Origin: a virus
Strand: one strand, 5' to 3'
Virus record (IMG/VR): IMGVR_UViG_3300033145_003233
Span: 186,001 to 250,000 of that record
DNA: 64,000 nt
The translations under genes were made by a program, and so were the position numbers. The notes under the pieces are model-generated. The model had not been told where the DNA came from and searched no databases. It saw nothing but the letters and a program-made list of their open reading frames with translations. Of this stretch, positions 1-64,000 are shown piece after piece; positions within the stretch are counted from its first letter, which is position 1, and each line of letters starts with the position of its first letter.

Positions 1-419
1 TGATTCTTATCTGAAAACCTTTCTAGATTCTCATATTGAGTAGTAAGAGTTTTAAGGTCTTCTGTGATCTGCCCTAACTCTCCATCCATTTCTTTTTTCG
101 CGGAAAGAAAAGTACTGACACTACTCATTTGTTGTTTCTCTTCAGTCCATCCTCTTACCCACCAATTAGAAGAATCTTGAGTTAAAGAACCACTACCATA
201 AGGATTATCTTTAAGTTGCTTACCATCCATAAAAGCTATCTTACCTTCTGCATAAGCCTCTGACATATTAATATTGTAGAGAATAAGCTCTTCTGTAGAA
301 GTTACTGTTTCAGATAGTTCTATTTCGGTGTTACAGTTACTACATTTTATACAACATTTACCATCTTCCCTAGACCCTATAAAAAGAGTATCATGGTAAC
401 ATTTATTACATTTTAGCAT
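1..419 (-). CDS. Zinc-ribbon protein with RMF-like domain (C-terminus beyond window)
   Basis: The frame opens at ATG 419, two bases after the upstream stop, and runs off the window edge without a stop. Residues 4-29 carry CxxC and CCxxCxxC cysteines typical of a zinc ribbon. Residues 54-95 hold the pattern A-x2-G-x2-A-x3-G ... NPY ... WW-x-x-GW, which resembles ribosome modulation factor, a small protein that dimerises 70S ribosomes. The tail looks helical and may be coiled coil. Role by inference: a phage protein acting on host ribosomes. The RMF match is by eye; the zinc ribbon is clearer. Confidence 0.65.
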   Translation of the reverse strand, partial: MLKCNKCYHDTLFIGSREDGKCCIKCSNCNTEIELSETVTSTEELILYNINMSEAYAEGKIAFMDGKQLKDNPYGSGSLTQDSSNWWVRGWTEEKQQMSSVSTFLSAKKEMDGELGQITEDLKTLTTQYENLERFSDKN

Positions 420-420
420 T

Positions 421-1107
421 TTATATCCCCTGCTTAATAACATCGTCACTAGTTATAATAGTACCAATAAACTTATTACTTACATATTTATTACGGTGCT
501 TGAGAAATTTAAACCGCTTATAATTTCTTATAGGAAAGGCCTTTGCGGTGTTAGAGTATGTAGATAATCTATAGAAGAAGATACCATTAGATATACCTCT
601 CTTAGATACCCTCTTCATATCTATAGCAGCACCTACCTGCATTAGTTTGTAGGCATAAGGATGTCTCTCTCCTAGCCTTTGAAAGAATATGAAATTCTCT
701 TGTATCCTACCAATGTGATCCTTACATTTTACAGCATGGTCTCTCTCTGATTTCCCCTTATATTTCTCCCAAGCATTGAAAAAACCTGGTCCCTTGGCTG
801 GGATGGCAGACATGATTGCTTCTATCTTTTTAAGAACATCAGATAAACTATGCCATTGATTGCCACCTAACAAGAATAGAGATTGTATTTGATAATAGTA
901 AATACCTTTTCTATAGGGGTTAAAAAATAACCTACCTGATTTTTTCCTAATTCTCTTATCTACTTTTCTAACATCTAATAACCAGCTTGTTCTAGTAGCT
1001 GTTTTCTCTTCCTCTGTCATGTGATATTTTCTTCTCAATACTAATTTTCCATTCTTACTGATGACTTGCTTCCCTGCTTCTTCCGGGTTGTAAATTATAT
1101 CGGACAT
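421..1107 (-). CDS. Basic protein of unknown function (228 aa)
   Basis: This is the first gene downstream of the strong regulated promoter at 1193-1221. The protein is rich in Lys and Arg and has no membrane segment, signal peptide or motif I recognise. The basic composition would fit nucleic-acid binding, but that is inference. It ends one base before the zinc-ribbon/RMF-like gene, so both are probably co-transcribed. Its location behind two operator-like inverted repeats suggests tightly controlled expression. Confidence 0.75.
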   Translation of the reverse strand: MSDIIYNPEEAGKQVISKNGKLVLRRKYHMTEEEKTATRTSWLLDVRKVDKRIRKKSGRLFFNPYRKGIYYYQIQSLFLLGGNQWHSLSDVLKKIEAIMSAIPAKGPGFFNAWEKYKGKSERDHAVKCKDHIGRIQENFIFFQRLGERHPYAYKLMQVGAAIDMKRVSKRGISNGIFFYRLSTYSNTAKAFPIRNYKRFKFLKHRNKYVSNKFIGTIITSDDVIKQGI

Positions 1108-1140
1108 ATTTATATTTCCTTTCTAAAGAACCTATTTTTG

Positions 1141-1180
1141 TAGTCTGGAAAGTTATTTGATAGTTTAATTTTCCAGACTA
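1141..1180. promoter_or_regulatory. 40-bp inverted repeat (operator candidate 1)
   Basis: The arms are TAGTCTGGAAA-type and TTTTCCAGACTA-type around an 8-base centre TTTGATAG. The site lies just downstream of the predicted start of the promoter at 1193-1221, where a repressor would block transcription or the RNA would form a hairpin. A second near-identical copy lies at 1233-1272, and single arms recur before other genes. Confidence 0.75.
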
Positions 1181-1192
1181 TCGATTTTCTAT

Positions 1193-1221
1193 ATCATACT
1201 ACTTTCTAACCAACTTGTCAA
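1193..1221 (-). promoter_or_regulatory. Consensus sigma70 promoter
   Basis: On the minus strand TTGACA (1221-1216) and TATGAT (1198-1193) are separated by 17 bases. The start is expected near 1186, giving a leader of about 80 bases before ATG 1107. Inverted repeats sit on both sides (1141-1180 and 1233-1272). Confidence 0.85.
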
Positions 1222-1232
1222 GCAAAAAACAG

Positions 1233-1272
1233 TTGTCTGGAAAGTTATTCGATAGTTTAATTTTCCAGACTA
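1233..1272. promoter_or_regulatory. 40-bp inverted repeat (operator candidate 2)
   Basis: This copy differs from 1141-1180 at three positions. It lies just upstream of the -35 element, the position expected of an activator site or a second operator for looping. Arms read GTCTGGAAA and TTTTCCAGAC. Confidence 0.75.
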
Positions 1273-1310
1273 TTAATTTTTAGATTTAAAATCTATTTTT
1301 ATTTCAAGAC

Positions 1311-1346
1311 AAAAAAGATCCAGTTTATCCATTTCTGTCGATAAAC
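1311..1346 (-). terminator. Possible intrinsic terminator
   Basis: GTTTATC (1346-1340) can pair with GATAAAC (1329-1323), followed six bases later by a run of six T on the minus strand. It falls downstream of the small membrane gene at 1359-1496 and would separate the long upstream operon from the regulated promoter. The stem is AT-rich, so strength is doubtful. Confidence 0.4.
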
Positions 1347-1358
1347 CATTTTTTCTTC

Positions 1359-1496
1359 CTATTCACTACTCTCTAGTTTTTTTAATCTTTCATTTAAATT
1401 TTCAACATTTTTTCTATTAGTTTGAATGTTACGATCTATTGTGTACAACAATACACCTATTACAACTATCAAAGCAATTCCATAAAATTCCAGCAT
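1359..1496 (-). CDS. Small single-pass membrane protein (45 aa)
   Basis: ATG 1496 opens a 45-residue frame starting MLEFYGIALIVVIGVLL. One hydrophobic helix spans residues 4-20, followed by a charged, probably coiled tail ending KKLESSE. A purine-rich stretch (AGGAGAAAG) precedes the start. It resembles the many small inner-membrane proteins in this region in layout, not in sequence. Function is unknown. Confidence 0.55.
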   Translation of the reverse strand: MLEFYGIALIVVIGVLLYTIDRNIQTNRKNVENLNERLKKLESSE

Positions 1497-1507
1497 TTTT
1501 CTTTCTC

Positions 1508-1645
1508 CTATTGATCTTTCAATTCTCTTATTTTCTTTTGTACATCTCTATGTAATTTTCTCATAAGGAAGAGATGACCACTTATAGCCAACACACATAT
1601 CCCAAAGAACACAACAACTAATATTATCTCATCCTTATTAATAAT
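1508..1645 (-). CDS. Small membrane protein with probable non-ATG start
   Basis: A frame with one strong transmembrane helix (EIILVVVFFGICVLA) and a basic tail ends at 1508. No ATG is available; an ATT at 1645 has AGAGG eight bases upstream and overlaps the end of the upstream gene by eight bases, as most genes here do. The organisation matches the next gene downstream. Start and even reality are uncertain. Confidence 0.4.
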   Translation of the reverse strand: MINKDEIILVVVFFGICVLAISGHLFLMRKLHRDVQKKIRELKDQ

Positions 1646-2117
1646 TAACCTCTTTGAAAGTTTCTACTTCTACTCTATCAAAACTATGATCTTGTCCTAC
1701 TATATCAAATCCCTTTGTTACTATAACTTCTGATTTTTCTTGTCCTTCTACCCCTATATCCGTAATCAACCTTTTTGGTATTAAGCATTTTATTATTTTT
1801 CTACTTGATGAAGTTAAACATAGCCATCGTGTTGCTCCCCCTCTATTCACATGTAAATGATAATAAGCTATATATGATGTCCATCCTCTTTTTGGAGTAT
1901 CGCACCATGTTATCTCTTTTTTGGAAGTATTACCTTCCCTAGGTTTTTGGAGTCTATTTTTTCTTTTATATGGTTTGCCATCATATATAGGTGGAGAGAA
2001 CTGTTTTCTTCCTCCTATAGTTGTTACCTCTACTGCTTTATAAGCAGTTATCATTTCTGGCTTATCTTTCAACCATTCTCTTTTTTGTTTTGCAGTATAT
2101 TTTCTACTAAGGCACAT
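1638..2117 (-). CDS. MCL-family protein, tandem copy 3
   Basis: Third of three tandem paralogues of about 150 residues. Shared features are an MCL start, a basic KYT-xxQK-xEWL segment, PEMITAYK near residue 25, PYKR-x-NRL, SYIAYYHL, an aromatic RW pair, IIKCLIPK and a C-terminal KGFDIV. A fourth, diverged member lies at 18775-19221. The fold and function are unknown; the conserved Cys2 and the IIKCLIPK strand are the most constant parts. The copies are separated by two bases, so they are translated from one message. Confidence 0.8.
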   Translation of the reverse strand: MCLSRKYTAKQKREWLKDKPEMITAYKAVEVTTIGGRKQFSPPIYDGKPYKRKNRLQKPREGNTSKKEITWCDTPKRGWTSYIAYYHLHVNRGGATRWLCLTSSSRKIIKCLIPKRLITDIGVEGQEKSEVIVTKGFDIVGQDHSFDRVEVETFKEVNY

Positions 2118-2119
2118 CT

Positions 2120-2566
2120 TTAATTCTCCTGAAAAACTTCATCTTCTCCTACTATCTCAAATCCTTTAGCTATTATAACTTTTGAATGATAGTATCCTTC
2201 TTCTCCTATCTCTGTAATAAGATTCTTTGGTATTAAACATTTTATTATTTTTCTATATGTTGGTAAACAACATGTCCATCGTTGTGCTGCTTCTTTATCT
2301 GCATATAAGTGATAATAAGCTATATATGAAGTTTCGTCTCTTCTTGGGTTCTTGTAACGTACTGATATATTTTTATCTTTATCTTTATTAGTATGAAGTC
2401 TATTTATTCTTTTGTATGGTTCATCACAAAATATAAGTGGATAGAATTTTATTTTTCCTTCTTCAGTTCTTACTGTCATTATTACTTTATAGGCAGTTAT
2501 CATCTCTGGTTTATCTTTCAACCATTCTTCTTTTTGTTTCTTCGTATATTTTACCCTTAAGCACAT
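2120..2566 (-). CDS. MCL-family protein, tandem copy 2
   Basis: Paralogue of the flanking genes, with MCL start, KPEMITAYK, PYKR-NRL, SYIAYYHL, RW, IIKCLIPK and KGFEIV blocks in the same order. Divergence is greatest in the central charged linker (residues 60-75). Lies two bases from each neighbour. No known domain is recognised. Confidence 0.8.
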   Translation of the reverse strand: MCLRVKYTKKQKEEWLKDKPEMITAYKVIMTVRTEEGKIKFYPLIFCDEPYKRINRLHTNKDKDKNISVRYKNPRRDETSYIAYYHLYADKEAAQRWTCCLPTYRKIIKCLIPKNLITEIGEEGYYHSKVIIAKGFEIVGEDEVFQEN

Positions 2567-2568
2567 CT

Positions 2569-3018
2569 TTAATTCTCCTGAAAATGCCTATCTTGTTCTA
2601 CTATGTCAAATCCTTTTGTTACTATAACCACTACATCATTTGCACCTTCTATCCCTATCTCTGTAACAAACCTCTTTGGTATTAAACATTTTATTATTGA
2701 TCTGCTCACGATAGAATGTCGTAACCATCGTTGTGCTGATTCTTTATCTACATATAAATGAAAATAAGCTATATATGAGGATCTGCTTTGGCATGTAGTA
2801 TCATAACATACGGGAGTTCTCTTATACCAATCATTCTTCTTATGTTTACGAAGTCTATTTTTTCTTTTATATGGTTTATAACCATATACGATTGGATAGA
2901 ATTTTACCTGTCCGTCTTTATTTTTCACATCTACTGCTTTATAGGCAGTTATCATTTCAGGTTGATTTTTCAACCATTCTTCTTTTCTTCTTTTCGTATA
3001 TCTTCTATTTAGGCACAT
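2569..3018 (-). CDS. MCL-family protein, tandem copy 1
   Basis: First copy in transcription order. It keeps all blocks of the family: MCL, QPEMITAYKAV, PYKRKNRL, SYIAYFHL, AQRW, IIKCLIPK and KGFDIV. It has an extra Cys pair in the linker. It follows a small membrane protein gene by two bases. Tandem amplification suggests diversifying selection or dosage; function is unknown. Confidence 0.8.
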   Translation of the reverse strand: MCLNRRYTKRRKEEWLKNQPEMITAYKAVDVKNKDGQVKFYPIVYGYKPYKRKNRLRKHKKNDWYKRTPVCYDTTCQSRSSYIAYFHLYVDKESAQRWLRHSIVSRSIIKCLIPKRFVTEIGIEGANDVVVIVTKGFDIVEQDRHFQEN

Positions 3019-3020
3019 CT

Positions 3021-3167
3021 CTATTGGTCCTCAACTATCTCTGAATTACCATTACTTCTAAATTTCTCAAGTGTCTCTTTTCCCTCTACAGATATAATAG
3101 AGCTAAGGACTATCATAACAAACATAGTAGCTAAGAATATTATAACTAATAATCTACGAAAGCTCAT
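3021..3167 (-). CDS. Small membrane protein (48 aa)
   Basis: ATG 3167 overlaps the TGA of the upstream gene (ATGA). The protein begins MSFRRLLVIIFLATMFVMIV, so one N-terminal helix, then an acidic tail ending EIVEDQ. The first four residues match those of the upstream protein (MSFR), possibly through shared start-region DNA. No homologue is recognised. Confidence 0.65.
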   Translation of the reverse strand: MSFRRLLVIIFLATMFVMIVLSSIISVEGKETLEKFRSNGNSEIVEDQ

Positions 3168-3463
3168 ACCATTGCTTCTTCCATCCTATTAACCTCTATA
3201 TCAAGTGCTTCTTCTTCTATTATTGATCCTGCAAACCAAGCATCAACATCTTCATATATAAATGGTTCAGCCAAATCTCTACCACCCACTCTTCCTAAGG
3301 CTTTGATTGTCCCATTCTTAAGTAGTCTAGCACTTTCGCTACAGCCTCTCCAATGGATTCTAACATGCTTCCTTGCTTGAAGATGTCTAAGAAGAAATTC
3401 TTTAACATCATTATCATCTTCATAGCTTTCTTCACCATTGATTGTAAATTTTCTAAAGCTCAT
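3164..3463 (-). CDS. Acidic hypothetical protein (99 aa)
   Basis: Soluble, with an acidic N-terminal third (EESYEDDNDVKE), a basic middle (RKHVRIHWRG) and an acidic C-terminus. No membrane helix or metal motif is present. It sits between the HlyD-like small protein and a membrane peptide in one transcript. I do not recognise it. Confidence 0.7.
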   Translation of the reverse strand: MSFRKFTINGEESYEDDNDVKEFLLRHLQARKHVRIHWRGCSESARLLKNGTIKALGRVGGRDLAEPFIYEDVDAWFAGSIIEEEALDIEVNRMEEAMV

Positions 3464-3498
3464 ATTGTCCTTTCACCCTATAAACCTTATCAAACAAA

Positions 3499-4062
3499 CT
3501 ACCCATCATTCTGATCTGCTATTTCATCAGCAATTATCTCAGCTTCGATAGTATCAAGTTCTTCCTCTATATAGATGGTCCTATCCTCATATTCTATTGT
3601 TTCCATAGTCATTAGTTTATTAGGTTCAGTAACATCATCAAAGACTACTCTTCCACCTACTGACATTTCCACCATCTCAGGGGGAGCTTTATCTGCCTCA
3701 TCTATAATAGGTGATAGCTTATCAGGGTCTAACACTTCACCTGTTCCAAGTGCTTCTTTAGGTCCCAAGTCTACATCTCCTATTTTCGGTGGAACAAGGA
3801 GAACTTTATCTCCCTCTTCTAACCCTTCTGTAATAACGACATAGGTATCATTATATGACCCTATTTGGACCTCTACCTCTTTAGTTCCTTTAGGTATTCC
3901 ATCCTTACCCAATAGTAGGATAGCTGCTGCCCCTCCAATAACAATAAGTATCACCAATGCTATTTGTCCAGCAGTTATTGGAGGTTCTGGTTCAATTGAT
4001 GACAGTCCTTGTTGTTCCATTCTCTCTTTATTAGCTTTTTCTTGATCTTCAATTAGTCCCAT
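3499..4062 (-). CDS. Membrane-anchored protein with HlyD/RND-adaptor-like beta segment
   Basis: Residues 29-50 form one transmembrane helix (AGQIALVILIVIGGAAAILL). The following stretch, VQIGSYNDTYVVITEGLEEG and then DKVLL, reads like the membrane-proximal beta domain of RND efflux adaptor proteins, where a G-x-x-GD-x-V turn is typical. The rest is very acidic and probably disordered. It is far shorter than a true adaptor (187 versus about 380 residues) and lacks the hairpin and lipoyl parts. The start ATG has AAGGA seven bases upstream. The adaptor resemblance may be convergent. Confidence 0.7.
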   Translation of the reverse strand: MGLIEDQEKANKERMEQQGLSSIEPEPPITAGQIALVILIVIGGAAAILLLGKDGIPKGTKEVEVQIGSYNDTYVVITEGLEEGDKVLLVPPKIGDVDLGPKEALGTGEVLDPDKLSPIIDEADKAPPEMVEMSVGGRVVFDDVTEPNKLMTMETIEYEDRTIYIEEELDTIEAEIIADEIADQNDG

Positions 4063-4095
4063 GATTTTTTCCTTTCCGAAATTTTGTTAATTCTG

Positions 4096-4305
4096 TTATA
4101 TTTTCTCAGTGCTTTCTTTTTGTTTTTGTTTTTCTTTATAGAGTTTATAGTCTGCATAGAAGTGTCGTATTACTAGGACAAGCCATATACCAATGAATAC
4201 CACAGCTACTATTGGTTGTCCATGTCCTACAGCACTTCCTACTATGAATCCTACAAGTAATGACATAAGCCATATATTAACCCATTTTGTTTGTTTTTCA
4301 GTCAT
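4096..4305 (-). CDS. Small two-helix membrane protein (69 aa)
   Basis: Two hydrophobic segments lie at about residues 9-26 and 31-47, followed by a Lys/Gln-rich cytoplasmic tail (KEKQKQKES). It overlaps the upstream gene by eight bases. It is one of five consecutive small membrane proteins between 4.1 and 5.4 kb. Function is unknown. Confidence 0.65.
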   Translation of the reverse strand: MTEKQTKWVNIWLMSLLVGFIVGSAVGHGQPIVAVVFIGIWLVLVIRHFYADYKLYKEKQKQKESTEKI

Positions 4306-4498
4306 ATGGTTTTGTTCCTTTTCTAATTTTTTTCTCTATCTTATGCAATCTATAGAACATATGTAATATTGGTGCTAGCAATGCTGCTATCACTAATACT
4401 ATTGATAAGACATGATTTGTCATTTGTATAGCTATCGCTACTATTATCATAGCTCCCAGTGAGATTAGTATAGTTATTATTTTATCTTTTAATGTCAT
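4298..4498 (-). CDS. Small two-helix membrane protein (66 aa)
   Basis: Two transmembrane segments (about residues 6-25 and 29-48) and a short basic tail with KKIRKG. The start directly follows the upstream stop (TAAATG). No family is recognised. Confidence 0.65.
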   Translation of the reverse strand: MTLKDKIITILISLGAMIIVAIAIQMTNHVLSIVLVIAALLAPILHMFYRLHKIEKKIRKGTKPYD

Positions 4499-4732
4499 TT
4501 AGGTGCTTCCTTTTTTCAGTGTTATCTTAATTTCTTTCTTTTCTTTATGGAAGAAACAAAAATAAATAGTCGCTGCGGCATAGATTATAAATATAGCTAT
4601 CATTGCTGGGAATGCTATATGTGCATATGTGCTATGTAGCACATAATCTATAACCTTGAACATCAAGCCTATACCTATTACTATCAGTCCCATTATAGTA
4701 AGGAATATTAAGATAGATTTAATTATCTGCAT
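4499..4732 (-). CDS. Small two-helix membrane protein (77 aa)
   Basis: Two hydrophobic segments at about residues 5-25 and 39-58, then a Lys-rich tail. It overlaps the upstream gene by 14 bases. Layout matches its neighbours, suggesting a set of small inner-membrane proteins made together. Confidence 0.65.
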   Translation of the reverse strand: MQIIKSILIFLTIMGLIVIGIGLMFKVIDYVLHSTYAHIAFPAMIAIFIIYAAATIYFCFFHKEKKEIKITLKKGST

Positions 4733-4913
4733 CTACAGGTTCTTCTATCATAAGCATAGTCTCTAGTGTTTCAATACGTTTATTAGCTGTTTCTAATGCT
4801 ACACTTTTCTTATAGATAATTATATTAGCAAAAAACAGTGCCAGAGACATACATATAAGAGATATTATCCATCCATTCTGCCCTATAAATATATTAGATA
4901 GTAGTTTTTTCAT
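4719..4913 (-). CDS. Small single-pass membrane protein (64 aa)
   Basis: I choose the ATG at 4913 (MKKLLSN), right at the stop of the upstream gene, over a longer frame that would overlap it heavily. One helix (residues 14-33) is followed by a predicted coiled segment KRIETLETMLM and an acidic end. Function is unknown. Confidence 0.6.
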   Translation of the reverse strand: MKKLLSNIFIGQNGWIISLICMSLALFFANIIIYKKSVALETANKRIETLETMLMIEEPVDADN

Positions 4914-5236
4914 TATTCTTTCTTTAGTAATGTAATATATTGCCAATGGGTGATATATTCTTTTTGTATTCCGTGACAGGACCATCCTTTGCTCATGTTA
5001 TAATTAGTAGTATCACCGGGTTCTATTTTTCTTTTTGTATAATCATAACGATAGCCCTCGACTACTATTTTCCCATCTGTAACACGGACCCACTTACTTT
5101 GCATATCTTTCCCTATTCTTGGTAGTCCTTTACTAACAGGTCTCCATCTAAGTTTATTAAGCTCTTTCTCCATCTCTTTTATAAAGATGGTAGCTTCTGT
5201 AAGCCTAGCTCTTAAATCAATAGGTCCAATGATCAT
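4913..5236 (-). CDS. DUF551-like protein
   Basis: I choose ATG 5236 (MIIGPIDLRA) because the frame upstream has no ribosome site. The C-terminal two thirds read W-x-P-V-S-x-x-LP ... V-x-VTDG ... GYR ... THWQYI, which is the pattern of DUF551, a small domain common in phages where a beta sheet ends in a W-x-P or HW-x-x-LP motif. The N-terminal 25 residues are helical. The biochemical role of DUF551 is unknown. Related patterns occur at 7772-8077 and 30372-30992. Confidence 0.65.
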   Translation of the reverse strand: MIIGPIDLRARLTEATIFIKEMEKELNKLRWRPVSKGLPRIGKDMQSKWVRVTDGKIVVEGYRYDYTKRKIEPGDTTNYNMSKGWSCHGIQKEYITHWQYITLLKKE

Positions 5237-5246
5237 TATATTTCCC

Positions 5247-5399
5247 TTACAGTTTTTTAACTTTTCCCCACATAATCGCGAGCACATATCCTACTATAAA
5301 TGGCATTATTGTTCCCGTTATTAGTGCTAGAGATAGTGCAATTATCGTCAGGCATAAAGATGCTGCTATTATTATTCTAATTTTGATATATCTCTCCAT
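5247..5399 (-). CDS. Small two-helix membrane protein (50 aa)
   Basis: ATG 5399 opens a frame MERYIKIRIIIAASLCLTII with a second hydrophobic segment MPFIVGYVLAIMWG and a basic end GKVKKL. It fills the gap between two other small genes. AAGGAAATA precedes the start. Function is unknown. Confidence 0.6.
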   Translation of the reverse strand: MERYIKIRIIIAASLCLTIIALSLALITGTIMPFIVGYVLAIMWGKVKKL

Positions 5400-5408
5400 A
5401 TTATTTCC

Positions 5409-5606
5409 TTAAGGATCTCTCAAATTACATTCTGCACACCATCTCTCATCTTCATCTCCATGGATGAGATTATGTGGGCATAATTTTTGTATTTCCATTA
5501 TTGCACTATAGGCTTTACACACTTCACTATATCCATGATTTTTTGCAATTAGTGCTTCTAGTTCTCTTCTAAATTTCTCTACTTTTTGTTTAATCGTTCT
5601 TGCCAC
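5409..5606 (-). CDS. Small coiled-coil/zinc-binding protein (65 aa)
   Basis: An N-terminal helix rich in Glu, Lys and Leu is followed by CPH ... WCAEC, a candidate C-H-C-C zinc site near the C-terminus. The same layout (helix, then CPH and C-x2-C) recurs at 11660-11851 and 30043-30369. Such proteins are frequent in phages without assigned function. Confidence 0.65.
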   Translation of the reverse strand: MARTIKQKVEKFRRELEALIAKNHGYSEVCKAYSAIMEIQKLCPHNLIHGDEDERWCAECNLRDP

Positions 5607-5772
5607 TTTTTTCTTCTCCCAGAATTTTTTGTATTCCTTTAATCATCACAACTATAGATACCACTGATATTAGTATTAGTGCTACGATTACGAAGATATC
5701 TATAATAGATGCTACCAGTAGTAATAGCCCCATGCCTAATATCATTGTTATTGGTTTTATTATATCAGTCAT
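5590..5772 (-). CDS. Small two-helix membrane protein (60 aa)
   Basis: Almost entirely hydrophobic from residue 8 to 45 with a charged tail GEEKSGKND. Overlaps the downstream start by 17 bases and the upstream gene by eight. No family recognised. Confidence 0.6.
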   Translation of the reverse strand: MTDIIKPITMILGMGLLLLVASIIDIFVIVALILISVVSIVVMIKGIQKILGEEKSGKND

Positions 5773-5989
5773 ATTTCTTTTCTTTGAAGCACTTCTTTCC
5801 TTCCATTAATAGTAGTAATAGAACTCCCAGAGGTCCGAGGAGTGACCATGCTCTAATAAAGCCTCTGTCGCTATCAGTTAATGGTCCTATATAAGTTAGG
5901 GCATTTAGTCCCATTTTTTCACAAATGAAATAACTTATTATATATCCCATTATGATTATTAACCATATCATTATCATTATTATTCCCAC
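5765..5989 (-). CDS. Small membrane protein, tandem paralogue B
   Basis: This and the next upstream gene (5980-6189) are clear duplicates: both have a first helix, then GLNALTYI or VLNALSYI, a central acidic loop, a second helix (LLGPLGVLLLLL) and a GKKCFKEKK tail. The duplication is recent enough to keep the tail identical. The conserved Cys in the tail could be a metal or modification site. Function is unknown. Confidence 0.7.
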   Translation of the reverse strand: MGIIMIMIWLIIIMGYIISYFICEKMGLNALTYIGPLTDSDRGFIRAWSLLGPLGVLLLLLMEGKKCFKEKKYD

Positions 5990-6189
5990 TTCTTTTCTTT
6001 AAAACATTTCTTTCCTCTTAGTGTCAATATTGTAAAAATTGCAAGAGGTCCAAACAATGCCCATTTTTTAGCAAAGTTCTTATTTTCTTCATCAATTGGG
6101 GCGATATAGCTTAGAGCATTTAGTACCATCTTCCTTGCTATGAAATTGCTTATTACATATCCCACTATGATGACTATTAACCATACCAT
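5980..6189 (-). CDS. Small membrane protein, tandem paralogue A
   Basis: Partner of the gene at 5765-5989, sharing the NALSYIAP motif, two helices and the GKKCFKEKK tail. The two overlap by ten bases. The first ATG has a weak ribosome site (AGGAGATAGATAAT). Function is unknown. Confidence 0.7.
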   Translation of the reverse strand: MVWLIVIIVGYVISNFIARKMVLNALSYIAPIDEENKNFAKKWALFGPLAIFTILTLRGKKCFKEKKWE

Positions 6190-6211
6190 TATTATCTATC
6201 TCCTAATTGGG

Positions 6212-6289
6212 TCAATGTTTTTTATCACATTGATTTCCTGCGAACCACACTGCTAACATCATCAATATAATAATAGTACTTCCTGCCAT
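6212..6289 (-). CDS. Possible 25-aa membrane peptide
   Basis: ATG 6289 opens MAGSTIIILMMLAVWFAG followed by a short polar end NQCDKKH. A single hydrophobic helix and a position at the head of a transcript make it plausible, but the length gives little statistical support. A 17-residue hydrophobic frame (6291-6344, MKILLYIVLILIVLKVV) lies just upstream with no ribosome site. Confidence 0.35.
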   Translation of the reverse strand: MAGSTIIILMMLAVWFAGNQCDKKH

Positions 6290-6344
6290 CTTATACTACC
6301 TTTAGAACAATCAATATTAGCACTATATAAAGTAAGATTTTCAT

Positions 6345-6490
6345 AATAAAAAATATATTTAAAAAATTTCGAGGAGTAAGGATGGATTCATTATCCCATT
6401 CTATCCCATTATCCCCATTTTTTCTACTTTAAGGTGGTACTATCAATAGTTATTCCCTATCTCTACCACTCTCTACCACTTCATTCCACT
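6345..6490. other. Leader region without recognised gene
   Basis: This AT-rich stretch between the promoter at 6514-6542 and the first small frames has short direct repeats: ATCCCATT twice near 6390-6412 and CTCTACCACT twice near 6460-6480 on the plus strand. I see no gene, terminator or riboswitch that I can name. It would be an untranslated leader of about 160-220 bases. Confidence 0.4.
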
Positions 6491-6542
6491 TAAATTGCCA
6501 TAGTCAAAAAGTGATTATACTATAAATTGCCATAGATGTCAA
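6491..6542 (-). promoter_or_regulatory. Perfect sigma70 promoter with 13-bp direct repeats
   Basis: Minus strand TTGACA (6542-6537), 17-base spacer and TATAAT (6519-6514), a full consensus promoter. The 13-mer CTATGGCAATTTA occurs twice, in the spacer (6535-6523) and just after the start (6503-6491), 32 bases or about three helical turns apart. This is a typical operator arrangement. It should drive the small-membrane-protein operon down to about 1.5 kb. Confidence 0.85.
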
Positions 6543-6543
6543 G

Positions 6544-6819
6544 CTATTTTTCCCTCTCATGAATCTTCTTTCTATTGGAATAAATTAGTATTAAGGTATT
6601 TACCGTTATCGAGAATAGCAATATTAGAACGACTACTCCTACTCCACATTTAACTATAGAAACGATAGCAAATAAGATTACTTCTATTAAGCATATAATA
6701 ACAGTTATAAATAGAAACATATCTATCCTTGCTTGCCATTGTTCTTTTTTACCTCGTTGTCCTTTTAGGTCTTGTTTGACATTATTATAGAGATTAGTTA
6801 TCATCGTTTTTAGTGTCAT
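6544..6819 (-). CDS. Two-helix membrane protein
   Basis: I prefer ATG 6819 (MTLKTM), six bases after GGAG, over ATGs a few codons upstream. A charged N-terminal helix is followed by two transmembrane segments (FLFITVIICLIEVILFAIV and VGVVVLILLFSITVNTLIL) and a basic tail. The gene ends two bases before the -35 box of the next unit. Function is unknown. Confidence 0.65.
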   Translation of the reverse strand: MTLKTMITNLYNNVKQDLKGQRGKKEQWQARIDMFLFITVIICLIEVILFAIVSIVKCGVGVVVLILLFSITVNTLILIYSNRKKIHEREK

Positions 6820-7114
6820 CATCTTCTCCGCATTTATCACATTTTGTTTGCATTTTTCTTCCTGAAAATTCTATTTTACATTCAGGGCAGGTTCTCCAGT
6901 ATTGTGATCCCTTGCCTTCATCTACAAGTTTATTGTATTTATCTTGTGCTTTTTTCACAGCTTCTATCCATTTGGGGTCTGGGTTTTCTTCTGATTCATT
7001 GATATAGTCTAACCATGTAGAGTATTTCATATAAGTATTAAAATGCGTAGGATCTTCAAAGAACTTTTGATAATTCTGATCATACACTGCTTTAGTTATC
7101 TGTTTCTGAGTCAA
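6794..7114 (-). CDS. Zinc-ribbon protein (about 100 aa)
   Basis: The C-terminal part has CPEC ... CDKC, a four-cysteine zinc ribbon, after a helical, aromatic-rich N-terminal part. The first codon at 7114 is TTG overlapping the upstream gene; a GTG at 7087 is an alternative. No known family beyond the ribbon. Confidence 0.65.
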   Translation of the reverse strand: MTQKQITKAVYDQNYQKFFEDPTHFNTYMKYSTWLDYINESEENPDPKWIEAVKKAQDKYNKLVDEGKGSQYWRTCPECKIEFSGRKMQTKCDKCGEDDDTKNDDN

Positions 7115-7556
7115 CTTTATCTCTTAATTTCTTAGCTGCTTCTATCATATGTTTATTACCCCCTACGAAATATGAGGGTAGACAATTTAATACTTTAGCT
7201 AATTCTGTAATAAATTTTTGATCATTAATTTGTACTAGACCTGCTCTCACTTTTTCTTCTATAGTATTAAGGTCTATACCGCATTTACAATCATATATCT
7301 GTTCTTCCCCGCATTTTTTACAGACTGGCCAGAACACTATCTCTCCCTCTTCGCTAATAGATGGGAAAGCAAATGGTGCTTCTTCTGGTCTTGGCACTTT
7401 CTCCATTATAATATCATCAGGTGTAGCTACATTCTTTCTGTGACATTTATGGCAATATTCTTCTGCTTTTCTTCCTTCCCATTTATAGTTACAGTGAGCG
7501 CAAGCATGGTTTACTTTTACTCTTAAATCAAATTTTGGTGTTTCGTTATTAATCAT
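7092..7556 (-). CDS. Double zinc-ribbon protein (154 aa)
   Basis: Two metal sites can be read: CAHC ... CHKC at residues 17-39 and CKKCG ... CKCG at residues 78-93. The C-terminal 50 residues are helical. It resembles phage proteins with rubredoxin-like knuckles used in nucleic-acid or protein binding. Function unknown. Confidence 0.7.
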   Translation of the reverse strand: MINNETPKFDLRVKVNHACAHCNYKWEGRKAEEYCHKCHRKNVATPDDIIMEKVPRPEEAPFAFPSISEEGEIVFWPVCKKCGEEQIYDCKCGIDLNTIEEKVRAGLVQINDQKFITELAKVLNCLPSYFVGGNKHMIEAAKKLRDKVDSETDN

Positions 7557-7755
7557 TTTTCAACCTGTATATTTTGTACCATTGAACTCCATTAACTGAT
7601 TGGAACCATTGTATTTCGACTCTTTGTAGCCATACCCATCTATGATCTTGTATTTGTATAGAATACCATGCGAACCACTCTTTGTATTTGCTTAGTAGCT
7701 CTTCTTTTTTTTCGCTATCTTCTTGCTTCTCTTCTATAGTTTTTCCGAATATCAT
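7549..7755 (-). CDS. Hypothetical protein, Trp-rich (68 aa)
   Basis: An acidic helical start (EEKQEDSEKKEELLSKYKEW) is followed by a beta-rich Trp/Gln segment with six Trp. Overlaps the downstream gene by eight bases. No domain recognised. Confidence 0.6.
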   Translation of the reverse strand: MIFGKTIEEKQEDSEKKEELLSKYKEWFAWYSIQIQDHRWVWLQRVEIQWFQSVNGVQWYKIYRLKND

Positions 7756-7771
7756 ATTATTTTCTTTTCAG

Positions 7772-8077
7772 CTATAGCTTGCTATACCTTATATTGTCTT
7801 CTCTTCTTAATTTAGCATTTCTCTTCTTATAGTAATTTGTTCTTTTTCTCCATCTATGTATTATATCCGTCTTTATTCTGTACCAAAGAGGGAGTTTAGG
7901 ATATTTGATATATGCCCATCTATACGGTTCGCTAACAGAATAACAAGTCCAAGGGGTTTCACCGTACCAACAGTTATACTTTTCCCACCAAATAATCACT
8001 GGATAAGGTCTAGGTGGAAATGCCGCTACTCCGTCTCTATTTTTTGGTTTCTTTTTTTGTGGATCATACCACTTCAT
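7772..8077 (-). CDS. DUF551-like protein
   Basis: Starts MKWYDPQKKKP and continues with a YPVIIWWE strand, a YSVSEP-RWAY segment and KYPKLPLWYR, the order expected of DUF551 (W-x-x-x-x-x-P at the start and a W-x-x-P-x-LP-type end). The C-terminal 30 residues are strongly basic. It overlaps the upstream membrane gene by ATGA. Activity unknown. Confidence 0.6.
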   Translation of the reverse strand: MKWYDPQKKKPKNRDGVAAFPPRPYPVIIWWEKYNCWYGETPWTCYSVSEPYRWAYIKYPKLPLWYRIKTDIIHRWRKRTNYYKKRNAKLRREDNIRYSKL

Positions 8078-8235
8078 GTTAGAAACCTAACAAGGCAAGC
8101 TACTACGCCTATTGTTCCTGATGCTAGCAACATTAATCCAAAGACGCATATCATACCTAGCAGTGCTATATATGCCACCTCTAACCATGTTAACTTTACC
8201 CTAAGTTGTTCTTCTAATATTTTTTTAATATTCAT
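8074..8235 (-). CDS. Small membrane protein (53 aa)
   Basis: I choose ATG 8235 (MNIKKILEEQ), which overlaps the upstream stop by four bases, over a longer frame. A basic amphipathic start precedes one long hydrophobic stretch (residues 18-47). Function unknown. Confidence 0.6.
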   Translation of the reverse strand: MNIKKILEEQLRVKLTWLEVAYIALLGMICVFGLMLLASGTIGVVACLVRFLT

Positions 8236-8447
8236 AATAAGAAATACAATCCAAAAGATACAACCCATATAAATATGATAACACACTTTATAACACCCCA
8301 GTTAGCTTCTGAACCACCACCTCCCCAAATCTGGGTCAAAGCAGACATAAAATCAGTACAGAGTCCACCGAAGAGAATTAGAAATGTTGCAACAAGACAC
8401 CATCCAATTATTGCCATTATTCCTGCAAAACTTGCTGCTACAATCAT
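8232..8447 (-). CDS. Small two-helix membrane protein (71 aa)
   Basis: Hydrophobic segments at residues 2-27 and 50-70 flank a short Gly-rich loop (QIWGGGGSEANWG). Overlaps the downstream gene by four bases. Resembles TrbC/pilin-like two-helix proteins only in layout. Confidence 0.6.
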   Translation of the reverse strand: MIVAASFAGIMAIIGWCLVATFLILFGGLCTDFMSALTQIWGGGGSEANWGVIKCVIIFIWVVSFGLYFLL

Positions 8448-8458
8448 ATTATTGTTCC

Positions 8459-8992
8459 TTACATATTTTCTATATCTTCTGCATCATTCAATCTCTGCCA
8501 AAACTCATATTCAAGTTTATGCATTGACCATTGAAAAGCTTGTATCAAACATGGTTTGGGAGCAGAGAATAAATCATCTTTCTTCATTTTTCTAATTGCT
8601 GCTATGGCATCCTTTTGAATTGCCTCGCCAACATATTTCCCTCTTATTTCTTCTATACACCCTTCTTTAATTTCCGCAAGTGTATGAATTTCTCCCTTGG
8701 GGTCTGGGTAATCAGAGAATGCCATTTGAGCATCTACTCTTTTCTTGACTATTTTTCCAGTCTCGTTAGTATAGACATTATAGGCTGTTCCTTCTTTTGG
8801 CACAAAGCCATATCTTTTTTTGCAGGTTTTTTGACTCTGACGACTTGATCCATGAGAGGTATATTCTAACGATGCTCCTGTACCAAAGCAGACGCATCCA
8901 TGGAATATCCTTATACCTTTTTCTACATTTTTCCATACTCTCACAGTTTCTATGTCACTATCTCTCGTTACAAATACGTCAAATTCTTTCAT
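8459..8992 (-). CDS. FDVY-TRD family protein, copy C
   Basis: One of four paralogues (others 9014-9568, 9571-10116, 14931-15494). Shared blocks are a start strand FDV-x-x-TRD, a VW ... GI-x-x-FHGC motif, YGF-x-P-x-x-GTAYNVYT, a V-x-x-x-VD-x-x-M-x-FSDYP block and a helical C-terminus ending in an aromatic W-x-x-x-E-x-x-FW segment. Conserved Cys in FHGC and another before YGF could bind metal. I do not recognise the fold. Repeated amplification implies selection, for example against host factors. Confidence 0.8.
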   Translation of the reverse strand: MKEFDVFVTRDSDIETVRVWKNVEKGIRIFHGCVCFGTGASLEYTSHGSSRQSQKTCKKRYGFVPKEGTAYNVYTNETGKIVKKRVDAQMAFSDYPDPKGEIHTLAEIKEGCIEEIRGKYVGEAIQKDAIAAIRKMKKDDLFSAPKPCLIQAFQWSMHKLEYEFWQRLNDAEDIENM

Positions 8993-9013
8993 CGTTATTT
9001 CCTTCCTTGTTTT

Positions 9014-9568
9014 TTATTCATTAAATGGTTTTAGATTTGGTGCTTTATTAATTGATTCCCAGAAATCAGTTCCTTCTTCTGTCCTCCACCATGCAAAGCC
9101 ATGTCTGATATTAGCTCCTCGTCCGTATTGAGACGGACATAGACTCCTTCTTGTAAGTTTTTCAATTCCATTGATTGCTTTCAATCTTTTTTTCTTAGAG
9201 AGTTTCTTAACTCCCAGTTCTCTTATACATGCTCTTTGAAGTACTTTCAGGGTAATTTTTCTACTCTCTGCCTGAGATGACGGATAATCAGAGAAGTCCA
9301 TTTCTGTATCTATCCTTTCTCTGATAACCTTACCTTCTTTGGTATAGACATTATAGGCAGTCCCGCGTTTGGGCTTAAATCCATATTTTGCCTTACAATC
9401 TTCAGTTGATATATTTCTACACCCCTGTTTATAAGCATATTGATGATATTTCGCATTGCCATATTCTATGCAGCCATGGAACTTACGAATTCCAACTGTT
9501 ACAGGCCATACTGCCACATTACCAAAAGAATAAGTATCTCTTGTTAAATATACATCAAATTCTCTCAT
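9014..9568 (-). CDS. FDVY-TRD family protein, copy B
   Basis: Same block order as its neighbours: FDVYLTRD, GIRKFHGC, YGFKPKRGTAYNVYT, RVDTEM-like DFSDYP, and a C-terminal FAWW segment. It is the most diverged of the tandem trio in the C-terminal helices. It is preceded by GGTAAATAACG before ATG, a moderate ribosome site. Confidence 0.8.
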   Translation of the reverse strand: MREFDVYLTRDTYSFGNVAVWPVTVGIRKFHGCIEYGNAKYHQYAYKQGCRNISTEDCKAKYGFKPKRGTAYNVYTKEGKVIRERIDTEMDFSDYPSSQAESRKITLKVLQRACIRELGVKKLSKKKRLKAINGIEKLTRRSLCPSQYGRGANIRHGFAWWRTEEGTDFWESINKAPNLKPFNE

Positions 9569-9570
9569 CG

Positions 9571-10116
9571 TTATTTACCTTTCTTATCCTTTGCGAAACT
9601 AATATCTTCCCAGAAATCACGTCCCAATTCATTAGAACTCCATCCAAAAGCACCCAATAAGTTAGGTGATGCAGAATGAAATAGATCCTCTTTCTTCAGT
9701 TTTTTGATAGCAGCTACTGCTTTTTCTCTTATTTTATCAGAGATATTTTTTCTATTTATTTCCTTTATACATCTCTCTTTAATTTCTGAAAATGTATAAC
9801 TTTTTCCATTTTTAGGGCCTGGGTAATCTGAGAATTCCATTTCTTGATCTACTCTTTCCTTGACTATTTTCCCAGTCTTAGTTGTATAGACATTATAAGC
9901 GGTTCCTCCTCTTGGCAAGAATCCGTATCTATCCCGGCAGATTTCTATAGAGATGTGTTTTACTCCTTTATCACTATAATCATCAGTGCGTCTTCCTGAT
10001 CCGAAATAAGTACATCCATGCCACTTTGTTATACCTGTTTCAATATCTTCCCATACGCCTACATCATCACAATGGGAATTTCTTGTTAAATATACATCAA
10101 ATTGTTTCTTCATCAT
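9571..10116 (-). CDS. FDVY-TRD family protein, copy A
   Basis: First of the tandem trio in transcription order. It is closest to the copy at 14931-15494; their start regions and the DNA upstream of them, including the last codons of the preceding genes, are nearly identical. Family blocks are intact. Function unknown. Confidence 0.8.
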   Translation of the reverse strand: MMKKQFDVYLTRNSHCDDVGVWEDIETGITKWHGCTYFGSGRRTDDYSDKGVKHISIEICRDRYGFLPRGGTAYNVYTTKTGKIVKERVDQEMEFSDYPGPKNGKSYTFSEIKERCIKEINRKNISDKIREKAVAAIKKLKKEDLFHSASPNLLGAFGWSSNELGRDFWEDISFAKDKKGK

Positions 10117-10453
10117 TATTTCCTTTAATCGTTTTTTCGACTATTTGTTTTCCTACCATATACTGAGCCTCTACTTCCATTGTTGGTCCTCCTCCGCAGC
10201 CCATATCTTGCCATACATCTTCAAGCATTTTTAGAACTTCTTTTCTTTTTTCTACAGGAAGAAGATTCATTAACTCTCTTGCTGTCATTTCTTTGTCTAC
10301 ATTATATAAGACAACGTATATTAACTTCCCATTATCTGATGTTATTTTAGTATCAACTACAATTACATTGGGATTATCTTTTAACCATTTCCCTACTTGG
10401 CTTGCCATCGATCCAGCACAAGAAATGAACTCATCGAATATTTTTACTTCCAT
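10097..10453 (-). CDS. Hypothetical protein (118 aa)
   Basis: Soluble alpha/beta protein with a CGGG turn at residues 86-89. Its last eight residues, GNNDEETI, are identical to those of the unrelated gene at 15475-16308, because the downstream paralogue and its ribosome site were duplicated with this DNA. No family recognised. Confidence 0.65.
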   Translation of the reverse strand: MEVKIFDEFISCAGSMASQVGKWLKDNPNVIVVDTKITSDNGKLIYVVLYNVDKEMTARELMNLLPVEKRKEVLKMLEDVWQDMGCGGGPTMEVEAQYMVGKQIVEKTIKGNNDEETI

Positions 10454-10466
10454 TATTATTCCTTCC

Positions 10467-11483
10467 TTATTTTACTGCTACAGCACTCTTAACTAATGGG
10501 CATTGAGGATTCCCATGTTTAAAATTTCCATATTTTGCGAAAGTTGCACTCTGACAATCTGTTCTGGAGCATTTGTCCCAATATCCACATCCTTCGCATT
10601 CTTCAGGCTTGGGCTTTTCTGCCTTTTCCCGAACTATTTTTAACAGGGGATGATTATACCATATGTCAGTCACTTTGTCAAGTGAAATATTCCCAAGTGA
10701 AATAGGATATGCCCCACATATCTTCACATCTCCATTAGGAGTGACGACAAGGTATCCTGTTGGCCCTTTCCCACAGTTACAGGGGCTAAGTTCCTCTGAG
10801 GATATAGTATCATCTACAAGGAACTCATAGCACAGGGGCAGGAGGTCTGTCCTGATCTCAGGATTATTCTTTTTGAATTGTATTAGAGTTTTAGCCATCA
10901 TAAGGACTTGGTGTGGTTCCATTTCGTATTCATTATCTATTTCTTCTACTTCTACTCTGTTGTAGGGTTTGATTTGGAACCATTCTATTCCTGCTTTAGG
11001 GACATTTTCTAAGACCATATCAAGACGTTTATTTAAGTAGCTTTCTCTTGTTACGGTATATTTGACCATTTGAGGAAATCCATATAGTTTCAACACCTCC
11101 ATAAGTTTTTTTATTTCTTCCCAATCGACAGGATCATAGATACTTATTCTGAATCTTGTCAGTCCTGCACTTTTAAAATCTGCTAATGTTCTATAATCTA
11201 TAAGTGTTCCATTAGTAAATATACAGGTTTCTTTTCCTTGGCTGTGGGCTAGTTCCACTATTTTAAGAGTCGTATTTATATATGGCAGGTATAGTGGTTC
11301 TCCTCCTGTAATGATAATTCTATCTACATTTTCCCTTACCATTTCTTCGTTCATCACTTTTTCAACATGGTCAAAATCAAGCATTGGAGATTTATCTTTT
11401 AGTTGTTGCAGGCAGAATCCGCATTTAAGATTGCAATCATAGCCTATTGCCAGTTTAAGTTGTTTTAGTATAGGAGCATCCAT
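10467..11483 (-). CDS. Radical SAM/SPASM enzyme
   Basis: The cluster motif C17-x3-C21-x2-C24 (YDCNLKCGFC) binds the radical SAM iron-sulfur cluster, GGEPL follows at residues 60-64, and the C-terminal 110 residues carry about nine cysteines in SPASM order (CNCG, KICGAY, CEGCGYWDKC, DC, C), which would bind one or two further clusters. Enzymes of this class modify peptides or proteins. It is 338 residues, a normal length. A second SPASM enzyme is encoded at 11853-12947, with two small genes between. Substrate is not known. Confidence 0.88.
   Translation of the reverse strand: MDAPILKQLKLAIGYDCNLKCGFCLQQLKDKSPMLDFDHVEKVMNEEMVRENVDRIIITGGEPLYLPYINTTLKIVELAHSQGKETCIFTNGTLIDYRTLADFKSAGLTRFRISIYDPVDWEEIKKLMEVLKLYGFPQMVKYTVTRESYLNKRLDMVLENVPKAGIEWFQIKPYNRVEVEEIDNEYEMEPHQVLMMAKTLIQFKKNNPEIRTDLLPLCYEFLVDDTISSEELSPCNCGKGPTGYLVVTPNGDVKICGAYPISLGNISLDKVTDIWYNHPLLKIVREKAEKPKPEECEGCGYWDKCSRTDCQSATFAKYGNFKHGNPQCPLVKSAVAVK
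10653..10681 (-). promoter_or_regulatory. Intragenic consensus promoter
   Basis: Inside the radical SAM gene the minus strand reads TTGACA (10681-10676), 17 bases, TATAAT (10658-10653). It would start transcription near 10646 toward the 10097-10453 gene and the FDVY-TRD trio. It could be chance in AT-rich coding DNA, but both hexamers are perfect. Confidence 0.5.
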
Positions 11484-11486
11484 ATT

Positions 11487-11678
11487 TTATCTTACCACAT
11501 CTTTCAGGCTAAAATTCTTTATTTTATATGGTCGTGAATTTTTACACTGTCCACATGTTACTTTCTTTTTATCTTTTGTCCAAAGTTTACCTTCAGGCCA
11601 GACTCCACAAGCGAGGTTTATCTGGTGAATCATTACTTTATAATGTATCTTTTTCTTCTTTATATTTTTTCTCCGCAA
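11487..11678 (-). CDS. Small Cys-rich protein (63 aa)
   Basis: A basic start and then IHYKV, LACG, WT-x-DK and VTC-x-QCKN, a pattern I know from small phage proteins with one Cys in a first strand and a CxxC later. The first codon is probably TTG at 11678, because the IHYKV strand belongs to this pattern; ATG 11633 is the alternative. Likely zinc binding. Overlaps the upstream gene by 19 bases. Confidence 0.6.
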   Translation of the reverse strand: MRRKNIKKKKIHYKVMIHQINLACGVWPEGKLWTKDKKKVTCGQCKNSRPYKIKNFSLKDVVR

Positions 11679-11851
11679 TCATTACACCACTCACTTTCAG
11701 CATCTTTGAGAGTTGAACCATGCCCCTTTTTCCCACACTCTTTTTGAAGAGCCTCGAGTTCCATATAAAAGCCGGTCCTAACCTGCTTCGCCTCCATATC
11801 GGCAATAACAATAGATCTTTCTATTCTTACTCTTCTTTCTTCTATAGTCAT
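11660..11851 (-). CDS. Small helix plus Cys protein (63 aa)
   Basis: N-terminal helix, then a cysteine (ECG) and WCNDCG near the end, similar in layout to 5409-5606 and 30043-30369. It starts one base after the stop of the upstream radical SAM gene. Probably zinc binding; function unknown. Confidence 0.65.
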   Translation of the reverse strand: MTIEERRVRIERSIVIADMEAKQVRTGFYMELEALQKECGKKGHGSTLKDAESEWCNDCGEKI

Positions 11852-11852
11852 T

Positions 11853-12947
11853 TTATCCTTCCACCTCCTGAGGTATTAAATTTGCCGATTCTAAATATTT
11901 TACAATATGATCAAACACAAAATAATACCCCTTACAGAAATCTTCTCTGTCTTTGTATTCTTCTATCCCTGCTGCATATGCCAGGAAGAAACAACCTCCC
12001 TTACATATAGAGTTATATTTACAGGTAGGGCAAACTTCTCCTGTGGACTTCCCCACTTTCGCCAAGAAGGTTTTTCGTTCCTCTGAATTTAGAATATCTT
12101 CCAGGTTATTAGTAGTTAAACTACCAAAGCAGGTCTTGGGATGAGCTAGGAACTTATTACATGATGGAAAGACCATACCTTCTGGGTTAATAGCAAATAT
12201 TTGATCTTGACAATGGAAACAGGGCCTATCTACATCTATCTGCTTAAGATGTTTCTGACAGGCATTCATTATATTATCTAATGGAGTTATTCTTTCGAGA
12301 CATTGTTCTCCTCTTTCTCCCATCCACAAGTCGAACAGTTCTATCAGGAATCTACCAAACTGACCTTTCTCCTGTATCATGAGATCTGTATTCTGTTCTC
12401 CATTCCCTTGTACCACAAAGCGAGATACTGAGAAGCTGGTTATATTCTGCTGTTGTAAGAATTGATAAATTTCTTTTGCTTGATGTATATTTCTATTAGT
12501 AACTACTGTATTAACATTTACTGCCATTCCTGCTTTTTGGAGTTTCTTAATTGTTTCCATAGTATCTCTGAAGTTATTCACCACTCTTAGAGAATCATGG
12601 TTTTGTGATGGCAGGTCAAGGCTTGTTCTTATTTGAAAATTATGATCTGCAAAGTATGTCATACGGTCTTCAGACATTAATGTAAGATTAGTTTGTATTA
12701 TATTAGTGAAGTTGATATTAGTTATTTTCTTTTGTGTTTTAACTATTGTTACGAAATATGACATAGACTGTAATAGAGGTTCTCCTCCTGTCCATGAGAT
12801 AGTTACATCTCCATCGCAGAATTCAGCTATTTGGTATAGAACTTTCTCTACTGTCTCATTTGACATATATTTAGGATCATCTGTTTTAGCATAGCAATAA
12901 TCACAATCCAGATTACAGTAATCAGTTGTCCTGATAGCGAAGTTCAT
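11853..12947 (-). CDS. Radical SAM/SPASM maturase, anSME-like
   Basis: C11-x3-C15-x2-C18 (DYCNLDCDYCYA) is the cluster motif; WTGGEPLL and an IIQTNLTL strand followed by a SLDLPSQNHDSLR segment match anaerobic sulfatase maturases and related peptide maturases. The C-terminus has the SPASM set (CFHC, SCNK, CPTCKYNSICKGGC, FC). The gene overlaps a 69-residue gene at 12944-13153 by ATGA, a typical enzyme-substrate arrangement in RiPP clusters. Substrate not known; the class is clear. Confidence 0.88.
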   Translation of the reverse strand: MNFAIRTTDYCNLDCDYCYAKTDDPKYMSNETVEKVLYQIAEFCDGDVTISWTGGEPLLQSMSYFVTIVKTQKKITNINFTNIIQTNLTLMSEDRMTYFADHNFQIRTSLDLPSQNHDSLRVVNNFRDTMETIKKLQKAGMAVNVNTVVTNRNIHQAKEIYQFLQQQNITSFSVSRFVVQGNGEQNTDLMIQEKGQFGRFLIELFDLWMGERGEQCLERITPLDNIMNACQKHLKQIDVDRPCFHCQDQIFAINPEGMVFPSCNKFLAHPKTCFGSLTTNNLEDILNSEERKTFLAKVGKSTGEVCPTCKYNSICKGGCFFLAYAAGIEEYKDREDFCKGYYFVFDHIVKYLESANLIPQEVEG

Positions 12948-13153
12948 GATTTCTCCTTTTCTATTTTATATCCTACAAGATCAAACACCACAGTATCTAT
13001 TCCACCATCTTCTATTGCTATACCGTAAAACCCTTCATCTTCAGCATCTATTTCCATATCTTTCAGTCTCAACATAACTTCTACGATGCCGCCTGTTAAA
13101 GTTACATTTCTTTGTATAATTTGTTTTACAGGTTGTCCTGCTGAAATGCTCAA
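12944..13153 (-). CDS. Small protein next to SPASM enzyme (69 aa)
   Basis: Starts MSISAGQPVKQIIQRN, continues with a beta-rich acidic middle (VEVMLRLKDMEIDAEDEG) and ends with KIEKEKS. Its coupling by a four-base overlap to the SPASM enzyme makes it a candidate substrate or partner, although it has no Cys, no leader-core boundary and looks folded. It may equally be an ordinary small phage protein. Confidence 0.65.
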   Translation of the reverse strand: MSISAGQPVKQIIQRNVTLTGGIVEVMLRLKDMEIDAEDEGFYGIAIEDGGIDTVVFDLVGYKIEKEKS

Positions 13154-13163
13154 TCAATTCTCC

Positions 13164-13370
13164 TTAATAGTGATGGATTTGTTCTGTTCCATCAGCATTT
13201 GTCTCTACAATATCTCCTGTTTTATCATGTATGGTATAACGATGGCCTCTACCTTCAGCACTAATTTTAGCACAGACATCTCCACACACTACTATTTTTC
13301 CGCAGCCTAGTCCTTTTTCATCGAAATCAAATTCTTCTTTACATACGGAGCATATTCTCATATCACTCAT
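13164..13370 (-). CDS. Small zinc-binding protein (68 aa)
   Basis: CSVC at residues 7-10 followed by C, C and C in the next 25 residues (GLGCGKIVVCGDVC) gives a compact zinc-finger-like site. A beta hairpin with HDKTGDIVETNADG follows. Overlaps its upstream neighbour by ATGA. Unknown function. Confidence 0.65.
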   Translation of the reverse strand: MSDMRICSVCKEEFDFDEKGLGCGKIVVCGDVCAKISAEGRGHRYTIHDKTGDIVETNADGTEQIHHY

Positions 13371-13711
13371 ATATTTTCTCCTTCTGCTTTTTTATTATAA
13401 GCATCTTGTTCTTCTTTTGTCATACATTCACAAAAATATTCATCTCCGAAGCCATTTCCTATGATACCTTCTCCATTACAATTCCTTAATTTACATACTC
13501 TTAGTCCTAGTATTTCCCTAGTCCCCCAGAATAAATCTTCATGGTCATAGAATAGTCCTAAATAATCTCTACCTTGATGTTCCTCAAGAAGCTTTATAGC
13601 AGTTTGGAGTTTTTCCTGATCGGCTTTCATCCTCTCATATGCTTTCTTTGGATTTTCTCGTATATTATTAACTGCTTCTAATATTGGATCTGATACTTCA
13701 TTAACTTTCAT
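13367..13711 (-). CDS. Helical protein with Cys cluster (114 aa)
   Basis: Helical through residue 75, then VCKLRNCNGEGIIG and FCEC, resembling a DnaJ-type C-x-x-x-x-CxGxG knuckle. Overlaps both neighbours by four bases. Unknown function. Confidence 0.65.
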   Translation of the reverse strand: MKVNEVSDPILEAVNNIRENPKKAYERMKADQEKLQTAIKLLEEHQGRDYLGLFYDHEDLFWGTREILGLRVCKLRNCNGEGIIGNGFGDEYFCECMTKEEQDAYNKKAEGENI

Positions 13712-13920
13712 CTGTCATGCCTTATTATAAAATCTAATCCTATACTTAGAGGTTTAAAGATACACCATAATAACAAGCATACTATAGCGATTATCACCAT
13801 CATCCACGAGAACAAGGCTCCTGCTGCTGCTATAACCCCTTCATCATGATCATCAAATAATGTTTTTCTTAATAGTATATAAGCTGCTAAATAACCTATT
13901 AGATATATAACTATTGGCAT
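13708..13920 (-). CDS. Small two-helix membrane protein (70 aa)
   Basis: Helices at about residues 2-18 and 29-53 with an acidic DDHDEG loop between them and a basic end. Overlaps neighbours by 4-10 bases. Unknown function. Confidence 0.6.
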   Translation of the reverse strand: MPIVIYLIGYLAAYILLRKTLFDDHDEGVIAAAGALFSWMMVIIAIVCLLLWCIFKPLSIGLDFIIRHDR

Positions 13921-14408
13921 TGTTTCTTCTCCTTTTCTTCTAGGTCATTACAATATGCTAATATTCTCATAATTCTAAAAGGCAGATCTCTATGTTCTAT
14001 TTTATCTGCTCCTATTTTTTCAAGTGTTTCTGGTTCTATAAGCATTTCAATATGGATTTCTATATCTTTCAGTTGTTGTTCCCATGGTCTTGGGTCTGTC
14101 CAATGACAATTACAGGGTTCTGAGTGTGTACATGGGTTCCCATCATCATCATGGACATTGAGTTGTTCCATATACATCTTAATGGCTTCTCGAGACTCTT
14201 CTAGTTCTTTTATTGCCTCTATTGTTTCGATAGCCCATTTCAGTTGTTCTTCCCATACTGGTATAGATATTCTTTTCATCCATCCTGTATAGTGGTCTCC
14301 ATCTTGCTCTTCGAATTTTTTATGTTGTTCTAAATCTCTTTTCAGACATTTTTCGATACGCTCCTTGTCTGAGATAAGGTATTTTTTTAGTTCTTCTAAA
14401 TCTATCAT
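13911..14408 (-). CDS. Helical protein (165 aa)
   Basis: Mostly charged helix (coiled coil likely in residues 1-70) with a central H-x-H/C cluster (HDDDGNPCTHSEPCNCHW) that could bind metal. No family recognised. Confidence 0.65.
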   Translation of the reverse strand: MIDLEELKKYLISDKERIEKCLKRDLEQHKKFEEQDGDHYTGWMKRISIPVWEEQLKWAIETIEAIKELEESREAIKMYMEQLNVHDDDGNPCTHSEPCNCHWTDPRPWEQQLKDIEIHIEMLIEPETLEKIGADKIEHRDLPFRIMRILAYCNDLEEKEKKQCQ

Positions 14409-14740
14409 ATTTTCCTCTTCTTCTTTATCTTTTTTCTCTTTGCCCTTATAGCATCTACTGTAGCTGATACTTTAGCTGATATTCGAGCTTCAGCGTTACA
14501 TGGGCCACAAATCACAGTGGTTGGTCCTTTTTCATCAGTAGTTGCCCATGTTCTTTTACAGACAGGGCATCTCATTTGTCTATATTCTATATAGATAGCA
14601 ACTTCCCCATCTGAACATATTCCTGAAATAGGCCTAGATGATTCTACCATATCACCTTCTATCTTGATAATCTCAAGTTCTAGGTCTCCCCATTGGTCTA
14701 TCTTTTCTTGTATTTTTTTTATTACTTCTGAAGCTTTCAT
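14405..14740 (-). CDS. Zinc-ribbon protein (111 aa)
   Basis: An N-terminal alpha/beta part resembling small phage proteins with a D-L-E-L strand pair is followed by CPVC ... CGPC, a zinc ribbon, and a Lys-rich C-terminal helix (KRKKIKKKRKI) that could bind nucleic acid. The N-terminal layout resembles 17510-17731. Confidence 0.65.
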   Translation of the reverse strand: MKASEVIKKIQEKIDQWGDLELEIIKIEGDMVESSRPISGICSDGEVAIYIEYRQMRCPVCKRTWATTDEKGPTTVICGPCNAEARISAKVSATVDAIRAKRKKIKKKRKI

Positions 14741-14928
14741 TATTCTACCTCTGTAAAACTTACGCTATTAAATGGTTCATCAAAACCTGTTAGATAATAT
14801 AGAGTATGCCATGTATGGGGTTCTATATCGTCTACTTCATAGGTCTCACCAATTGTAAGACATTTCCTGGGATCTGATCCTTGTCCCCAGTTTGCTTGTT
14901 CATCTTCACAACCATCAAATTTAACTTT
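14740..14928 (-). CDS. Small SH3-like phage protein (62 aa)
   Basis: I choose ATG 14928 (MKVKFDGCED). The pattern K-V-x-x-x-x-C, LTIGETYEV, a short loop and F-N-S-V-x-F matches a widespread small phage family with an SH3-like barrel, also present at 20136-20402 (LTVGKTYTI ... FNSTHF). Function unknown. Confidence 0.65.
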   Translation of the reverse strand, partial: KVKFDGCEDEQANWGQGSDPRKCLTIGETYEVDDIEPHTWHTLYYLTGFDEPFNSVSFTEVE

Positions 14929-14930
14929 CA

Positions 14931-15494
14931 TTATTCTTGATGCTCCTTTTTCCATTTTGCACAACTAATATTTGACCAGAATGAGCTTCTCAGATCGTGC
15001 TCCATCTCATGCTCTCCCCATGCAAAAGCAGATACAAGGCTAGGTGCTGGATGGTCGAATAAATCTTTCCATTTTAATGCCTTAATAGCATCCAGTGCTT
15101 CTCTCGTTCTTTGCGTAGAGATTCTCTTTCCGATTATCTCTTTTATACACCCTTCTTTAACTTCTCTGAGTGTATATTTTCTCCCATTCTTAGGGTCTGG
15201 ATAATCCGAGTATACCATTTCGGTATCAACTCTTTTACGGATTCTTCTTCCAGTCTTACTTGTATAAACATTATAGGCTGTTCCTTCTTCTGGATAAAAT
15301 CCATATCTTTCCAGACAGATCATGGCAGAGATCTCTACTCCTCCGCGAGAGCGAAAATTATCTATGTTTCGTCCTGACCCAAAGCAGGTACACCCATGCC
15401 ATTTTGTTATACCTGTTTCAATATCTTCCCATACTTTTACGTCATTGCTCTGGGTGTCTCTTGTTACGTATACATCAAATTGTTTCTTCATCAT
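14931..15494 (-). CDS. FDVY-TRD family protein, copy D
   Basis: Fourth member, about 4.8 kb upstream of the tandem trio. ATG 15494 (MMKKQFD) matches the start of the copy at 9571-10116. Blocks FDVYVTRD, GITKWHGC, YGFYPEEGTAYNVYT, FSDYP-like YSDYP and the final FW segment are intact. The duplicated DNA extends into the upstream gene's last codons. Confidence 0.8.
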   Translation of the reverse strand: MMKKQFDVYVTRDTQSNDVKVWEDIETGITKWHGCTCFGSGRNIDNFRSRGGVEISAMICLERYGFYPEEGTAYNVYTSKTGRRIRKRVDTEMVYSDYPDPKNGRKYTLREVKEGCIKEIIGKRISTQRTREALDAIKALKWKDLFDHPAPSLVSAFAWGEHEMEHDLRSSFWSNISCAKWKKEHQE

Positions 15495-16308
15495 TATTTC
15501 CTTTCTCATTTATAATTTTCCAGTATTTAGCATATTCAGCTATTTGTTCTTCCAGTTTAATTGGTTGATCATGCATTCGTCTATGGTAGCTTGTAAGGAT
15601 AATACCTGACATATCATCAGCATGGTGTACACCTTTAGCTTCGAACCATACTTTTAAAGGACCTACTTCCCATAGTCCCCATTCATTCCTTATCCACCTA
15701 CCCATACAATGATGCATTTCCACAGTAAATGTTTCTTCGTCTGTATTTTTTATTTCTTCTCTATCAATATCTTCCAAATGAGTATCCAGAGCTACTATTG
15801 CTTCTTCAAGAGTTGTTGGTATTTCTATCGCCAACTTTTCCGGTTCTGGTTGTTTATCCATTCTCAAAGCTTCTCTTGCTCTTTTAATACGCATGTAACC
15901 TATCGAAGCATTATATACGACTTGTTGTGGTGCTACTTCTATTCCTCCTCTAGGCACAGTAGCATCATCTATAGTGAGGTACATATCGAGGAGGTATCTT
16001 AATGCATTTCTTAGTATTTTTATTTCTTCTACTGCATCAAAATCATCTTTCCGATCATGTATTCCTCTATGATTAGAGCATAGCAGTCCTGGATATGTTC
16101 TTATATGATTTCCGCAATAGTGATATGTCGAGTTATGATTCTCACTTATTTCTATCATAAGCTTTCTAAGATTATCATTATCTACAGAGAGACTTTTATG
16201 TTCTTTAACCATTCGTGAGGCACAGTGAAGACAATATCCCTCTACGCTAACATATTGTCCTGTTTCCTCTTTGCATTTTTTACATTTTTTGCTTTTTGCT
16301 TCAGGCAT
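15475..16308 (-). CDS. Zinc ribbon plus DUF6794-like domain (277 aa)
   Basis: Residues 9-29 carry CKKC ... CLHC. The C-terminal 110 residues read TLEEAI-x-x-LD ... MHHCMGRWIRNEWGLWE ... WFEAKG-x-HHADDMS-x-II ... EEQIAEYAKYW, which I recognise as the DUF6794 pattern found in phages and bacteria. The biochemical role is unknown. The last codons overlap the FDVY-TRD copy D start region. Confidence 0.72.
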   Translation of the reverse strand: MPEAKSKKCKKCKEETGQYVSVEGYCLHCASRMVKEHKSLSVDNDNLRKLMIEISENHNSTYHYCGNHIRTYPGLLCSNHRGIHDRKDDFDAVEEIKILRNALRYLLDMYLTIDDATVPRGGIEVAPQQVVYNASIGYMRIKRAREALRMDKQPEPEKLAIEIPTTLEEAIVALDTHLEDIDREEIKNTDEETFTVEMHHCMGRWIRNEWGLWEVGPLKVWFEAKGVHHADDMSGIILTSYHRRMHDQPIKLEEQIAEYAKYWKIINEKGNNDEETI

Positions 16309-16519
16309 TTTTTTTAAATCCTCTTAGCCATGTTTTAAAATTTTCTTTTGTTTGGGTCCTATCGGGATCTCTGATATAACTCCATGCAAAACCTATTAAT
16401 ACTCCTATCCCTACTATTCCGCTATTTATCAGGAGAGATTCTCCCGCTAAATAACAAACAAACAATACTACCAGGATAGTTATTGCCGATATTAATACCA
16501 TTTTAGTTGGACGTCTCAT
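16301..16519 (-). CDS. Small two-helix membrane protein (72 aa)
   Basis: Helices at about residues 7-26 and 31-50 are followed by a basic tail. Its ATG overlaps the TGA of the next upstream small gene. Unknown function. Confidence 0.6.
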   Translation of the reverse strand: MRRPTKMVLISAITILVVLFVCYLAGESLLINSGIVGIGVLIGFAWSYIRDPDRTQTKENFKTWLRGFKKNA

Positions 16520-16641
16520 TTTATTCTTCTTTCTAACCTATTTATTCTTTCTCTTAGTCTCGCTATTATATAAACGCAGATAGGTATCTTCCCTTTTCTT
16601 ACTTGCATTGCCCACCACTGCCAGTATCGTTTATTAACCAC
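16516..16641 (-). CDS. Small basic protein, GTG start (41 aa)
   Basis: GTG 16641 has AGAGG eight bases upstream and overlaps the upstream stop. The product starts MVNKRYWQWWAMQVRKGKIP and ends with a basic helix RLRERINRLERRIK. Tight packing on both sides supports it. Function unknown. Confidence 0.5.
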   Translation of the reverse strand: MVNKRYWQWWAMQVRKGKIPICVYIIARLRERINRLERRIK

Positions 16642-16909
16642 CTACATCTACCTCTATCTTTTTAATTTCTTCCATATATTTTCTAACTGCTTTTAAAACG
16701 TCCTGATGAAATTCATTACAAGCATCTGGAAATAGTTTTAACTCACTCATTACAGAACCCAACTTCTCTGAGCCAATGCATGCTTTACCGCATACAAGTG
16801 AAACATTATTTGATTCTAACAATTTTTCACACTCGATAATCATTTCCAAGACTTTTAGTTTTCTCTCTGCTTCTGATTTTTCTAAATAGAATTCTGATAT
16901 TTTAGCCAT
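16634..16909 (-). CDS. Helical protein with two Cys (91 aa)
   Basis: Helical throughout with LVCGKACIG in the centre. Overlaps both neighbours by eight bases. No family recognised. Confidence 0.6.
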   Translation of the reverse strand: MAKISEFYLEKSEAERKLKVLEMIIECEKLLESNNVSLVCGKACIGSEKLGSVMSELKLFPDACNEFHQDVLKAVRKYMEEIKKIEVDVGG

Positions 16910-17063
16910 CGATTTTCTCCATTAAAGTTCTCACTTCATCTGGGTCTGGAGTCCCATCCATTTCCTCTGCAAGCTCTTCATCTAAATCATCTCCTCTGCA
17001 TAGGCACTCCATTATATACAGAGCATGAGTAATAAGAGTTTTTTCTCTGGGATTTAGATTCAT
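16902..17063 (-). CDS. Small acidic protein (53 aa)
   Basis: ATG 17063 opens MNLNPREKTLITHALYIMEC, followed by an acidic tail with DDLDEELAEEMDG. It fills an otherwise empty gap with overlaps at both ends, which supports it. Function unknown. Confidence 0.6.
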   Translation of the reverse strand: MNLNPREKTLITHALYIMECLCRGDDLDEELAEEMDGTPDPDEVRTLMEKIDG

Positions 17064-17494
17064 GTTTTTTTCTGTTTCTTCTTCTTAGTTTTAGCCTTAG
17101 CCTTAACTTTGGGTTCCTGTTCTCCTGCTTCGTGATATTCTCTACCCCAAGCATCTGGCCTTCCGTACCCGCTTGCCAGTACTTGATCTACTCTCCATCC
17201 ATTGAATGGAACTTTTTTTACAGTTTCAACGAAATCTGGTTTCTTCTTCGGCTTTTCATCGAATGAAGAATATTTACGAATAGGCATTATAATCACTTCG
17301 CATTCCCACATCTCAGAGAACATCTCATTTTCAGGTAGTACTAGTTTTCCTCCTTTGGGAGAAACTACTGCTCCTGCCATTAGCACAAGAGGCATACCAC
17401 CTATCTCTCCTCCTCTTGGAGACATGTAGAATTTTCCTATGCAGGTTACTGCTCCTTTTCTTCCTGAAATTTGTTCAGCATAATCATCTGTCAT
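17060..17494 (-). CDS. Hypothetical protein with Lys-rich tail (144 aa)
   Basis: Gly-rich, beta-rich body (GGEIGGMPLVLMAGAVVSPK) and a C-terminal tail made almost only of Lys, Ala and Thr (KVKAKAKTKKKK), histone-H1-like in composition. Nucleic-acid binding is inferred. A similar Ala/Lys tract occurs in 30372-30992. Confidence 0.65.
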   Translation of the reverse strand: MTDDYAEQISGRKGAVTCIGKFYMSPRGGEIGGMPLVLMAGAVVSPKGGKLVLPENEMFSEMWECEVIIMPIRKYSSFDEKPKKKPDFVETVKKVPFNGWRVDQVLASGYGRPDAWGREYHEAGEQEPKVKAKAKTKKKKQKKT

Positions 17495-17509
17495 TATAAC
17501 ATCTCCTTT

Positions 17510-17731
17510 TTAATCTTCTTCTCCTAGTAGATAAACGCAATTTCCTTCACTAGAAATATCTATAACGCTTATATGTGTACACATTCCTGTTTCACACCTA
17601 TATTCTGATTGCCCGCAACTGTTGCAGGATTCATCTCTTCCTATTTCCATATGTAATTTCACATCATCTCCATGTTTTTTTTGTATTTGCTGGAGAGTTT
17701 CTATCGCTTCTTTAATTGTAATCATTTTCAT
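17510..17731 (-). CDS. Small Cys-containing protein (73 aa)
   Basis: Begins with a helix (IKEAIETLQQIQKKHGDD) and a strand, a pattern typical of phage proteins with kyGDd near residue 20. A cluster C-x2-C ... C-x4-C follows (SCNSCG, CETGMC). Zinc binding likely; function unknown. Confidence 0.65.
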   Translation of the reverse strand: MKMITIKEAIETLQQIQKKHGDDVKLHMEIGRDESCNSCGQSEYRCETGMCTHISVIDISSEGNCVYLLGEED

Positions 17732-17733
17732 TT

Positions 17734-18264
17734 TTAACTTTCTATTTCTAAAGGTTCCAACGCTGCTATAGCGTTAATGTATTCTTCGTTATCTACAGTA
17801 GCTTGATTCACACTTTTTCTTACTTCCGTTAGATCTACTTTTATCCCTTGTTCTGCTAAAAACTCTGACAACTCTTTAATATTATCAGCTAATAGGTATA
17901 CTGTGCCATAGTGATGATAGAAAAAGACATCTGGAGTTATATACATTTTTACAGGACTAAAAAGTTTAAGGATAGGATCTTTTAATTTTTCCAGCCAATC
18001 TTTATAACTTTGAGTATGGATTGTTGTCCCTGCTACTATTTGATATCTATTATGTGATCCACCTGGGATATACTTCCATATCACATCAGCTAGGATTTTT
18101 CTACTTCTCAGCAATTTCATACAATACTGTTCTCTCATCTTCAATATCTGTTGCTTCTCATTGAGAAGAGCATTTACGTGCTCGGACAAGTCTTCCATCT
18201 CTTCTGTTGCTTCATTGATAGATTTTATTAGGTCTTCTTCTATTTTTTTATCCATTTTATTCAC
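17734..18264 (-). CDS. Hypothetical protein with coiled-coil start (176 aa)
   Basis: Residues 1-55 form a charged coiled coil; the rest is alpha/beta with many aromatic residues. Overlaps the upstream gene by eight bases. Not recognised. Confidence 0.65.
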   Translation of the reverse strand: MNKMDKKIEEDLIKSINEATEEMEDLSEHVNALLNEKQQILKMREQYCMKLLRSRKILADVIWKYIPGGSHNRYQIVAGTTIHTQSYKDWLEKLKDPILKLFSPVKMYITPDVFFYHHYGTVYLLADNIKELSEFLAEQGIKVDLTEVRKSVNQATVDNEEYINAIAALEPLEIES

Positions 18265-18769
18265 TCTCCATGGAATCTATCATAAAATCTTCGAAAGACT
18301 TATCAAATTCGAATCCCAGTTTCGTCATTAATTCCCATATCGCTTCTCTCTTCTGTAGAATCCCTGATTCCCATATCCCGTCCATCGCTTCACCGAATCC
18401 ATAATCATTAAGAGCATTTGAAGTATCATCCGAGTAGAAATCAGCACAGCATTTATTATTTACCCATGTATCTTTATCAGAAACAAATACATAAAACATA
18501 TTTGGATCATCAAAGCATGGTAATTTCCCTATTCCAAAGACAGAGTTGATCTGATAACATTTTGAAGCTTGTTCCAAATCGGGAGGAGAAATAGGAGAAA
18601 GATCAACTACATCATCTTTTTCTAATGCATACTTTAGTTGTTCGATTGTATGAATCTTATTGTCTCGTAATATTATACCTACCTGATTAACCGCATTGGC
18701 TTGTGTATATTTCAATTGTTCACTTAAGAAACCCGATATTTCTAATAATTGTTCTGATATTTTTTCCAT
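18257..18769 (-). CDS. Hypothetical protein (170 aa)
   Basis: Soluble, acidic, with an alpha-helical start and a D/N-rich middle (FYSDDTSNALNDYGFG). No motif recognised. Lies six bases from the diverged MCL-family gene. Confidence 0.65.
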   Translation of the reverse strand: MEKISEQLLEISGFLSEQLKYTQANAVNQVGIILRDNKIHTIEQLKYALEKDDVVDLSPISPPDLEQASKCYQINSVFGIGKLPCFDDPNMFYVFVSDKDTWVNNKCCADFYSDDTSNALNDYGFGEAMDGIWESGILQKREAIWELMTKLGFEFDKSFEDFMIDSMESE

Positions 18770-18774
18770 GTTTT

Positions 18775-19221
18775 TTATCCTACAATAGAGGTTTTATCTT
18801 CTGGGTCTGGCATCCACATTTTTTTAGTCACAATACACATATATCCGTCCTGATCTCCTATAGCTCTGATATATTTTTTAGGTATTTGAACCTTCACTAC
18901 CACGAACCTTGTAGTAGGATATGGGAACATCATATTTTTATATCTTGATGCCCCATATTTAGTTTTAAAGCAATGATAATAAGGAAGATATCTGAAGTCA
19001 GCTTTGCCAAAACGATAACGAAAAACTCTCATTCTTTTTCTTGTTGGGGCCTCGTTCCATCCTGTCTCAAAAGCTCCAATTTGTAGAATAGGAGCATAGT
19101 ATACTCCCTGGCCTGGAACAACATTCTTTACCCTCACTAACTTATAAGCTGTAAAAGTATCAGGAAGCTTTTCCTTCGCTTTTCTTTCTTCTTTCATTGA
19201 TAATTTTGTATCTATGCACAT
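18775..19221 (-). CDS. Diverged MCL-family protein
   Basis: Shares with the tandem trio at 1638-3018 the MCI/MCL start, a basic segment, FTAYKLV, a P-x-x-x-x-G region, YHCF, an aromatic segment with Arg, VVKVQIPKKYI-x-x-IG and IVTKK. Conservation of order over 148 residues makes common descent likely. It lies about 16 kb upstream of the others, so the family spread by dispersed as well as tandem duplication. Confidence 0.72.
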   Translation of the reverse strand: MCIDTKLSMKEERKAKEKLPDTFTAYKLVRVKNVVPGQGVYYAPILQIGAFETGWNEAPTRKRMRVFRYRFGKADFRYLPYYHCFKTKYGASRYKNMMFPYPTTRFVVVKVQIPKKYIRAIGDQDGYMCIVTKKMWMPDPEDKTSIVG

Positions 19222-19226
19222 ATTAT

Positions 19227-19487
19227 TTATTTTCTACAAAAAGTAGTAACTATTTGTTTCCTTTTATTATCATAAACTACCCTATAAGTCTTTTCTTCGA
19301 ACTCAACGTCCCACACACCTACTCTTAATGATTGCTTTCTTACCAAAGTTGCTTTCTGATTTTGAATAAGAGCAACAAATTGTGCATTCTTATGCTTTCC
19401 AAAATTTATGCCTTGACGTTCTAGAAACCTATTTCTAACATGAATCGCCTGACAACGTTTCTTACTCTTCTTTGCCTTTTTTCTCAA
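19227..19487 (-). CDS. Small basic protein, possibly DUF4258/RelE-like
   Basis: The order H-x-x-x-R-FLER-QG-I, a strand with KQSLRVGVWDV and a final VVYD-x-x-x-K-x-IVTTF is like small RNase-type toxins and DUF4258 proteins, in which a helix with H/R precedes a four-stranded sheet. No antitoxin is adjacent. Directly precedes, in sequence order, the tRNA-like RNA. The family assignment is tentative. Confidence 0.55.
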   Translation of the reverse strand: MRKKAKKSKKRCQAIHVRNRFLERQGINFGKHKNAQFVALIQNQKATLVRKQSLRVGVWDVEFEEKTYRVVYDNKRKQIVTTFCRK

Positions 19488-19523
19488 TAACTTTCTAACT
19501 ACTTTACTCCTACTTTAATCTAA

Positions 19524-19669
19524 TCGGCGCGGGTGGATTCGAACACACCGTCCTTCTAGTTGTTCCACACAGGCTTAACTAGTATTTCCTTGTCTCTCTT
19601 GATGCCCAAGTTGCAACTTAGGCGAGAGTGACTGTGTGGCTAACTGCTCTACCGCTGAGCTACGCGCCG
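19524..19669 (-). ncRNA. tRNA-like RNA with large structured insert and pseudoknot
   Basis: The ends form a perfect 7-bp acceptor stem (CGGCGCG with CGCGCCG), then T-A, a canonical D arm (GCTC-AGCGGTA-GAGC) and, near the 3' end, a T arm with loop TTCGAAT and G53-C61, but with one extra T in the 5' strand of the stem. Where a tRNA has about 25 bases, there are 95. These contain CCACACAG (19639-19632), a two-part hairpin (CTCTC/GAGAG enclosing GCCTAAG/CTTGGGC with a TTGCAA loop), and a CTAGTT/AACTAG hairpin (19582-19556). The loop of that hairpin contains CTGTGTGG, which is complementary to CCACACAG, so a pseudoknot can form. No CCA is encoded. It is not a normal tRNA; function unknown. Confidence 0.75.
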
Positions 19670-19683
19670 TCTTAACTTTTTAA

Positions 19684-20136
19684 TTACTGATAATTTTCAT
19701 CTTGAATAATTCTATATCTATGAAAATATTCTAATGGTCTTAGCATATGATCTTCTCTATCCCAGAAGCCCCAATTTCTTCTTTTGGGCCAAAATAATAA
19801 CAACGTCCAAGCTCCTGCTTTTGGTATATCTAAATAATGTCTATCTTCTGCTTTAGCTCTCCATACTTCCCATGCTTTAACTTCTATCTCTTTTTTCCCA
19901 TCAGGGCTATCCTTATCAGGCACTACATTTTTATATCCACCTTTTAATATACAAGAGATAAGGTCAGAACCATGATCGTGAAAAAATCTTCTGTCATCTG
20001 ATTTCAACCAATGATGCAATCTAATAGAGAAACCAAAGAATAAGAATGTCCATCTATAGAGGTAAGGGCATTCAGGTTTACCTAATGCCTCTCTCCATCT
20101 TATTTGGAATTTCTTAAATTTTCTATAAGGTTTCAT
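19684..20136 (-). CDS. Cupin-like protein (150 aa)
   Basis: RFFHDHG supplies an H-x-H pair; LISCILKGGY, EVKAWEVWRAKAEDRHYLDIP and AWTLLLFWPKRRNWGFWD follow in the order of a cupin barrel as seen in a phage-encoded cupin family. A divalent metal may be bound by the HDH and later His. No substrate can be named. The gene overlaps the next by one base. Confidence 0.65.
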   Translation of the reverse strand: MKPYRKFKKFQIRWREALGKPECPYLYRWTFLFFGFSIRLHHWLKSDDRRFFHDHGSDLISCILKGGYKNVVPDKDSPDGKKEIEVKAWEVWRAKAEDRHYLDIPKAGAWTLLLFWPKRRNWGFWDREDHMLRPLEYFHRYRIIQDENYQ

Positions 20137-20402
20137 TATTTCGTCATTCTAAAATGAGTGCTATTAAATGGTATATTTGGAAATTCTTGTAAAAACATTT
20201 TTGTATGGCTTGAATGGCTTTCCACTCTTTCTATTGTATATGTTTTACCTACTGTCAGGTATAATTCTATAGCAGCACATCCTCCATAATTATTATCAAA
20301 GTTGCTTATACACCTTACCTTATCGTTAGGCTTAGCATTCTCTGCTCTTTTTCCTTTATTAACTGCTTTATCCATCAGTTGCCTTATGATATTCTTCATC
20401 AT
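20136..20402 (-). CDS. Small SH3-like phage protein (88 aa)
   Basis: DKVRCI, then LTVGKTYTI, V-E-S and FNSTHF match the small phage family also present at 14740-14928. The first 25 residues are a basic extension. Function unknown. Confidence 0.65.
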   Translation of the reverse strand: MMKNIIRQLMDKAVNKGKRAENAKPNDKVRCISNFDNNYGGCAAIELYLTVGKTYTIERVESHSSHTKMFLQEFPNIPFNSTHFRMTK

Positions 20403-20893
20403 CTTTTCCTCTTAAACTTTGGGCATACACTACTATATAATGGTGTTGTCCCATATCTCTCTGATTTCTTATTTACACAAGTTCTAGTAAACATAGAGTC
20501 TTTTCTCGGATTCTCTTCCCAGGAAATACAATCTCGACATTCTCGTTCTAATTTTCTTGTTTTTTTCTTAGCGGGATTCTTGTCGGAATAAGGAACATAG
20601 ACTTCAAAATCTTCAAAATCTTCTTCTATTTGTACGATAGGTGTATGAGATCCATGGTCACAACGAGGGTTATTTTCAAATATAGATTGATGGACTGCTG
20701 GATTTCTCATTAATAGATATATTTCTTCATGATCTACTATAAGTTGTCCATCTATTGGATCTCCTCTCCACGCAAGAATAGCTTTCGCTCCATACTCATC
20801 AGTGGCTTCTTTTTGCCTTCTTAGTATGTCTAGGGCCAGCTCTTTGGCTTTATTCCATCTACGTTGGTAATTATTTAATGTCTTCGTTTTCAA
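20399..20893 (-). CDS. Cys-cluster protein (164 aa)
   Basis: The C-terminus has CRDCISWEE ... TRTCVN ... SSVCPKF, a spacing seen in small phage zinc proteins. The N-terminal part is helical and basic. Overlaps neighbours by ATGA. Unknown function. Confidence 0.65.
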   Translation of the reverse strand: MKTKTLNNYQRRWNKAKELALDILRRQKEATDEYGAKAILAWRGDPIDGQLIVDHEEIYLLMRNPAVHQSIFENNPRCDHGSHTPIVQIEEDFEDFEVYVPYSDKNPAKKKTRKLERECRDCISWEENPRKDSMFTRTCVNKKSERYGTTPLYSSVCPKFKRKR

Positions 20894-21108
20894 TCTTCTT
20901 TTCTTTCCCGCATTTTTAAAGTATAGTAGGAAGTTTTTATAAACATAATAAGACTGATTCCCATTACCCCACCAAGAACAAATTGCAATATCATAATGTC
21001 CATAGGTGATGGAGCAAAAAGGAATGCTATGCCACCTATCAAAAGCAACCTAAAGACAAGTGTTTCTGCATCTACTCTTACTCCTGTTTCTTTCTTTTCT
21101 TCAGGCAT
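20890..21108 (-). CDS. Small two-helix membrane protein (72 aa)
   Basis: ATG 21108 (MPEEKKETG) has GGAA seven bases upstream; an ATG four codons earlier overlaps the upstream gene. Two hydrophobic segments lie in residues 20-60, then a basic tail. Unknown function. Confidence 0.6.
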   Translation of the reverse strand: MPEEKKETGVRVDAETLVFRLLLIGGIAFLFAPSPMDIMILQFVLGGVMGISLIMFIKTSYYTLKMRERKED

Positions 21109-21110
21109 AT

Positions 21111-21272
21111 TTATTTCCATTCTTTAAAGAACAAAAGATAGACAACTACAGCAATACCAAAAATAACCAGTGTGACTTTAGAGGTTGCTATAGCCCACGC
21201 TGCTTGAAATATACATGAGCAGATCATGGCAATCAGAAACAATATAAGCAGTATTACAACTATTAGTTTCAT
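21111..21272 (-). CDS. Small two-helix membrane protein (53 aa)
   Basis: ATG 21272 opens MKLIVVILLILFLIAMICSC with a second helix VTLVIFGIAVVVYLLFF and a basic end. AGGAAGGTTTATA lies just before the start. It fills the gap between two genes. Unknown function. Confidence 0.6.
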   Translation of the reverse strand: MKLIVVILLILFLIAMICSCIFQAAWAIATSKVTLVIFGIAVVVYLLFFKEWK

Positions 21273-21283
21273 TATAAACCTTC

Positions 21284-21487
21284 CTATTCCTGGCTCGCCA
21301 TTTCCTTATAGACATATATTCCCGCTAGTGCTACTATTCCTCCCACAACAGCACCTATCATGAGACCTGAAGTGAATATAGCGTTCAGCGTATTGAAAGC
21401 TATAAAGAATAAAGATATAGCTGCCAGAACGAGAACAAAGATAACCATTGGATCGTCTAAAAATTTGTCCCAAAATTTGTCCCACAT
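21284..21487 (-). CDS. Small two-helix membrane protein (67 aa)
   Basis: Helices at about residues 14-32 and 38-58. It starts one base after the stop of the Clp-N-like gene. Unknown function. Confidence 0.6.
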   Translation of the reverse strand: MWDKFWDKFLDDPMVIFVLVLAAISLFFIAFNTLNAIFTSGLMIGAVVGGIVALAGIYVYKEMASQE

Positions 21488-21488
21488 T

Positions 21489-22208
21489 TTAACTTCCTTT
21501 CACTAATGAACTATTACAAGGGTCATATTTCGAACAGAGAACAGCAGTTTTGCAATATAAGCTGTCCAACAGTTCCCATTTATTTCTGAATAAAGTTCCT
21601 TCTGGAATATGCACTCTCATAAGACCATGGTACACCACACAGAGAGTCAAGTTTGTGCATCTTTTACAAGATCTTTGTAGATAGGTTCCTTTTTGAGCCA
21701 ATTGCTTTATAGAGGCTTTAGTGGTGTCGCTCACTGTAACACCAAGAATCTTCATTACTTCTCCCTTAACTCCTGCTAGGGTTAATCCTTGCCCAGAGAG
21801 ATGGTAATAAGCTTCACTCTCAGCTCCTTCTTTTGTTTTTTGAGAATGCAGAAGTCCTAATAAAATGTGTTCTGATCCCACGTAATTATGACTTAAAGAT
21901 CTGGCTTCTTCTATAGCATATTCTATAACTTTTTTGCTAGTCTCTGTTTGGGGTAATTTTTCTCCCACTGAAGAAGATGATTCGCCTTCTTTATCTTCTA
22001 ATATGGCATGAACCAAAACTAGTAGTTGGTCTCTGGTTATTTTCAACTCTTCACTATGATTTAAAGCGGTATGTCCCACTCCGCTGCCTTCTTTGAGTAG
22101 ACCATAAAGCACATGTATAGTGCCTATATAATCACTATTAAATGTATGAGCAGCCTCGTTAGCCAACTTCATTACTTTTCTTGCTCTATCAGTAAATCTT
22201 TCAAACAT
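21489..22208 (-). CDS. Clp N-domain protein without ATPase, Cys-rich tail
   Basis: Residues 1-70 (MFERFTDRARKVMKLANEAA and following, with a GTIHVLYGLL segment) and 85-155 (ETSKKVIEYAIEEARSLSHN, GSEHILLGLL) are the two half-repeats of the ClpC/ClpA N domain, which binds adaptors and substrates. Neither AAA module is present; instead a 70-residue tail with six cysteines follows (SCKRC ... C ... C). A free N domain could compete with host ClpC for adaptors or bring a substrate. The family match is strong; the decoy role is inference. Confidence 0.85.
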   Translation of the reverse strand: MFERFTDRARKVMKLANEAAHTFNSDYIGTIHVLYGLLKEGSGVGHTALNHSEELKITRDQLLVLVHAILEDKEGESSSSVGEKLPQTETSKKVIEYAIEEARSLSHNYVGSEHILLGLLHSQKTKEGAESEAYYHLSGQGLTLAGVKGEVMKILGVTVSDTTKASIKQLAQKGTYLQRSCKRCTNLTLCVVYHGLMRVHIPEGTLFRNKWELLDSLYCKTAVLCSKYDPCNSSLVKGS

Positions 22209-22262
22209 AATTTCCCCTTGTTTAAAGGTTAAATCTAAAGGTTATCCTTTTAGAAATTTCAT

Positions 22263-22409
22263 TTAGGGCCTCAATGTCTCATCTTTTATCCAAACTATTT
22301 TTTTGGGCGTTCTTCTTTGTATTTTAAAACAGCAATGCCTACATTGTTTGCCATCAAATTCGAAAGCTGTAGAGCAAAGTGGGCATATTTTATCATTTGT
22401 TTTTTCCAT
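22263..22409 (-). CDS. Small zinc-ribbon protein (48 aa)
   Basis: ATG 22409 opens a frame with CPLC at residues 9-12 and CRHCC at 23-27, a compact zinc ribbon, and a basic tail KIQRRTPKK. It overlaps the upstream stop by 17 bases. Function unknown. Confidence 0.55.
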   Translation of the reverse strand: MEKTNDKICPLCSTAFEFDGKQCRHCCFKIQRRTPKKIVWIKDETLRP

Positions 22410-22617
22410 TTTCTAACTTCTCCAATTTCTCTAATATCGAATTAATATCTACCTGCATTTTAGTTAGCATCTCTGTTTTCTGAGAAGCCTGTCTGTGTCT
22501 TTGAATATCTAGTAGGACTCTACTTTCTTTTTTACCCCAGAAATATTCCAGAGCATAATGGACATATTCAGAGGCAAGATGAACTATTACTAATATAGAT
22601 AAAACACAGTCCCACAT
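22393..22617 (-). CDS. Small membrane/coiled-coil protein (74 aa)
   Basis: A hydrophobic N-terminal segment is followed by a basic linker and a C-terminal coiled coil (VDINSILEKLEKLENG). Similar layouts occur in holin-associated or anchoring proteins, but no family is recognised. Confidence 0.55.
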   Translation of the reverse strand: MWDCVLSILVIVHLASEYVHYALEYFWGKKESRVLLDIQRHRQASQKTEMLTKMQVDINSILEKLEKLENGKNK

Positions 22618-22619
22618 AT

Positions 22620-22802
22620 TTAATCTTCCTCAAGTCCAAGTCCTGGTATCTTCTTTTTTGTATAATCAGGGTCCCCTTTCATAAGATGTGATGGACAATC
22701 ATTGCAAAGGCACTTTGCCCCGCATAACTCACATGGGCCATGCGAAAGAGCTAGAGTTTTAACATAACCATTTTTTTCGGCACAGGGGTCACAATAAAAC
22801 AT
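22620..22802 (-). CDS. Small zinc-finger protein (60 aa)
   Basis: CDPC ... CELC ... CLCNDC gives six to seven cysteines in 35 residues, resembling small phage proteins of the type FCDPCAE ... GPCE-x-C. Likely zinc binding. It overlaps the start of the upstream gene stop by one base. Confidence 0.65.
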   Translation of the reverse strand: MFYCDPCAEKNGYVKTLALSHGPCELCGAKCLCNDCPSHLMKGDPDYTKKKIPGLGLEED

Positions 22803-22981
22803 TATTGCTCCTTACTCTCACTTTTTATTATAGCGGCTACAATTCTTCCTGTAGCTTCCAGAACTGCCTTACTCACATCTATTCTATCTTTAGGCATCAT
22901 AGATATTGTCTTGCTAGCGACAGAATCATAACATGCATCAAAAACAGTTCTTATATCAGTTGTTATTTGTTCTCTTATCAT
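22802..22981 (-). CDS. Small helical protein (59 aa)
   Basis: ATG 22981 overlaps the TGA of the upstream gene (ATGA). The protein starts MIREQITTDIRTVFDACYDS and is helical throughout. No family recognised. Confidence 0.6.
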   Translation of the reverse strand: MIREQITTDIRTVFDACYDSVASKTISMMPKDRIDVSKAVLEATGRIVAAIIKSESKEQ

Positions 22982-23121
22982 TTTTTCTTTCTTTTGAATA
23001 TATTCTTTTCATGCTTCAATTTCCTTGTCCACCATCTAAGATAGCGACCTGAGGGAACAACTTCAATTTGTTCTATTTTTTCTTTTTTTTCTTTCTCATC
23101 ATTCTCCCGTACATACCACAT
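22978..23121 (-). CDS. Small basic protein (47 aa)
   Basis: ATG 23121 starts inside the end of the upstream gene. Product MWYVRENDEKEKKEKIEQIE, then a basic WWTRKLKHEK segment and a KRKKK end. Junction ATGA with the next gene supports it. Function unknown. Confidence 0.5.
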   Translation of the reverse strand: MWYVRENDEKEKKEKIEQIEVVPSGRYLRWWTRKLKHEKNIFKRKKK

Positions 23122-23560
23122 TATCGGCCATATAATTTAGAACTGCTCTGATTTTTTCTTTACCTATAGTTTCATCATCGCACATTATCTGATCATCCTT
23201 CATATAGAACGTAAGCTCTCCATATCCATACTGATCTATAACCCACCCTATTTTTGCGCACTCACCATAGAAATGGACATGTTGCACATTTATCTCTTTT
23301 GATTCTCTCATCCTCATCTCACGCAAATCTTCTATATCCACATAAACGAATTTTTGTCCGCATAGAATGCACATATCTTCTGCTGTTATCTCAAGAGTTT
23401 CTTGATCTCTACGTACTAGCAGAACCCCTATTTTACAGACAGGGCATTCAGAACGAAACAGAGATTCAGTATGAGCAAGTCTCTTTAGTTCTGCATGTTT
23501 CACTTCCACAGCAGGTTCGTTTATATTGACACCAGAGAATTTTTTAGCTTCTTCGTCCAT
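23099..23560 (-). CDS. Zinc-ribbon protein (153 aa)
   Basis: CPVCKIGVLLVRRD ... MCILCGQKF is a four-Cys ribbon at about residues 39-72. The C-terminal half is alpha/beta and ends in VVCTGE. Unknown function. Confidence 0.65.
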   Translation of the reverse strand: MDEEAKKFSGVNINEPAVEVKHAELKRLAHTESLFRSECPVCKIGVLLVRRDQETLEITAEDMCILCGQKFVYVDIEDLREMRMRESKEINVQHVHFYGECAKIGWVIDQYGYGELTFYMKDDQIMCDDETIGKEKIRAVLNYMADNVVCTGE

Positions 23561-23604
23561 TACTGACTCCTTCTAACTATCAGTCGAAAGTCCATCCTTT
23601 TTCT

Positions 23605-23871
23605 TCAATTAGCCCAGCCTTTTTCGTCAACCAGTTCTAGGAGGGCAATAATCAATCCTACGATTGCTGCTATCCAGCCGCCTATAAAGATGATACCAGC
23701 GAACCATCCCAGTAGTCCTGTGAGTAATCCAAATGAAGAGGATGATACAAGTGCCCCTTTAAAGACAGCGGCTACTCCCGCTGAGATCATGGAGATTAAC
23801 CATAGTCTGAAAAACCTGTTCATTTTTTGGGGTTCTTCTGTTTCTGTAGTTTGTGTTTCTTCCTTTGCCAT
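23605..23871 (-). CDS. Membrane protein, two to three helices (88 aa)
   Basis: Polar N-terminus (EETQTTETEEPQK), then hydrophobic stretches at about 24-42, 46-58 and 60-76. No family recognised. It lies between pseudopilin genes and zinc-ribbon genes. Confidence 0.6.
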   Translation of the reverse strand: MAKEETQTTETEEPQKMNRFFRLWLISMISAGVAAVFKGALVSSSSFGLLTGLLGWFAGIIFIGGWIAAIVGLIIALLELVDEKGWAN

Positions 23872-23892
23872 TTTGTTTCTTCCTTTCTAAAT

Positions 23893-24333
23893 TTAGTGTA
23901 CAAAAATTTCTACTTCTTGATCTGCTCTCATTTCTGAGCCATCTCTTTTCGTTACCTGTGTAATAATAGTCATCTTAGATAGTCCTGTTTCTTGTGGTGT
24001 CCATTGAAGAAAAGAAACAAGCCCTTCGTCTTTTATATGTTCTACTTCCATCGTCATTCCTTCGGGACGATTAAAAACAGAGATAGTAGGTTTAGAACCA
24101 TTTGAGATAAAGGCCGGAGATAGAGGAATCTTATAAGTAATCCCTACTTGCAAATTTAGATTCCCATTTTCTATTTTAACTACTTGAGTATTGGCTGAGG
24201 TCTCGAGTGTCTCTTTGTCTTCTTTTATCTTATCTCTCACCAATTTAGCGGCTGGGACAAGCAAGCCTATAAGAATGGCTACGCATCCCATTACCGTCAA
24301 AAGTTCTACTATTGTAAAGCCTTTTCTCTTCAT
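23893..24333 (-). CDS. Pseudopilin-like protein with Ig-like domain, copy B
   Basis: From ATG 24333 it starts MKRKGFTIVELLTVMGCVAI: a prepilin peptidase site G-F with Glu at mature position 5 and a hydrophobic helix, the class III signal of type II secretion pseudopilins and type IV pilins. The remaining 100 residues look like a single Ig-like domain ending in FVH, with LQWTPQETGLSKM. This start sequence style is common in Planctomycetota, Lentisphaerae and Verrucomicrobia. Sister of 24341-24769. Confidence 0.8.
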   Translation of the reverse strand: MKRKGFTIVELLTVMGCVAILIGLLVPAAKLVRDKIKEDKETLETSANTQVVKIENGNLNLQVGITYKIPLSPAFISNGSKPTISVFNRPEGMTMEVEHIKDEGLVSFLQWTPQETGLSKMTIITQVTKRDGSEMRADQEVEIFVH

Positions 24334-24340
24334 AGTTTTC

Positions 24341-24769
24341 CTAATGCACAAAAACTTCTACTATCCGTTCTTCTTTCATCTCTGAACCGTCTCTTTTCGT
24401 TGACTGTGTAACAACAATCATTTTAGATAGTCCTGTTTCCTGTGGTGTCCAATACAGATAAGAAAAGACAGATCCTCCATCTCCCTCTTCCACACCTATA
24501 GATATTCCTGCTGGTGGATCTTTGATGGACATGGTAGGAGCAGAACCATCTGAGACAAAAGATGGAGATAAAAGAATCTTGTAAGTAATCCCTACTTTCA
24601 GATTCAGATTTCCATTTTCTATCTGTGCTACTTGGGCATTATCTTGTATCTCAGCCTCTTCTACTGCCTGCCGGATTTTGTTACAGGCAGGAGCTAATAT
24701 CGCTGCCAGCATAGCCACTATAGCTATCAGTACCATCAACTCAATTAATGTAAAACCTTTCTTCTTCAT
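24341..24769 (-). CDS. Pseudopilin-like protein with Ig-like domain, copy A
   Basis: From ATG 24769 it starts MKKKGFTLIELMVLIAIVAM, again a prepilin cleavage site and Glu5. The C-terminal domain is about 60% identical to copy B by eye, sharing NGNLNL, VGITYKI, LSPSF, YWTPQETGLSKM and VEVFVH. The WTP motif also occurs in the Ig-like repeats of the phosphatase at 61215-62864. A virion or surface display role is possible. Confidence 0.8.
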   Translation of the reverse strand: MKKKGFTLIELMVLIAIVAMLAAILAPACNKIRQAVEEAEIQDNAQVAQIENGNLNLKVGITYKILLSPSFVSDGSAPTMSIKDPPAGISIGVEEGDGGSVFSYLYWTPQETGLSKMIVVTQSTKRDGSEMKEERIVEVFVH

Positions 24770-24782
24770 AACTTGTCCCTTT

Positions 24783-25805
24783 CTAATTTTCTTTCCAAGC
24801 AAAAAACTTTCCTGATTTCCATGGTTCTAATCTTCCTACCCGACATTTAAAACCACAACTTTCTAACACATCCGTTATAACCTCTGGACGATGATTCTCT
24901 AGCCTCGTATGATATTCTCCTGCTATTTTTCTAACAGAAGTAGAAAGAAAATCTTTGTCCCAATTTTCAAATATCTCATATTCAGAACCTTCTGCATTAA
25001 TTTTTACGTAATCGAGATGATCTATGTTTTGTTCTTCTAAAAATTCATTAATATTAATAACCGATATCTCTTCTGTTCCAAGAGGTTCGAAATCAGAATG
25101 CGAAAAGAATGTAGCGCAACAGGATGCCCAGTAAACATTCATTGGTTTCTTTTCTGTAGTATCTCCTATAGCGCAATTAAACGGCACTATAGCTCTACCA
25201 TAAGAACTATCTATTCCTATATTTTTCAACAGATAATGATAAGTAGAGGGAACTGCTTCAACAGCATAAATTTTAGATGCCTCACGCAAAGATGCTAGAA
25301 GACTGAAAAAGCCATAGTGTGCCCCTATATCTAAACAGACATCTCCCTTTTCGATTGGGCAGGGATCTCCTGTGTAAGAATTATCGAATAGAACTAGTTC
25401 ATAAGTAAGCCAAGCTGGATCATCTGGAGCAGTATATAATTCATGAGTTATTATTTCATATTCTTTTTGTTTAGGACCATTATGTTCTTTATATATTACT
25501 TCGTTATTTTGATCTTCAATTTTTACTACTATATTATTAAGGTATCTGATATATATACGTATCTCTTGAAAACCTGATTTGTCAAATTCTATTGCTTGTT
25601 TAATAAGAAGAATGTTTGTGGTCTCATCTCTTAGACAAATATGGCACATATCTTTATCATCAGAGGATGCAAGAAAATAGAACATAGGAGTTACATCTTC
25701 TCTTAAAAAAGGAAAACATAAAAAAACTACTTTTGTGGTAGTTCCATTCTCCAAATTTTCTTGGATAGACTTAGTACTTCCATTAATTTTCTTACAACTT
25801 ATCAT
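24783..25805 (-). CDS. FkbM-family methyltransferase
   Basis: Residues 153-170 (KGDVCLDIGAHYGFFSLL) are the SAM-binding motif I of FkbM methyltransferases; YAVEAVP, DYVKINAEGSEYEI and EYH follow in family order. The N-terminal 140 residues are an extra beta-rich domain of unknown role. Such enzymes O-methylate sugars or lipids. Position beside the pseudopilins suggests modification of a surface glycan, which is inference. Confidence 0.85.
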   Translation of the reverse strand: MISCKKINGSTKSIQENLENGTTTKVVFLCFPFLREDVTPMFYFLASSDDKDMCHICLRDETTNILLIKQAIEFDKSGFQEIRIYIRYLNNIVVKIEDQNNEVIYKEHNGPKQKEYEIITHELYTAPDDPAWLTYELVLFDNSYTGDPCPIEKGDVCLDIGAHYGFFSLLASLREASKIYAVEAVPSTYHYLLKNIGIDSSYGRAIVPFNCAIGDTTEKKPMNVYWASCCATFFSHSDFEPLGTEEISVININEFLEEQNIDHLDYVKINAEGSEYEIFENWDKDFLSTSVRKIAGEYHTRLENHRPEVITDVLESCGFKCRVGRLEPWKSGKFFAWKEN

Positions 25806-26053
25806 CTAACGATTTCTACTGCCTTTCCCATCTTCAAATTATAGCATTTCAACATATTATCCAACACATAAAAACATTTATCTGCATCTTCTCTTGACCA
25901 CCCATAATGGCACTCAAGAATTACCTTTACAAAATCAGTATGAAACTGATAAGTAGATTCTTCAAACCTTGCATCTTTATACACATGATATAGATGTAAA
26001 GCTAGGCTTTTCCAATCATTATCAAGTACTGTTTTCAACAGTTTCCTTTTCAT
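25802..26053 (-). CDS. Hypothetical helical protein (83 aa)
   Basis: ATG 26053 (MKRKLLKTV) has AGAGG six bases upstream and is preferred over a TTG six codons earlier. Helical, with several aromatic and His residues. Overlaps the FkbM gene by ATGA. Not recognised. Confidence 0.6.
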   Translation of the reverse strand: MKRKLLKTVLDNDWKSLALHLYHVYKDARFEESTYQFHTDFVKVILECHYGWSREDADKCFYVLDNMLKCYNLKMGKAVEIVR

Positions 26054-26092
26054 CAACTTCCTCTTCCACAACCATGTTACTATCTATTTTAG

Positions 26093-26314
26093 CTATTGAA
26101 TATCTAAAAGTCCACCGGCAAGTTTCGCTAAAGCAGCTAAAGCTGCCACTCCAAGACCTCCTGCGAATATAGATAGGATGATACTAAGCAACACCATAGA
26201 TGGATATATCATCCCGACAACAGCCGCTAAACTCAAAGACAAAAATCCGAACAAAATGGTATACACTACCATTCTTTGTGTCTCAGTTAATCTCGATAGT
26301 ATTTCTTCAGCCAT
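26093..26314 (-). CDS. Small two-helix membrane protein (73 aa)
   Basis: Hydrophobic segments at about 15-34 and 37-60 with Gly/Ala-rich second helix (GGLGVAALAALAKLAGGL). Resembles tail or holin-like helix hairpins in layout only. Confidence 0.6.
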   Translation of the reverse strand: MAEEILSRLTETQRMVVYTILFGFLSLSLAAVVGMIYPSMVLLSIILSIFAGGLGVAALAALAKLAGGLLDIQ

Positions 26315-26331
26315 TTCTTGTCCCTTTCAAA

Positions 26332-26517
26332 TTATTCGTCAAATTTTGATCGTTCATCAAACGCATTACAAACCATAATATGAGCATTAGCCAAAAGTTG
26401 TTTTCTCGTTATGTTGCAAGCATGCCCTTCACAATTAGTTGAGGCTTTACGTTCTATTTCTGCCTCATCCATAGCAGTCTCTATGTCTTTCAAAATCTTT
26501 TTAACTATAACTTTCAT
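26332..26517 (-). CDS. Small hypothetical protein (61 aa)
   Basis: Helical with one Cys pair (NCEGHACN). No family recognised. Lies in the same run as its neighbours. Confidence 0.55.
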   Translation of the reverse strand: MKVIVKKILKDIETAMDEAEIERKASTNCEGHACNITRKQLLANAHIMVCNAFDERSKFDE

Positions 26518-26520
26518 AGT

Positions 26521-26799
26521 CTATATTCCGTCATCATCGCTGTCTTGATCTTTCCACTCATCGCCTTCATTCAAATCCTTATTCATGTTGTCTACCATTT
26601 TGCCCATTCCTGGGAGAATTTGCTTATAGAGTTTTGTTAAATCTTGAGTTCCTTCCATTTGTTTTCTCTGAATCTCCGATGCTCTATCCATAGCATCTGC
26701 TATCAATTTGCCAGCTACAGCAAGACCAACAGCTATATTTCTCCCATCGCCTTCTCGAGTGTTTGTTTTGGTTGTTTCAATTACTTCCTTCATCGTCAT
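26521..26799 (-). CDS. Small hypothetical protein (92 aa)
   Basis: I choose ATG 26799 (MTMKEVIETT), since the longer frame overlaps the upstream gene. Helical with an acidic C-terminus (DEWKDQDSDDDG). No motif recognised. Confidence 0.6.
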   Translation of the reverse strand: MTMKEVIETTKTNTREGDGRNIAVGLAVAGKLIADAMDRASEIQRKQMEGTQDLTKLYKQILPGMGKMVDNMNKDLNEGDEWKDQDSDDDGI

Positions 26800-26800
26800 C

Positions 26801-27682
26801 TTAGTTTTCCTTCTCAAAAAATTCTTTATCATTAACAGGTTCACCGACCTTTTGACTTTCTTTTCTCAACTTCTCTGCTGCCTTCGCTCTTCTTTTCTTT
26901 TGTTTGCTACTCAGATTAATTTTATTCCAGAAATCATCACTCTCAGCTTCTTTTTTCAATTCATCATCTTCTATTTGAGGGAGAAGTCTTTCATAGGCTT
27001 CTCTTCTTGTTTCCTTAGTTAGCTGATGCAAATAATCGATCCAAGCTCCATCTCTAAAAAGCATCTCTTGTCGAATTTTGCCCTGTGAAAAACCAAAAGT
27101 ACAAAAATCATAAGGTTTTAAAACAGAGTGATAAACCAATGTTTTTTCATCATCCTCAGAAGGCCATAAGCCAGTATTAAGCCATACCTTAATATAAATT
27201 GTTTCACCATCACTAGCTAAGAAATAAGGCAGACTTCTATGGCTAGGCCTCAGCCCCCAACTTCTCTCATATGGATTTATTAGATTATCTGCTCTAGGAA
27301 TATATTTATCTTCTCTATAATTAGATTCTATTATAATCTTATCATCCGAATAAGTCATTGTATAATCTCTATAATCCTTCCATCCATCTTCCCCAATCTT
27401 ATGGACCTGCTCAACCACACTTACCATAGCAAAAGCATCTAATTCAATATTAGTATATTTAGAATTAATATTAGCTGCCAGTCCCATTCCTTTTCCCATA
27501 CAAAAGACAATTGCCGCCATGATTCCCAACACTATAAGTAGGTCTCTTACTTTAACCGCTTGATTAATCGGCTCTGGCTTTACCTCTACTGCCTGTTCTT
27601 CCTGCTCTACCTGTACCTCTGCTACCTGTTCTTCCTGCTCTACCTGCTCTACCTGTTTTTCCTGTTCTTTCTTTTCATCCAT
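26801..27682 (-). CDS. Membrane-anchored protein with EQ-rich repeat, paralogue 1
   Basis: Residues 8-40 are a Glu/Gln/Val repeat (QVEQEEQ units), residues 47-68 a transmembrane helix, and the rest a soluble domain. It shares with 27685-28434 the order N-IELDA-x-x-M, D-KIIIES, YIP ... NP-ER, I-x-IK-W and a C-terminal NDKEFF-type end. The soluble part is probably outside the cytoplasm. Function unknown. Confidence 0.7.
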   Translation of the reverse strand: MDEKKEQEKQVEQVEQEEQVAEVQVEQEEQAVEVKPEPINQAVKVRDLLIVLGIMAAIVFCMGKGMGLAANINSKYTNIELDAFAMVSVVEQVHKIGEDGWKDYRDYTMTYSDDKIIIESNYREDKYIPRADNLINPYERSWGLRPSHRSLPYFLASDGETIYIKVWLNTGLWPSEDDEKTLVYHSVLKPYDFCTFGFSQGKIRQEMLFRDGAWIDYLHQLTKETRREAYERLLPQIEDDELKKEAESDDFWNKINLSSKQKKRRAKAAEKLRKESQKVGEPVNDKEFFEKEN

Positions 27683-27684
27683 TT

Positions 27685-28434
27685 TTAAATCTCCCCTTTA
27701 AACAAATCTTTATCATTAATAGGTCGTAAAATTTTAATACGATCTTCTTTACTTTCTTGTTGAGCTTGTTCTTCCAGCTCTTTTTGTTCTTTCTCAGCCT
27801 CCATCTTAATCAAGCGTTTTTCATACTCTTTCATATTTTCCTCTGCCCATGCGTCTATCTGAGGTTGTGCTTTTTTAAGAGTTTCTGTTCTTTTATCATC
27901 GGCTATCTTATGTAAATACTTTATCCAATGACCCTTATTAATAGTCAGTTGTGTTCTAAACTGATCTTGCCCTCTTGGAGTAGACCATACAGTTGCCTTC
28001 TTGTCTGTAATAGAGCCATGGACCATTCTTGTTCCAAACATAATCGTATCATTAGGATCTGGTTTAATCCATATTGCAATAGTAACAGGTCCATCATCCG
28101 GCAAGAATCTACAAGTCCTTTGAAAAGGATCAGTGTAGGGATATTCATTAGGGAGATATTGACCTCCGTGATGACTTGAAGCTATTATGATCTTATCATT
28201 TTCATAGCGATATATCCAAGGCTCATCTGCATCTCTATCAAAATATTCTGTTGCATCAGCATCGCACATTACCATAGCATCTAATTCTATTTGAGTGAAC
28301 GTAGAAGGATACTCTGTCCACCATCCATAAAATCCCACAAATAGAAGTCCAACTAGTAGGATAATAACACACGCCCATGCAATCTTTCTTGTTATCCAAT
28401 CGAGAAAGTCATATTTATTTTCTTGATCTGCCAC
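27685..28434 (-). CDS. Membrane-anchored protein, paralogue 2 (GTG start)
   Basis: Start is GTG with GGAG eight bases upstream. One helix (residues 15-36) precedes a domain homologous to 26801-27682 (QIELDAMVM, DKIIIASS, YLPNEYP, RPINDKDLF). The C-terminal third is a charged coiled coil. Function unknown. Confidence 0.7.
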   Translation of the reverse strand: MADQENKYDFLDWITRKIAWACVIILLVGLLFVGFYGWWTEYPSTFTQIELDAMVMCDADATEYFDRDADEPWIYRYENDKIIIASSHHGGQYLPNEYPYTDPFQRTCRFLPDDGPVTIAIWIKPDPNDTIMFGTRMVHGSITDKKATVWSTPRGQDQFRTQLTINKGHWIKYLHKIADDKRTETLKKAQPQIDAWAEENMKEYEKRLIKMEAEKEQKELEEQAQQESKEDRIKILRPINDKDLFKGEI

Positions 28435-28435
28435 T

Positions 28436-28600
28436 TTAAATTACTCCCAGAATAAGGTCACAGAACCAAAGAACAACACATAGAACAACACCAGCTAAAA
28501 CAAGTTTGGTGCATCTTCTAGTAACTATAGATTGATATCTTGCTTTAGCCGCAAAATACTGTGCCATAGTCTCAAAATCTTTTTCTTTAGGTCTCTTCAC
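28436..28600 (-). CDS. Small membrane protein, GTG start (54 aa)
   Basis: GTG 28600 overlaps the TGA of the upstream gene (GTGA). A basic N-terminal half with MAQYFAAKARYQSI precedes one helix (LVLAGVVLCVVLWFCDLILG). Function unknown. Confidence 0.6.
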   Translation of the reverse strand: MKRPKEKDFETMAQYFAAKARYQSIVTRRCTKLVLAGVVLCVVLWFCDLILGVI

Positions 28601-28773
28601 TTTAAAATATTCCCATTTGTTAATTGTAAAATAATATCATCATCTATAGATAACTGACTAAGCAGTTCTTTTTCTGTCTCTGTTAAAGAATTTAGCCCTT
28701 TTTTAAGCAAAGCAATATATAACTCCTTCTTACTCTTTCTAAGAGTTATTATCTCTTGTATTCTGACGGTCAT
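28597..28773 (-). CDS. Small helical protein (58 aa)
   Basis: ATG 28773 opens MTVRIQEIITLRKSKKELYI, helical and Leu-rich throughout. It is flanked by tight junctions on both sides. Layout is compatible with a small HTH or antitoxin-like protein, but no motif proves it. Confidence 0.6.
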   Translation of the reverse strand: MTVRIQEIITLRKSKKELYIALLKKGLNSLTETEKELLSQLSIDDDIILQLTNGNILK

Positions 28774-29139
28774 TTACAATATTCTCAAACATTGCACTTT
28801 TATATGCTCAACAAGATCTTTATCTAAAAATTTATACCATCCCCTGCCTACCCTTGTTAAGATACCCTTCTTAACTAATCTTGTTAAAATAGCTGAGAGA
28901 TGAGAATGTTGTTTTATCCTCACTTTATCAACCACATCTTTAAGTTCGAAACCCCAGCTCTTTCCTTCCAGCTCTCCTACCAATCTAACTGTTACTGCTC
29001 GTTCTTGAACGGACAACTGTTGTTCAAGAAGAAGCCTATAAACTGGTCTTAGTTTTTCTCTTCGTTCATTCTTTGCAGCAAGCTCGTCAAGTAAGTCAAG
29101 TTGACCTAAAATCCAATCGCCTCTTTCTTTAGTAATCAT
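28774..29139 (-). CDS. Winged-helix DNA-binding protein (121 aa)
   Basis: From ATG 29139 (MITKERGDW). The C-terminal 70 residues read LKDVVDKV-x-x-x-x-x-HLSAILTRLVKKGILTRVGRGWYKF, a clear winged-helix with recognition helix and beta wing. The N-terminal part is helical. It is a candidate regulator of local promoters, which is inference. Confidence 0.72.
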   Translation of the reverse strand: MITKERGDWILGQLDLLDELAAKNERREKLRPVYRLLLEQQLSVQERAVTVRLVGELEGKSWGFELKDVVDKVRIKQHSHLSAILTRLVKKGILTRVGRGWYKFLDKDLVEHIKVQCLRIL

Positions 29140-29150
29140 TTTCCTACTCC

Positions 29151-29348
29151 TTACCACCAGTGCATTAAGGCTGCTATTGCCGCCCAAGCTATAACCAACC
29201 GTGCTAATGCATTAATATATTTCATTCCAGTATCTCCCGGAACAGAGGGAGAATTTAAAAAAGCTGCTATCATAAGAGCTATAAGAAAAGTAAGAAGTAA
29301 TATAATCACTACACAACAAAACATAGCTATTATGGAGAATACAGGCAT
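29151..29348 (-). CDS. Small two-helix membrane protein (65 aa)
   Basis: Hydrophobic at about residues 3-30 and 47-62, with a short loop between (NSPSVPGDTGMK). Start overlaps the upstream stop by one base. Unknown function. Confidence 0.6.
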   Translation of the reverse strand: MPVFSIIAMFCCVVIILLLTFLIALMIAAFLNSPSVPGDTGMKYINALARLVIAWAAIAALMHWW

Positions 29349-30043
29349 TAGTTATCTCCCTCAGCCTGTGTTCTTACAAGTTCTTCCATATCATATATCC
29401 CTTTCAATTCTTTCCAGTATGGAGGATATATTTTTTCTGCCCTTCCCGGTTTAATTTTAAGATAATGATGTAAACCACAAGTGCAAATACGAATAGTGGA
29501 ATAGATATAACAATCCCCATCATGGACAATTGCCCCTTCTGGATGAGCCATAACTTTTCTCTTATACCTTTTGTAGATATGAGGATAACGTTTCTCTAAA
29601 TCTTCTTGATCCTCATCCTTTATATTCTCTATACATTCATCAATATCTCTTTTGACAATCCCTTCCGTTACACCTTTAGGTGGTTCAAACTCTTCTACAA
29701 CAATAGTAGATTCTTCTTTTCTCTTCTTTTCCCAGTATTTTATGATACCGCCTTTAACCGCAACAATTGCTGCGGCATTCATATATTTTTCAACAGAACC
29801 AGCTTCTTCTAAATCATACATATAGGCAAAGACTACATACATAATCGTTGCTACATCTGTTAGATTTTTAGGACAACAAAAACTTAATCTCAATGTAATC
29901 TCTCTTATATCAGAATCATATTCTCCTATAGGAGTACCTAATCTCATAAAACCTATAGGGTCTAAATCCAGGATTACTTCTCTGACGATATCTTCATAAT
30001 CATCAATAGCCTGTTGCTCAAGTTTAGTTAAAGGTTCTCTCAT
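29348..30043 (-). CDS. Hypothetical protein (231 aa)
   Basis: N-terminal helical, middle acidic linker (VVEEFEPPK), C-terminal part with CTCGLHHYLKIKPG, a possible metal knuckle. No family recognised. Overlaps both neighbours by one base. Confidence 0.65.
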   Translation of the reverse strand: MREPLTKLEQQAIDDYEDIVREVILDLDPIGFMRLGTPIGEYDSDIREITLRLSFCCPKNLTDVATIMYVVFAYMYDLEEAGSVEKYMNAAAIVAVKGGIIKYWEKKRKEESTIVVEEFEPPKGVTEGIVKRDIDECIENIKDEDQEDLEKRYPHIYKRYKRKVMAHPEGAIVHDGDCYIYSTIRICTCGLHHYLKIKPGRAEKIYPPYWKELKGIYDMEELVRTQAEGDN

Positions 30044-30369
30044 TAGAACTCCGGCGTTTTCTCTATCTTATTTTTAGTCTGAGTAGTGTATTCTACTTTT
30101 CCGCATTTTTCACAAACACGCTTCCACCGATGTTCCGTTTTAGCAGGAACATGCAGAGGCAATTGTCTATCTACTCCCATCGTTCCAGGGGCATCTCCTG
30201 GGGAATAAAATCCTTTATGATGGATATGGTCAGGCGTAATTTCTCCCCACTCATGTGGACATGTTCGGTCAATCTCTGCCAACTGCCTTTGTGCCTCTTT
30301 AAAAGCAGTATCGGATTCAGTCTTGACCCTTATTAATCTTAATCTCTTTTGTAAAAGTGTTTCTTCCAT
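30043..30369 (-). CDS. Helix plus zinc-site protein (108 aa)
   Basis: ATG 30369 has GGAG five bases upstream. Helical start (ETLLQKRLRLIRVK), then TCPHEWGE, HHKG and VCEKCGKVEYT. The CPH ... C-x2-C order matches 5409-5606 and 11660-11851 but is larger. Such zinc proteins are common in phages. Confidence 0.65.
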   Translation of the reverse strand: MEETLLQKRLRLIRVKTESDTAFKEAQRQLAEIDRTCPHEWGEITPDHIHHKGFYSPGDAPGTMGVDRQLPLHVPAKTEHRWKRVCEKCGKVEYTTQTKNKIEKTPEF

Positions 30370-30371
30370 AA

Positions 30372-30992
30372 TTACTCCGGTATCAGACACCATTCTTTAA
30401 CCTCTTTTAATGCCCGCCCGCCTCGTGGAGACGTTCTATCAGTCTCAAGTTTCCATTCTTCCTTTTCTGTTACATAGCCAGTGGTGATAATCAATTTGCT
30501 GTCAAATCGGCCGAGTGGAATTCTGATAAGAACTGTTTTATCCACAGGTGGTTTCTCTATAGATGCCATCTTCCATTGAAGTATTGACTTCGGAGGGGCC
30601 ACAATTTTAGGTTTCGCTTTGGCTCTAGCCTTAACCTTAGCTTTAGCTTTCTTCCTTGTATATTTCCATTTATAATAAGTATCTCCATCGTGGTCTGCTT
30701 TATATAAGATACCATGATCTCCGATGCTAGGCCATTTTTCATCTATATTATTATCTTTCCATATCCATTCAAAATCCTTACCATCGAAATAATATGCACA
30801 ACCAATCTTGCCATTCTGATTAATGAGAGGATCTACATCTACAATAGTACCAGATATATGCTCTTCCCATTCAAACTTGTGTTCTCTCCTCTTACCATAG
30901 GCTGTGGATACTTCCAAATGGGCAGCAACAGAAAGACACCCTAAAATTAAAATAATTGTTATAACATTTTTCATGGTTGAAATCACATTCAT
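30372..30992 (-). CDS. Exported protein with DUF551-like C-terminus (206 aa)
   Basis: ATG 30992 has AGGAG seven bases upstream. Residues 1-25 form a signal peptide or anchor (MKNVITIILILGCLSVAAHL). A beta-rich part with WKDNNIDEKWPSIGDHGI follows, then an Ala/Lys tract (KKAKAKVKARAKAKPK) and a C-terminal DUF551-like end (EKPPVDKTVLI ... TGYV ... EWCLIPE). The mix of export signal and basic linker is odd. Function unknown. Confidence 0.62.
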   Translation of the reverse strand: MNVISTMKNVITIILILGCLSVAAHLEVSTAYGKRREHKFEWEEHISGTIVDVDPLINQNGKIGCAYYFDGKDFEWIWKDNNIDEKWPSIGDHGILYKADHDGDTYYKWKYTRKKAKAKVKARAKAKPKIVAPPKSILQWKMASIEKPPVDKTVLIRIPLGRFDSKLIITTGYVTEKEEWKLETDRTSPRGGRALKEVKEWCLIPE

Positions 30993-31002
30993 TTTATGTC
31001 TC

Positions 31003-31293
31003 CTAATCATCTTCATCATCATATACGGCCCATTGCCTTATATGTTTCGAACTTAATTCCTCAAATAAATCTACATCTCCTATATAGATTCCTGTCCATA
31101 TCATTATGATACCTGGGAGTAATCCCATTTCACAAAGCACTGCACGAAGAATTCCCCATACAACCTTAGAATTATCTACCCCCCAGCTCTCTACAGCTTG
31201 CATAATCCCACCATAGAGCATAACGCACCCGCCCAGCCATATGGCAAAAATAATTCCACCGATAATTAAACCCAAACCTATAAGAATTTTCAT
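31003..31293 (-). CDS. Two-helix membrane protein (96 aa)
   Basis: Helices at about residues 2-22 and 49-70, and a strongly acidic end (YDDEDD). First gene after the promoter/box at 31333-31374, so it heads the long transcript toward 6.5 kb. Unknown function. Confidence 0.65.
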   Translation of the reverse strand: MKILIGLGLIIGGIIFAIWLGGCVMLYGGIMQAVESWGVDNSKVVWGILRAVLCEMGLLPGIIMIWTGIYIGDVDLFEELSSKHIRQWAVYDDEDD

Positions 31294-31332
31294 ATTATAT
31301 TCCCTTTCTAATATATGGTTAAAATTTTTTAC

Positions 31333-31374
31333 TTGTCTGGAAAATTATTATAACCACTTTCTACAAAATTGCAA
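31333..31374 (-). promoter_or_regulatory. Promoter with TTTTCCAGACAA box
   Basis: Minus strand TTGCAA (31374-31369), 16 bases, TATAAT (31352-31347). The recurring box ATAATTTTCCAGACAA (31348-31333) overlaps the -10 and start site, and a second TATATT lies 15 bases after the box. The box may be an operator here or replace a -35. ATG 31293 follows 40 bases later. Confidence 0.7.
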
Positions 31375-31395
31375 GTCTATTTATATTTATTTGTA

Positions 31396-31434
31396 ACTCC
31401 TTTATTAACAGATAGTTATAAATAAGGAGTATCA
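31396..31434 (-). terminator. AT-rich hairpin after sigma-like gene
   Basis: ACTCCTTATT (minus strand) can pair with AATAAAGGAGT across a 15-20-base loop, directly after the stop at 31438. There is no good T run, so it may be a weak terminator or 3' end stabiliser. Confidence 0.4.
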
Positions 31435-31437
31435 CTT

Positions 31438-32013
31438 TCACTTTCCAACCAGCTCTGTCATATTTTCATATTCCCACCATACCAGCAAAGAACTTTCTTG
31501 ACATTTCTGAATGCCTCTCTTGATAGTAGTACAAGTAGTGCATTCTTTTATACCCAATATTTCTCCAGTTTCTTTAAGACTTCTTTCTTCGAAATAATAA
31601 TGAAAAATTGCTTTCAACTGTCTTTTAGTGGGTTCTTGAAGTAACAACTTCCAGAGTAATTCATTGTTCTCTAATCTTAGCAAGCCGGGATCTTCCCATG
31701 GGTTTTTCCTCTCAAGATAACTATCTTCGTGTCCATCATCAACTCCTCCACTAACGTCCACATTAGTTAAAAGCTTGGGTCTTTTTCTTCTCACTTTTTT
31801 AATGGAAATATCTCTTGTTTGGGACTTGATATAACTCAACATATCAAACTTTGCTCTATTAACTACTATGGGTGGATCAGGATGATAAAAATCCCCGCAT
31901 GTTAACCATGCTTCATTAACGAGTTCATTAGGTTCAAAACGGCCGCCCCAATTCTTCGCAATTTTATGCGCCACTCTGGTGATAGGTTCTAAAAGTTCTT
32001 CAAATCTTGCCAT
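31438..32013 (-). CDS. Sigma70-family (ECF-like) sigma factor
   Basis: Residues 27-35 (NELVNEAWL) and the following helix resemble sigma region 2, which melts the -10 element; residues 144-170 (SLKETGEILGIKECTTCTTI) form a region 4 helix-turn-helix preceded by the KRQLKAIFHYYF block. Length (191 residues) is normal for an ECF sigma. It has its own consensus promoter (32047-32075). It could direct host polymerase to phage promoters, for example those with the recurring box. Family call is good, role is inference. Confidence 0.75.
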   Translation of the reverse strand: MARFEELLEPITRVAHKIAKNWGGRFEPNELVNEAWLTCGDFYHPDPPIVVNRAKFDMLSYIKSQTRDISIKKVRRKRPKLLTNVDVSGGVDDGHEDSYLERKNPWEDPGLLRLENNELLWKLLLQEPTKRQLKAIFHYYFEERSLKETGEILGIKECTTCTTIKRGIQKCQESSLLVWWEYENMTELVGK

Positions 32014-32046
32014 GTAATCTTTCTACTTTAACATTTCAACTTTGGC

Positions 32047-32075
32047 ATTATACCATAATCTACTTTTGTTTGCAA
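32047..32075 (-). promoter_or_regulatory. Sigma70-type promoter of sigma-like gene
   Basis: Minus strand TTGCAA (32075-32070), 17 bases, TATAAT (32052-32047). Start expected near 32040, 27 bases before ATG 32013, leaving room for a ribosome site (AGAAAG). Upstream is a T-rich tract. Confidence 0.75.
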
Positions 32076-32100
32076 CAAAAAAATATAAAAAAATATAAGT

Positions 32101-32469
32101 TTATTTGGCATTTTCTTTTGCCCATTTTACTGCTTCTCTGATAGCACGCCTAACCATTCTTGTTTGCTCTTTCTGTGGGACAGTCTCAATGCTAAATAGT
32201 TTACAAGCCAGCATCTCAACTATTGGATGGTTAGGCTCTACAACCAGATCTCCGAGTCTATCTCTCTGTTTTTTCTCTCTCACTATCTCCTTACAAAATT
32301 GCTGTGCCCATTTTGCTGCCACCTTAACTGTATTTTCTACCATTTTCATCTTCTCTTTTGGCGGCACAATCTCAATACCGAATAGTTCCGTTCCCAAAAG
32401 TTCAGCTAATGGATGATCAGGTTGAACAGCAGAAGCATTAAGCTTCTTTGTAAGTTCGTCTCTATCCAT
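32101..32469 (-). CDS. Protein of two tandem 50-residue repeats (122 aa)
   Basis: Residues 14-56 and 75-117 are repeats: QPDHPLAELLGTELFGIE, PPKEKMKMV, VAAKWAQQ match EPNHPIVEMLACKLFSIE, PQKEQTRMV, EAVKWAKE. Each is probably a helical hairpin. No known family. It follows the sigma promoter upstream, so belongs to the preceding unit. Confidence 0.7.
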   Translation of the reverse strand: MDRDELTKKLNASAVQPDHPLAELLGTELFGIEIVPPKEKMKMVENTVKVAAKWAQQFCKEIVREKKQRDRLGDLVVEPNHPIVEMLACKLFSIETVPQKEQTRMVRRAIREAVKWAKENAK

Positions 32470-32480
32470 TTATTCTCTCT

Positions 32481-32777
32481 TTACAAAATTGGGAAATCAA
32501 AAACAGCGGAGGTAGCCTTAAGTTCAGCACCCCAACAACCACAACCAGCCAATTGCCCGCCACATTTAGGGCATCTCTCACAATCACAACCAAAATGATG
32601 AAGTTGGCCAGGCATTGCATTACAGTCGTGGCAAAAATAACCCCTATTAGGTTCTTTGCTAAAATCAACTCTAATCCTTTCAATGCCCATTTCCGATGAT
32701 GAGTTTTGTAAGTATCGGAGCGTACATCCATTTCCCTGTTTCATTTCTCTTTTGCAATCATTACAATCAACCGACAT
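32481..32777 (-). CDS. Multi-cysteine zinc-ribbon protein (98 aa)
   Basis: CNDCKREM near the start and then YFCHDCNAMPGQLHHFGCDC, ERCPKCGGQL, GCGCW, a known zinc-ribbon style protein found in bacteria and phages with the HH-x-GCD-x-E-x-CP-x-CGGQL signature. At least two zinc sites. Function not established. Confidence 0.75.
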   Translation of the reverse strand: MSVDCNDCKREMKQGNGCTLRYLQNSSSEMGIERIRVDFSKEPNRGYFCHDCNAMPGQLHHFGCDCERCPKCGGQLAGCGCWGAELKATSAVFDFPIL

Positions 32778-32794
32778 AATTCTCCTTCTCGATT

Positions 32795-34120
32795 TTAAAT
32801 TTCATCCTCTATCTGTCTCAATATTTGTTCGGCAATAGCTTTAAGAGCATTATAGCCACCACCACCCTTTGAAATTTTGGCTTGGTTTTCCCAGAGCCGG
32901 GGTTGGGTAAGAGTTTTACTCTTCTTAAGAGAGTTATAAACATTCTCGATATTCCAGTCTATATCCCTATTGAAGAATTTGCTATACATGCGACCTAAAA
33001 GATATGACATACCAGCGATACCCAGAGAACGATGCATGATGTAATTGTCAGGATTTCTCCATATCTTAGGGCAAGCCCTTTTTAATGCTGACCAAAAAAC
33101 TGTCGTGATACGACTCAAATCATCTGCCTTCACTCCCTGAATAGTCCCTTCGCTCCAATACTCAGCTTGCATCCACTTAACAAGAGGTTTCATTCCAGTT
33201 ATAAAACTTGAAGAGCGAGAGCTTATTTTTTTACCCTTTGGAGTATCAGGCAATTCAACCAGATTATGCCATGGGCTAATCCGATCATCACACATTGCGG
33301 TAACTGCTCCAGCAATAACAGCTTTTGTCACATCATCCCACGTCTGATTAGGACCAATGACAAGATGTTTGTTGTTATTAAAATCGACAATAGCGCTATG
33401 AGCAGTTGATACTCTTGTCTGTTTTCTATTGTGATTTAAAAAGAGACCCTCTTCCTCTGCATAAGAAAGTTGAGAGACACAGAAAGGAACAGTTAAATTG
33501 CTATAATTGATACCTCCGTCTGTAGCCATACTTGCCAAATGATAATGCAACAAAGCGATATAACCGAAACGCCGTGTTTGACCATCATAAGTCCAAAGAG
33601 TGCAATCAGCTGGAATCCTCAATATGCCCACCACCGAAGAAAGTTTACGTTTGGGAGCATCTGCCATCATATCCTTAAGGGGGATAAAAGTAACCTTCTT
33701 ATCCCGGTCATTGACCATCAGTTCTCCGAAACAGATATTCGACTCACCCTGCATAAACGTTCCAAATGCTCTACCGTTCTTCTCAGTGTTATTCCGTTGA
33801 TATCCCGGTTCTCCATCTTGATGATGATTATAATTAGGAACCTGTACGATAGAAGCTAACTGAGCCACAGTTAACTCTCCCGAATAATAGTAAATACCTT
33901 TCTGACATTTCATAACTACCGGGATTTCGAAATAAGATTGTTTGTCATTCTTATACTCATCCGGAACAATAGAAACATTGTCAGATTTAGCTATCCTAGC
34001 CATGGCTCCTTTCTGAGAAGATGTATGCATACTAGCTGATGTTTTTTGAGCTTGTGTTCTCCTTTTCTTTCCCTTCCTCTTCCTTGCTCTAGCTTCTTGT
34101 TTTTCTTTCGATCTTGACAT
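32795..34120 (-). CDS. DGQHR/DndB-like domain protein (441 aa)
   Basis: ATG 34120 follows GGAAG eight bases upstream. A very basic N-terminus (RKRKGKKRR) precedes a domain with KGIYYYSGELTVAQLASIV, a DGQTRRFGYI motif near residues 179-187, and FLNHNRKQTRVS. These are the hallmarks of DGQHR-domain proteins, which include DndB, the regulator of DNA phosphorothioation, and ParB/Srx-like nucleases. Activity could be nucleotide hydrolysis or DNA nicking. The motif has T in place of H. Confidence 0.72.
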   Translation of the reverse strand: MSRSKEKQEARARKRKGKKRRTQAQKTSASMHTSSQKGAMARIAKSDNVSIVPDEYKNDKQSYFEIPVVMKCQKGIYYYSGELTVAQLASIVQVPNYNHHQDGEPGYQRNNTEKNGRAFGTFMQGESNICFGELMVNDRDKKVTFIPLKDMMADAPKRKLSSVVGILRIPADCTLWTYDGQTRRFGYIALLHYHLASMATDGGINYSNLTVPFCVSQLSYAEEEGLFLNHNRKQTRVSTAHSAIVDFNNNKHLVIGPNQTWDDVTKAVIAGAVTAMCDDRISPWHNLVELPDTPKGKKISSRSSSFITGMKPLVKWMQAEYWSEGTIQGVKADDLSRITTVFWSALKRACPKIWRNPDNYIMHRSLGIAGMSYLLGRMYSKFFNRDIDWNIENVYNSLKKSKTLTQPRLWENQAKISKGGGGYNALKAIAEQILRQIEDEI

Positions 34121-34181
34121 CTTAGGACTTCCTTTCAACTTAATAATCTAATCAACATCAAAACTTCACATCTCTCACTAT

Positions 34182-34210
34182 TATATACGCTCGAACTGAT
34201 GACTTGTCAA
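34182..34210 (-). promoter_or_regulatory. Sigma70 promoter of DGQHR gene
   Basis: Minus strand TTGACA (34210-34205), 17 bases, TATATA (34187-34182), the hexamer overlapping a TATAAT two bases on. Start near 34175 gives about 55 bases of leader. The -35 abuts the stop of the upstream gene (34212). Confidence 0.8.
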
Positions 34211-34211
34211 G

Positions 34212-34526
34212 CTATTTTTTATTTTGTTCTTCTTTTTCTCTTAAAGTTCTAATACTATCTTTCACCAATGTCACTCCCTCATCTATCTTCAATTTCTTTT
34301 TAACTTTTGTGACTTTCTCTCCCAATCCGAATAAATGTATATTTTTAACGAACCACTCTATCCCCCATTTACAGAACATTCCCAATACCACTACTATAAG
34401 AGCTATCAAGAGGGGGAAAAAAAGAAAAAGAAGAAAACCAAAAAGCAGTGTTGTAACAAGGCATATGACTCCTGCGACTACAACAACCAACAAAGCTTTT
34501 TTCTTCTTTTTATTCAGCATTTTCAT
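34212..34526 (-). CDS. Membrane protein with coiled-coil tail (104 aa)
   Basis: Basic start (KMLNKKKKK), a long hydrophobic region (residues 11-50, one hairpin or two helices), then a charged amphipathic C-terminal helix. Overlaps the upstream gene by 17 bases. Unknown function. Confidence 0.65.
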   Translation of the reverse strand: MKMLNKKKKKALLVVVVAGVICLVTTLLFGFLLFLFFPLLIALIVVVLGMFCKWGIEWFVKNIHLFGLGEKVTKVKKKLKIDEGVTLVKDSIRTLREKEEQNKK

Positions 34527-34929
34527 AATCTATTATTTCAAATCTTTCTGTATCATCTTTCATTTCTTTTCTTAACCCAATCGCACCGCCACAGGCACAT
34601 ACAACGGTATAAAGAAGTTTAATTTCTATTTTCTGTTCCCAGTTATTATTAGATAGCTCTATAACTTTTGCATTACCCATTATTTCATAAGAATTATTCC
34701 CTATTAAAAGAATCGCCCTATGTTCGCTATCCCTTTTCAAAAGTAGCTTACGTTTCATATCATCCATTGCTATTCTAAAATACAGCCAATAGACAACTTT
34801 ATCATCTATCATATGAATAGTAACACTAGCAACCTTATCTATATGTATCTCAAAAGCTGGATCTGTGCAAAATTTTATATAATTATTTTTTCCATTTGGC
34901 ACAAAAAATTTATAATCTATTTTTTTCAT
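34510..34929 (-). CDS. Hypothetical beta-rich protein (139 aa), probable leaderless mRNA
   Basis: A beta-rich protein with one Cys pair (VVCACGGA). The promoter at 34937-34965 has its -10 only seven bases before this ATG, so the message should begin at or next to the start codon. No family recognised. Confidence 0.7.
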   Translation of the reverse strand: MKKIDYKFFVPNGKNNYIKFCTDPAFEIHIDKVASVTIHMIDDKVVYWLYFRIAMDDMKRKLLLKRDSEHRAILLIGNNSYEIMGNAKVIELSNNNWEQKIEIKLLYTVVCACGGAIGLRKEMKDDTERFEIIDYENAE

Positions 34930-34936
34930 TCAAAAG

Positions 34937-34965
34937 ATTATAACAATCTTTCACTTTCTTGTCAA
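34937..34965 (-). promoter_or_regulatory. Perfect sigma70 promoter for a leaderless gene
   Basis: Minus strand TTGACA (34965-34960), 17 bases, TATAAT (34942-34937), both perfect. ATG 34929 lies seven bases after the -10. The -35 overlaps the last codons of the gene at 34962-35234. Confidence 0.88.
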
Positions 34966-35234
34966 GTCTTTTTTTTCATATGTCGAACTAAACCATTATA
35001 TTTAGCAAGAAACTGATGTATTGTCGATAATTTCCATCCACATTTTCTAAAGAGAAAATTACTAATTGATCGTAACATAGATTGATGAGGTCTAGAGGTA
35101 ACTTTACTTACTGGAATTTGTGGATTTTGTTTTATCATAAAATAAAGAGCATTTGCCATGTGTTCTGGGCTATGAGAGGGAGCAACATGGGCCACCATCC
35201 TCATCATTTCATCTTTAAAAGTAGTATATTTCAT
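34962..35234 (-). CDS. Hypothetical basic protein (90 aa)
   Basis: Helical and His/Met-rich, with a basic C-terminus (VRHMKKK). It follows the box/terminator region at 35282-35338. Layout is compatible with a small HTH protein but no motif is certain. Confidence 0.6.
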   Translation of the reverse strand: MKYTTFKDEMMRMVAHVAPSHSPEHMANALYFMIKQNPQIPVSKVTSRPHQSMLRSISNFLFRKCGWKLSTIHQFLAKYNGLVRHMKKKT

Positions 35235-35281
35235 TTTTCTCTCTTTAACGAGGTTTTCATACTACTCCATGCAAAAATTAT

Positions 35282-35297
35282 TTGTCTGGAAAATTAA
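35282..35297 (-). promoter_or_regulatory. TTAATTTTCCAGACAA box (copy 35.28 kb)
   Basis: Minus-strand TTAATTTTCCAGACAA, followed by AT and, 18 bases after CCAGACAAAT, a TATGAA -10-like hexamer; ATG 35234 is 48 bases downstream of the box. It directly follows the T run of the terminator at 35299-35338. Confidence 0.65.
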
Positions 35298-35298
35298 C

Positions 35299-35338
35299 AA
35301 AAAAAGGCATAAGCCCCTTAGACGCAGGAAGTTATGCC
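35299..35338 (-). terminator. Intrinsic terminator
   Basis: Minus strand GGCATAA (35338-35332) pairs with TTATGCC (35312-35306), with inner TTCC/GGGG pairs, and is followed by seven T. On the plus strand an AAAAAGGC ... GCCTTTTT pairing spans a larger region, so it may work both ways. Confidence 0.8.
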
Positions 35339-35405
35339 AATTGAGATAGTCTCGCCTTTTTAATTTTCGGTTTTGAAGACTCACTCAACAAGCTACGTCT
35401 CAGAA
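35299..35405 (-). ncRNA. Candidate small noncoding RNA
   Basis: A stretch of about 105 bases without a protein frame lies between one TTTTCCAGACAA box (35413-35429) and a strong terminator. Minus-strand hairpins are GAGAC/GTCTT near the 5' end, GAGA-CTA-TCTC near 35343-35353 and the GGCATAA terminator stem. Expression is inferred; no family recognised. Confidence 0.5.
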
Positions 35406-35412
35406 AAAACAT

Positions 35413-35429
35413 TTGTCTGGAAAATTAAT
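35413..35429 (-). promoter_or_regulatory. TTAATTTTCCAGACAA box (copy 35.41 kb)
   Basis: Extended identity AATTAATTTTCCAGACAAAT followed by GTTTTTTC, also seen at 37189 and 41307. It overlaps the stop of the methylase gene and would drive the candidate RNA. No obvious -10 at the usual distance. Confidence 0.6.
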
Positions 35430-36511
35430 TATTCCACAATTTCTGCAATTGAATTTACTTCTCTTTGGAACTTAGCATAATCGTCCCCGCCAAGAGCTTC
35501 CCTAGTATAAGAGATGTATTTAGAACTTATATCTATTCCCACATATTTTCTATGATAATGTTTGCAAACATGACCTGTCGTTCCTGTTCCATTGAAAGGA
35601 TCGAGAACTAAACACTCTTGAGCTAGGCCGTCCAAGCAATCACAGCCGGACTCCCATTCTAAGATATTACTTTTCTTTCTTACCCATGGAGTTTTACATT
35701 GAGAGCAACATCCCCCTGAAGAAGTTCCAGCCATAAGACATGGTTTAATTAAATCTATAGGATATATAGCAAAATGTTTTATCTTACTATTAGCAGTAGC
35801 TACTTCCCAAATATCTCTCTTATTACGTTTTATATGATCTGATAATTTTTCATCATCAGAAAGACCTTCCTTTAAATCATCTATTATTTTTCTCATCTTC
35901 TCATATGTCTTATCCTGAGATTTTCCACTAATAGCATAATTATCATCTTGATAATCTTTTCTTTTTTTTACTCTATTCTTAGAATATGCTCGTCTAATAG
36001 AGATTTCTTTCTGAGGTTCTTTAATGGCTTCATAATCGTAGAAGTACTTTTTATTTTTCGAGAAAAGAAACAAATGCTCATACGATTTTGAAGGTCTATT
36101 TTTAACGCTCTCAGGCATAGGATTCGTTTTCTGCCATATGACATCACAACGCAAATACCATCCAGCATCCCTCATAGCAAATGCCACCATCCACGGAATA
36201 CCTAGTAAATCTTGTGGTTTAAGAGAAGATCCCTTAATAGCTTTCTTACAATAACCATCTCCTATATTGAGCCAGAAGGTTCCATCTTTCCTTAATGTTC
36301 TCCTAACCTCTTCTGAGATTGCTACCAGATTTGCGACATATTCTTCAGGAGTTTCCTCTTGTCCCAACTGCTCCTTTTCTCCGTAATCTCTCTGGTCCCA
36401 ATAGGGAGGACTAGTAATAGCACAGTGGAAAGTATTATCATCGAAGTCCCTTAAGGATGTTAAAGTATCCCCTACTATTAGCTTGAATTTAAAAATCTGT
36501 TCATCACTCAT
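35429..36511 (-). CDS. DNA methyltransferase, N4/N6 type (DNA_methylase family)
   Basis: TSPPYW at residues 33-38 is catalytic motif IV and LDPFNGTGTTGH near residue 305 is SAM motif I, so the order is IV then I (beta class, as in N4-cytosine or N6-adenine enzymes). A Cys set CCSQCKTPW ... GCDCLDG lies between and may bind zinc. No restriction enzyme is adjacent, so it probably protects phage DNA or is regulatory. The promoter at 36520-36548 starts transcription within three bases of ATG. Confidence 0.88.
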   Translation of the reverse strand: MSDEQIFKFKLIVGDTLTSLRDFDDNTFHCAITSPPYWDQRDYGEKEQLGQEETPEEYVANLVAISEEVRRTLRKDGTFWLNIGDGYCKKAIKGSSLKPQDLLGIPWMVAFAMRDAGWYLRCDVIWQKTNPMPESVKNRPSKSYEHLFLFSKNKKYFYDYEAIKEPQKEISIRRAYSKNRVKKRKDYQDDNYAISGKSQDKTYEKMRKIIDDLKEGLSDDEKLSDHIKRNKRDIWEVATANSKIKHFAIYPIDLIKPCLMAGTSSGGCCSQCKTPWVRKKSNILEWESGCDCLDGLAQECLVLDPFNGTGTTGHVCKHYHRKYVGIDISSKYISYTREALGGDDYAKFQREVNSIAEIVE

Positions 36512-36519
36512 ACAAGCTT

Positions 36520-36548
36520 AGTATATGAAAAATGTTATCACTTTTCAA
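36520..36548 (-). promoter_or_regulatory. Sigma70 promoter of DNA methylase, near-leaderless
   Basis: Minus strand TTGAAA (36548-36543), 17 bases, TATACT (36525-36520). The start codon 36511-36509 lies eight bases after the -10, so the RNA would have no room for a ribosome site. Confidence 0.8.
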
Positions 36549-36549
36549 G

Positions 36550-36578
36550 AAAAAAATGCCCCCTAAAAAGAGGGCATT
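36550..36578 (-). terminator. Strong intrinsic terminator
   Basis: Minus strand ATGCCCTC, loop TTTTTA, GGGGGCAT, then seven T. It ends the unit of 36622-37125 and sits right before the methylase promoter. Confidence 0.9.
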
Positions 36579-36621
36579 CCGGGTGGGTGATGAAACGCAC
36601 CATAACACGCAGCACTTGGAA

Positions 36622-37125
36622 TTATTTAAAATCAGCTTCTAACATCTGACTTTCTTTTGTACGAAGGACACACTCTACGAATACTACAGTCATGCAATAA
36701 GATAGAAGAGACACATCGTTATCAGTTATTTTTTGCTTCTTTTCCGCAGTCATTTTTAAAAGCAAAGCTACAAGATCCTCAATATAAATAGCAATATGCC
36801 CCCATATAATCTTGCGCATACTCTCTATATAAGAGATACAAGCTTCCGTATCTTGTAAATTAGGACAAGGTTCTGAAATTTCTTTTATCATTAATTCTAC
36901 AAAATCTTCATCTCTGTAATTGTGTGGAGGATATTTGCTATATTTCTTTGGCTCTAACCTCATCTCGCTCAATACTAACCTGAGACAATCATAGAATAGA
37001 AGATCAATACCATCTGACAATTTCTGTTCGGACAAAAAATCTTTCATAGGGGAAAGCTTCCCCTTCATTATTTCCCACGTCTCATCAATAAATGTGATGA
37101 CTTTTATTTTATCCTTATCGCTCAA
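36622..37125 (-). CDS. Hypothetical helical protein, paralogue of next gene
   Basis: 167 residues, helical. It shares with 37201-37713 the order LLFYDCLRLVLSEM/AFFQCLTLVLTEI, an aromatic K-Y/F segment, RKIIWGH/RECVWGS, and a C-terminal LLSYCMTVVFVEC/LLFQCVSLIIVQL helix. No known family. Preceded by a TTTTCCAGACAA box. Confidence 0.7.
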   Translation of the reverse strand: MSDKDKIKVITFIDETWEIMKGKLSPMKDFLSEQKLSDGIDLLFYDCLRLVLSEMRLEPKKYSKYPPHNYRDEDFVELMIKEISEPCPNLQDTEACISYIESMRKIIWGHIAIYIEDLVALLLKMTAEKKQKITDNDVSLLSYCMTVVFVECVLRTKESQMLEADFK

Positions 37126-37188
37126 ATTCTAATCCTCAATAAAAATTGTCCATACAAGCCCTTCACCTATACCACTAACAAAAAACAT

Positions 37189-37205
37189 TTGTCTGGAAAA
37201 TTAAT
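37189..37205 (-). promoter_or_regulatory. TTAATTTTCCAGACAA box (copy 37.19 kb)
   Basis: Identical to the 35.41 and 41.31 kb copies over more than 20 bases including AAATGTTTTTT. A TATAGG hexamer follows 15 bases after CCAGACAAAT. ATG 37125 lies about 64 bases downstream. The box overlaps the stop of 37201-37713. Confidence 0.65.
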
Positions 37206-37713
37206 TATCTTCTAAAATTTCTATCTCTTTCTCTTTTATCTCAAGTTGCACAATAATCAAAGAGACACACTGAAAAAGTAATGCCATATCTTCTGTATCG
37301 TTCATATGGGGGAATTTTCTAACTAGCTGAATAAGTTTATCCTTATGGGGAACCATACTTCCCCATACACACTCTCTCAGCTTCTCAAGAGTTTTTAATT
37401 TATCTTCTTGACTATTATCTTCTTCTACAAACTTCCAAAGAGAGGCCTCCTCGATAATCCTTAAGAAAGCTCCTTCTGGGCTTTTATCAAAAAGCAACTT
37501 TCCAATCTTTCCATCGGAGCATACAAAATCTTTTTCATATAAAGATATCTCAGTTAACACTAACGTCAGGCATTGAAAAAAAGCAAGAAAATCATGTTGC
37601 GTTATTCTTCTTTCTCCTGAAGCTAGGGTATTGAGTTCTTCTTTACGCAGTCTCATTTCGACCCAGCAACCATCTCTAATGGCTTCTTGTGCTAATCTAT
37701 TAGTATCTTCCAA
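37201..37713 (-). CDS. Hypothetical helical protein, paralogue of 36622-37125
   Basis: 170 residues with the same block order as the downstream gene. It has a Phe/Cys-rich hydrophobic helix at about residues 43-60 and 138-155. Starts immediately after the Xre gene stop. Unknown function. Confidence 0.7.
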   Translation of the reverse strand: MEDTNRLAQEAIRDGCWVEMRLRKEELNTLASGERRITQHDFLAFFQCLTLVLTEISLYEKDFVCSDGKIGKLLFDKSPEGAFLRIIEEASLWKFVEEDNSQEDKLKTLEKLRECVWGSMVPHKDKLIQLVRKFPHMNDTEDMALLFQCVSLIIVQLEIKEKEIEILEDN

Positions 37714-38118
37714 TTAACTATCACCATCTTCTCTGAAATTGTATTCATCTGCTTTTTTATTATGTTCTACTGCTCGTTGATTTAACCATTCTGCCAGCTC
37801 TTTACGTTTTTCAACGGACAACGGAACGCCCTCTGCATTATGTATAAGCACTGATGGAAGAACATTCTCCGGCATCTTCTGCATCACAAATGGCTCTTCA
37901 ATTAATCTTCTTAATTGCAATTGCATCATAGCATCTGAGTCTAATCCCAGAGCATAAACTATTGCCCAAAACCATTCCATATCATCTGAGGGAGGGGCAT
38001 AGCCCTGTTCTATATCAGATAATTCGGAAGGTGGCATCTTTATGGTATCTGCAAATTTTCTTAAGCCCATCCCTGCCTTATGTAATCGCAAATCTTTTAA
38101 CAGTTGACCAAAAAACAT
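37714..38118 (-). CDS. Xre-family HTH regulator (134 aa)
   Basis: Residues 1-65 read FGQLLKDLRLHKAGMGLRKF, ADTIKMPPSELSDIEQG, the Xre/Cro helix-turn-helix with characteristic S-x-L-S-x-IEQG. The C-terminal part is helical and acidic, probably for dimerisation. Candidate repressor for the inverted-repeat operators or box sites in this window; this link is inference. Starts one base after the phosphoesterase stop. Confidence 0.82.
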   Translation of the reverse strand: MFFGQLLKDLRLHKAGMGLRKFADTIKMPPSELSDIEQGYAPPSDDMEWFWAIVYALGLDSDAMMQLQLRRLIEEPFVMQKMPENVLPSVLIHNAEGVPLSVEKRKELAEWLNQRAVEHNKKADEYNFREDGDS

Positions 38119-38119
38119 T

Positions 38120-38773
38120 TTATATCTCCAAAACTATTGGTTCTTTGTTCATCCTATATTGCTCATCTACCAAAGAACAATTAACAAACTTAATACCTTC
38201 ATGTTCTTCGACTCCATACCCATCATGATTATGTCCGAAAATAGCTATTTTAGGTTTTATCTTAAGTATCCTTTTTAACAAGGACACAGAACCTATCTGT
38301 CTAGAGCGACCATTATATTTAACTGTGTCCATAATACCATAAGGAGGACTATGACATACTAAAATATCAGTATCGTCTGGGATATTTTCCCAATGAAGTT
38401 TTATTCTGTCAGAATTTTTATTGAATGCCCAATTATTAAAAGGCAACTGCCAAGGAGTCCCATAAATCTTCTGCCCCATTAACTCAATGCTCTCATCTTC
38501 AAGATAATGAAAATTAGCATTCATTTTAGGAACTCTCTTTTTATCCGTCTCCCATATCCAGTCATGATTACCAGCAACAACCACACACTCCTTAACAGGT
38601 TGATCTACAAGCCAATACCGAAAATCTACACTTAACCATTCAGCTTGTTGCTCTATGGATAAATAAGCCTCATGATAAGCAGGGCACAGATCCCCTGCCA
38701 CCAAAAGCAAGTCTGCCTCTGGTACAGGGAATTTTAAATTACCATGCATATCTGCAATACACGCTATCTTCAT
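38120..38773 (-). CDS. Calcineurin-like metallophosphoesterase (217 aa)
   Basis: All motifs are present: D-x-H (IADMHGN), GDLC, GNHDW, CHSPPYG and GHNHDG. They bind two metals and hydrolyse phosphoesters. Small phage members include 2',3'-cyclic phosphodiesterases and lambda-type protein phosphatase. Lying upstream of a T4 Rnl1-like ligase by 0.8 kb, it could provide end healing for RNA repair, but this is inference. Overlaps 38773-39027 by one base. Confidence 0.85.
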   Translation of the reverse strand: MKIACIADMHGNLKFPVPEADLLLVAGDLCPAYHEAYLSIEQQAEWLSVDFRYWLVDQPVKECVVVAGNHDWIWETDKKRVPKMNANFHYLEDESIELMGQKIYGTPWQLPFNNWAFNKNSDRIKLHWENIPDDTDILVCHSPPYGIMDTVKYNGRSRQIGSVSLLKRILKIKPKIAIFGHNHDGYGVEEHEGIKFVNCSLVDEQYRMNKEPIVLEI

Positions 38774-39027
38774 TATTTTTTCGCAGGTTGTATCGTAAGA
38801 TCAACCATCCCTACAAAATATTTTTGTTTTTTACTAAGCACTTTTTGAAGGGCATCATCCACAGTTTTAGACAATTTATCAAAAACTGGATAAACCCTTC
38901 TAGAAGGAGAATCATATTCGAACATAACAAAGCGTGCTCCTCTCCTTCTTCCTTCCAGAGTCCACTTCTCTCTTTGTTTCTGCCTAACAGGTTCAAACAA
39001 ATCTGAAAAAAATTCAAAAAATCCCAT
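38773..39027 (-). CDS. Small basic protein (84 aa)
   Basis: Starts MGFFEFFSDLFEPVRQKQRE with GGAG upstream. Basic middle, then VDLTIQPAKK. No motif recognised. Co-transcribed with the phosphoesterase. Confidence 0.65.
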   Translation of the reverse strand: MGFFEFFSDLFEPVRQKQREKWTLEGRRRGARFVMFEYDSPSRRVYPVFDKLSKTVDDALQKVLSKKQKYFVGMVDLTIQPAKK

Positions 39028-39036
39028 CTTTGTCTC

Positions 39037-39474
39037 CTAATTTAATTGCAGTTTATGTTCTTTCATCCATTCTTTGGACCCAGCTATTTCTTCTGGTTGT
39101 AACCATTTAGCTTCTTCGGTTAAAAACCTATCATTTTTATGACTAATAATAAATCTAGCCGCGTCTTTCAGATTACCAGCATAAATTACAGAACCTTGTT
39201 TAAACTTAGAGCGATTATAACGTTTATCCGTTTCTATAATATCTTCGCTCATCTCTGTTTTAACTACTAGCCAGTGTCCTGATCTTCTCTTTTCATAAGG
39301 GAAATAACGAGTCTTTCCCCAAGGTATTCCATATAGCCCATACCGAATGTCTATATCTTTTGTGAACTTTTCTGCTTCTATATATCCATCAAGGGGATAT
39401 TTATTACCCCCTACATCCATCCATTCTTCATCAACATATACCAGCATAAAAACATAAAAACCTTTTACTTTCAT
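39037..39474 (-). CDS. Hypothetical protein (145 aa)
   Basis: Start chosen at ATG 39474 (MKVKGFYVFM), because ATGs at 39537 and 39516 fall at or upstream of the promoter (-10 at 39515-39520). Beta-rich, many aromatic residues, ends KEWMKEHKLQLN. First gene of a unit running to about 36.6 kb. Not recognised. Confidence 0.65.
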   Translation of the reverse strand: MKVKGFYVFMLVYVDEEWMDVGGNKYPLDGYIEAEKFTKDIDIRYGLYGIPWGKTRYFPYEKRRSGHWLVVKTEMSEDIIETDKRYNRSKFKQGSVIYAGNLKDAARFIISHKNDRFLTEEAKWLQPEEIAGSKEWMKEHKLQLN

Positions 39475-39514
39475 AATCCGTACCTGCCACAACAAGTTGC
39501 CATTACTAAATAGC

Positions 39515-39543
39515 ATTATATACGAATTATCTTTCACTTACAA
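39515..39543 (-). promoter_or_regulatory. Sigma70 promoter
   Basis: Minus strand TTGTAA (39543-39538), 17 bases, TATAAT (39520-39515). Start near 39508 gives a 34-base leader to ATG 39474. Directly follows the RNA ligase terminator. Confidence 0.75.
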
Positions 39544-39546
39544 GAG

Positions 39547-39587
39547 AAAAAAGTGTGCAAAATAGATAATTATTCTGCACACTTTTC
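39547..39587 (-). terminator. Terminator of RNA ligase unit
   Basis: Minus strand AAGTGTGCA pairs with TGCACACTT over nine bases with a 16-base AT loop, then T6. It lies 11 bases after the ligase stop. Confidence 0.85.
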
Positions 39588-39597
39588 AGGTCAATTC

Positions 39598-40812
39598 TTA
39601 CAAATCATCAGCAAATCTAGTAGCCGCAGATGATGGTAAATATCCTAGTAAAACATTTGCCTTTGGTCTGAAAGCAGTAAACATTTTCCTACGAGAAAGT
39701 GAACTAAAATCATCAAGTGCTGCATGAAACTTATTTTTCCTCATTAAGAAAATATATTTTATTGACTCATTAAACTTCCTTTTACCAAAAGGTTGAGGAC
39801 GTTGAGCTAGATAAAGTCCTAACTCTTTATCAGACATATGTTCAGTAAGGTCATACATATCCTCTACCTCAGAAACAAATGACTCCAACTTTTGAGAAAG
39901 AATCCAAACGATAGTATCGAAGTCTTTTTCTAGTTCCTCAGGAAGTTCCTTTTTCACTTCGTCCAAATCGTCACCATTCAATAATAAATCCCAGATAGCT
40001 AATGGAGTTACCTTTGAAATCAGTTTATGGATACGAACATACTCTGCACCTTTTACCTTTATACGAACACCGCTCTCAAAACGGATAACATATCCTTCTT
40101 CATTTTGAGTTAGAGTCTCAGCCTTTTCCACAATAGATGTCATGTCGTCAAAATCATGCTTAGGCACAAATGCTACTCTTAACTTCTTGCTTGCCTCTAC
40201 TTGAAGATCTTCATAAGAGTACTCTACACCTTGAGGATCAAAAATAGCCAACAACACTAACCCTGAGAAATTGTAATTTACAACTATTTTATTCTCTGGA
40301 TAAATTATCTCGAACAGATAAGTGTTCTTTTTCCAAGCTGACCGAAGGACAACATGATTGCTGATTATCCATTCCTCAGCCCACTTAGCTTGTTCAGATG
40401 TAAAAGAGCCACACGTAGCAACTCTCCATGCTCCCTCGTAGTAGAACATGATTCCAAGAGAACCATCCATTTTTTCAGTAACAGTGAATTCTGATTCTAT
40501 AATAGATGCAGAACCTGATTCTATTTCACCGAAATTAAAAAACTTCATGAAAGGAGAAGCAACTACCACCTTATTTTTAAGGTCCAGAATTAGACCTCTT
40601 GACATTAGAGTAAAGACATTCCAGTTTCTTCCAGCAACACAGTCAATAGAATACTTGAACAAAGCCAAATGTGGAAAATCTGGATGGTAATTAACATTGA
40701 TATTTCCTCTGTTAATTTCCTCGAACAGTCCATCAACAAGGGCTTGAAACTCCATTACTCTAGATGGATGTTTCTTTCCATGTTTTAATAATATTTCCAT
40801 TACGTCATTCAT
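39598..40812 (-). CDS. T4 Rnl1-like RNA ligase (404 aa)
   Basis: EKMDGSLG at residues 113-120 contains the nucleotidyl lysine (K114) of motif I; MSRGLIL and KFFNFGE precede it as in T4 RnlA, EGYVIRF is motif IV and KVKGAEYV motif V. Length is close to T4 Rnl1 (374). The enzyme adenylates itself and seals single-stranded RNA breaks, in T4 those made in tRNA by host anticodon nucleases. It lies alone between two terminators. No polynucleotide kinase/phosphatase is visible nearby. Confidence 0.92.
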   Translation of the reverse strand: MNDVMEILLKHGKKHPSRVMEFQALVDGLFEEINRGNINVNYHPDFPHLALFKYSIDCVAGRNWNVFTLMSRGLILDLKNKVVVASPFMKFFNFGEIESGSASIIESEFTVTEKMDGSLGIMFYYEGAWRVATCGSFTSEQAKWAEEWIISNHVVLRSAWKKNTYLFEIIYPENKIVVNYNFSGLVLLAIFDPQGVEYSYEDLQVEASKKLRVAFVPKHDFDDMTSIVEKAETLTQNEEGYVIRFESGVRIKVKGAEYVRIHKLISKVTPLAIWDLLLNGDDLDEVKKELPEELEKDFDTIVWILSQKLESFVSEVEDMYDLTEHMSDKELGLYLAQRPQPFGKRKFNESIKYIFLMRKNKFHAALDDFSSLSRRKMFTAFRPKANVLLGYLPSSAATRFADDL

Positions 40813-40836
40813 AATAACACCTTAGAAAATACCAAT

Positions 40837-40866
40837 AAAAAAAGATGCGGTTAAAAAGCCGCATCT
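40837..40866 (-). terminator. Intrinsic terminator
   Basis: Minus strand GATGCGG, loop CTTTTTA, CCGCATC, then seven T. It ends the 40906-41235 unit and insulates the RNA ligase. Confidence 0.9.
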
Positions 40867-40905
40867 CTATCCTCTACTCCAGTGGGTTATAGGTTATAGC
40901 TTTTT

Positions 40906-41235
40906 CTATCTCGGGCTTCGACAGATATAGCGACATTTCTCTTTATAAACTTTCCAGAAAGACGTTCTATCCTTCCTGTTAAATTCACCCTTAACGAGAG
41001 CACGCTTAAAAGCGATTTTCCTGCCTATTACATCATTAGGCTGATCCTTGCAATGCTGCTTAGCTGTTCCCAACCCAACTGCATCAGTCACACGTCTGTT
41101 ATTATCTGGATCTAATGCATAAATGTTACAACTTATAATCGACACTTTTTTGCCATTTTCTCCAGGCCTCGCAGAAGCACAAAGCGAACGGCAGAAAGAA
41201 ACCGCATACGTCTTATTTCCAACATTGACCTTCAT
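40906..41235 (-). CDS. Phage hypothetical protein (109 aa)
   Basis: Contains VGLGTAKQHCKDQPNDVIGR followed by AFKRALVKGEFNRKDR and FWKVY, a pattern I associate with a small conserved phage family of unknown function. Several Cys. Under control of the box promoter at 41281-41323. Confidence 0.65.
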   Translation of the reverse strand: MKVNVGNKTYAVSFCRSLCASARPGENGKKVSIISCNIYALDPDNNRRVTDAVGLGTAKQHCKDQPNDVIGRKIAFKRALVKGEFNRKDRTSFWKVYKEKCRYICRSPR

Positions 41236-41280
41236 CTTACACTCCTTAAATTATTCTACATCATTATCAATTATTAACCA

Positions 41281-41323
41281 ATTATACTATGGCTGAGAAA
41301 AAACATTTGTCTGGAAAATTAAT
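41281..41323 (-). promoter_or_regulatory. Box promoter: TTAATTTTCCAGACAA plus TATAAT
   Basis: The box (41323-41307) ends in CCAGACAAAT, then 18 bases, then TATAAT (41286-41281). There is no TTGACA, so the box seems to take the place of the -35. ATG 41235 is about 45 bases after the -10. Confidence 0.72.
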
Positions 41324-41372
41324 TATTCCCAAAATACTACACCAACAAATCTACATTTATACTCTAAAAATC

Positions 41373-41963
41373 CTACCCTGCTACTTTAACAATATCGGTA
41401 TTATACTTGTCAAATAGAATTAAGGCTTCTTTATAATTTTCATAATAAGCCATTTCTTGAGGAGTATGACCGTTATTGTCTCTTTGGTCTCTGTATTCTT
41501 TTACTTTGATAAATCTCTTAACCAAACGGAGATTTCTCATTGCTATAGCTTCGTGGAGAGGAGTCCTGCCATATCGAGTAGAGAGTTTTTCTTTTCTTGC
41601 TTCTACTTCTTCTGGGGTATCAGGCTCTACAATACCTTTGTCTATTAGTTCTTGCTGTTTACGTTGAAGCCTTTCTTCAACCTCTATGAGGTACTGATTT
41701 CTCTTTCTCCCTTTGATCTCCGGATGTTGCTCATAATTCTTTTGATGGTGTAACGAAAGAATCTCTTTTATTTTTACAGATGGTTCTTTACTGCTGAAAA
41801 TTATATCCGCTTCCTGCTCTAACAAACTTCCATCATCCTCGTATTCTACTTCATCAAATATCCCCGCTCCCTCCAAATCTTCCATAATTTTATTAAGGTG
41901 TTCTCTTTTTATGTCGTTCCTTAATAAGATATGTAGCATCCTATTTTTTTCCCGTACAGACAT
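41373..41963 (-). CDS. Ankyrin-repeat protein (196 aa)
   Basis: Residues 130-190 hold two ankyrin repeats: YGRTPLHEAIAMRNLRLVKR and then DNNGHTPQEMAYYENYKEAL. The N-terminal 120 residues are charged and helical. Ankyrin repeats bind proteins, so a host target is plausible. Preceded by AATAGGAG, a good ribosome site. Confidence 0.8.
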   Translation of the reverse strand: MSVREKNRMLHILLRNDIKREHLNKIMEDLEGAGIFDEVEYEDDGSLLEQEADIIFSSKEPSVKIKEILSLHHQKNYEQHPEIKGRKRNQYLIEVEERLQRKQQELIDKGIVEPDTPEEVEARKEKLSTRYGRTPLHEAIAMRNLRLVKRFIKVKEYRDQRDNNGHTPQEMAYYENYKEALILFDKYNTDIVKVAG

Positions 41964-42021
41964 ACCAATTCTCCTATTAATAGGTCATTTATTAAATTCT
42001 TCAAAGAACCGTTATAACAAG

Positions 42022-42055
42022 ATAAGGGTAATGGGAATAATCCCATCACCCTTAT
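42022..42055. terminator. Long hairpin after TROVE gene
   Basis: AAGGGT-GA-TGGGA pairs with TCCCA-TT-ACCCTT with a two-base internal loop and a small apical loop. There is no strong T run on the minus strand. It may be a terminator or 3' end protecting stem. Confidence 0.6.
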
Positions 42056-42068
42056 TGAAAATATTAAC

Positions 42069-43823
42069 TTACAATTTTCCCGCAGCGAACTCAGAAAGAA
42101 TACGAGGCACATTAGAATCTAGCCCTGCTATGTCCATCATTCCTGCATCACTAGGATCAGCAATAGTGAACTTATTTGCTGCAAAAGCCATAACAACAAG
42201 TTTCGCATTCTTGTTAAACTTCTTTCTGTATCTCTTCAATGCCTCAAACGGATGCGCATATCCAGTATTTGTCTCATTATCTGTTAAAACAACAAACACA
42301 TCGACATCCATTTCGTTATCCATGGCATATTGCATAGGCAAAGAACAATCCGTACTACTAAACGGAAGATTAGAAGTCCTTCTGATAACAGTATCAAGAC
42401 TATCTTTCGCTGTGATATTCAACGGAACGAAAGTACGTGAGAAACCCATCATCGCATAATTCTTTTCCGTCCTAGCAATAGTCATAGCCACAACTGATGC
42501 TGCTTCACGAGGAACTATTCCGCTTGGATGATCAAAAGAACCCCAACCACTAGAAGCCATTGAAGCACTAACATCAATTCCTAACAAGAATTTCTTTCCT
42601 GTTGGTTCAACATAGTTGAACGCCTTATAAAAAGCCTCTTCCAAAGCATCTTTAATAGCAGACACAGGACTCCATGAAGTTCTCATACCACTACCCTTGC
42701 TATAAGTCTTAAGGGCCAACATAATCGTCATTGGATGGAGACGACTCTTCTTCAATGCTTCCTCATTTGTAATCTTACCAATAGCCAATGAAGTCTCATC
42801 ACTCAATGACTTCAAAAGTCCTGAAGAAGTCATTTGACCCAAGTTACGAATTAAAGCACCTATAGGCATCTTAGGAAGCAATGCTTTTTGTACCTTTTTT
42901 TCATTCCTGAATTGAGGAGGAATAGACTCTCTTGTTAGACCATAAGCTGTAACCAACTTCACCACTTCATTAATGTCAGTTGAGTTCATACTTTGCTCAT
43001 GTGCCCAAATATACTTCAGAGTTCCATCTTTCAATGCCTCTAGTTCAGAAACTAAAAGACCAGGACTTTCTTGAGTTTTTCCAGAAGCCTCAGAATCTTT
43101 TGCTCTCTTTACAAGAACCTCTTCGCTTGTTACTCCATGTGTCGCATAATGGAAAATAGTAGCATGCTCATCAGAAGGAGTAGTCAATGCCCTACCATTT
43201 CTAGCAGGCTTTCCATCAGCAGTAGGGCGAGAGATTCTGCACATACGAAGCAGATCCCCATGAGTCAACCTTTGCCCACCAACTGAACGACCAGGGTACT
43301 TGCAAATTTGATATGCTAATTTAACAGCATCTTTTTCAGTGTACCATCTTCCCATTGCTCTAAGCATACCCTTAGCCTTATGCCCTTCTTTCAATGAAAG
43401 AACAGCAAGCACCCACTCAAAAAGAGCAGTTGAAAAACGAGCAACCTTAGGCATCATCTTATTAGCGTATGCTCTTGTCTTGTCGTCTCCGTGAACACTG
43501 CAAACTGCCAATGCAAAAATAGCAGGAGCATTCTTAACAGCACGACCTTCATCGCTAATTTGAACGATAGTATCTACCGTACGCTTACTATCTAATTTCA
43601 GACAACGCAAAATGACATCATAGTTTTCCATAGTCAGTTCGCGAGCTGAAGCATAATAAGTGCCATTCTCATTCCCTATAATTAAGAAACGATTTAGCCT
43701 CGTCCAGTCATCAGCCGTAAACACAAAACCACCTGAACGGTTTTCGACTTGCGTACTCTTAGCTCTTTTTCTTTGGTTAGTTTGAGGGTTTGCTACAATA
43801 TTAGCATAATTTTTCTCAGCCAT
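42069..43823 (-). CDS. rsr: Ro60/TROVE-vWA RNA-binding protein (584 aa)
   Basis: The N-terminal 390 residues match the TROVE ring of helices (DDWTRLNRFLIIGNENGTYY, CLKLDSKRTVDTIVQISDEG, HLKL-type and EEVLVKR segments), which binds Y RNAs and misfolded RNA. The C-terminal vWA-like domain has an intact MIDAS: D-x-S-x-S (DVSASMAS), a Thr in SSTDCS and Asp in LTDNETN. Bacterial homologues (Rsr) work with Y RNAs in rRNA and tRNA processing. It has its own consensus promoter at 43888-43915. A phage-encoded copy is unusual but the family is clear. Confidence 0.92.
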   Translation of the reverse strand: MAEKNYANIVANPQTNQRKRAKSTQVENRSGGFVFTADDWTRLNRFLIIGNENGTYYASARELTMENYDVILRCLKLDSKRTVDTIVQISDEGRAVKNAPAIFALAVCSVHGDDKTRAYANKMMPKVARFSTALFEWVLAVLSLKEGHKAKGMLRAMGRWYTEKDAVKLAYQICKYPGRSVGGQRLTHGDLLRMCRISRPTADGKPARNGRALTTPSDEHATIFHYATHGVTSEEVLVKRAKDSEASGKTQESPGLLVSELEALKDGTLKYIWAHEQSMNSTDINEVVKLVTAYGLTRESIPPQFRNEKKVQKALLPKMPIGALIRNLGQMTSSGLLKSLSDETSLAIGKITNEEALKKSRLHPMTIMLALKTYSKGSGMRTSWSPVSAIKDALEEAFYKAFNYVEPTGKKFLLGIDVSASMASSGWGSFDHPSGIVPREAASVVAMTIARTEKNYAMMGFSRTFVPLNITAKDSLDTVIRRTSNLPFSSTDCSLPMQYAMDNEMDVDVFVVLTDNETNTGYAHPFEALKRYRKKFNKNAKLVVMAFAANKFTIADPSDAGMMDIAGLDSNVPRILSEFAAGKL

Positions 43824-43887
43824 TTCTTTCTCCTTTTTCTTATCAACCTAATTTAATTTTAGATATATCGATATCAACACATTAGCA

Positions 43888-43915
43888 ATTATACAATTTT
43901 CTACTTTTTTGTCAA
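43888..43915 (-). promoter_or_regulatory. Sigma70 promoter of TROVE gene
   Basis: Minus strand TTGACA (43915-43910), 16 bases, TATAAT (43893-43888), both perfect. Start near 43881, about 58 bases before ATG 43823, with AGGAGAAAG as ribosome site. Confidence 0.87.
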
Positions 43916-44069
43916 GTAGAAAGTTCATTTTATTTTGAAAAAACTTAAAAAATCCTCTATTTTCTTCATAATTTTTTATAACCCCCTATCAAATAAGGAG
44001 TTAAGAAATCAACTTTTTTTACACTATTTTCATATATCGGCTAAAAAACTTTAAAACTTTAATCTTTTT
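43916..44069. other. AT-rich region between TROVE promoter and AAA gene
   Basis: I see a weak hairpin (AACTCC/GGGGGTT, minus strand near 43985-44010) that may end the AAA unit, and a 14-codon frame of no clear meaning. No Y-RNA-like or tRNA-like fold is seen here. Confidence 0.35.
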
Positions 44070-45719
44070 TTACTCTCTTTTTCCAAATCCGAAAGCAGAA
44101 CTAGTTTCTCCAACTCCGAATTTCTCCATAGTTTCTATGATCTCATCGGCCCATTTAATATCAATTCTTTTGACTTTTCTTCGACTACTGATATGCTTAA
44201 GATTCAAGCTATTAATAAATTCCTGAGCCTCAGCCCCTGTCCATCCATCAGTTTTAGAAACAATATGATCCAATGTCTTTTTATTTGTTTTCCATTGTTT
44301 TAATCTGTCTTTAAACATCCTTTGCCTAAGTTCTTCACAAAGAGCAGGCACTTCCACTACTCTATCAAAACGACCTGGCCTGTTCTTCAAGGCACTCTCA
44401 ATAATTCTTAATCTATTAGTCGTCCCTATGGTAACAGAATTTTTAATAGAATTCACTCCATCAAGAATATTCATCAATGCACCGAGAGAAATCACATCTC
44501 CACCCTTCTCTCTATCTTGACTAAACAAGTCTAAATCCTCTAAGATTATGATACAAGGAGACAAGAAATCTGCTAGCTTATATAAGGCCTTAATAGAAGT
44601 TATAGCTTTATAATTATTCTCTGCTAATATCTCAGGAGTAATCCATATAACAGTATAATCAGGAACTAGATTACAAATGATATTACCTATAGTGGTCTTA
44701 CCAGTCCCTGCTCTCCCGTGTAAAATTATTCCTCTTTTAGTTATTCCGCAAGCATTGTATTTTTTAACATTTTTAACAAAACCAAAAATCTCTAAATCAA
44801 AGAGATCTTTAATACTCTCTGGATAATAATAATTGTCCCATGTATATGAATCTTTGATCTCTACCTCTGAGAAAGATGCTGATATCATATTAACATCTTT
44901 TAATTTTGCTCCTCTTAGACAATTATGTTTTTTAGCAAACTCTTGCAAATCATTAATAATATTTTTTGAGCAACCCGTATCAGTACTAAAACATGTTATA
45001 GAAGCTCCTCCTCGTTCCCCATCAAAATACAAGAAAAAAGCTACATTTTCTTGTTTCTTCCCCTTCACCTTTTCAAAATATAAAAATCCCGTAGTGGTAA
45101 ATGTGGTTTCTTTACCTTTAACACTCCATGGATTCTTTTCTGGAGGAATAGAATTACCATGATCATCAAAATTCAATTCTCCTGCAAAGCTAAAACCCTC
45201 TTCCTCCATAAATTTAACCATACACTCCATTAAAATCAAAGTGATAAGAGGATGTGCTTGATAGGGATGATTTTTAATATCATTAACACTTGTAACTCCT
45301 AGAAATCTACAAAGAATTCTATAATCAATAGAACGAATAAAATCTATTTTAATCTGATCTGCAAATTTAACCGCTACTAACTCTTTATATCTTTGTTCTG
45401 CTATATCCTCTGCTATAGATTGAAGAGGACGTGGAACACCTCCACTTATAGTCGCTGTTTGAGTCTCAAACATGCGATCATCGCACGGAACAGGCATACA
45501 TTCATCACCATCATCATCAAAATTTAACTCTTCAATTACTTGTTTTACTATTTCTGTTGAAGTTGAAGCACGATGTACCGGGCTTTTTACAATAGATTGA
45601 TCTTTAATCATACGAGTATTACCTTCCATTAATATAAGTTTTTCATAATCTTCCTCCCGGATATCAAAAAATCTACACCAGAATGCTTTTAATTCTCTTT
45701 GTACCTTATTTCTTTTCAC
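44070..45719 (-). CDS. AAA ATPase, BCS1/FtsH-like (549 aa)
   Basis: Walker A GRAGTGKTT (residues 335-343), Walker B CIIILEDLDLF (389-399), sensor 1 GTTNRL and the Arg-finger region NRPGRFDRV define an AAA ATPase of the BCS1 or 26S type. The N-terminal 320 residues are unfamiliar and contain two acidic FDDDG/FDDHG repeats. The start is a GTG. It lies between the TROVE gene and a queuosine-salvage-like gene. Unfoldase or complex-assembly role is likely. Confidence 0.88.
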   Translation of the reverse strand: MKRNKVQRELKAFWCRFFDIREEDYEKLILMEGNTRMIKDQSIVKSPVHRASTSTEIVKQVIEELNFDDDGDECMPVPCDDRMFETQTATISGGVPRPLQSIAEDIAEQRYKELVAVKFADQIKIDFIRSIDYRILCRFLGVTSVNDIKNHPYQAHPLITLILMECMVKFMEEEGFSFAGELNFDDHGNSIPPEKNPWSVKGKETTFTTTGFLYFEKVKGKKQENVAFFLYFDGERGGASITCFSTDTGCSKNIINDLQEFAKKHNCLRGAKLKDVNMISASFSEVEIKDSYTWDNYYYPESIKDLFDLEIFGFVKNVKKYNACGITKRGIILHGRAGTGKTTIGNIICNLVPDYTVIWITPEILAENNYKAITSIKALYKLADFLSPCIIILEDLDLFSQDREKGGDVISLGALMNILDGVNSIKNSVTIGTTNRLRIIESALKNRPGRFDRVVEVPALCEELRQRMFKDRLKQWKTNKKTLDHIVSKTDGWTGAEAQEFINSLNLKHISSRRKVKRIDIKWADEIIETMEKFGVGETSSAFGFGKRE

Positions 45720-45737
45720 TTTTCAACTATAAAAATT

Positions 45738-46721
45738 TTAATAATCACTAGTAGCGGTTAAGTGAAAAGCTCCTTCACAATCTTTCCTTCTTAACCACAA
45801 GTAAGTATCTACATCACACATACTACAACCTGCTAATTCAGCTATTTCCTTACAAACCATAATAGAAGTCGCTCTTATCTCACATTCTTCCAATGACCCG
45901 CGAGGAATCAATTCGTTATTAGATATTTTTGCTTGGAGAAGAGGAGAGTAATAGAGACAACCCAAGTGGGATAGCATTTTCGGTATTTGGTAATCAGCGG
46001 GGACAGGGACTTTTTCTATTTCATCTTTAAACCATTGAACTCTTCTATATAGCATCATAACTAATAGAAATATCCTTTTAAGAAACATATCTTCTCCATA
46101 ACCAGGATAGGTTGTAATAATAAGTTGGATAAATTTTTCTACGCCTATTTTCCCCGACTTTATTTTATCCACTACTGTTTCCGAAGTTTCTTCTATTCTC
46201 CAAGAATGTCTAAGAGATTTATAACCATAGCAACCCATTCCCGCTGCTATTTCTCGAAGATGTCTAATTCTATCAGTTAAATTGGGGAATCTATACAAAG
46301 TCAACTTGCTTACAAAATTACCAATTACATCTTGGCAAAGATTAGGAAGACGATCATGCCCAAATATTTCGGATCTTTCTTCTGCAAAAGCTTGATCCAG
46401 CAATTCATACATCAATGTTGCCCCAGCATTATTGGGCCTACAATCATGAACACCATACCAATATTGATAGTTAATAGAGCCAGCTATCAACTCATAAAGA
46501 AACAACTCTTGATCTAAGCGATTCTCCTTGGGGGGAGTTTCTCTATCAGAAGAAATAAGACACTTTGGATATCCAAGCCAAAAATCCTTACCGTCCTTTA
46601 ATCCTTCTTTAATTAAAGCTGCTGTTTCTGTTATCCCTTTACAAGTCATCCAAACATGAGAAGGATTCTTTGTAAATTTCTCAGAAAGTTCCATTACTCC
46701 ACTAATTAATTTATTCTTCAT
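45738..46721 (-). CDS. Queuosine-salvage (DUF2419/QNG1)-like protein (327 aa)
   Basis: ATG 46721 follows GGAGAAAGGTG. The middle NYQYWYGVHDCRPNNAGATL and the C-terminus (ADYQIPKMLSHLGCLYYSPL, GSLEECEIRATSIMVCKEIA, CDVDTYLWLRR, HLTATSDY) follow the order of DUF2419: DYRVPQ-x-L, GS-x-E-x-EIRA, D-x-LW, H-x-T-x-x-Y. Those enzymes hydrolyse queuosine 5'-phosphate to free queuine for tRNA. Related viral glycosylase-like families act on modified bases, so the substrate is uncertain. Confidence 0.62.
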   Translation of the reverse strand: MKNKLISGVMELSEKFTKNPSHVWMTCKGITETAALIKEGLKDGKDFWLGYPKCLISSDRETPPKENRLDQELFLYELIAGSINYQYWYGVHDCRPNNAGATLMYELLDQAFAEERSEIFGHDRLPNLCQDVIGNFVSKLTLYRFPNLTDRIRHLREIAAGMGCYGYKSLRHSWRIEETSETVVDKIKSGKIGVEKFIQLIITTYPGYGEDMFLKRIFLLVMMLYRRVQWFKDEIEKVPVPADYQIPKMLSHLGCLYYSPLLQAKISNNELIPRGSLEECEIRATSIMVCKEIAELAGCSMCDVDTYLWLRRKDCEGAFHLTATSDY

Positions 46722-47079
46722 CACCTTTCTCCTTAATTTTTATTCCGCATTCTTTACATTGATCCCATAAAAGGCTCATCCCAAAAGCCATTTCAGGAGA
46801 GGGAATTAATTCCACCACTTCTTGTTTCCCTGTTTTTTGATTTATTTTTACCCTTGCAATAATAACAGAATCATCACTATTACTATCGAAATCTCCCCAC
46901 CCAAGATAACTACAATACCCATCTGCTTGTTTAGGCCAGTCTTCTCTTACGCTCCAATAAGGACAAGGACGATATTCTTCATCATTAGGTGCTCTACTCC
47001 CAAAATAACAATATTGCCCAGACGGTATCTTAGGATAAGCTTTAAGAAACTTTATAAATTTACGTAGTTGTTTTAGCAG
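46711..47079 (-). CDS. Hypothetical protein with non-ATG start (about 122 aa)
   Basis: An open frame of more than 120 codons without any early ATG fills the gap between its neighbours. A CTG at 47079 has AGGA about eight bases upstream and overlaps the end of the upstream gene by 20 bases. The product has PSGQYCYFG, YRPCPYWS, SYLGWGDFD and a CKECG end. The coding character is good; the start codon is uncertain. Confidence 0.6.
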   Translation of the reverse strand: MLKQLRKFIKFLKAYPKIPSGQYCYFGSRAPNDEEYRPCPYWSVREDWPKQADGYCSYLGWGDFDSNSDDSVIIARVKINQKTGKQEVVELIPSPEMAFGMSLLWDQCKECGIKIKEKGDEE

Positions 47080-47722
47080 TCTCTTCTTCCTTTATTTGTT
47101 TCATGGCCATCTTAAGACCTATAAGATGGGAATTACATCTTATATCTATTTTCTCTCCTACGCTACCGGCCCACTCATAATAATAATTTCCAAGAATCTT
47201 ATTACCATGCTGTCTACACCAAACCAACCATTCTTCCTTATGGCATACGGCATATTCACCACTCTCATCTTGAAATTCTTCCCATTTCTTATCAGCATAA
47301 TCTTCTATACATCTACAAGTATCTGTTTCGGGTGGGCACGTACACTTAAAACAATCATCTGCACTAGCAGCTTCTGAAAGATGTTCTTTCACATATTGAA
47401 GAGCTTCATCCGGATCCCACATCGTATAACCTCTACCATGTTCAGAAGCTTCGCACTTCGAAGCGAAATAATCAAGACTGAATTTACTAGAAATCGATCT
47501 TAAAGAAATCTCTCCTGACCACCTATAAACTGCCGAACCCAAATCTCCTGTAACAAAAAGGGTATTATATATTCGGGCATAAGCTACTTTATATACTCCT
47601 GTTCCAGGTTTGGCCCAGACTAACATTTCCATAGAAGGCCCATTATCCGAATAGGAAAAATATTGTGCCTCATGATCTTTAAACCACCCCTCAATTTGTT
47701 TGTTCTCTTCTTCTCTTTTCAT
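47060..47722 (-). CDS. Conserved phage hypothetical protein (220 aa)
   Basis: From ATG 47722 (MKREEENKQ). The order VTGDLGSAVYRWS, LDYFASKCEASEHGR, YTMWDPDEA is known to me from many prophage proteins of unknown function. It also has a Cys-rich insert (CFKCTCPPETDTCRC). The conserved KCEAS suggests a metal or catalytic Cys. Confidence 0.72.
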   Translation of the reverse strand: MKREEENKQIEGWFKDHEAQYFSYSDNGPSMEMLVWAKPGTGVYKVAYARIYNTLFVTGDLGSAVYRWSGEISLRSISSKFSLDYFASKCEASEHGRGYTMWDPDEALQYVKEHLSEAASADDCFKCTCPPETDTCRCIEDYADKKWEEFQDESGEYAVCHKEEWLVWCRQHGNKILGNYYYEWAGSVGEKIDIRCNSHLIGLKMAMKQIKEEETAKTTT

Positions 47723-47759
47723 TTTTCTTCCTTTCTGCTGTTTTTCTACTATTGATTTT

Positions 47760-47957
47760 CTACCCATATGTATCTACTAAAGCATTCAAAGAAGGAAGGC
47801 AGGTTGGGCAAATATCCCAATAACTACCATTCGGTACTTTCATATATTTCCAAGAATTATCTTTGGCAAATTTTCTTACTTCTCTAATGCTTTCTCCTGC
47901 CTCCTTATACTCTCTAGTGCAGTTAGTACAATATAAATAGTAAAGAGCATGCACCAT
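47760..47957 (-). CDS. Small zinc-ribbon protein (65 aa)
   Basis: CTNC at residues 10-13 and CPTC near residue 50 form a zinc ribbon. Aromatic-rich start (MVHALYYLYC). Overlaps the next frame slightly. Unknown function. Confidence 0.62.
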   Translation of the reverse strand: MVHALYYLYCTNCTREYKEAGESIREVRKFAKDNSWKYMKVPNGSYWDICPTCLPSLNALVDTYG

Positions 47958-47958
47958 T

Positions 47959-48255
47959 TTAAGCTATAATCTCTTTAGTAGGAGTAACTATCCCACTTCC
48001 AAATTTACTACTATACTCGTTGATCATCTCGGCTGTTGGTTTAACCTTAGCCATGATAAAATTATTTTTAATAGATACTTTCTTATCATTAGAATAAGGA
48101 AGCCATACCATAAGAGCCATGCCTATGCCATGTTCTTCTGCGGGGAACAAAACAATCTTGGCAGGATTTTCAACGATGATATCATCTTTTGACCCGTACT
48201 CTATCTCTCCAATAATATCTTCTCCACTTGTTAATTTTAAAATTTTAATACTCAT
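47959..48255 (-). CDS. Sm-like-fold phage protein (98 aa)
   Basis: ILKLTSGEDIIGEIEYGSKD, VENPAKIVL, MVWLPYS, KNNFIMAKVKP and a helical tail EYSSKFGSG follow the pattern of a small phage family with an Sm/LSm-like barrel found in cyanophages and others. Function is unknown; RNA binding is a possibility given the fold. The fold assignment is from memory of the pattern. Confidence 0.65.
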   Translation of the reverse strand: MSIKILKLTSGEDIIGEIEYGSKDDIIVENPAKIVLFPAEEHGIGMALMVWLPYSNDKKVSIKNNFIMAKVKPTAEMINEYSSKFGSGIVTPTKEIIA

Positions 48256-48307
48256 TAGTACCCTTTCTATTTATTTCCAAATACAATATTTTCCTGTTGT
48301 GAGCATC

Positions 48308-49252
48308 TTACAAAAGATAATAAGCCGAAGATTTTAGATCTTCTATCTTATTCCCACCAATGTAGGAAATAGCACTTTGCAAATCCTCTTTTAATTCTCC
48401 CATTAACCTCTCCATATTCCCCCTAAATTTAATCAAAATTTTCTTTCCCTCTATATTGTTGTATTCTTGTTTGTTATATTTAGAAGCACTACCATAATAT
48501 TCCTTGTACATATTATCTTCTATTTCAATTATATTCCCAGCGGATTGCTCATATCCTGCGAATAAAGATCCAGCCATAACCATATCTGCACCGCAAGCAA
48601 GGGCTTTTGCTATATCCCCATGTTCAACCACCCCTCCATCAGCTATAATAATAACTTTCTCTCTAGCCCTTACACAATCTAATATTGTACTGACCATTGG
48701 ACGATGCACACCTGTTTTATTCTTTGTAATACAAACGCTTCCTCCAGCAATCCCGCATTTAATAGCATCTACACCCCACCCCTCAATCTCTTTCACAGCA
48801 TCTCCTGTAGCCACATTACCAATAATTAAGAAAGTTTCCGGAAAGTTGTCTTTAATAAAAGTTGTCATCTGTCTAGCTTCATCTGACCACGCATTGGCAA
48901 CATCTATAGTAATATAATCAGGTATTTGGTTGTCTTTTAATAGCCCTTCTAATTGATTTTTAGATCCCCAACTAATACCTACACTTACAGAAGTTAAATA
49001 TTCATGCTGTTTCATAGTAGTTATAAAAAATCCATAATTTACATCGAAACGATGCATTGTATAAAACCAGTTGTGTTTAGCAAAAAATTGACAAGTTTTC
49101 ATATCTACAACGCTCTTCATATTAGCAGGATATATAGGCATATTAAAAATATGCTTACCAAGTTGAACAGAAGTATCTATATGACCACGACTACTCACGA
49201 TGCATTTCTTGGGTATTAATGATATATCAGAATAACTTAATTGTTTTTCCAT
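48308..49252 (-). CDS. GMP reductase / IMP dehydrogenase family enzyme
   Basis: A (beta/alpha)8 barrel with D-x-x-L-IP (SDISLIPKKC), MKSV, DVANAW, KCGIAGGSVC (catalytic C174 with ITKNKTGV loop), IADGGVVEHGDIAKALACGA and MAGSLFAGYEQS. GMP reductase makes IMP from GMP; the length (314) and lack of CBS domains favour it over IMP dehydrogenase. A phage copy could reroute guanine nucleotides. It shares an overlap of 16 bases with the HNH gene. Confidence 0.88.
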   Translation of the reverse strand: MEKQLSYSDISLIPKKCIVSSRGHIDTSVQLGKHIFNMPIYPANMKSVVDMKTCQFFAKHNWFYTMHRFDVNYGFFITTMKQHEYLTSVSVGISWGSKNQLEGLLKDNQIPDYITIDVANAWSDEARQMTTFIKDNFPETFLIIGNVATGDAVKEIEGWGVDAIKCGIAGGSVCITKNKTGVHRPMVSTILDCVRAREKVIIIADGGVVEHGDIAKALACGADMVMAGSLFAGYEQSAGNIIEIEDNMYKEYYGSASKYNKQEYNNIEGKKILIKFRGNMERLMGELKEDLQSAISYIGGNKIEDLKSSAYYLL

Positions 49253-49920
49253 GCTATTTTCTTACAAAGTTTAATAAAATATTCTTGTTCGAATTTCTGC
49301 TTCATATAATTAACATCCTTATGGACCCATTGAACATTACCATTTATATACCCCCTTGTATTATCTATCCTATCTAAAGAAGCCGTTGCCCGATGGCGAT
49401 TCGTGAGGGCGAGTTCTATCGATAAACCGGATAAAGCACATTTTTTATTCTGGCTTACAAATAAATTCCAGGCATATTTTATAGAGATTTTAAATTTATG
49501 AGATCTTTTAATAGCCCCCCGTTTTATCCCTCCCCACCACTTACCTGTTATCTCCTTATATCCTTTCCAATTTTTATAATTATTTCTATTAACTCTAATC
49601 CAACATCCACAGGATTTGGTATTACCGCTTTTTAATTCATGTGTAGAAAGAATTGTTTCATTGCCACAGGCACACTGGCACTCCCACATTCTTTGACCCT
49701 TATACTTGCCCTTAATTCCATCAAATCTTTTTATAACTATAAGCCTAGTAAAAGTCTGGCCTGCTAATGAATAATTTCTTTTAATTTTATATTTTTCTAA
49801 GTAATTTCTAACCGTACTTTTATGACATCCAATTTCTTTAGCGATCGAATTCATTGTTCTGTTATTTTTGATATATTCCCGTTTTAAATAAGATTGACTA
49901 ATATCATATTTAATCCCCAT
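49237..49920 (-). CDS. HNH endonuclease with HTH and zinc knuckle (227 aa)
   Basis: Residues 5-42 are a helix-turn-helix (TMNSIAKEIGCHKSTVRNYL). A zinc-like block follows (WECQCACGNETILSTHELKS, CGCW), and the C-terminus is an HNH core (CALSGLSI, ASLDRIDN, GYINGNVQWVHKDVN). This architecture is typical of free-standing homing endonucleases of phages. Its 3' end overlaps the GMP reductase start, so it is well integrated or an old insertion. Confidence 0.88.
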   Translation of the reverse strand: MGIKYDISQSYLKREYIKNNRTMNSIAKEIGCHKSTVRNYLEKYKIKRNYSLAGQTFTRLIVIKRFDGIKGKYKGQRMWECQCACGNETILSTHELKSGNTKSCGCWIRVNRNNYKNWKGYKEITGKWWGGIKRGAIKRSHKFKISIKYAWNLFVSQNKKCALSGLSIELALTNRHRATASLDRIDNTRGYINGNVQWVHKDVNYMKQKFEQEYFIKLCKKIAWKNN

Positions 49921-49993
49921 TTTGATCTCCCCATATAAACAATTCGTATATATATAGTTCTATCAAACCTGCTTTAATCCTTTTTCTACATTC

Positions 49994-50218
49994 TTACGCC
50001 TTCACATCAATATGAGTGATTTCTTCCTTCTTCTCTATCTTCTCTATTAATTTTAATTCATGGATACTCTTCACAAGAAAATATTCCACCTCTCTCAAAG
50101 ATTGTCTTACAGTTGCCATATCTTCATGTCCCTCTAAAGCCTTTCTAATGGCTGTTGTGCTCTCTTTTTTATTCCCCAACTGTTGTAGTAAACTGTACTT
50201 TTGATTATCAGTTATCAT
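49994..50218 (-). CDS. Small helical protein (74 aa)
   Basis: Helical and Leu/Glu-rich, coiled coil likely in residues 40-65. ATGA junction with the phosphoribosyltransferase. No family recognised. Confidence 0.62.
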   Translation of the reverse strand: MITDNQKYSLLQQLGNKKESTTAIRKALEGHEDMATVRQSLREVEYFLVKSIHELKLIEKIEKKEEITHIDVKA

Positions 50219-51075
50219 TCATACACTTCCCCGGTCCACACCATATACTCCCTTTCATCGACAGGGAGCTTAAAACTATAAAATAATTCTTTTAAACATT
50301 TTTCACATATATCAAAGAGATAGGCAGTACAATCAGAAAGAATGGGAGAATGATAAAAGCCTTTTGCCTGAGCACCTATAAGACCATAAAAACTTTCTGG
50401 TCCCTCATGCTCTATTGCCATAGAACATGATTCTCCGCACATATTGCACAAACATGTTTTATGTATTTCATGTGGTATTTTCTCCGCTATCTCATCGTCC
50501 CATTTAGACACTTTAGTTTTTAAAGTTGCTATATATGGCAAATCTCTTAATTCTCCATCTAGGTCTAAACCACCCCCAACTAAGAAATCTTTAGTTGTAA
50601 CCTTATGACCTACAAATAGTGGCTGCATCTTATAAGCATGCTCTATCTCCCTCTCTAGCATCACACAATATTCTATAGTTAATGGAGATAACTGTTCAAC
50701 AATGCCATGAAGTATATATAAGGTTTTACCCGTATCATAAATATCATCGATAATTAGAACATGCTTACCTGCAATTGTCTTTTTTATATAATCTGACAAT
50801 TCTACATCAACCACTCCAGTAGATTTTGTTCCTTCATAACTACTAGCTTTAACATGGTGAGTACTAGAATTAGCATGAAACTTTGGTGGTAATTTAATTT
50901 CTACATCTCTTGCGAAACGGATAGCTCCTTCTCTTATCACAAGAATCACCACTTGATCTCCCCCACCCTTCACATTTGGATAATGAGCAACTATTTCATT
51001 TGCAATAGTGGATGAGATTCTTGTTAGGTCATTACTATGAAGTATAACATCTTTAATAACATTTAGTCTTTGCAT
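50215..51075 (-). CDS. Phosphoribosyltransferase with C-terminal zinc region (286 aa)
   Basis: VLIIDDIYDTGKTLYIL (residues 106-122) is the PRPP-binding loop of type I phosphoribosyltransferases, with VVILVIREGAIRFA as the first strand loop as in hypoxanthine/xanthine enzymes. The extra 95 residues have CLCNMCGESC and CEKC motifs. Substrate may be a purine or deazapurine base. Together with the GMP reductase it suggests purine recycling. Confidence 0.85.
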   Translation of the reverse strand: MQRLNVIKDVILHSNDLTRISSTIANEIVAHYPNVKGGGDQVVILVIREGAIRFARDVEIKLPPKFHANSSTHHVKASSYEGTKSTGVVDVELSDYIKKTIAGKHVLIIDDIYDTGKTLYILHGIVEQLSPLTIEYCVMLEREIEHAYKMQPLFVGHKVTTKDFLVGGGLDLDGELRDLPYIATLKTKVSKWDDEIAEKIPHEIHKTCLCNMCGESCSMAIEHEGPESFYGLIGAQAKGFYHSPILSDCTAYLFDICEKCLKELFYSFKLPVDEREYMVWTGEVYE

Positions 51076-51076
51076 T

Positions 51077-51811
51077 TTACCCCCAATAAGTATAAATCAT
51101 AGGTCTTAGTTCTTGGATTGTCTTATAAAAATCTTTAAAAATATCTAGCCAATAAATATGTAATACAATTGAACCGGCAATTACAGGACGATAATATGTT
51201 TTATAATAATCCAATTTATCTCCTGATAATAAGGGTGGAGTCTTTTCTGTCCATATTCCTATTGCCATGTTATACTCCCCTCCATTCATGTAATCAGGAT
51301 ACCCTTCTTTTCCATATTTTGGACTACCTGGAATATGAATTATTCCCTGATAAGGCCATATACCACATCTATGAGTCAAATCCTTAACGCTATCCTGAGA
51401 TTCATCGCATTCATAATAGTCCATGATATCATCATACCTACCCCAGTCCTGATGAGTTAAATGACGAAACATCATAACATTGGACATCCCATATTCTCCA
51501 CGAACAACAGGTCTTATAAATTTGGACTTATCTATTTTCCCATCTTCTATCTTTCCAAAAATAAAAGTCATGTCCAATGAGCTAGAAGATCTACCTTCTT
51601 CTCTCCCATCAACCTTATCAACTATATTTTTACATTCTTCTTTATTATTTTGAACCCAGTTTATAAAACCTTCAAAGTCTCCCTCCTTCTTGTAAAAAAT
51701 ACTTGGCTTAAATGCTTCCACATTTAACCTATGGTCAATAGGAATATCCTTCTCATCACACTTAATATCTGTTAATCCCCATCCTATTACTTTATGAATT
51801 CTTGTTCCCAC
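51077..51811 (-). CDS. Hypothetical phage protein (244 aa)
   Basis: Starts MGTRIHKVIGWGLTDIK and has many aromatic residues and a DYYECDESQD segment. I do not recognise a fold. One base from the PRTase gene. Confidence 0.68.
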   Translation of the reverse strand: MGTRIHKVIGWGLTDIKCDEKDIPIDHRLNVEAFKPSIFYKKEGDFEGFINWVQNNKEECKNIVDKVDGREEGRSSSSLDMTFIFGKIEDGKIDKSKFIRPVVRGEYGMSNVMMFRHLTHQDWGRYDDIMDYYECDESQDSVKDLTHRCGIWPYQGIIHIPGSPKYGKEGYPDYMNGGEYNMAIGIWTEKTPPLLSGDKLDYYKTYYRPVIAGSIVLHIYWLDIFKDFYKTIQELRPMIYTYWG

Positions 51812-51815
51812 TTAA

Positions 51816-52811
51816 CTACTCCTTACTTTCTTTTTGGGGTTCAGGATGATCTCTCATCTCTTCAAAAGCCCACCTTATTTGATGAAAGGCAGATTCTACC
51901 CATGGATAAAGACCTATATAAGAATCACCGCGACCAAATTCTTCCCACTTAGCTATAAATCCCCCGTCCCTACTATCTTGATATGTTGTTTTAAAATTAG
52001 TTTTTTTATACCACCTCAAATCTGGTCTGTGTGGGCCGTATTTTTGCCCCGGCAAATTATCACTGAAATTTTCGACTAACCATCGTGCATGCAAAATTGC
52101 CATTCTCTTCCCTCTCTTTTTAAACTCCCTTTCTTCTTGTTTGTCCCATTTGTCTTCTGGCTTTAGGTATCTATCCCAATATCGATAAATATACCAGTTA
52201 GGAGGAGTTTTTTCTAACCCCGGAGTTACATAGAATTTCTTTACCACTATATAGTTAAGACTTTGTGATTCCAGAGCAAAGACATGAAGATTCTGTACTA
52301 ACTCAGGGTAATTTTTGCAAACTACCTTTTTGGAGGGAAGATAAAAGATATGATTATCCATATCATTATATTCATATTGATTATTCTCGGTATATTTATA
52401 TTCTACCAATTTTTGATAAATAAAATCCATGTCCTCAAAATTCTCTTCAAATTCCTCTGCCACAAAGTTTTCACAAACCCACTCTAAATAAAGTTGCCCT
52501 ATCCATCTATCTTTCTCTCCAAAATCAAAGTACTTAAGAGCTTTTGCTATGATCTTAGGAGCACTTATGCTACTCCCACCACTCTCCTCTTGTGCTTCTG
52601 GATAATATCTTTTGCACCATCTTAAAAGAGCTTTCGTGGCTTTTGCTTCATGTATCCTTTCTCTCTCCAAATAATCCATTCCCATTATCTTTTCTATTTC
52701 TGTTTTTTGCTTTTTAGTTAGCTTTTTCTTTTTAGGGACTTTCTTTTTCCCTTTCCTCCATGCCACCATCTTATTCTTTGCTTTCTTTACTTTCTTTTTT
52801 TTCTTTGTCAT
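51816..52811 (-). CDS. Hypothetical protein with Lys-rich start (331 aa)
   Basis: ATG 52811 has AGGTG six bases upstream. Residues 1-40 are nearly all Lys, Ala and Arg (TKKKKKVKKAKNK), the rest acidic and aromatic. The basic start suggests nucleic-acid binding. No family recognised. Confidence 0.68.
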   Translation of the reverse strand: MTKKKKKVKKAKNKMVAWRKGKKKVPKKKKLTKKQKTEIEKIMGMDYLERERIHEAKATKALLRWCKRYYPEAQEESGGSSISAPKIIAKALKYFDFGEKDRWIGQLYLEWVCENFVAEEFEENFEDMDFIYQKLVEYKYTENNQYEYNDMDNHIFYLPSKKVVCKNYPELVQNLHVFALESQSLNYIVVKKFYVTPGLEKTPPNWYIYRYWDRYLKPEDKWDKQEEREFKKRGKRMAILHARWLVENFSDNLPGQKYGPHRPDLRWYKKTNFKTTYQDSRDGGFIAKWEEFGRGDSYIGLYPWVESAFHQIRWAFEEMRDHPEPQKESKE

Positions 52812-52820
52812 ATTATTCAC

Positions 52821-54128
52821 CTAATTATCTAATGATTTTCTAAAAATATTACTCCATGCCTTCCGAGACAAATAATCATAAAATCCTGACAAGGGAAGCC
52901 TTACCAGAATAAATAGAAAATATCTCAGTATGGGAAATTCAACAACCAACATAGCTAAAGCATACAATCTACCTATTAATTTGTAATCAGAGGTATAGGG
53001 ATAATTGATTTTAAACCTATTAAAAGTAGAACTTAATATAGAAGATTTAACATTGTCATCAAAAAATGCCGCTCCTGGGTATGGCTGAAAAACAGTAAAT
53101 TTACCAACATCAGGTTTTAATTTAAGAATCATATCAATAGTTTCTAGTGATTCTTTGTACGTCTCAGAAGGAGATCCGAACATAGCATATGTATGAAACT
53201 TAATCCCACACTTTTTAACTAACTCTATTTTCTTATAAATAAAATCATTCGTTAAGTTCTTACCTAATATCGAATTACGTATATGCTCATTACCACTTTC
53301 TACACCTATCCCTATTTGATAACATCCAGTTTCTACTAATTTTGCTAACAACTCCTCCGTGATAATTTCAAATCTAAGATGACACCAATATGGCAAATCT
53401 ACTTCTTCTGAATATCTATCCAAGAATTCTGAAGTCCACTTTTTGTTGGCCCCAAATGTTTCATCAAAAAATTCTATCCTTTTAGCATTCCCTTTGTAGG
53501 TATTTATTTCTTCAAAAATATCATCCATGTCCCTGAGTCTATAATATTTATTATTAAAAAGACTGTTTATTCCCTTGTTTGTACAAAAATTACAATTGTA
53601 GGGACATCCTCTAGCACAAGATATATATAAAGAATCTTCTAAAACAGTTTTATAATTATTATAAATTCTTCTGGAAGGGATTGGTATCTCATTACTTGGC
53701 AATAATTCTCCCAACTCATTCCTTTGCCCTTTTGTCCATAAAGATGGAATATTAAATGTGGATATATTTTCATCAATATTATTTAATAAAGTTAAAAGGG
53801 GTTTCTCTCCTTCTCCCATACAAATCATATCAATATTCTCATCAAAAACAATGTCAGGGTACGATGTGGGATGAGGCCCACCTACAACAGTCACAATCTT
53901 ATTATTTATACCTTTAACTTTTTTAACCATGTCCAAAAGCCAGCAATGATTAAGTGTAAGAGAATAAATCCCTATTACATGAGGATCAAAAGACTGAATC
54001 TTATAAGGCAACTTCCCATGACCGTCCATAAAAACATCACATTCATGTTTATCTTCGATATAAGAAGTCAATGTCATAATACTCAACCATCTTATACTAT
54101 CATTCTGAAGGAATAGAATCCTTGCCAT
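52821..54128 (-). CDS. B12-binding-domain radical SAM protein (435 aa)
   Basis: The N-terminal 130 residues read like a cobalamin-binding Rossmann domain (FDPHVIGIYSLTLNH, VVGGPHPTSYP, DMICMGEGE) and residues near 171-180 hold CPYNCNFC, the radical SAM cluster motif. RIEFFDETFG, IGVESG and FGSPSET follow as in BchE-type enzymes. The C-terminus has a hydrophobic segment that may bind membrane. Substrate unknown; such enzymes methylate or rearrange lipids, tetrapyrroles or peptides. Confidence 0.88.
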   Translation of the reverse strand: MARILFLQNDSIRWLSIMTLTSYIEDKHECDVFMDGHGKLPYKIQSFDPHVIGIYSLTLNHCWLLDMVKKVKGINNKIVTVVGGPHPTSYPDIVFDENIDMICMGEGEKPLLTLLNNIDENISTFNIPSLWTKGQRNELGELLPSNEIPIPSRRIYNNYKTVLEDSLYISCARGCPYNCNFCTNKGINSLFNNKYYRLRDMDDIFEEINTYKGNAKRIEFFDETFGANKKWTSEFLDRYSEEVDLPYWCHLRFEIITEELLAKLVETGCYQIGIGVESGNEHIRNSILGKNLTNDFIYKKIELVKKCGIKFHTYAMFGSPSETYKESLETIDMILKLKPDVGKFTVFQPYPGAAFFDDNVKSSILSSTFNRFKINYPYTSDYKLIGRLYALAMLVVEFPILRYFLFILVRLPLSGFYDYLSRKAWSNIFRKSLDN

Positions 54129-54573
54129 TTTTATTATCCTTCTCCCCCGTAACGCTCTTAGTCCTCTCCTCCAGAGTTTCCCATACTTCTAATGCAGCTT
54201 TTAAATAAGTTCCTACATAACCCACATAGCTTTGCACAAACTGTTTTAACGTTCTTCTTCTACCTTGCTCCATCCCTAGTTGGACTGCTAATCCTATTAT
54301 TTCTTCATAAACATCTCTTCCTTGATCTTCTTTAGAATAAGTCAGATGCCAAGCATCTAAAGTTTCGCTAGGATGTATATTAGCACATCTCTCAGTTTTT
54401 CCCCTATCTAAACCTTCCCATTCAATCCCTTCTTCATAAACCTTATCTCCCTTTTCCATAGCAGTTCTCAAAGCTTTTAGAAGAGGATCTGTAACATCAT
54501 TAAACATAACTGGCTCTCCATCTGAGGGCCATGGCTTATTGTTTCCTTCTTTAAAAGGCTCTTTTGTATTCAT
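54100..54573 (-). CDS. Hypothetical protein (157 aa)
   Basis: ATG 54573 (MNTKEPFKEG) overlaps the upstream stop by ATGA and is preferred over a longer frame. Helical, with DAWHLTYSKEDQG and a polar tail. Overlaps the radical SAM gene by 29 bases. Unknown function. Confidence 0.65.
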   Translation of the reverse strand: MNTKEPFKEGNNKPWPSDGEPVMFNDVTDPLLKALRTAMEKGDKVYEEGIEWEGLDRGKTERCANIHPSETLDAWHLTYSKEDQGRDVYEEIIGLAVQLGMEQGRRRTLKQFVQSYVGYVGTYLKAALEVWETLEERTKSVTGEKDNKNGKDSIPSE

Positions 54574-54785
54574 TCTGAAAATCCCCTTGCCTGAGAGTAG
54601 AGAGGGGCCAGTAGAGCCATGCCATCTATTAACCCAGACATGTACCCTCTTATATAATCCTCTCCCCCGCATTTTTCTGGATTGTTTTTTAAATTTTTCT
54701 CTGCTGCTTTATATTTCTTTTCTAATCGCTCATAATCCCTTTTCCGTTCTTCTGTTCTTTTATCTATTGCAGAATTTTCACTCAT
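54570..54785 (-). CDS. Small helical protein (71 aa)
   Basis: Charged coiled coil in residues 1-35, then a Gly-rich helix (YIRGYMSGLIDGMALLAPLY). ATGA junctions at both ends. Unknown function. Confidence 0.62.
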   Translation of the reverse strand: MSENSAIDKRTEERKRDYERLEKKYKAAEKNLKNNPEKCGGEDYIRGYMSGLIDGMALLAPLYSQARGFSE

Positions 54786-55117
54786 TTAATCTCCCCTTCC
54801 ATATCTAACATATCAAAGCGATTAGACTGAGACTCATCAGAAGATACTTCAACAACCTCTCCTTGCTCTGGCTCCTGTGATCCCCCAAATACAACATCAG
54901 TCACTTCTACCTTAAAAATTTTCATAATAGATGAAACGATTCTTAGACACAATAACATAGAAGCGAACACAGGCCAGAAAGCAATCAATAACATACCATT
55001 ATCATCAACTGAGAAAACTTGATTAGTAACCCTATAATAAAGAGCTACCACAATAATCCCCAATAGGAAATATAACACAGCCCCCGCTGCTAAAATCAAT
55101 TCTAGCCCCATCCCCAT
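54782..55117 (-). CDS. Two-helix membrane protein with acidic tail (111 aa)
   Basis: Helices at about residues 3-27 and 44-66; the tail is acidic (EPEQGEVVEVSSDE). Unknown function. Confidence 0.65.
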   Translation of the reverse strand: MGMGLELILAAGAVLYFLLGIIVVALYYRVTNQVFSVDDNGMLLIAFWPVFASMLLCLRIVSSIMKIFKVEVTDVVFGGSQEPEQGEVVEVSSDESQSNRFDMLDMEGEIK

Positions 55118-55133
55118 ATCCTCTTAAATCTAA

Positions 55134-55331
55134 CTATCCAAATGGACAGTCGCAATGATCATCTACTGTGCCACAATCTGGACAAATTTTCTTACTTTCT
55201 AACATCCTAAGATATTTCTCACTATCTCTCTTGTAAGCTGTTCTATCTTTACGTAGATTTATTATCTCTCCGTCTCGTACTTTGAGAATCTTAATTAAAT
55301 CTTCTTTAGTTCTACCTATATCATATTCCAT
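55134..55331 (-). CDS. Small coiled-coil zinc protein (65 aa)
   Basis: Charged helix (residues 5-45) then CPDCGTVDDHCDCPFG, a short zinc-binding end. Starts right after the RNA ligase stop. Unknown function. Confidence 0.65.
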   Translation of the reverse strand: MEYDIGRTKEDLIKILKVRDGEIINLRKDRTAYKRDSEKYLRMLESKKICPDCGTVDDHCDCPFG

Positions 55332-55332
55332 A

Positions 55333-56430
55333 TTATTCGTCAGAGAAGTCTACTACTTCCCCCTTCGCCTCTTTTTTATTCTTCATAAGAAGATAATCTT
55401 CATTAAGCATTTTTAGAATAGCCCTACCGCAAGACCATTCTTCTCTTTCTTTTAGAGAGCAAATAACTATACCTTCTCTAATATGGTCAGCACCATTTCT
55501 TTTAGCGAGAAAAGAAGGGCCTGTAGAAAGGCCTTTCATCAAATTCATATTAAATGACCCCTCGATAATAAGAGGAACCATAGGGACAGAAAAAGCCTTA
55601 CATAGATTATTAAATAGTTCCCAATCAACATACTTACCATCTATCTTCAATGAAAATGCCACAAAGTTAAGAGAATTAGGTTTTCCATAATGCATAGATT
55701 TATGTCCACCTCTTACTCTTCCATACACTTCTCCGTATAGAGTAGCACTTTTCTTGCAGCCATAACGAGGATCATTACCTAAAGCCGAAAGAAGATATTT
55801 AACTGACTCAAGAGTAAAGGGATACCAGTAGCTATTAGAAAGCATTTCTTCATCTGTAGGCATTTTTCTCTTAACCCTATGAGAACCACCTTTCCACTCT
55901 AGTTCTCCTTCCTCAGATTTGAAGAAGCCTATCCTACAATTAGTCCCATCTATTTTTTCTGTAACACAAACTTCCTCTCCCTTTTCAAAAATATCAGGGA
56001 AATTTCTGATATTCTCTATGTCTGTATATTTAGTAAACAGAGGGTCATCGGGAGCAGCATCTCCAGCCATAGCTCTTAGAGGTGGTTCGTATTTAGTAAT
56101 TCCATAATGTTCAGCTACATCTGTCCCTACTTCCCAATTTTCTTCGTTATTTATAATCAGTCCGTAAGACATCGCCCCACGAAGTCTGGCACACCTAACG
56201 CGATTGTGAAGTTTACCTCCGAGATAGTTACCCACTCCAAGTCTCTCTACAAGTTCGAGAGGAAGCACAGCATCAACAGGGATATAAACAACAATATCTC
56301 CTACTTTATAATCTCCCTTGCCAACTATGCACTCCCATCCCTTGACAACGGCAATTTCTAGCCTGTCAGCATTCTCGTGCGAGAGAACTTCTTTTATATC
56401 ACAAACTTCTACTATTAAACTACTGCTCAT
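55333..56430 (-). CDS. RNA ligase, DRB0094/Rnl5-like (365 aa)
   Basis: ATG 56430 has AGGA six bases upstream. The N-terminal 110 residues (VEVCDIKEVLSHENADRLEI, WECIVGKGDYKVGDIVVYIP) match the OB-like module of the Deinococcus RNA ligase clade; VTEKIDGTNCRIGF holds the nucleotidyl lysine (about K159), and LYGEVYG and EGIVI correspond to later motifs. Enzymes of this clade seal nicks in duplex RNA. It is a second, distinct ligase besides 39598-40812. Confidence 0.88.
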   Translation of the reverse strand: MSSSLIVEVCDIKEVLSHENADRLEIAVVKGWECIVGKGDYKVGDIVVYIPVDAVLPLELVERLGVGNYLGGKLHNRVRCARLRGAMSYGLIINNEENWEVGTDVAEHYGITKYEPPLRAMAGDAAPDDPLFTKYTDIENIRNFPDIFEKGEEVCVTEKIDGTNCRIGFFKSEEGELEWKGGSHRVKRKMPTDEEMLSNSYWYPFTLESVKYLLSALGNDPRYGCKKSATLYGEVYGRVRGGHKSMHYGKPNSLNFVAFSLKIDGKYVDWELFNNLCKAFSVPMVPLIIEGSFNMNLMKGLSTGPSFLAKRNGADHIREGIVICSLKEREEWSCGRAILKMLNEDYLLMKNKKEAKGEVVDFSDE

Positions 56431-57193
56431 CCTTCTTCCTTTCTTCATCCTTCAATCTTTTTTTTGCTTCATCAACTGTTTCAGAGATATCTTCCCATTG
56501 AGCATCTCTATCATCTGGAGAGCCACAAAAACTAATCTCTGAGAGTATAGCTCCAAAAACCTCAAAAACAGTAAATCTATTTTTACCTTCTACTACTGGC
56601 TCTTCATTCCCACATGTGTTCTCGGGTCTAATTATAAAATCTTCATTTAATTTAAGAGGCAAATGTTTCATTCTATACAAAGGAGTAAACTCTATTGCAA
56701 AACTAGTATAGGGCATATCAGGATCGAATGGTTCTTCTTCACTCGGTTCGTGTTTGCCCCATCCATGTACACCAACAGCAATACTTACCTCATTAACATC
56801 ATCATCTTTAGGTTCGGTTAATTTCTTACCGAACATCGGGTCTTTATCATTTTTATGTTTTTCATAATAAAGAGCATAATCAAATTGATCGATATCCCAG
56901 CTACAAAAGATATAGTCTAAATCTTCTTCACTATCTGGAGGACAATCTTTTTTAATTTCTTCCAAAAATGGTTCTAACGGAAATCTTCCAAGATGAGAAC
57001 TAAAAATAATTTCCATTATTTCCTCTTCCTCTTCTATTATAGAGAAAAAGTCCAGCAAGGTAAAATCTTCATCTATTTCTACAACATCGCTAAGATGAGA
57101 AATTATACTCTCTACCTTCTCATGAACATAATTTTTATGCCCAGGAATATAGTTATTTGTATAAAATATTCCACTTTTCGTCAAAGTTATCAT
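56420..57193 (-). CDS. Acidic hypothetical protein (257 aa)
   Basis: Rich in Asp and Glu with blocks EEEEEIMEI, PPDSEEDLD and EPSEEEPFDPD. Aromatic residues between. No family recognised. It is preceded by a TTTTCCAGACAA box 26 bases upstream, so it heads a unit with the RNA ligase. Confidence 0.68.
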   Translation of the reverse strand: MITLTKSGIFYTNNYIPGHKNYVHEKVESIISHLSDVVEIDEDFTLLDFFSIIEEEEEIMEIIFSSHLGRFPLEPFLEEIKKDCPPDSEEDLDYIFCSWDIDQFDYALYYEKHKNDKDPMFGKKLTEPKDDDVNEVSIAVGVHGWGKHEPSEEEPFDPDMPYTSFAIEFTPLYRMKHLPLKLNEDFIIRPENTCGNEEPVVEGKNRFTVFEVFGAILSEISFCGSPDDRDAQWEDISETVDEAKKRLKDEERKKDEQ

Positions 57194-57214
57194 ATATTCT
57201 ATTTCTACTATTTT

Positions 57215-58198
57215 CTACTTGTCTGGAAAATTAATTAGTCTTTCCCTAGTCGCCTTACAATACTCAGGATTCAAATCTATACCTAAATACTGCCTATTTA
57301 ATGACTTAGCGGCAAGACACACTTGCCCACTTCCACAGAATGGGTCTAAAATTATATTATTTTCTGCTGAGAGTAATAATATCAGTTCTCTTATCACTTT
57401 CAAAGGAAAAACAGCCGGATGATCAATATTTTTAGTATTAGCTACAGAAGTCTCTATTGCATCTCTTTTTATCTTATTCCCATGCATCTTGATTATAGTA
57501 TAGCCTTGCAACTCTATTTGGCTGTTACGCCCACCAGATTGGCCACCAAAGGCTTTTTTATGGATTCCCCTTATCTTCATACGGAAATCTGTTATTTCGC
57601 CCCTATGAAGCTCTGAGAGGGCTTCTGCAATACCCGCCCTTGCCCTATACTTCTCAATATCTGTTAAATCAGATGTGGCTATTAATTCTAAATATCCAGC
57701 TCCCTTTTTAGGACTTATTTTCTTAGGAAGTGTATTCTCCCTTACAAGAAAAGCATCTCTATTATAATAATAATCATCACTTTTAACGAAGTGAAAAAAT
57801 GGTTCTGTGGAACTTACTAATCTTCTTTTGTATTGACGAGGAGTAGGATTAGATTTTACCCATGTGATATCATTTATGAGTTTCATCTCTTCCATGAACT
57901 CTTTAACTGTTAGAGCAAAACGATAAGGAATAAGTTGTAAATCTCCATCAATATATTTATCACCGATATTAAAAATGATATTACCAGTAGGCTTACAAAC
58001 CCTCGCACAATTACTAAAAATTACAAATAAGTTATGTAAGTAATCAGAAATGTATTTTTCAGTACCTATCTCTTCATCTACATTAGGGATATATTTTCTT
58101 TGTCCAAAATATGGTGGAGAAGTAATAATTAAATCAACACTATCAGAATCTATTTTCATTAACTCTGTATAAGCATCTCCACATCTAATTTCATTCAT
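57215..58198 (-). CDS. DNA methyltransferase, N4/N6 type (second copy)
   Basis: From ATG 58198 (MNEIRCGDAY), joined to the upstream stop as TAATG. DLIITSPPYFGQRKY (residues 23-37) is motif IV and LDPFCGSGQVCLAA is motif I with GIDLNPEY as motif II. It is only distantly related to 35429-36511, with no zinc insert. No partner restriction gene is visible. Stop overlaps a box element. Confidence 0.88.
   Translation of the reverse strand: MNEIRCGDAYTELMKIDSDSVDLIITSPPYFGQRKYIPNVDEEIGTEKYISDYLHNLFVIFSNCARVCKPTGNIIFNIGDKYIDGDLQLIPYRFALTVKEFMEEMKLINDITWVKSNPTPRQYKRRLVSSTEPFFHFVKSDDYYYNRDAFLVRENTLPKKISPKKGAGYLELIATSDLTDIEKYRARAGIAEALSELHRGEITDFRMKIRGIHKKAFGGQSGGRNSQIELQGYTIIKMHGNKIKRDAIETSVANTKNIDHPAVFPLKVIRELILLLSAENNIILDPFCGSGQVCLAAKSLNRQYLGIDLNPEYCKATRERLINFPDK
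57219..57235 (-). promoter_or_regulatory. TTAATTTTCCAGACAA box (copy 57.22 kb)
   Basis: Minus-strand box followed by GTAGAAAATAG and then TATATGAT 20 bases after CCAGACAAGT. ATG 57193 is 26 bases downstream. Overlaps the end of the methylase gene. Confidence 0.65.
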
Positions 58199-58434
58199 TA
58201 CAATATTTTTCCTGTAGCCTGACATTTTCCGCAAGACTCCTTATGTTTAATTGTGTCTCCCCATATATCATGCTCCCATTTCCGAATTCCAGTCCCATCA
58301 CATTGGTCACATTCTTTAACCATTCTTATAGCTTCATTAAGACGTTCTCTTACTTTCCAGATATTATTTTGTGCTGCAAATCTTTTAGAACTATTTAACA
58401 AGCTTATAATTTTTTTCCCTTTTTCTTTTGTCAT
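58198..58434 (-). CDS. DnaJ-type zinc-finger protein (78 aa)
   Basis: CDQCDGTGIRKW ... CGKCQATGKIL is the CxxCxGxG double motif of the DnaJ cysteine-rich domain without J domain. The N-terminal 40 residues are helical. Such fragments are frequent in phages and bind zinc. Confidence 0.72.
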   Translation of the reverse strand: MTKEKGKKIISLLNSSKRFAAQNNIWKVRERLNEAIRMVKECDQCDGTGIRKWEHDIWGDTIKHKESCGKCQATGKIL

Positions 58435-58446
58435 CTCTTCCCCTCT

Positions 58447-58854
58447 CTAAAAATCCATATTCTTAAAACGCTCATCATAATGTCTTAATTTTTTAATCGC
58501 TAGAATAAAATCTTTTCTTTCTTTTTCAAGAGTTTGTATCGCTCCTTCTTGATTCTTTACTCTCTTCTTTAATTCTTCATTCTCACTCTCTACTCTATGG
58601 AACGCTTCTCTATAACCGTCTTTCTCCCTTTCTTCATCCTCGAAATAATATTTCCAAGAATTAACCTCTTCTTCTAACTTCTCTACTTCGTCTCTATGTT
58701 TCTGAAATACACCATCAGAACAATCCATAGCCTCATCCCAACTAAGATTGTAGCGATGTGCAAAATCTGTAAAACAACTTATAGAGCAAAATCCATGATA
58801 GTTATTAATAGAAAATTTATTACAATTTCTGCAAAGTATAGTTAAATCATTCAT
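58447..58854 (-). CDS. Zinc finger plus coiled coil (135 aa)
   Basis: CRNC ... FCSISCF at residues 8-30 is a small zinc finger of the MYM/TRASH-like kind, and residues 55-125 form a long coiled coil (ENEELKKRVKNQEGAIQTLE). A scaffold or adaptor role is possible. Confidence 0.7.
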   Translation of the reverse strand: MNDLTILCRNCNKFSINNYHGFCSISCFTDFAHRYNLSWDEAMDCSDGVFQKHRDEVEKLEEEVNSWKYYFEDEEREKDGYREAFHRVESENEELKKRVKNQEGAIQTLEKERKDFILAIKKLRHYDERFKNMDF

Positions 58855-58859
58855 CTATT

Positions 58860-59369
58860 TTAAAAGGGACAATCATCTTCGGCTTCTTTGGCTTCTGCCT
58901 CGTAGGGATTATAATTAGAGTCCCAATCTCCATCATCTTCTTTTTCATCCAGACCTGCTATCCCAGAAGGAATTGGTTTATCTATAGCGTCTACAGGATT
59001 TAAATCTATATTACCAAAACGGTCATCAGCATTTCTAAATAAAGTTAAAAGAGACTCTTCTTTCTTGCTATAATGGAATTTAAGATACTTATCATCATCG
59101 CTCACAGAAACTTTCCAGTCAGAATATCGGTCTTTTATAAGAGCTACTAAGGCATCTTGATAATGTTCTGGAAAATATTGATCACCAATAGCAGTGGTAT
59201 CTGTAGTTCCTATAATGATATCTCCTATAGAGATACGAGCTATTCCCTGTTCTCTCAATTGTTCAAAGTTCAGAACTAGCAATTCATCTATATTTTTTTC
59301 ATATTTCTTAAATAGGTTATAAGTCCGTTTAACATATTCTTCTTCTGCTTGTTTTTTATTATATGCCAT
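58860..59369 (-). CDS. Hypothetical protein with SSB-like acidic tip (169 aa)
   Basis: N-terminal helical and alpha/beta region, then a disordered acidic tail ending EAEDDCPF. The end resembles the acidic D-D-x-PF tip of single-stranded-DNA-binding proteins that recruits repair enzymes. No OB fold is obvious in the first 110 residues. The tail may compete for SSB partners; this is inference. Confidence 0.65.
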   Translation of the reverse strand: MAYNKKQAEEEYVKRTYNLFKKYEKNIDELLVLNFEQLREQGIARISIGDIIIGTTDTTAIGDQYFPEHYQDALVALIKDRYSDWKVSVSDDDKYLKFHYSKKEESLLTLFRNADDRFGNIDLNPVDAIDKPIPSGIAGLDEKEDDGDWDSNYNPYEAEAKEAEDDCPF

Positions 59370-59371
59370 AG

Positions 59372-59564
59372 TTATAAATCCAAAATTTCAAATCTACTTT
59401 CTATAGGATCACATATCCCTAATCTTGGTGTTGCTATAGAGAAATAATAAGCATCCTGACACTCTACGCTGCAAAATTGGCGGGCCACAGCACCGACATT
59501 ATCATAAATGCTAATTTGAGTAGCGGTTCATGTCGCAATATGCACAATCACCTATAAGAAACAT
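59372..59564 (-). pseudogene. Frameshifted small zinc-finger gene
   Basis: ATG 59564 opens MFLIGDCAYCDMNRYSN and hits TAG. Skipping one base at AAT-TAG-C puts the ribosome in a frame that continues SIYDNVGAVARQFCSVECQD and ends at 59372. Together they give CAYC ... CSVEC, the same zinc-finger style as 58447-58854. Either a one-base insertion killed the gene or a +1 programmed shift is used. Confidence 0.5.
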
Positions 59565-60019
59565 TATATATCTAACAATTCATATCTAAAGATAGATTTA
59601 GCATGTTTCTCTACCATCTCATTGATATTTTTCACTTCTTCTCTTATCTCTTTTTTAATATCTCTAACTTGTGTTTTAAGAGCAAGGATAGCTAGTTTTA
59701 AGGATTCTTTCTCTTTTTTTAATTCTTCGAGAGTTGACATAATTTTTTGTGATTCCGTTTTTATATGTTGTTCCAATTCTCTATTCAGCCATTTCTTTAT
59801 TTCTTTCTCTACTTTTTTAGAGGGGAAACGATCCTTCATGCCATAACAGTTAGCATCTGTAGATGAGACAGCGGGTACAGCGGGAACAGTTGTCCAATCA
59901 TTTATATTAGAAGTAGAAGTAGATGCTGAAATTTTTGGATTATAGTTAGATATCAGATCTTCTAAGGTCTTCTCTTTATACATGTTATATTTACCGTGAT
60001 AACTTGGCATCTTTGGCAT
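59564..60019 (-). CDS. Coiled-coil protein (151 aa)
   Basis: Residues 1-70 are polar, with Ser/Thr-rich KISASTSTSN; residues 75-140 form a long coiled coil (STLEELKKEKESLKLAILAL). ATG 60019 follows the upstream stop by two bases. Unknown function. Confidence 0.65.
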   Translation of the reverse strand: MPKMPSYHGKYNMYKEKTLEDLISNYNPKISASTSTSNINDWTTVPAVPAVSSTDANCYGMKDRFPSKKVEKEIKKWLNRELEQHIKTESQKIMSTLEELKKEKESLKLAILALKTQVRDIKKEIREEVKNINEMVEKHAKSIFRYELLDI

Positions 60020-60021
60020 CT

Positions 60022-60438
60022 TTACAAATCTATTATGTCAAAACGATCATAATATTCTGACAACTCTTTATTCTTTTCTTCTAACTCTGATATTCTTATC
60101 ATCATATCTGCTCTAGTTATTTTATTTTTCTTAATTTTGGCTCTGAGATCTTTTATTTGTTTCTTGGATTTTGTCAAGGCATGTTGCAGCCCCTTCTTCT
60201 TCTCAGAAACCAACTTCAACTCTGCAATAAGATCTGCCTTGGTTTTATTAGTTGTTTTAGTTTTTCTCTTTTTCTTGGATGCAATTATCTTCTTAAGCTT
60301 CTTTGTCAAGGCCTTAGTTTCTTTTTGATCATCATGACCATACGAAGTTGCTCCATCTCCTATGTTCTTATAATACCCATCAACATATGCTGCTAGCTTC
60401 TCGATCTCCCCAAACATATTTTTATCAGTTTCGCTCAT
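60022..60438 (-). CDS. Coiled-coil protein with basic segment (138 aa)
   Basis: ATG 60438 (MSETDKNMFG) overlaps the upstream stop by ATGA and is preferred over an earlier ATG. A Lys/Thr-rich stretch (ASKKKRKTKTTNKTK) lies before a coiled coil with KGLQHALTKSKKQIKDLRAK. It shares the C-terminal YELLDI/FDIIDL style with 59564-60019. Unknown function. Confidence 0.65.
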   Translation of the reverse strand: MSETDKNMFGEIEKLAAYVDGYYKNIGDGATSYGHDDQKETKALTKKLKKIIASKKKRKTKTTNKTKADLIAELKLVSEKKKGLQHALTKSKKQIKDLRAKIKKNKITRADMMIRISELEEKNKELSEYYDRFDIIDL

Positions 60439-60704
60439 CTTGATAATCTGTACCAGCTCTTCTTGCCACTTGTTGTTGAAGTAATCTGCCATCTCCCATC
60501 CGACATTTCCCTCTTCGCCCATTCTTGCATTCTTTCATTATCACTTGTAAGCCACTCTTCAAACACACAGAGTGATTGAACTACTGGATTATCATAATAA
60601 CTATCTAACAGCAGCCCCGATTCTTCTATCTCCCATCTCTTCATTATTATCCATTTCGAAATATAACCGCCTGTTATATAACTTATCGTCATGGATAATA
60701 ACAT
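60435..60704 (-). CDS. Hypothetical protein (89 aa)
   Basis: Trp-rich with a beta-rich end (GRWQITSTTSGKKSWYRLSR). The start is uncertain: ATG 60704 has no clear ribosome site and ATG 60644 is an alternative. Not recognised. Confidence 0.58.
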   Translation of the reverse strand: MLLSMTISYITGGYISKWIIMKRWEIEESGLLLDSYYDNPVVQSLCVFEEWLTSDNERMQEWAKREMSDGRWQITSTTSGKKSWYRLSR

Positions 60705-60716
60705 TTAAGAAATAAT

Positions 60717-61211
60717 TCATACTTCGCCCTTCTCTTCCCAGAATTTATCTCTTATTATATTTAAGATAACCTCTTCTTTTCCAAACTGCCTATCTTTATC
60801 AACTATACCTCCCCATCCATTAGCAAATACTTCTTGTGTATATTCAAGAAAACTAAAACCATATTTCTCCACTAATTTTTCTGCTATTTCTTCAAAGATA
60901 TCAGAGAAAGTAGAATACCATCTGTAACCACAAATATCTATATAATCTTCTACACTAGTATGTCCTGCAAATACCCCATTTTCGTCACAAGATTTTTTAA
61001 ACCAATCTCTCATCCACTCCAAATCTTTTTCCCTTATTTCTCCTTCTTCATAATCGAGAACATCCTTATCCTTTTCCCGGAGAAGGACGTCCATCACAGC
61101 ATCTATAACTACTTGATTAAATGTTTTTTTGGTAAAATAATTAGGATGAGATAATTCTATAGTGTCGCTCTCTTCTTCGCTCGTATGACCTATTCTATAT
61201 AAATATGACAT
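60717..61211 (-). CDS. Hypothetical acidic protein (164 aa)
   Basis: Helical, acidic, with many aromatic residues (YRWYSTFSDIFEEIAEKL). Three bases from the phosphatase stop. Not recognised. Confidence 0.65.
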   Translation of the reverse strand: MSYLYRIGHTSEEESDTIELSHPNYFTKKTFNQVVIDAVMDVLLREKDKDVLDYEEGEIREKDLEWMRDWFKKSCDENGVFAGHTSVEDYIDICGYRWYSTFSDIFEEIAEKLVEKYGFSFLEYTQEVFANGWGGIVDKDRQFGKEEVILNIIRDKFWEEKGEV

Positions 61212-61214
61212 ATT

Positions 61215-62864
61215 TTATATCCCCACATCAATACACTCTAATAATGACCAACTTCCACCATTGTTATTCCACACTTTAAGACTAGCAACGGAACCATCAA
61301 CCTCTACAGAAACAAACGTATGAAAATTATCCCCTCCGCTTTCATTCCCTGCATTTCCTGCATCTATTTGCCATACTTGACCATCTCCTCCGCTCCACAT
61401 ATCACCTGTGACCCTAGAAGTATTATCCCAAGAATTATTTACTTGATAGCGGCTATAAGCATGAGTATGCCCGCAGAAAAAAGCAACTACATTATTGTCT
61501 TCCATTAATTGCCAAAGAATATTTCTATCACTAGGATAAGCATTTAAAGAATCCGTCAAATGTCTATTGTGAGGAAAGACAGGAGCATGAGCTATTACGA
61601 ATTTAGGAGACTGAGGATACAAGTCAAATACCCCATCCAACCACTGCACCAATTGAGGGGTAGCACGTCCACTATATCCATTTACTGTAAGCCCTCGATA
61701 ATCAGCATTAGCATTAGTAGTCCCGTCCCAGTATATATTAAGAACCACAAATAGAAATCCCTTATGTTCGAAATAATACATTGTCTCTTCACAACCAACA
61801 GGGCCAGCAAACGCATAATCTGATATCGCTTCTCTACTACTAGACCCATTAGCATTATTCCATTCTGCCCTCAACCACGGCACATCATTAACACTACTGA
61901 TCTCATGATTCCCTATAGCAGGAATCCATCTATAATTGCTCCCAAATTTACTATTGATTATATTCCTGATATCAGAAACAGTTTCTCCAGAGGAGTTCCC
62001 ACACATATCTCCAGCTATAATATGAAAATCTCCTTTTCCTGCATTGACTTTAATAGCATCGCATACACTTCTGAATTGGGAATAGCTATTTCTCATATCT
62101 GCTGTAACTATAAAATGCCAAGGTAGAAAATTAGGTTCTGTCTCAGATGATTTAGATTTAACTGGTTCGGGAATATGAGCCAACCAATGTTGAGAGAACA
62201 TGGTGAAATCTACTATATCTACCGAACCATCTTTATTAAAATCATAAGGCATATCTTCATATCCAAGAGGATGGACCGTAATTTTTATATTACTTATATC
62301 CTGCTTCGATGGACCTATTGCAGGATTATCTGTTGCAGTTAATACCATCTCATGAAGACCCACTTGCTCCATTGTGGGGTTCCATATAAATAGTTTAGGG
62401 TCATATTGAGAACCTTCAAAAGTAGCTCCTGAAGGAAGATCACTTGTTGTTAATTCAACATTATCTCCATCTGGATCTGTAGCAGTAAATAAATATTCAA
62501 ATTCAGTTTTGACAGGAATTGCAAATTGAGTATTAGAAACAATTATCCCTACAGTTTTAAAAATAGCGGCTGAAGTAAAAGTTATTCTATAATGGCCGGC
62601 CTGAACATCCGTAGGAGTCCATTGAAATAAGGTTCCATCAAATACGCTTCCTTCCGGCAGGTTCCTTGCATAGACAAGAGAATTACTATCTGAGACAATA
62701 GTAATAGACAAAGATTCTCCCTCATCTACTTTTTTAAAATCTACTATCTCTTGAGATCCCCCCTCTACATCAGAAATAGAGATTGCAGAATAAGAGATAG
62801 AAGAGAAGGCGAGAATTATTAATGCCAAAAATATTTTACTGTTTCTACAAATTGTTTCCACCAT
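61215..62864 (-). CDS. Secreted phosphatase with Ig-like repeats and dockerin-like motif (549 aa)
   Basis: Residues 1-30 are a signal peptide (IFLALIILAFSSISYSA). Two Ig-like (He_PIG type) domains follow, each with an F-x-WTPT/WNPT motif. A calcium-loop segment DFNKDGSVDIVDFTMFSQHW near residue 215 resembles dockerin halves common in Planctomycetota. The remaining 300 residues are a calcineurin-like phosphoesterase (TADMR, GDMCG, GNHE, AHAPVFPH, GHTHAYS). The first D-x-H is degenerate (ADM). The gene overlaps its upstream neighbour by 46 bases. Confidence 0.85.
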   Translation of the reverse strand: MVETICRNSKIFLALIILAFSSISYSAISISDVEGGSQEIVDFKKVDEGESLSITIVSDSNSLVYARNLPEGSVFDGTLFQWTPTDVQAGHYRITFTSAAIFKTVGIIVSNTQFAIPVKTEFEYLFTATDPDGDNVELTTSDLPSGATFEGSQYDPKLFIWNPTMEQVGLHEMVLTATDNPAIGPSKQDISNIKITVHPLGYEDMPYDFNKDGSVDIVDFTMFSQHWLAHIPEPVKSKSSETEPNFLPWHFIVTADMRNSYSQFRSVCDAIKVNAGKGDFHIIAGDMCGNSSGETVSDIRNIINSKFGSNYRWIPAIGNHEISSVNDVPWLRAEWNNANGSSSREAISDYAFAGPVGCEETMYYFEHKGFLFVVLNIYWDGTTNANADYRGLTVNGYSGRATPQLVQWLDGVFDLYPQSPKFVIAHAPVFPHNRHLTDSLNAYPSDRNILWQLMEDNNVVAFFCGHTHAYSRYQVNNSWDNTSRVTGDMWSGGDGQVWQIDAGNAGNESGGDNFHTFVSVEVDGSVASLKVWNNNGGSWSLLECIDVGI

Positions 62865-63052
62865 TCTTTTAGTTCCTTTTTTTTCTTTTTTGAAAATGAA
62901 CCATCAGGGACCACTTTAGTTGGAAGTAATCCAGCATTCCTCAGTTCTATTATGGCCTGTCTCGAGGAAAGAGTTTCAATAGTCCCGCTGACATCTTCCC
63001 CATCTTCATTAAGAGCTTCGTAATAATATCTCACATAATACCTCAGGCACAT
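62819..63052 (-). CDS. GspF/PilC N-domain-like protein (77 aa)
   Basis: YYYEALNEDGEDVSGTIETL, SSRQAIIELRNAGLLPTKV has the order of the cytoplasmic N-domain segment of GspF/PilC (Y-A-x-x-x-G-x-x-x-G-x-I-x-A-x-x-x-x-A-x-x-x-L-x-x-x-G-x-x-P). A Lys-rich helix and a Trp/aromatic end follow. It is a fragment-like size; full GspF has about 400 residues. It may modulate host pilus or secretion assembly. Confidence 0.65.
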   Translation of the reverse strand: MCLRYYVRYYYEALNEDGEDVSGTIETLSSRQAIIELRNAGLLPTKVVPDGSFSKKKKKELKEWWKQFVETVKYFWH

Positions 63053-63318
63053 GATAATTCTTTTTCTACATTTTTTAATGTCTTCTGAAGATCTTTAATT
63101 TCTTTTTTTAATTCTTTTTTTCTTGCTCTTAATCTAAATTTATGTTGTATTTCTTTAGTCTCTAATCTAAATAAAACACTTTCTAAATTATATACATATC
63201 TAGAACGACAGGAATAATATGCTAATTGATAACCTGATTTATTCTCTGCCCCATCAACAATACACTCCCACTCAGAATGACCCTTCCATAATATATATAG
63301 AACGATATATTCTCTCAT
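63043..63318 (-). CDS. Hypothetical coiled-coil protein (91 aa)
   Basis: A beta-rich first half with two Cys and a basic coiled-coil second half (KKELKKEIKDLQKTLKNVEK). Overlaps neighbours by four and ten bases. Not recognised. Confidence 0.65.
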   Translation of the reverse strand: MREYIVLYILWKGHSEWECIVDGAENKSGYQLAYYSCRSRYVYNLESVLFRLETKEIQHKFRLRARKKELKKEIKDLQKTLKNVEKELSCA

Positions 63319-63509
63319 GTCAGAGATATTGGCCAGGAATCTCCCGCATTATTATCCCACCTAGCGTATTGATATATAATTCCTTTTACCGTAGAATGGG
63401 TCTTAGGGAAATGGGCTATAAATAAACCATCATTAGATTTGATTTTATAAGATCTTTTTAGATCTGGTAGCTTTATTTCTAATTGTGTAGTATATGTATA
63501 GTTTCTCAT
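63315..63509 (-). CDS. Small beta-rich protein (64 aa), near-leaderless
   Basis: Starts MRNYTYTTQLEIKLPDLKRS and has WDNNAGDSWPISLT at the end. The promoter at 63519-63546 places transcription within three to five bases of the ATG, cutting off most of the upstream GGGGGG. Function unknown. Confidence 0.65.
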   Translation of the reverse strand: MRNYTYTTQLEIKLPDLKRSYKIKSNDGLFIAHFPKTHSTVKGIIYQYARWDNNAGDSWPISLT

Positions 63510-63518
63510 ATCCCCCCT

Positions 63519-63546
63519 ATTATATCACATAATTTTCACTTTTCAA
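63519..63546 (-). promoter_or_regulatory. Sigma70 promoter
   Basis: Minus strand TTGAAA (63546-63541), 16 bases, TATAAT (63524-63519). It starts right after the channel-like gene stop and should drive the 63.5-57.2 kb unit. ATG 63509 lies nine bases after the -10. Confidence 0.78.
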
Positions 63547-63551
63547 GTATA

Positions 63552-64000
63552 TTAAAACCACTTTTTGTAGATATTAGCATAAGTCCCATTCTCATAAAGA
63601 GTTAGAATAATCTTATCTATAGGACGTTTTAATTCACTTCCCTTAGATAGAACAAATCCATAGTATTGTTCATCAAACATACCGCCCGCCATAACAACCT
63701 TATCGGGATTGTCTTTTACATAGTTTAAGAGGATAGGATAGTCATAGACAACAGCATCTCCTCTTTCAAGCAGCAGATTATCACAGGCACTACTAATACT
63801 ATCAACTGTTTTAACTTTTGCTCCTAATTCTTTCACATATCCAACACTTGTTGTCCCTTTTTGAGTTAAGACAATTTTGCCTTTTAAATCGTCAGGGCTT
63901 TGAATATCTCCAGCTATCTTTTCCGTTGTATAATCAGCAGACAAAAGAGCAGTAAAATTACAAAAAGCCATAATCCCGCAAAAGATAAGTGCTATTGTTA
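63552..64000 (-). CDS. Ionotropic-glutamate-receptor-like channel, C-terminal half (partial)
   Basis: The frame is open to the window edge, so the real start lies beyond 64000. Residues next to the edge are a hydrophobic helix (IALIFCGIMAFCNFTALLSA), in the place of the last pore helix; NFTALLSADYTTEKI resembles the SYTANL-type gate. It continues as the second lobe of an SBP_bac_3 ligand-binding domain: IQSPDDLKGKIVLTQKGTTS, GDAVVYDYPILLNY and GFVLSKGSELKRPIDKIILT, ending YKKWF. A plain periplasmic binding protein would not have a helix there, so a GluR0-type channel fits best. Half of the gene is unseen. Confidence 0.75.
   Translation of the reverse strand, partial: TIALIFCGIMAFCNFTALLSADYTTEKIAGDIQSPDDLKGKIVLTQKGTTSVGYVKELGAKVKTVDSISSACDNLLLERGDAVVYDYPILLNYVKDNPDKVVMAGGMFDEQYYGFVLSKGSELKRPIDKIILTLYENGTYANIYKKWF

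Follow-up and report, generated by a model that had tools for sequence, protein, structure and literature searches.

The tRNA-like RNA and its neighbourhood

The window, i.e. the whole stretch of 64,000 nucleotides analysed here, corresponds to bases 186001-250000 of a DNA virus record of 547,943 bases. It bears a tRNA-like RNA gene next to a small cupin gene on the same strand, with the following features.

19524-19669, minus strand: complete tRNA-like RNA of 146 nt, with C1 at 19669 and A73 at 19524; CCA is not encoded
19663-19669, minus strand: acceptor stem, 5' strand CGGCGCG (C1-G72), 7/7 pairs with 19525-19531
19646-19660, minus strand: D arm GCUC-AGCGGUA-GAGC, read from the sequence and also a helix of the homologue core alignment
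19640-19644, minus strand: anticodon stem, 5' strand GUUAG (blind stem parse); UUAG pairs with CUAG, and 27-43 is G.A
19565-19639, minus strand: 75-nt insert located in the 5' part of the anticodon loop
19632-19639, minus strand: insert-closing helix, 5' strand CCACACAG, nested, paired with 19565-19572 in the MFE fold
19594-19628, minus strand: internal hairpin CUCUC-GCCUAAGUUGCAACUUGGGC-AUCAA-GAGAG (MFE fold)
19565-19572, minus strand: insert-closing helix, 3' strand CUGUGUGG, paired with 19632-19639 in the MFE fold
19560-19564, minus strand: AACAA, a 5-nt 3' bulge that exposes the inferred anticodon AAC (Val) together with positions 37-38
19555-19559, minus strand: anticodon stem, 3' strand CUAGA (stem parse)
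19532-19549, minus strand: T arm GGUG(U)G-UUCGAAU-CCACC, in which a single U is bulged; several homologues also have bulges in the T stem
19525-19531, minus strand: acceptor stem, 3' strand CGCGCCG, followed by the discriminator A73 at 19524
19684-20136, minus strand: cupin gene, 150 aa, with its stop codon 14 nt upstream of the RNA

The original prediction of a tRNA-like RNA at this place proved right and its coordinates exact, the acceptor stem, D arm and T arm being canonical except for one bulged U. U8 and A9 stand between the acceptor stem and the D arm, and the variable region is AGGAC. The RNA was also correctly described as no ordinary tRNA: it has the three arms and A73 and lacks a 7-nt anticodon loop with U33. 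Its anticodon loop comprises 80 nt, and a G stands 5' of AAC. The position of AACAA is that of NACAU and similar sequences in the homologues described below, one of which (L065) likewise has AACAA.

The predicted minimum free energy is -51.2 kcal/mol (z = -2.8), and our own tRNA-like scanner returned this RNA as the sole candidate on both strands of the 64-kb window. As the same architecture recurs in dozens of related loci, we do not regard it as a chance structure. Neither ARAGORN without introns nor Rfam detected it, and ARAGORN in intron mode reported a tRNA-Val(cac) with a 52-nt insert. At permissive E-values Rfam gave chance matches only at this locus, and blastn against annotated phages gave no match. 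An Rfam search with the window RNA and the inserted RNAs of five relatives gave no hit to introns of group I or II, to tRNA or to tmRNA, in agreement with the initial statement that the RNA is not a group I intron. A self-splicing intron was rejected, as Rfam recognised no intron core in the window RNA or its relatives.

The TTGCAA-containing hairpin, the CTAGTT/AACTAG complementarity and the 8-nt complementarity between 19632-19639 and 19565-19572 that had been pointed out are all found in the sequence, but the pseudoknot proposed from them is not supported. It is not required, because the 8-bp complementarity forms a nested helix that closes the insert and stacks on the anticodon stem UUAG/CUAG. 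The closing helix is followed by AACAA, and one as good arose in 1 of 1000 shuffles. The CUAGUU/AACUAG hairpin would break UUAG/CUAG, and it competes with the nested architecture of the homologues. A search of IMG/VR for close homologues of the window insert, whose covariation would bear on the pseudoknot, found none.

The neighbouring gene encodes a monocupin, for which AlphaFold gives a cupin fold with a pLDDT of 94. It matches phrog_4786, 'cysteine dioxygenase', in PHROGs (1e-24). Its relatives show high conservation, and the invariant residues of the family include H41, H53, H55 and H100. The protein has no sequence match to any solved structure and no NCBIfam or PADLOC match, and its nearest folds among solved structures, searched with Foldseek, are generic metal cupins. 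The fold led to a generic metal cupin only, with no specific assignment of function.

The window genome carries 29 ordinary tRNAs, tRNA-Val(UAC) among them, in arrays lying 22-34 kb and about 140 kb off. The phage encodes a CCA-adding enzyme, and a search for a PF00133-type synthetase in it found none. Two RNA ligases lie within the window, at 39598-40812 and 55333-56448 (T4 Rnl1-like; RNA_ligase/PHA02142 OB-fold). Tandem and dispersed paralogous genes to which no function was assigned, and two adjacent type IV pilin-like proteins, unusual for a phage, are encoded at 1638-3018 and 18775-19221, at 8459-10116 and 14931-15509, and at 23893-24802.

A Ro60 gene (TROVE/vWA) is present at 42069-43823, and bacterial Y RNAs possess tRNA-like domains. 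The RNA might accordingly have been a tRNA-mimic Y RNA of the phage Ro60 protein, as the original prediction had offered. The YrlA covariance model (Rfam RF02553) does not match the window RNA, however, and the Ro60 gene lies 22 kb away from it. Ro60 is found in only 3 of the 24 other records with both the RNA and the cupin, several of these records being incomplete. We consider this explanation highly improbable.

A family of cupin-linked RNAs

We scanned 87 distinct cupin loci, part of them by script and part by eye, and the counts below take in the members found by eye; many of the IMG/VR contigs in this survey are fragments. At no fewer than 62 of the 87 loci a tRNA-like RNA lies on the strand of the cupin gene. 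For the 45 loci at which both ends were measured, the median distance between RNA and cupin gene comes to 42 nt, and in 29 of them the two are no more than 100 nt apart. In the extreme cases the RNA overlaps the cupin stop codon (L023) or its end meets the cupin start codon (L012, L031 and L033). At about 25 of the 87 loci, chiefly the most distant ones, no RNA could be assigned to a class. The family has two traits, an adjacent cupin gene on the same strand and a Val, Phe or Ile anticodon located 2 nt 5' of the 3' strand of the anticodon stem in a disrupted loop. The window RNA shows both, the second as AACAA-CUAG, and is apparently one member of an undescribed RNA family. The cupins of the other family phages share only about 30-67% identity with that of the window.

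The family extends to cultured phages of Caulobacter, Brevundimonas and Rhizobium, where the RNA genes fall in gaps of the annotation. In Caulobacter phage CcrColossus and Brevundimonas phage Bajun the unannotated gap upstream of the cupin gene is occupied by two RNAs in tandem, those of CcrColossus lying between about 241.4 and 242.0 kb of its record; one RNA lies beside the cupin gene of Rhizobium phage RHph_Y1_11, and in the cultured Caulobacter phage CcrPW the RNA genes occupy unannotated gaps as they do in CcrColossus. The published annotation of CcrColossus lists 28 tRNAs as its only functional RNAs (PMC3556154).

The linkage was also examined in the reciprocal direction. A DNA pattern derived from the RNA alone (ACAT, AGGTCGG, GTTCGANTC) retrieved 51 IMG/VR loci. 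Among those with a parsable acceptor stem, five of six long forms (158-244 nt) adjoin a cupin gene, two of them new (L091 and L125), and none of the normal-length tRNAs does. Eight loci are in named gammaproteobacterial genomes, and in the two that were scanned (L215 and L217) no tRNA-like RNA was found by the cupin homologue. tRNA-like RNAs are present in L212-L214, filed under archaeal and Bacilli/Mycoplasmatota MAGs, which look like phage contigs binned into cellular MAGs. From these sequence comparisons we are almost certain that the cupin-linked tRNA-like RNA family and its linkage are real. A search of the open-access literature found no description of such RNAs.

Other genes occur near the cupin. 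In 11 loci the gene of an N-methyltransferase (RsmD/TRM5-TYW2-like type) adjoins the start of the cupin gene or overlaps with it, and a PTH2-like protein is encoded within 2.5 kb of the cupin in 5 loci. A search for PTH2 in the window genome found it absent, which places it outside the core module. Both neighbours fit tRNA chemistry, and neither is universal.

The inserts of the family range from 0 to about 200 nt and are located in the D loop (L004, L009, L010, L066, L150 and L151), the anticodon loop or the variable region (L015, L057, L061 and L065). Among inserts of up to 80 nt, most have a helix atop the anticodon stem that closes the insert and leaves the anticodon in a 3' bulge, and in most the closing helix is better than those of shuffled sequences. 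Examples are GCUAGGC-UUCG-GCCUAGC followed by CACAU in L144, an RNA of 91 nt with a single UUCG hairpin, and GGUC/GACC followed by AACAC in L010. MFE folds of the isolated anticodon regions of L015, L016, L051 and L144 likewise contain a closing helix and a 3'-bulged anticodon. In L016, L017, L050 and L051 all 8 variable pairs of the closing helix have changed on both sides, and its cap CC(A/G)UGACGAUGG is constant.

Several further elements were noticed during the survey. The variable-region inserts of L015, L016, L017, L050, L051, L060 and L061 share a UUCUAGA-like motif and hairpins with GNRA-like caps. In L133 and L134 the place of the tRNA-like RNA, within 300 nt upstream of the cupin gene, is taken by another RNA, which is structured, conserved and about 150 nt long (AGUGCUUACGGUGUG ... 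CACACCGCAAGCACU). Two suppressor-like tRNAs with the anticodon CUA lie directly upstream of the cupin-linked RNA (L012, 2556-2709; L013, 5765-5918). In L133, L134, L135 and L179 the cupin start codon has a TAG after it in the same frame (ATGAAATTCACATAG...), a sequence feature that suggests TAG recoding in these phages.

Other phage tRNAs with inserts just 3' of the anticodon were seen in L060 (1398-1578 and 1685-1863), L056 (2208-2385 and 6238-6397) and L061 (3801-3983). A ACGGAAUUGUUCACCGAAACGAAC-like start recurs in several of these inserts, and two of them appear to hold a second set of tRNA-like hairpins; they may represent small tRNA introns of a class of their own. In addition, tRNA-like genes in which GGAAACAUACAGCAA-type inserts replace the anticodon arm were found in L056 (5204-5700), L060 (around 2300 and 5500) and L065 (6100-6200).

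Identity elements and the anticodon loop

The anticodon stem was chosen from base pairing only, with no regard to the sequence between its strands. Of the 26 non-canonical loops parsed in this way, 16 have AC at positions 35-36, where chance would give about 1.6, and 6 have the triplet GAA. Read by eye, the whole set comprises 47 loci with Val NAC (used in the tree below), 8 with Phe GAA and 7 with Ile GAU/UAU. Of the 33 curated Val-type cores, 31 have A73. In bacteria the identity sets are A73, A35 and C36 for Val, A73, A35 and U36 for Ile, and A73, G34, A35 and A36 for Phe, so that A35 and A73 are common to the three (PMC9976931). The window RNA has A35, C36 and A73 of the Val set, its anticodon AAC having been placed by homology.

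The stems of the family have been kept as pairs while their sequences changed. In the acceptor, anticodon and T stems changes are seen on both sides, and pairing is kept in 97.7% of cells as against at most 54.5% in slid controls, although the rows of this core alignment (A3) were trimmed to structure, which biases pair counts upward. The acceptor pairs vary on both sides across 31 homologues. C1-G72 was considered as a defining mark of the family and dropped; it is common (21/26), and members with A1-U72, G1-C72 or U1-A72 exist. G3-C70 and U4-A69, acceptor pairs that aid E. coli ValRS, are not conserved.

The class of the RNA follows the cupin tree, with 5 changes compared with 14.4 in shuffled assignments, none of 200 shuffles being as low. 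Such tracking is not expected of an RNA evolving independently of the protein, and shared descent of linked genes contributes to it. Linkage alone does not prove that the RNA and the cupin interact.

What the members do not share is a loop suited to decoding. The anticodon loop has 6 nt in L183, 7 nt without U33 in L137, L148 and L153, 8 nt in L004, L009, L012, L019 and L033, and 9 nt in L014 and L138; in other members it has 11, 12, 16 or 25 nt or is larger still, reaching about 200 nt. Only 14 of the 26 non-canonical loops have a U immediately 5' of the triplet. A canonical 7-nt loop with U33 occurs in only a handful of members (L031, L151, L154, L155 and L184), and the majority of the insert-free members still lack a normal loop. 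Judged by these comparisons, selection seems to hold synthetase identity and not decoding, and we find it rather probable that the RNAs are chargeable yet non-decoding. Against this reading stand the canonical 7-nt, U33-containing loops of those few members and the missing conservation of G3-C70 and U4-A69.

The same data bear on the possibility that the window RNA is an intron-bearing tRNA-Val, whose small intron would be cut by a nuclease and sealed by the phage RNA ligases to give a normal decoding tRNA. Archaeal tRNAs can bear several introns, several members of the family can be parsed by ARAGORN in intron mode, and the phage encodes two RNA ligases. However, Rfam recognises no group I or II intron, and the loop sizes are graded from 6, 8, 9, 11, 12, 16 and 25 nt upwards, the low end being too short for introns. 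No common boundary is seen, and excision would not restore U33 in many members. Moreover, loops are abnormal even in most members without an insert, and the phage already has an ordinary tRNA-Val. We regard this explanation as very unlikely.

A similarly low probability is given to two further roles that the original prediction had named, a decoy (or sponge) directed at host anticodon nucleases or other tRNA-targeting defences, and an RNA that the phage RNA ligases would repair. The presence of two ligases within the window would fit a ligase substrate, and phage tRNAs counter tRNA-cleaving defences (PMC11555353). A decoy should retain the normal loop that nucleases recognise, however, and here this loop is destroyed. 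Neither a decoy nor a ligase substrate would explain the restriction to Val, Ile and Phe or the tight pairing with the cupin, a linkage that the original prediction did not mention.

Possible function and comparison with known systems

The reading that we consider best, and whose chance of being correct we place at about even, is a chargeable, ribosome-incompetent tRNA serving the cupin. The RNAs of the family would keep the features for processing, folding and aminoacylation, decoding being disabled by the expansion of the anticodon loop, D loop or variable region. Once transcribed, the window RNA would be matured by tRNA-processing enzymes and receive CCA from the phage's own CCA-adding enzyme. 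As the phage has this enzyme and no PF00133-type synthetase, host ValRS would charge the RNA, with valine and through A35, C36 and A73. The 80-nt anticodon loop would presumably not be accepted by the ribosome, so that the Val-RNA would be kept out of translation.

The reaction of the cupin in this scheme is largely speculative. The charged RNA may be a carrier that presents an aminoacyl group (Val, Ile or Phe, depending on the phage) for oxidation or transfer by the cupin, or the RNA itself may be bound or modified by it. That the RNA is an aminoacyl carrier or a substrate of the cupin is a tentative proposal. Equally tentative is the wider picture of a two-part module of giant and other large phages for tRNA-borne amino-acid chemistry outside translation, in which a ribosome-incompetent tRNA charged with Val, Ile or Phe would be the carrier for a cupin oxygenase, accompanied in some phages by a methyltransferase. 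The three amino acids are hydrophobic and are read by anticodons containing A35; it would be natural, though it is unproven, to picture the cupin as an enzyme accepting hydrophobic aminoacyl groups.

Alternatively, the RNA may belong to a cupin ribonucleoprotein, either as a component or as the substrate that is modified, its anticodon letters serving recognition by protein and not charging. Co-evolution of RNA and cupin speaks for this, as does the N-methyltransferase at the cupin start in 11 loci. Three anticodons that match three synthetase identity sets, together with A73, fit charging better, and we hold such a ribonucleoprotein to be rather unlikely.

The usual explanations for phage-encoded tRNAs are codon supply and resistance to tRNA-cutting defences. 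A tRNA-like gene that keeps synthetase identity and loses decoding makes a non-translational role of a charged phage tRNA directly testable, including in cultured Caulobacter phages. Dozens of distantly related viruses have an RNA of this kind adjoining the same oxygenase-like gene, which points to an undescribed non-translational use of tRNA. Standard annotation overlooks this whole class of RNA genes, as seen for ARAGORN and Rfam and, by the published account, for tRNAscan-SE in CcrColossus.

Several known RNAs resemble the window RNA in part. It shares with tmRNA the combination of tRNA-like ends and a large insert, but it retains the D stem and anticodon stem, has no tmRNA match and needs no reading frame. 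Split and intron-bearing tRNAs likewise contain additional sequence inside the tRNA arms, whereas the present family lacks an intron signature, has graded loop sizes and would often give no decoding loop upon excision. YrlA is a tRNA-like RNA of bacteria and phages with a non-translational role; unlike it, the window RNA has no RF02553 match, and most of its relatives occur without Ro60. In Staphylococcus a non-decoding tRNA-Gly is used in another synthesis, that of cell-wall bridges. It resembles the window RNA in being charged, as we predict here, but withheld from translation, and differs in keeping a normal size, the RNAs of the family having large, variable inserts and a paired cupin. Finally, TLS-Val of turnip yellow mosaic virus is a tRNA mimic that has kept valine identity (A35 and C36) and is charged by ValRS (PMC9976931, PMC4810235). 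The window RNA is likewise a virus-encoded tRNA mimic with these Val identity elements, its charging being a prediction. TLS-Val forms the pseudoknotted 3' terminus of the genome of a plant RNA virus, whereas the window RNA is encoded by its own gene in a dsDNA phage and has a true acceptor stem, a bulged anticodon and a cupin partner.

What the first reader, a model, noticed from the sequence alone, without database searches (positions are those of the whole stretch)
39598..56430. RNA maintenance island: Ro60 protein, two RNA ligases, queuosine-salvage-like enzyme
Within 17 kb lie a T4 Rnl1-like ligase, a DRB0094-type ligase, a complete TROVE-vWA protein, a DUF2419-like protein and an AAA ATPase; a metallophosphoesterase is just outside at 38.1 kb. 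Ro60 with RNA repair enzymes is known in bacteria, but I know of no described phage that combines these. Together they may repair or sequester tRNAs cut by host anticodon nucleases.
Basis: partly seen in the sequence, partly recalled or inferred. Interest (0 to 1): 0.8.

Follow-up and report, generated by a model that had tools for sequence, protein, structure and literature searches.

The report
Giant-phage tRNA repair and salvage cluster
A giant bacterial virus carries, not far from its own tRNA genes, a conserved cluster encoding a Ro60-type RNA-holding protein, RNA-sealing enzymes and an enzyme of a family that recovers a rare tRNA base; this suggests that it maintains its tRNAs during infection.

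Summary
All five named genes are present on the minus strand with intact signature motifs: Rnl1-like ligase, complete TROVE-vWA (Ro60) protein, AAA ATPase, queuosine-salvage (Qng1/DUF2419) homologue and DRB0094-type ligase. The window lies in a 547,943-b virus record with a tRNA array 40 kb away (27 ARAGORN tRNAs) and an RlaP RNA-repair gene elsewhere. Six other viral contigs keep the AAA-TROVE core. The block from metallophosphoesterase to Q-salvage is kept far better than the rest of the window in the two long relatives compared. Q-salvage is in 5 of 7 contigs; both residues mutated in solved Qng1 structures (K199, D231) are invariant in 13 of 13 aligned phage sequences. What I did not find described is a phage Qng1-type nucleosidase (nine further contigs have one, mostly beside nucleotide-metabolism or helicase genes) and its linkage to an AAA-Ro60 pair. 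Best reading: a phage tRNA maintenance module, with Q salvage linked by location only. No function was tested. New variant of a known kind.

The parts
38120..38773 (-). metallophosphoesterase, calcineurin-like, 217 aa; candidate RNA-end or nucleotide phosphatase
   Evidence: Pfam Metallophos 2.8e-12; PADLOC candidate PDC-S10 2.5e-68; DxH, GD, GNH, GHxH motifs present; kept in G001, G002, G003 and L028
39037..39537 (-). conserved protein of unknown function, 166 aa
   Evidence: no Pfam or PHROG match; 43-62% identical in G001, G002, L029, L028; also in L003
39598..40812 (-). Rnl1-like ATP-dependent RNA ligase, 404 aa
   Evidence: Pfam PF09511 1.1e-18; PHROG 562 1.4e-57; KMDGS at 114, FEIIY at 167, EGYV at 239, KVKG at 252; T4 Rnl1 2c5u 1.1e-13
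40906..41235 (-). small conserved protein, 109 aa
   Evidence: weak matches in L002, L005, L003, L029
41373..41963 (-). ankyrin-like protein directly downstream of the Ro60 gene, 196 aa
   Evidence: Ank_2 1.6e-5, just below cut-off; kept in G001, G002, L003, L028, L029
42069..43823 (-). complete TROVE-vWA (Ro60/Rsr-type) RNA-binding protein, 584 aa
   Evidence: TROVE and vWA_Ro60; Ro60 1yvp 1.9e-107, Rsr 2nvo 7.4e-78; MIDAS DVSAS at 417
43842..43868 (-). leader hairpin motif before the Ro60 start codon (weak evidence of structure)
   Evidence: 36 of 36 cells paired in 6 leaders, but only 1 of 6 pairs varies on both sides; 95 of 500 shuffles do as well
43888..43915 (-). sigma-70-type promoter TTGACA-16-TATAAT upstream of the Ro60 gene
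   Evidence: only 12-of-12 match in 37500-57400; TTGACN-16-TATAAT at the same place in L002, L005, L012, L023 and L029, not L003
44070..45719 (-). AAA ATPase with a conserved N-terminal region, 549 aa, next to the Ro60 gene
   Evidence: AAA 1.8e-16; Walker A GRAGTGKTT, Walker B IIILEDLD; 56-66% identity to five relatives
45738..46724 (-). Qng1/DUF2419-type queuosine-salvage nucleosidase homologue, 328 aa
   Evidence: PF10343 8e-19; model pLDDT 81.7, the 11 PDB matches with E up to 0.001 are all DUF2419; K216 and D244 (Qng1 K199, D231) invariant in 13 of 13 aligned
48308..49252 (-). GMP reductase, 314 aa; purine interconversion
   Evidence: NF003966 396 bits, cut-off 344; also in G002, L029 and L023
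50215..51075 (-). HGPRT-like phosphoribosyltransferase, 286 aa
   Evidence: TIGR01203 1.3e-26, below its cut-off; Pribosyltran 3.6e-11
52821..54128 (-). B12-binding radical SAM protein, not seen in the compared relatives; probably not part of the module
   Evidence: Radical_SAM 8.8e-18, B12-binding 9.7e-12; no match in the G001, G002, L029, L028 stretches
55333..56448 (-). DRB0094-type (Rnl5) RNA ligase with N-terminal OB-fold, 371 aa
   Evidence: TIGR02306 173.5 bits, cut-off 151.15; KIDGT at 165, GEVYG at 239, EGIV at 325; also in L012 and, in two ORFs, L029

Best explanation
A tRNA maintenance module of a clade of giant phages. SHOWN by sequence: the long contigs carry about 30 tRNAs each, a Ro60-type RNA-holding protein with an AAA ATPase next to it, ATP-dependent RNA ligases (RtcB as well in one relative), a metallophosphoesterase, and at a distance the RlaP nucleotidyltransferase; most also carry a Qng1-type nucleosidase homologue with intact catalytic residues. 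INFERRED: host tRNases cut tRNAs during infection; Ro60 holds broken or misfolded tRNAs; the AAA ATPase loads, unloads or remodels the Ro60 complex; the phosphoesterase and RlaP restore ends or lost nucleotides; the Rnl1-like and DRB0094-type ligases reseal. INFERRED with less confidence: the Qng1-type enzyme frees queuine (or a related base) from queuosine 5'-monophosphate of degraded tRNAs so that a host transglycosylase can put the base back, which would suit a phage with 83-87% NAU codons and its own His, Asp and Asn GUN tRNAs.
For: Domains and motifs. Gene order kept in related contigs; block kept better than its surroundings. tRNA arrays on the same strand as the block in G000, G001 and G002, 38-43 kb from it. 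ATP-grasp ligase in 6 of 7 contigs; RlaP in 4 of 7, which are the four contigs over 200 kb; RtcB in G003, where no Rnl1-like gene was seen. Qng1 fold and catalytic residues. NAU is 83-87% of NAY codons against 69-71% for the U-ending Phe and Cys codons; the phage His, Asp and Asn tRNAs show T-G-T at 33-35 on reading the sequences. In described phages Comrade, LinStu, Pumpernickel and Sixama the Ro gene lies among or near tRNA genes. Precedents: the rsr-yrlBA-rtcBA operon answers to cut tRNAs (PMC7790460, passages); AriB leaves 5'-phosphate and 3'-OH ends, the kind ATP-grasp ligases use (PMC12409363 and PMC7824862, passages).
Against: No host, transcript or assay is known. No Y RNA or other Rfam family was found in the window. 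No PNKP phosphatase domain in 7 of 7 contigs (no control genome passed that model's cut-off, so sensitivity is unknown), so how 2',3'-cyclic-phosphate ends would be healed is open. No TGT-family gene in 4 of 4 records, and the bacterial TGT studied in PMC3660597 binds queuine but does not use it (abstract). Q_salvage is absent from G005 and from the G006 fragment, and in other phages it has other neighbours. Contigs of one phage clade share backbone by descent, so order alone is weak proof of joint function. PHROG 562 names Rnl1-like proteins also as tail-fibre attachment catalysts.
Confidence: 0.5

Rival explanations
1. Nucleotide scavenging. Ro60 feeds structured host RNA to a nuclease, as Deinococcus Rsr does with PNPase; the Qng1-type glycosidase, the HGPRT-like enzyme and GMP reductase then recycle bases and purine nucleotides for phage DNA synthesis. 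The ligases are a separate matter.
For: GMP reductase and HGPRT-like genes lie within 4 kb of Q_salvage and recur in G002, L029 and L023. A nucleoside hydrolase gene overlaps the Q_salvage gene in L003. Q_salvage lies next to or one gene away from ribonucleotide reductase in L019 and L020 and near IMPDH-like ORFs in L017 and L018. Rsr-PNPase in Deinococcus: PMC7790460 (passage).
Against: G001 and L012/L028 keep Q_salvage with the core but show no GMP reductase or HGPRT-like gene in the stretches compared. The tRNA arrays, RlaP and two ligases are not explained. The best-kept neighbours are RNA proteins, not purine enzymes.
Confidence: 0.25
2. No single module. Independently useful genes sit in a stable region and are kept together because the phages are related; the Rnl1-like protein may serve tail-fibre attachment as T4 gp63 does (recalled).
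For: PHROG 562 name. Part of the surrounding order is also kept, for example the methylase at 35429-36511 and the gene at 56420-57193. The DRB0094-type ligase is not near the block in G001 or G002.
Against: The block is kept far better than the rest of the window: ORFs with at least 40% identity over 70% of length are 7 and 7 of 8 inside, 8 and 6 of 66 outside. RtcB is present where no Rnl1-like gene was seen.
Confidence: 0.2
3. The Qng1-type enzyme makes free queuine, which blocks host TGT and leaves host GUN tRNAs unmodified, changing decoding or sensitivity to tRNases that read the wobble base.
For: Queuine is bound but not used by a bacterial TGT (PMC3660597, abstract). Colicin E5 action is tied to the wobble modification (PMC10264068 and PMC12409363, passages). 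The phages carry no TGT themselves.
Against: TGT inhibition would hit phage GUN tRNAs as well, and NAU-rich phage genes should suffer. No direct evidence.
Confidence: 0.05

Closest known systems
Jumbo-phage RNA repair systems (PMC7824862; passages read)
   Same: tRNA arrays, Rnl1-type and other ATP-grasp ligases, RlaP, and in a small subset a TROVE protein
   Different: in that paper queuosine is not named and queuine only for DNA modification; the AAA-TROVE-ankyrin-ligase-phosphoesterase order with a Qng1 homologue does not appear in the passages read
Bacterial rsr-yrlBA-rtcBA RNA repair operon (PMC7790460; passages read)
   Same: Ro60 protein linked to RNA ligation and tRNA breakage
   Different: no Y RNA found; RtcA and RtcR not searched for; ATP-grasp ligases instead of RtcB, except that G003 has both kinds
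T4 Pnkp/Rnl1 tRNA repair against PrrC (recalled; restated in PMC10264068 passages)
   Same: Rnl1-like ligase and phage tRNAs
   Different: no PNKP phosphatase domain found; extra Ro60, AAA, DRB0094-type ligase, RlaP and Q salvage
Qng1/DUF2419 queuosine 5'-monophosphate nucleosidase (PDB 7u07, 7u91, 7ulc, 7ugk)
   Same: fold and the K199 and D231 equivalents
   Different: 18-22% identical in the structure alignments; encoded by phages; no phage TGT found to use the product
Borg elements of Methanoperedens archaea (PMC11208441; passages read)
   Same: RNA ligase and a TROVE-domain protein among conserved genes, plus tRNAs
   Different: archaeal element; ligase and TROVE in different clusters; queuosine not named

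Membership tests
Ro60/Rsr (TROVE-vWA) | complete TROVE plus vWA domain with MIDAS | tested here: met
   both Pfam domains over cut-off; DVSAS at 417, TDC at 491, TDNET at 514
Ro60/Rsr (TROVE-vWA) | NCBIfam Rsr equivalog cut-off | tested here: not met
   385 bits, cut-off 900; a Ro60 homologue, not the named bacterial equivalog
Ro60/Rsr (TROVE-vWA) | Y RNA partner nearby | tested here: inconclusive
   no Rfam match at gathering score in the window nor a credible one at E up to 5 in 37-58 kb; an undescribed Y-like RNA is not excluded
T4 Rnl1 RNA ligase | nucleotidyltransferase motifs I, III, IV, V | tested here: met
   all four in the window protein; PF09511 over cut-off
T4 Rnl1 RNA ligase | T4 RnlA equivalog cut-off (TIGR02308) | tested here: not met
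   66.9 bits, cut-off 242.25; hence 'Rnl1-like'
DRB0094-type (Rnl5) ligase | equivalog cut-off, N-terminal OB-fold, ligase motifs | tested here: met
   TIGR02306 173.5, cut-off 151.15; PHA02142 OB-fold; KIDGT, GEVYG, EGIV
Qng1/DUF2419 queuosine salvage | family profile and fold | tested here: met
   PF10343 68.7 bits, cut-off 25; Foldseek 7u07 E 2.8e-10, TM 0.68
Qng1/DUF2419 queuosine salvage | catalytic K199 and D231 | tested here: met
   K216 and D244, invariant in 13 of 13 aligned sequences; the two PDB mutants are named
Qng1/DUF2419 queuosine salvage | activity on queuosine 5'-monophosphate | not testable with these tools
   needs an enzyme assay; residues that contact the base were not compared
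rsr-yrlBA-rtcBA operon | RtcB beside Ro60 | tested here: not met
   no RtcB in the window's record; in 1 of 4 records in all
Phage tRNA repair system | tRNAs, ATP-grasp ligase and RlaP in one phage | tested here: met
Phage tRNA repair system | 5'-kinase/3'-phosphatase (PNKP) for end healing | tested here: inconclusive
   PF25109 in 0 of 7 contigs, but no control genome over its cut-off; kinase domain not searched
7-deazaguanine DNA modification | TGT/DpdA-type transglycosylase | tested here: inconclusive
   PF01702 in 0 of 4 records, 14 of 14 controls ring; divergent phage DpdA may escape this model

The most novel reading that the evidence does not exclude
The phages carry a closed wobble-base repair cycle: Ro60 with its own AAA ATPase holds tRNAs from which host nucleases have cut out the wobble nucleotide, RlaP and the ligases refill and reseal them, and a phage-specific Qng1-type nucleosidase recovers the queuine of the excised nucleotide for re-insertion. 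This would link Ro60 ribonucleoproteins with queuosine recycling and be a viral use of Q salvage.
Probability: 0.1. Interest if true: 0.85.

Novelty: new variant of a known kind. Interest (0 to 1): 0.58.

Why it matters
Phage-coded tRNAs are thought to outlast host tRNases, and RNA ligases to repair what is cut. This clade adds two things: an AAA ATPase kept beside Ro60 (a possible remodeller of Ro60 complexes, whose bacterial function is still poorly known) and a phage family of Qng1-type nucleosidases. It makes two questions directly testable: what Ro60 holds during infection, and whether a virus salvages queuine.

Tried and rejected
Y RNA search: Rfam at gathering score and at E up to 5 gave nothing credible; the gaps upstream and downstream of the Ro60 gene were read and the leaders folded, without a Y-like RNA. 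The leader hairpin was tested for covariation: 1 of 6 pairs varies on both sides and 95 of 500 shuffles do as well, so I do not claim a structured RNA. 7-deazaguanine DNA modification was set aside for lack of a TGT-family gene, with the reservation given. The AAA structure prediction failed (mean pLDDT 46.4) and was not used. Two genome-contig scans, with the Q and the AAA alignments, found no cellular relative; such pattern scans reach only sequences that keep the short patterns. The Qng1 structure paper is not held, so the catalytic residues come from PDB titles and alignments. The host was not identified. The two ligases are not close paralogues (E 0.095).

Rows not settled: regular expressions did not find motif III in the L029 Rnl1-like protein, motif I in either L029 DRB0094-type piece, or DxHG in the L028 phosphoesterase; I did not inspect these further. 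L016 was left out of the Q alignment because its neighbourhood is the same as that of L015. Neighbourhoods come from a simple ORF caller of mine, so small genes may be missed or miscalled.


Full report
WHAT IS THERE. The window is bases 186001-250000 of a 547,943-b virus record. No tRNA lies in the window, but the record has 27 RF00005 matches, 25 of them at 171.7-183.5 kb just left of the window, on the minus strand like the island. ARAGORN finds 27 tRNA genes in 166-186 kb, for 19 amino acids (no Tyr), including His GTG, Asp GTC and Asn GTT, and two more at 65-69 kb. The named genes are real and over Pfam cut-offs: metallophosphoesterase, Rnl1-like ligase, TROVE-vWA protein, AAA ATPase, Q_salvage and RNA_ligase with OB-fold; an ankyrin-like gene stands next to the Ro60 gene. 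The second ligase passes the DRB0094 equivalog cut-off; the first does not pass the T4 RnlA one, and the Ro protein does not pass the bacterial Rsr one. A GMP reductase (passes its cut-off) and an HGPRT-like gene (does not) also lie in the island. Signature motifs are present in the window's phosphoesterase, ligases, Ro60 and AAA proteins.

THE QUEUOSINE-SALVAGE GENE. The protein matches only DUF2419 structures in the PDB, by sequence (five distinct sequences at E up to 0.01) and by fold (model pLDDT 81.7; the 11 matches with E up to 0.001 are all DUF2419). PDB titles name the mutants D231N and K199C of the solved enzyme; in the profile alignment these positions fall on D244 and K216 of the window protein, invariant in 13 of 13 aligned phage sequences, the window's included. 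tblastn finds no match in 50,697 named phage records at E 1e-5; scanning viral contigs finds 13 loci. Four of these carry the island (L002, L013, L003, L012). Nine do not: near the gene stand ribonucleotide reductase (L019, L020), helicases (L014, L022), IMPDH-like ORFs (L017, L018), a radical SAM gene (L015, and L016 with the same neighbourhood), or nothing that I examined (L021). L014 also has a protein with a sub-cut-off match to the OB-fold of such ligases. The catalytic residues are kept, but the gene is not confined to RNA repair.

CONSERVATION. With the window, seven contigs carry the core: the window, L002/L004 (G001), L005/L013 (G002), L003 (G003), L012/L028 (G004), L029 (G005) and L023 (G006, a 16-kb fragment ending inside TROVE). 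AAA is followed by TROVE in 7 of 7, and TROVE by the ankyrin-like gene in 6 of 6 that reach so far (in L029 after one more ORF). The Rnl1-like gene follows in 5 of 6; in L003 none was seen, and that contig has RtcB, split by a LAGLIDADG ORF. Q_salvage is in 5 of 7. ATP-grasp ligases are in 6 of 7 and RlaP in 4 of 7, the four contigs over 200 kb. G001 and G002 have tRNA arrays (34 and 30 matches over cut-off), the G003 fragment none. As a control against shared descent alone, all window ORFs of 100 aa or more were compared with 80 kb of G001 and of G002: inside 38120-46724, 7 of 8 and 8 of 8 have a match, outside 20 of 66 and 19 of 66; with at least 40% identity over 70% of length, 7 and 7 of 8 inside, 8 and 6 of 66 outside. 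Genes moved beyond the 80-kb stretches would be missed. Homing-endonuclease-type ORFs interrupt or adjoin the AAA gene (L029), RtcB (L003) and the Rnl1-like gene (L002).

EXPRESSION SIGNALS. The only perfect sigma-70-type promoter in 37500-57400 ends 65 bases upstream of the Ro60 start codon, and TTGACN-16-TATAAT recurs there in 5 of 6 relatives. This suggests transcription by host polymerase, perhaps early (inference). A leader motif recurs exactly in four relatives and in altered form in L012; its hairpin is not well supported.

HOW IT MAY WORK. The pieces fit a tRNA maintenance module (see best explanation). The steps of Ro60 holding, AAA remodelling, end repair, sealing and base salvage are all inferred. 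The phage uses NAU for 83-87% of Asn, Asp, His and Tyr codons (29 window genes), codons thought to profit from queuosine (recalled). The module could act without PNKP on cuts that leave 5'-phosphate and 3'-OH, as AriB does (PMC12409363, passages). Against it: no TGT (0 of 4), no PNKP phosphatase (0 of 7), no Y RNA, and queuine is not a substrate of the bacterial TGT studied in PMC3660597 (abstract). The rivals are nucleotide scavenging, unlinked genes, and TGT inhibition. The boldest reading, recovery of the excised wobble base, leans on RloC, a tRNase that excises the wobble nucleotide (PMC2610378, abstract start in the listing), and on the proposal that RlaP restores such lost nucleotides (PMC7824862, passage).

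WHAT IS KNOWN. The passages of the jumbo-phage review PMC7824862 already describe TROVE proteins in a small subset of phages, several ligase families, RlaP and tRNAs as counter-defence. Ro-like proteins match in 340 of 50,697 named phage records; of 7 such records that I chose from the 40 listed, 2 have an RNA_ligase match at E 0.001, Phosso and Comrade. In four of these seven the Ro gene stands among or near tRNA genes. Searches for phage queuosine salvage listed no paper whose title or abstract start names a phage Qng1/DUF2419 enzyme; the full texts were not read, and subscription journals are largely not held. Huge phages with QueC/D/F synthesis genes are described (PMC7162821, passages). 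The novelty is therefore that of a variant: a known kind of module with a new enzyme family and a conserved AAA-Ro60 pair.

Noticed in passing
window 63552-64000; full gene in L047:252-1337 (minus strand; G000 249552-250637): A 361-aa ionotropic-glutamate-receptor-type channel: SBP_bac_3, Ion_trans_2 and Lig_chan domains over cut-off, a TVGYGDY potassium-filter sequence (recalled motif), best PDB match a bacterial iGluR homologue (2pyy, 1.5e-32); 77% and 74% identical over the window part in G001 and G002; the only match in the phage collection is one partial hit. One paper search listed no phage-coded one.
   Followed up: partly
L014-L022: Wider phage family of Qng1-type nucleosidases without the RNA repair island, beside ribonucleotide reductase, helicases or IMPDH-like genes.
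   Followed up: partly
L003:4291-6422: RtcB gene in two ORFs separated by a LAGLIDADG ORF (intein, intron or free-standing insertion not decided).
   Followed up: partly
L029:6828-9785: AAA gene in two pieces separated by a NUMOD3 ORF.
   Followed up: partly
L005:14664-15452 and L004:16803-17585: ADP-ribosylglycohydrolase between the 39037-type gene and the metallophosphoesterase in two relatives, not at this place in the window.
   Followed up: partly
window 43842-43915: Perfect sigma-70-type promoter and a recurrent leader motif (TATCTAAA..TTAGGTTGAT) just upstream of the Ro60 gene.
   Followed up: yes
window 10467-12947: Two adjacent radical SAM/SPASM genes, not seen in the G001 or G002 stretches.
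   Followed up: no
window 32795-34138: DndB-like protein (PF14072, 29.9 bits, cut-off 29.1), 40-41% identical in both long relatives.
   Followed up: no
window 61215-62864: 549-aa protein with putative Ig domains, a dockerin-like stretch and a calcineurin-type phosphoesterase domain.
   Followed up: no
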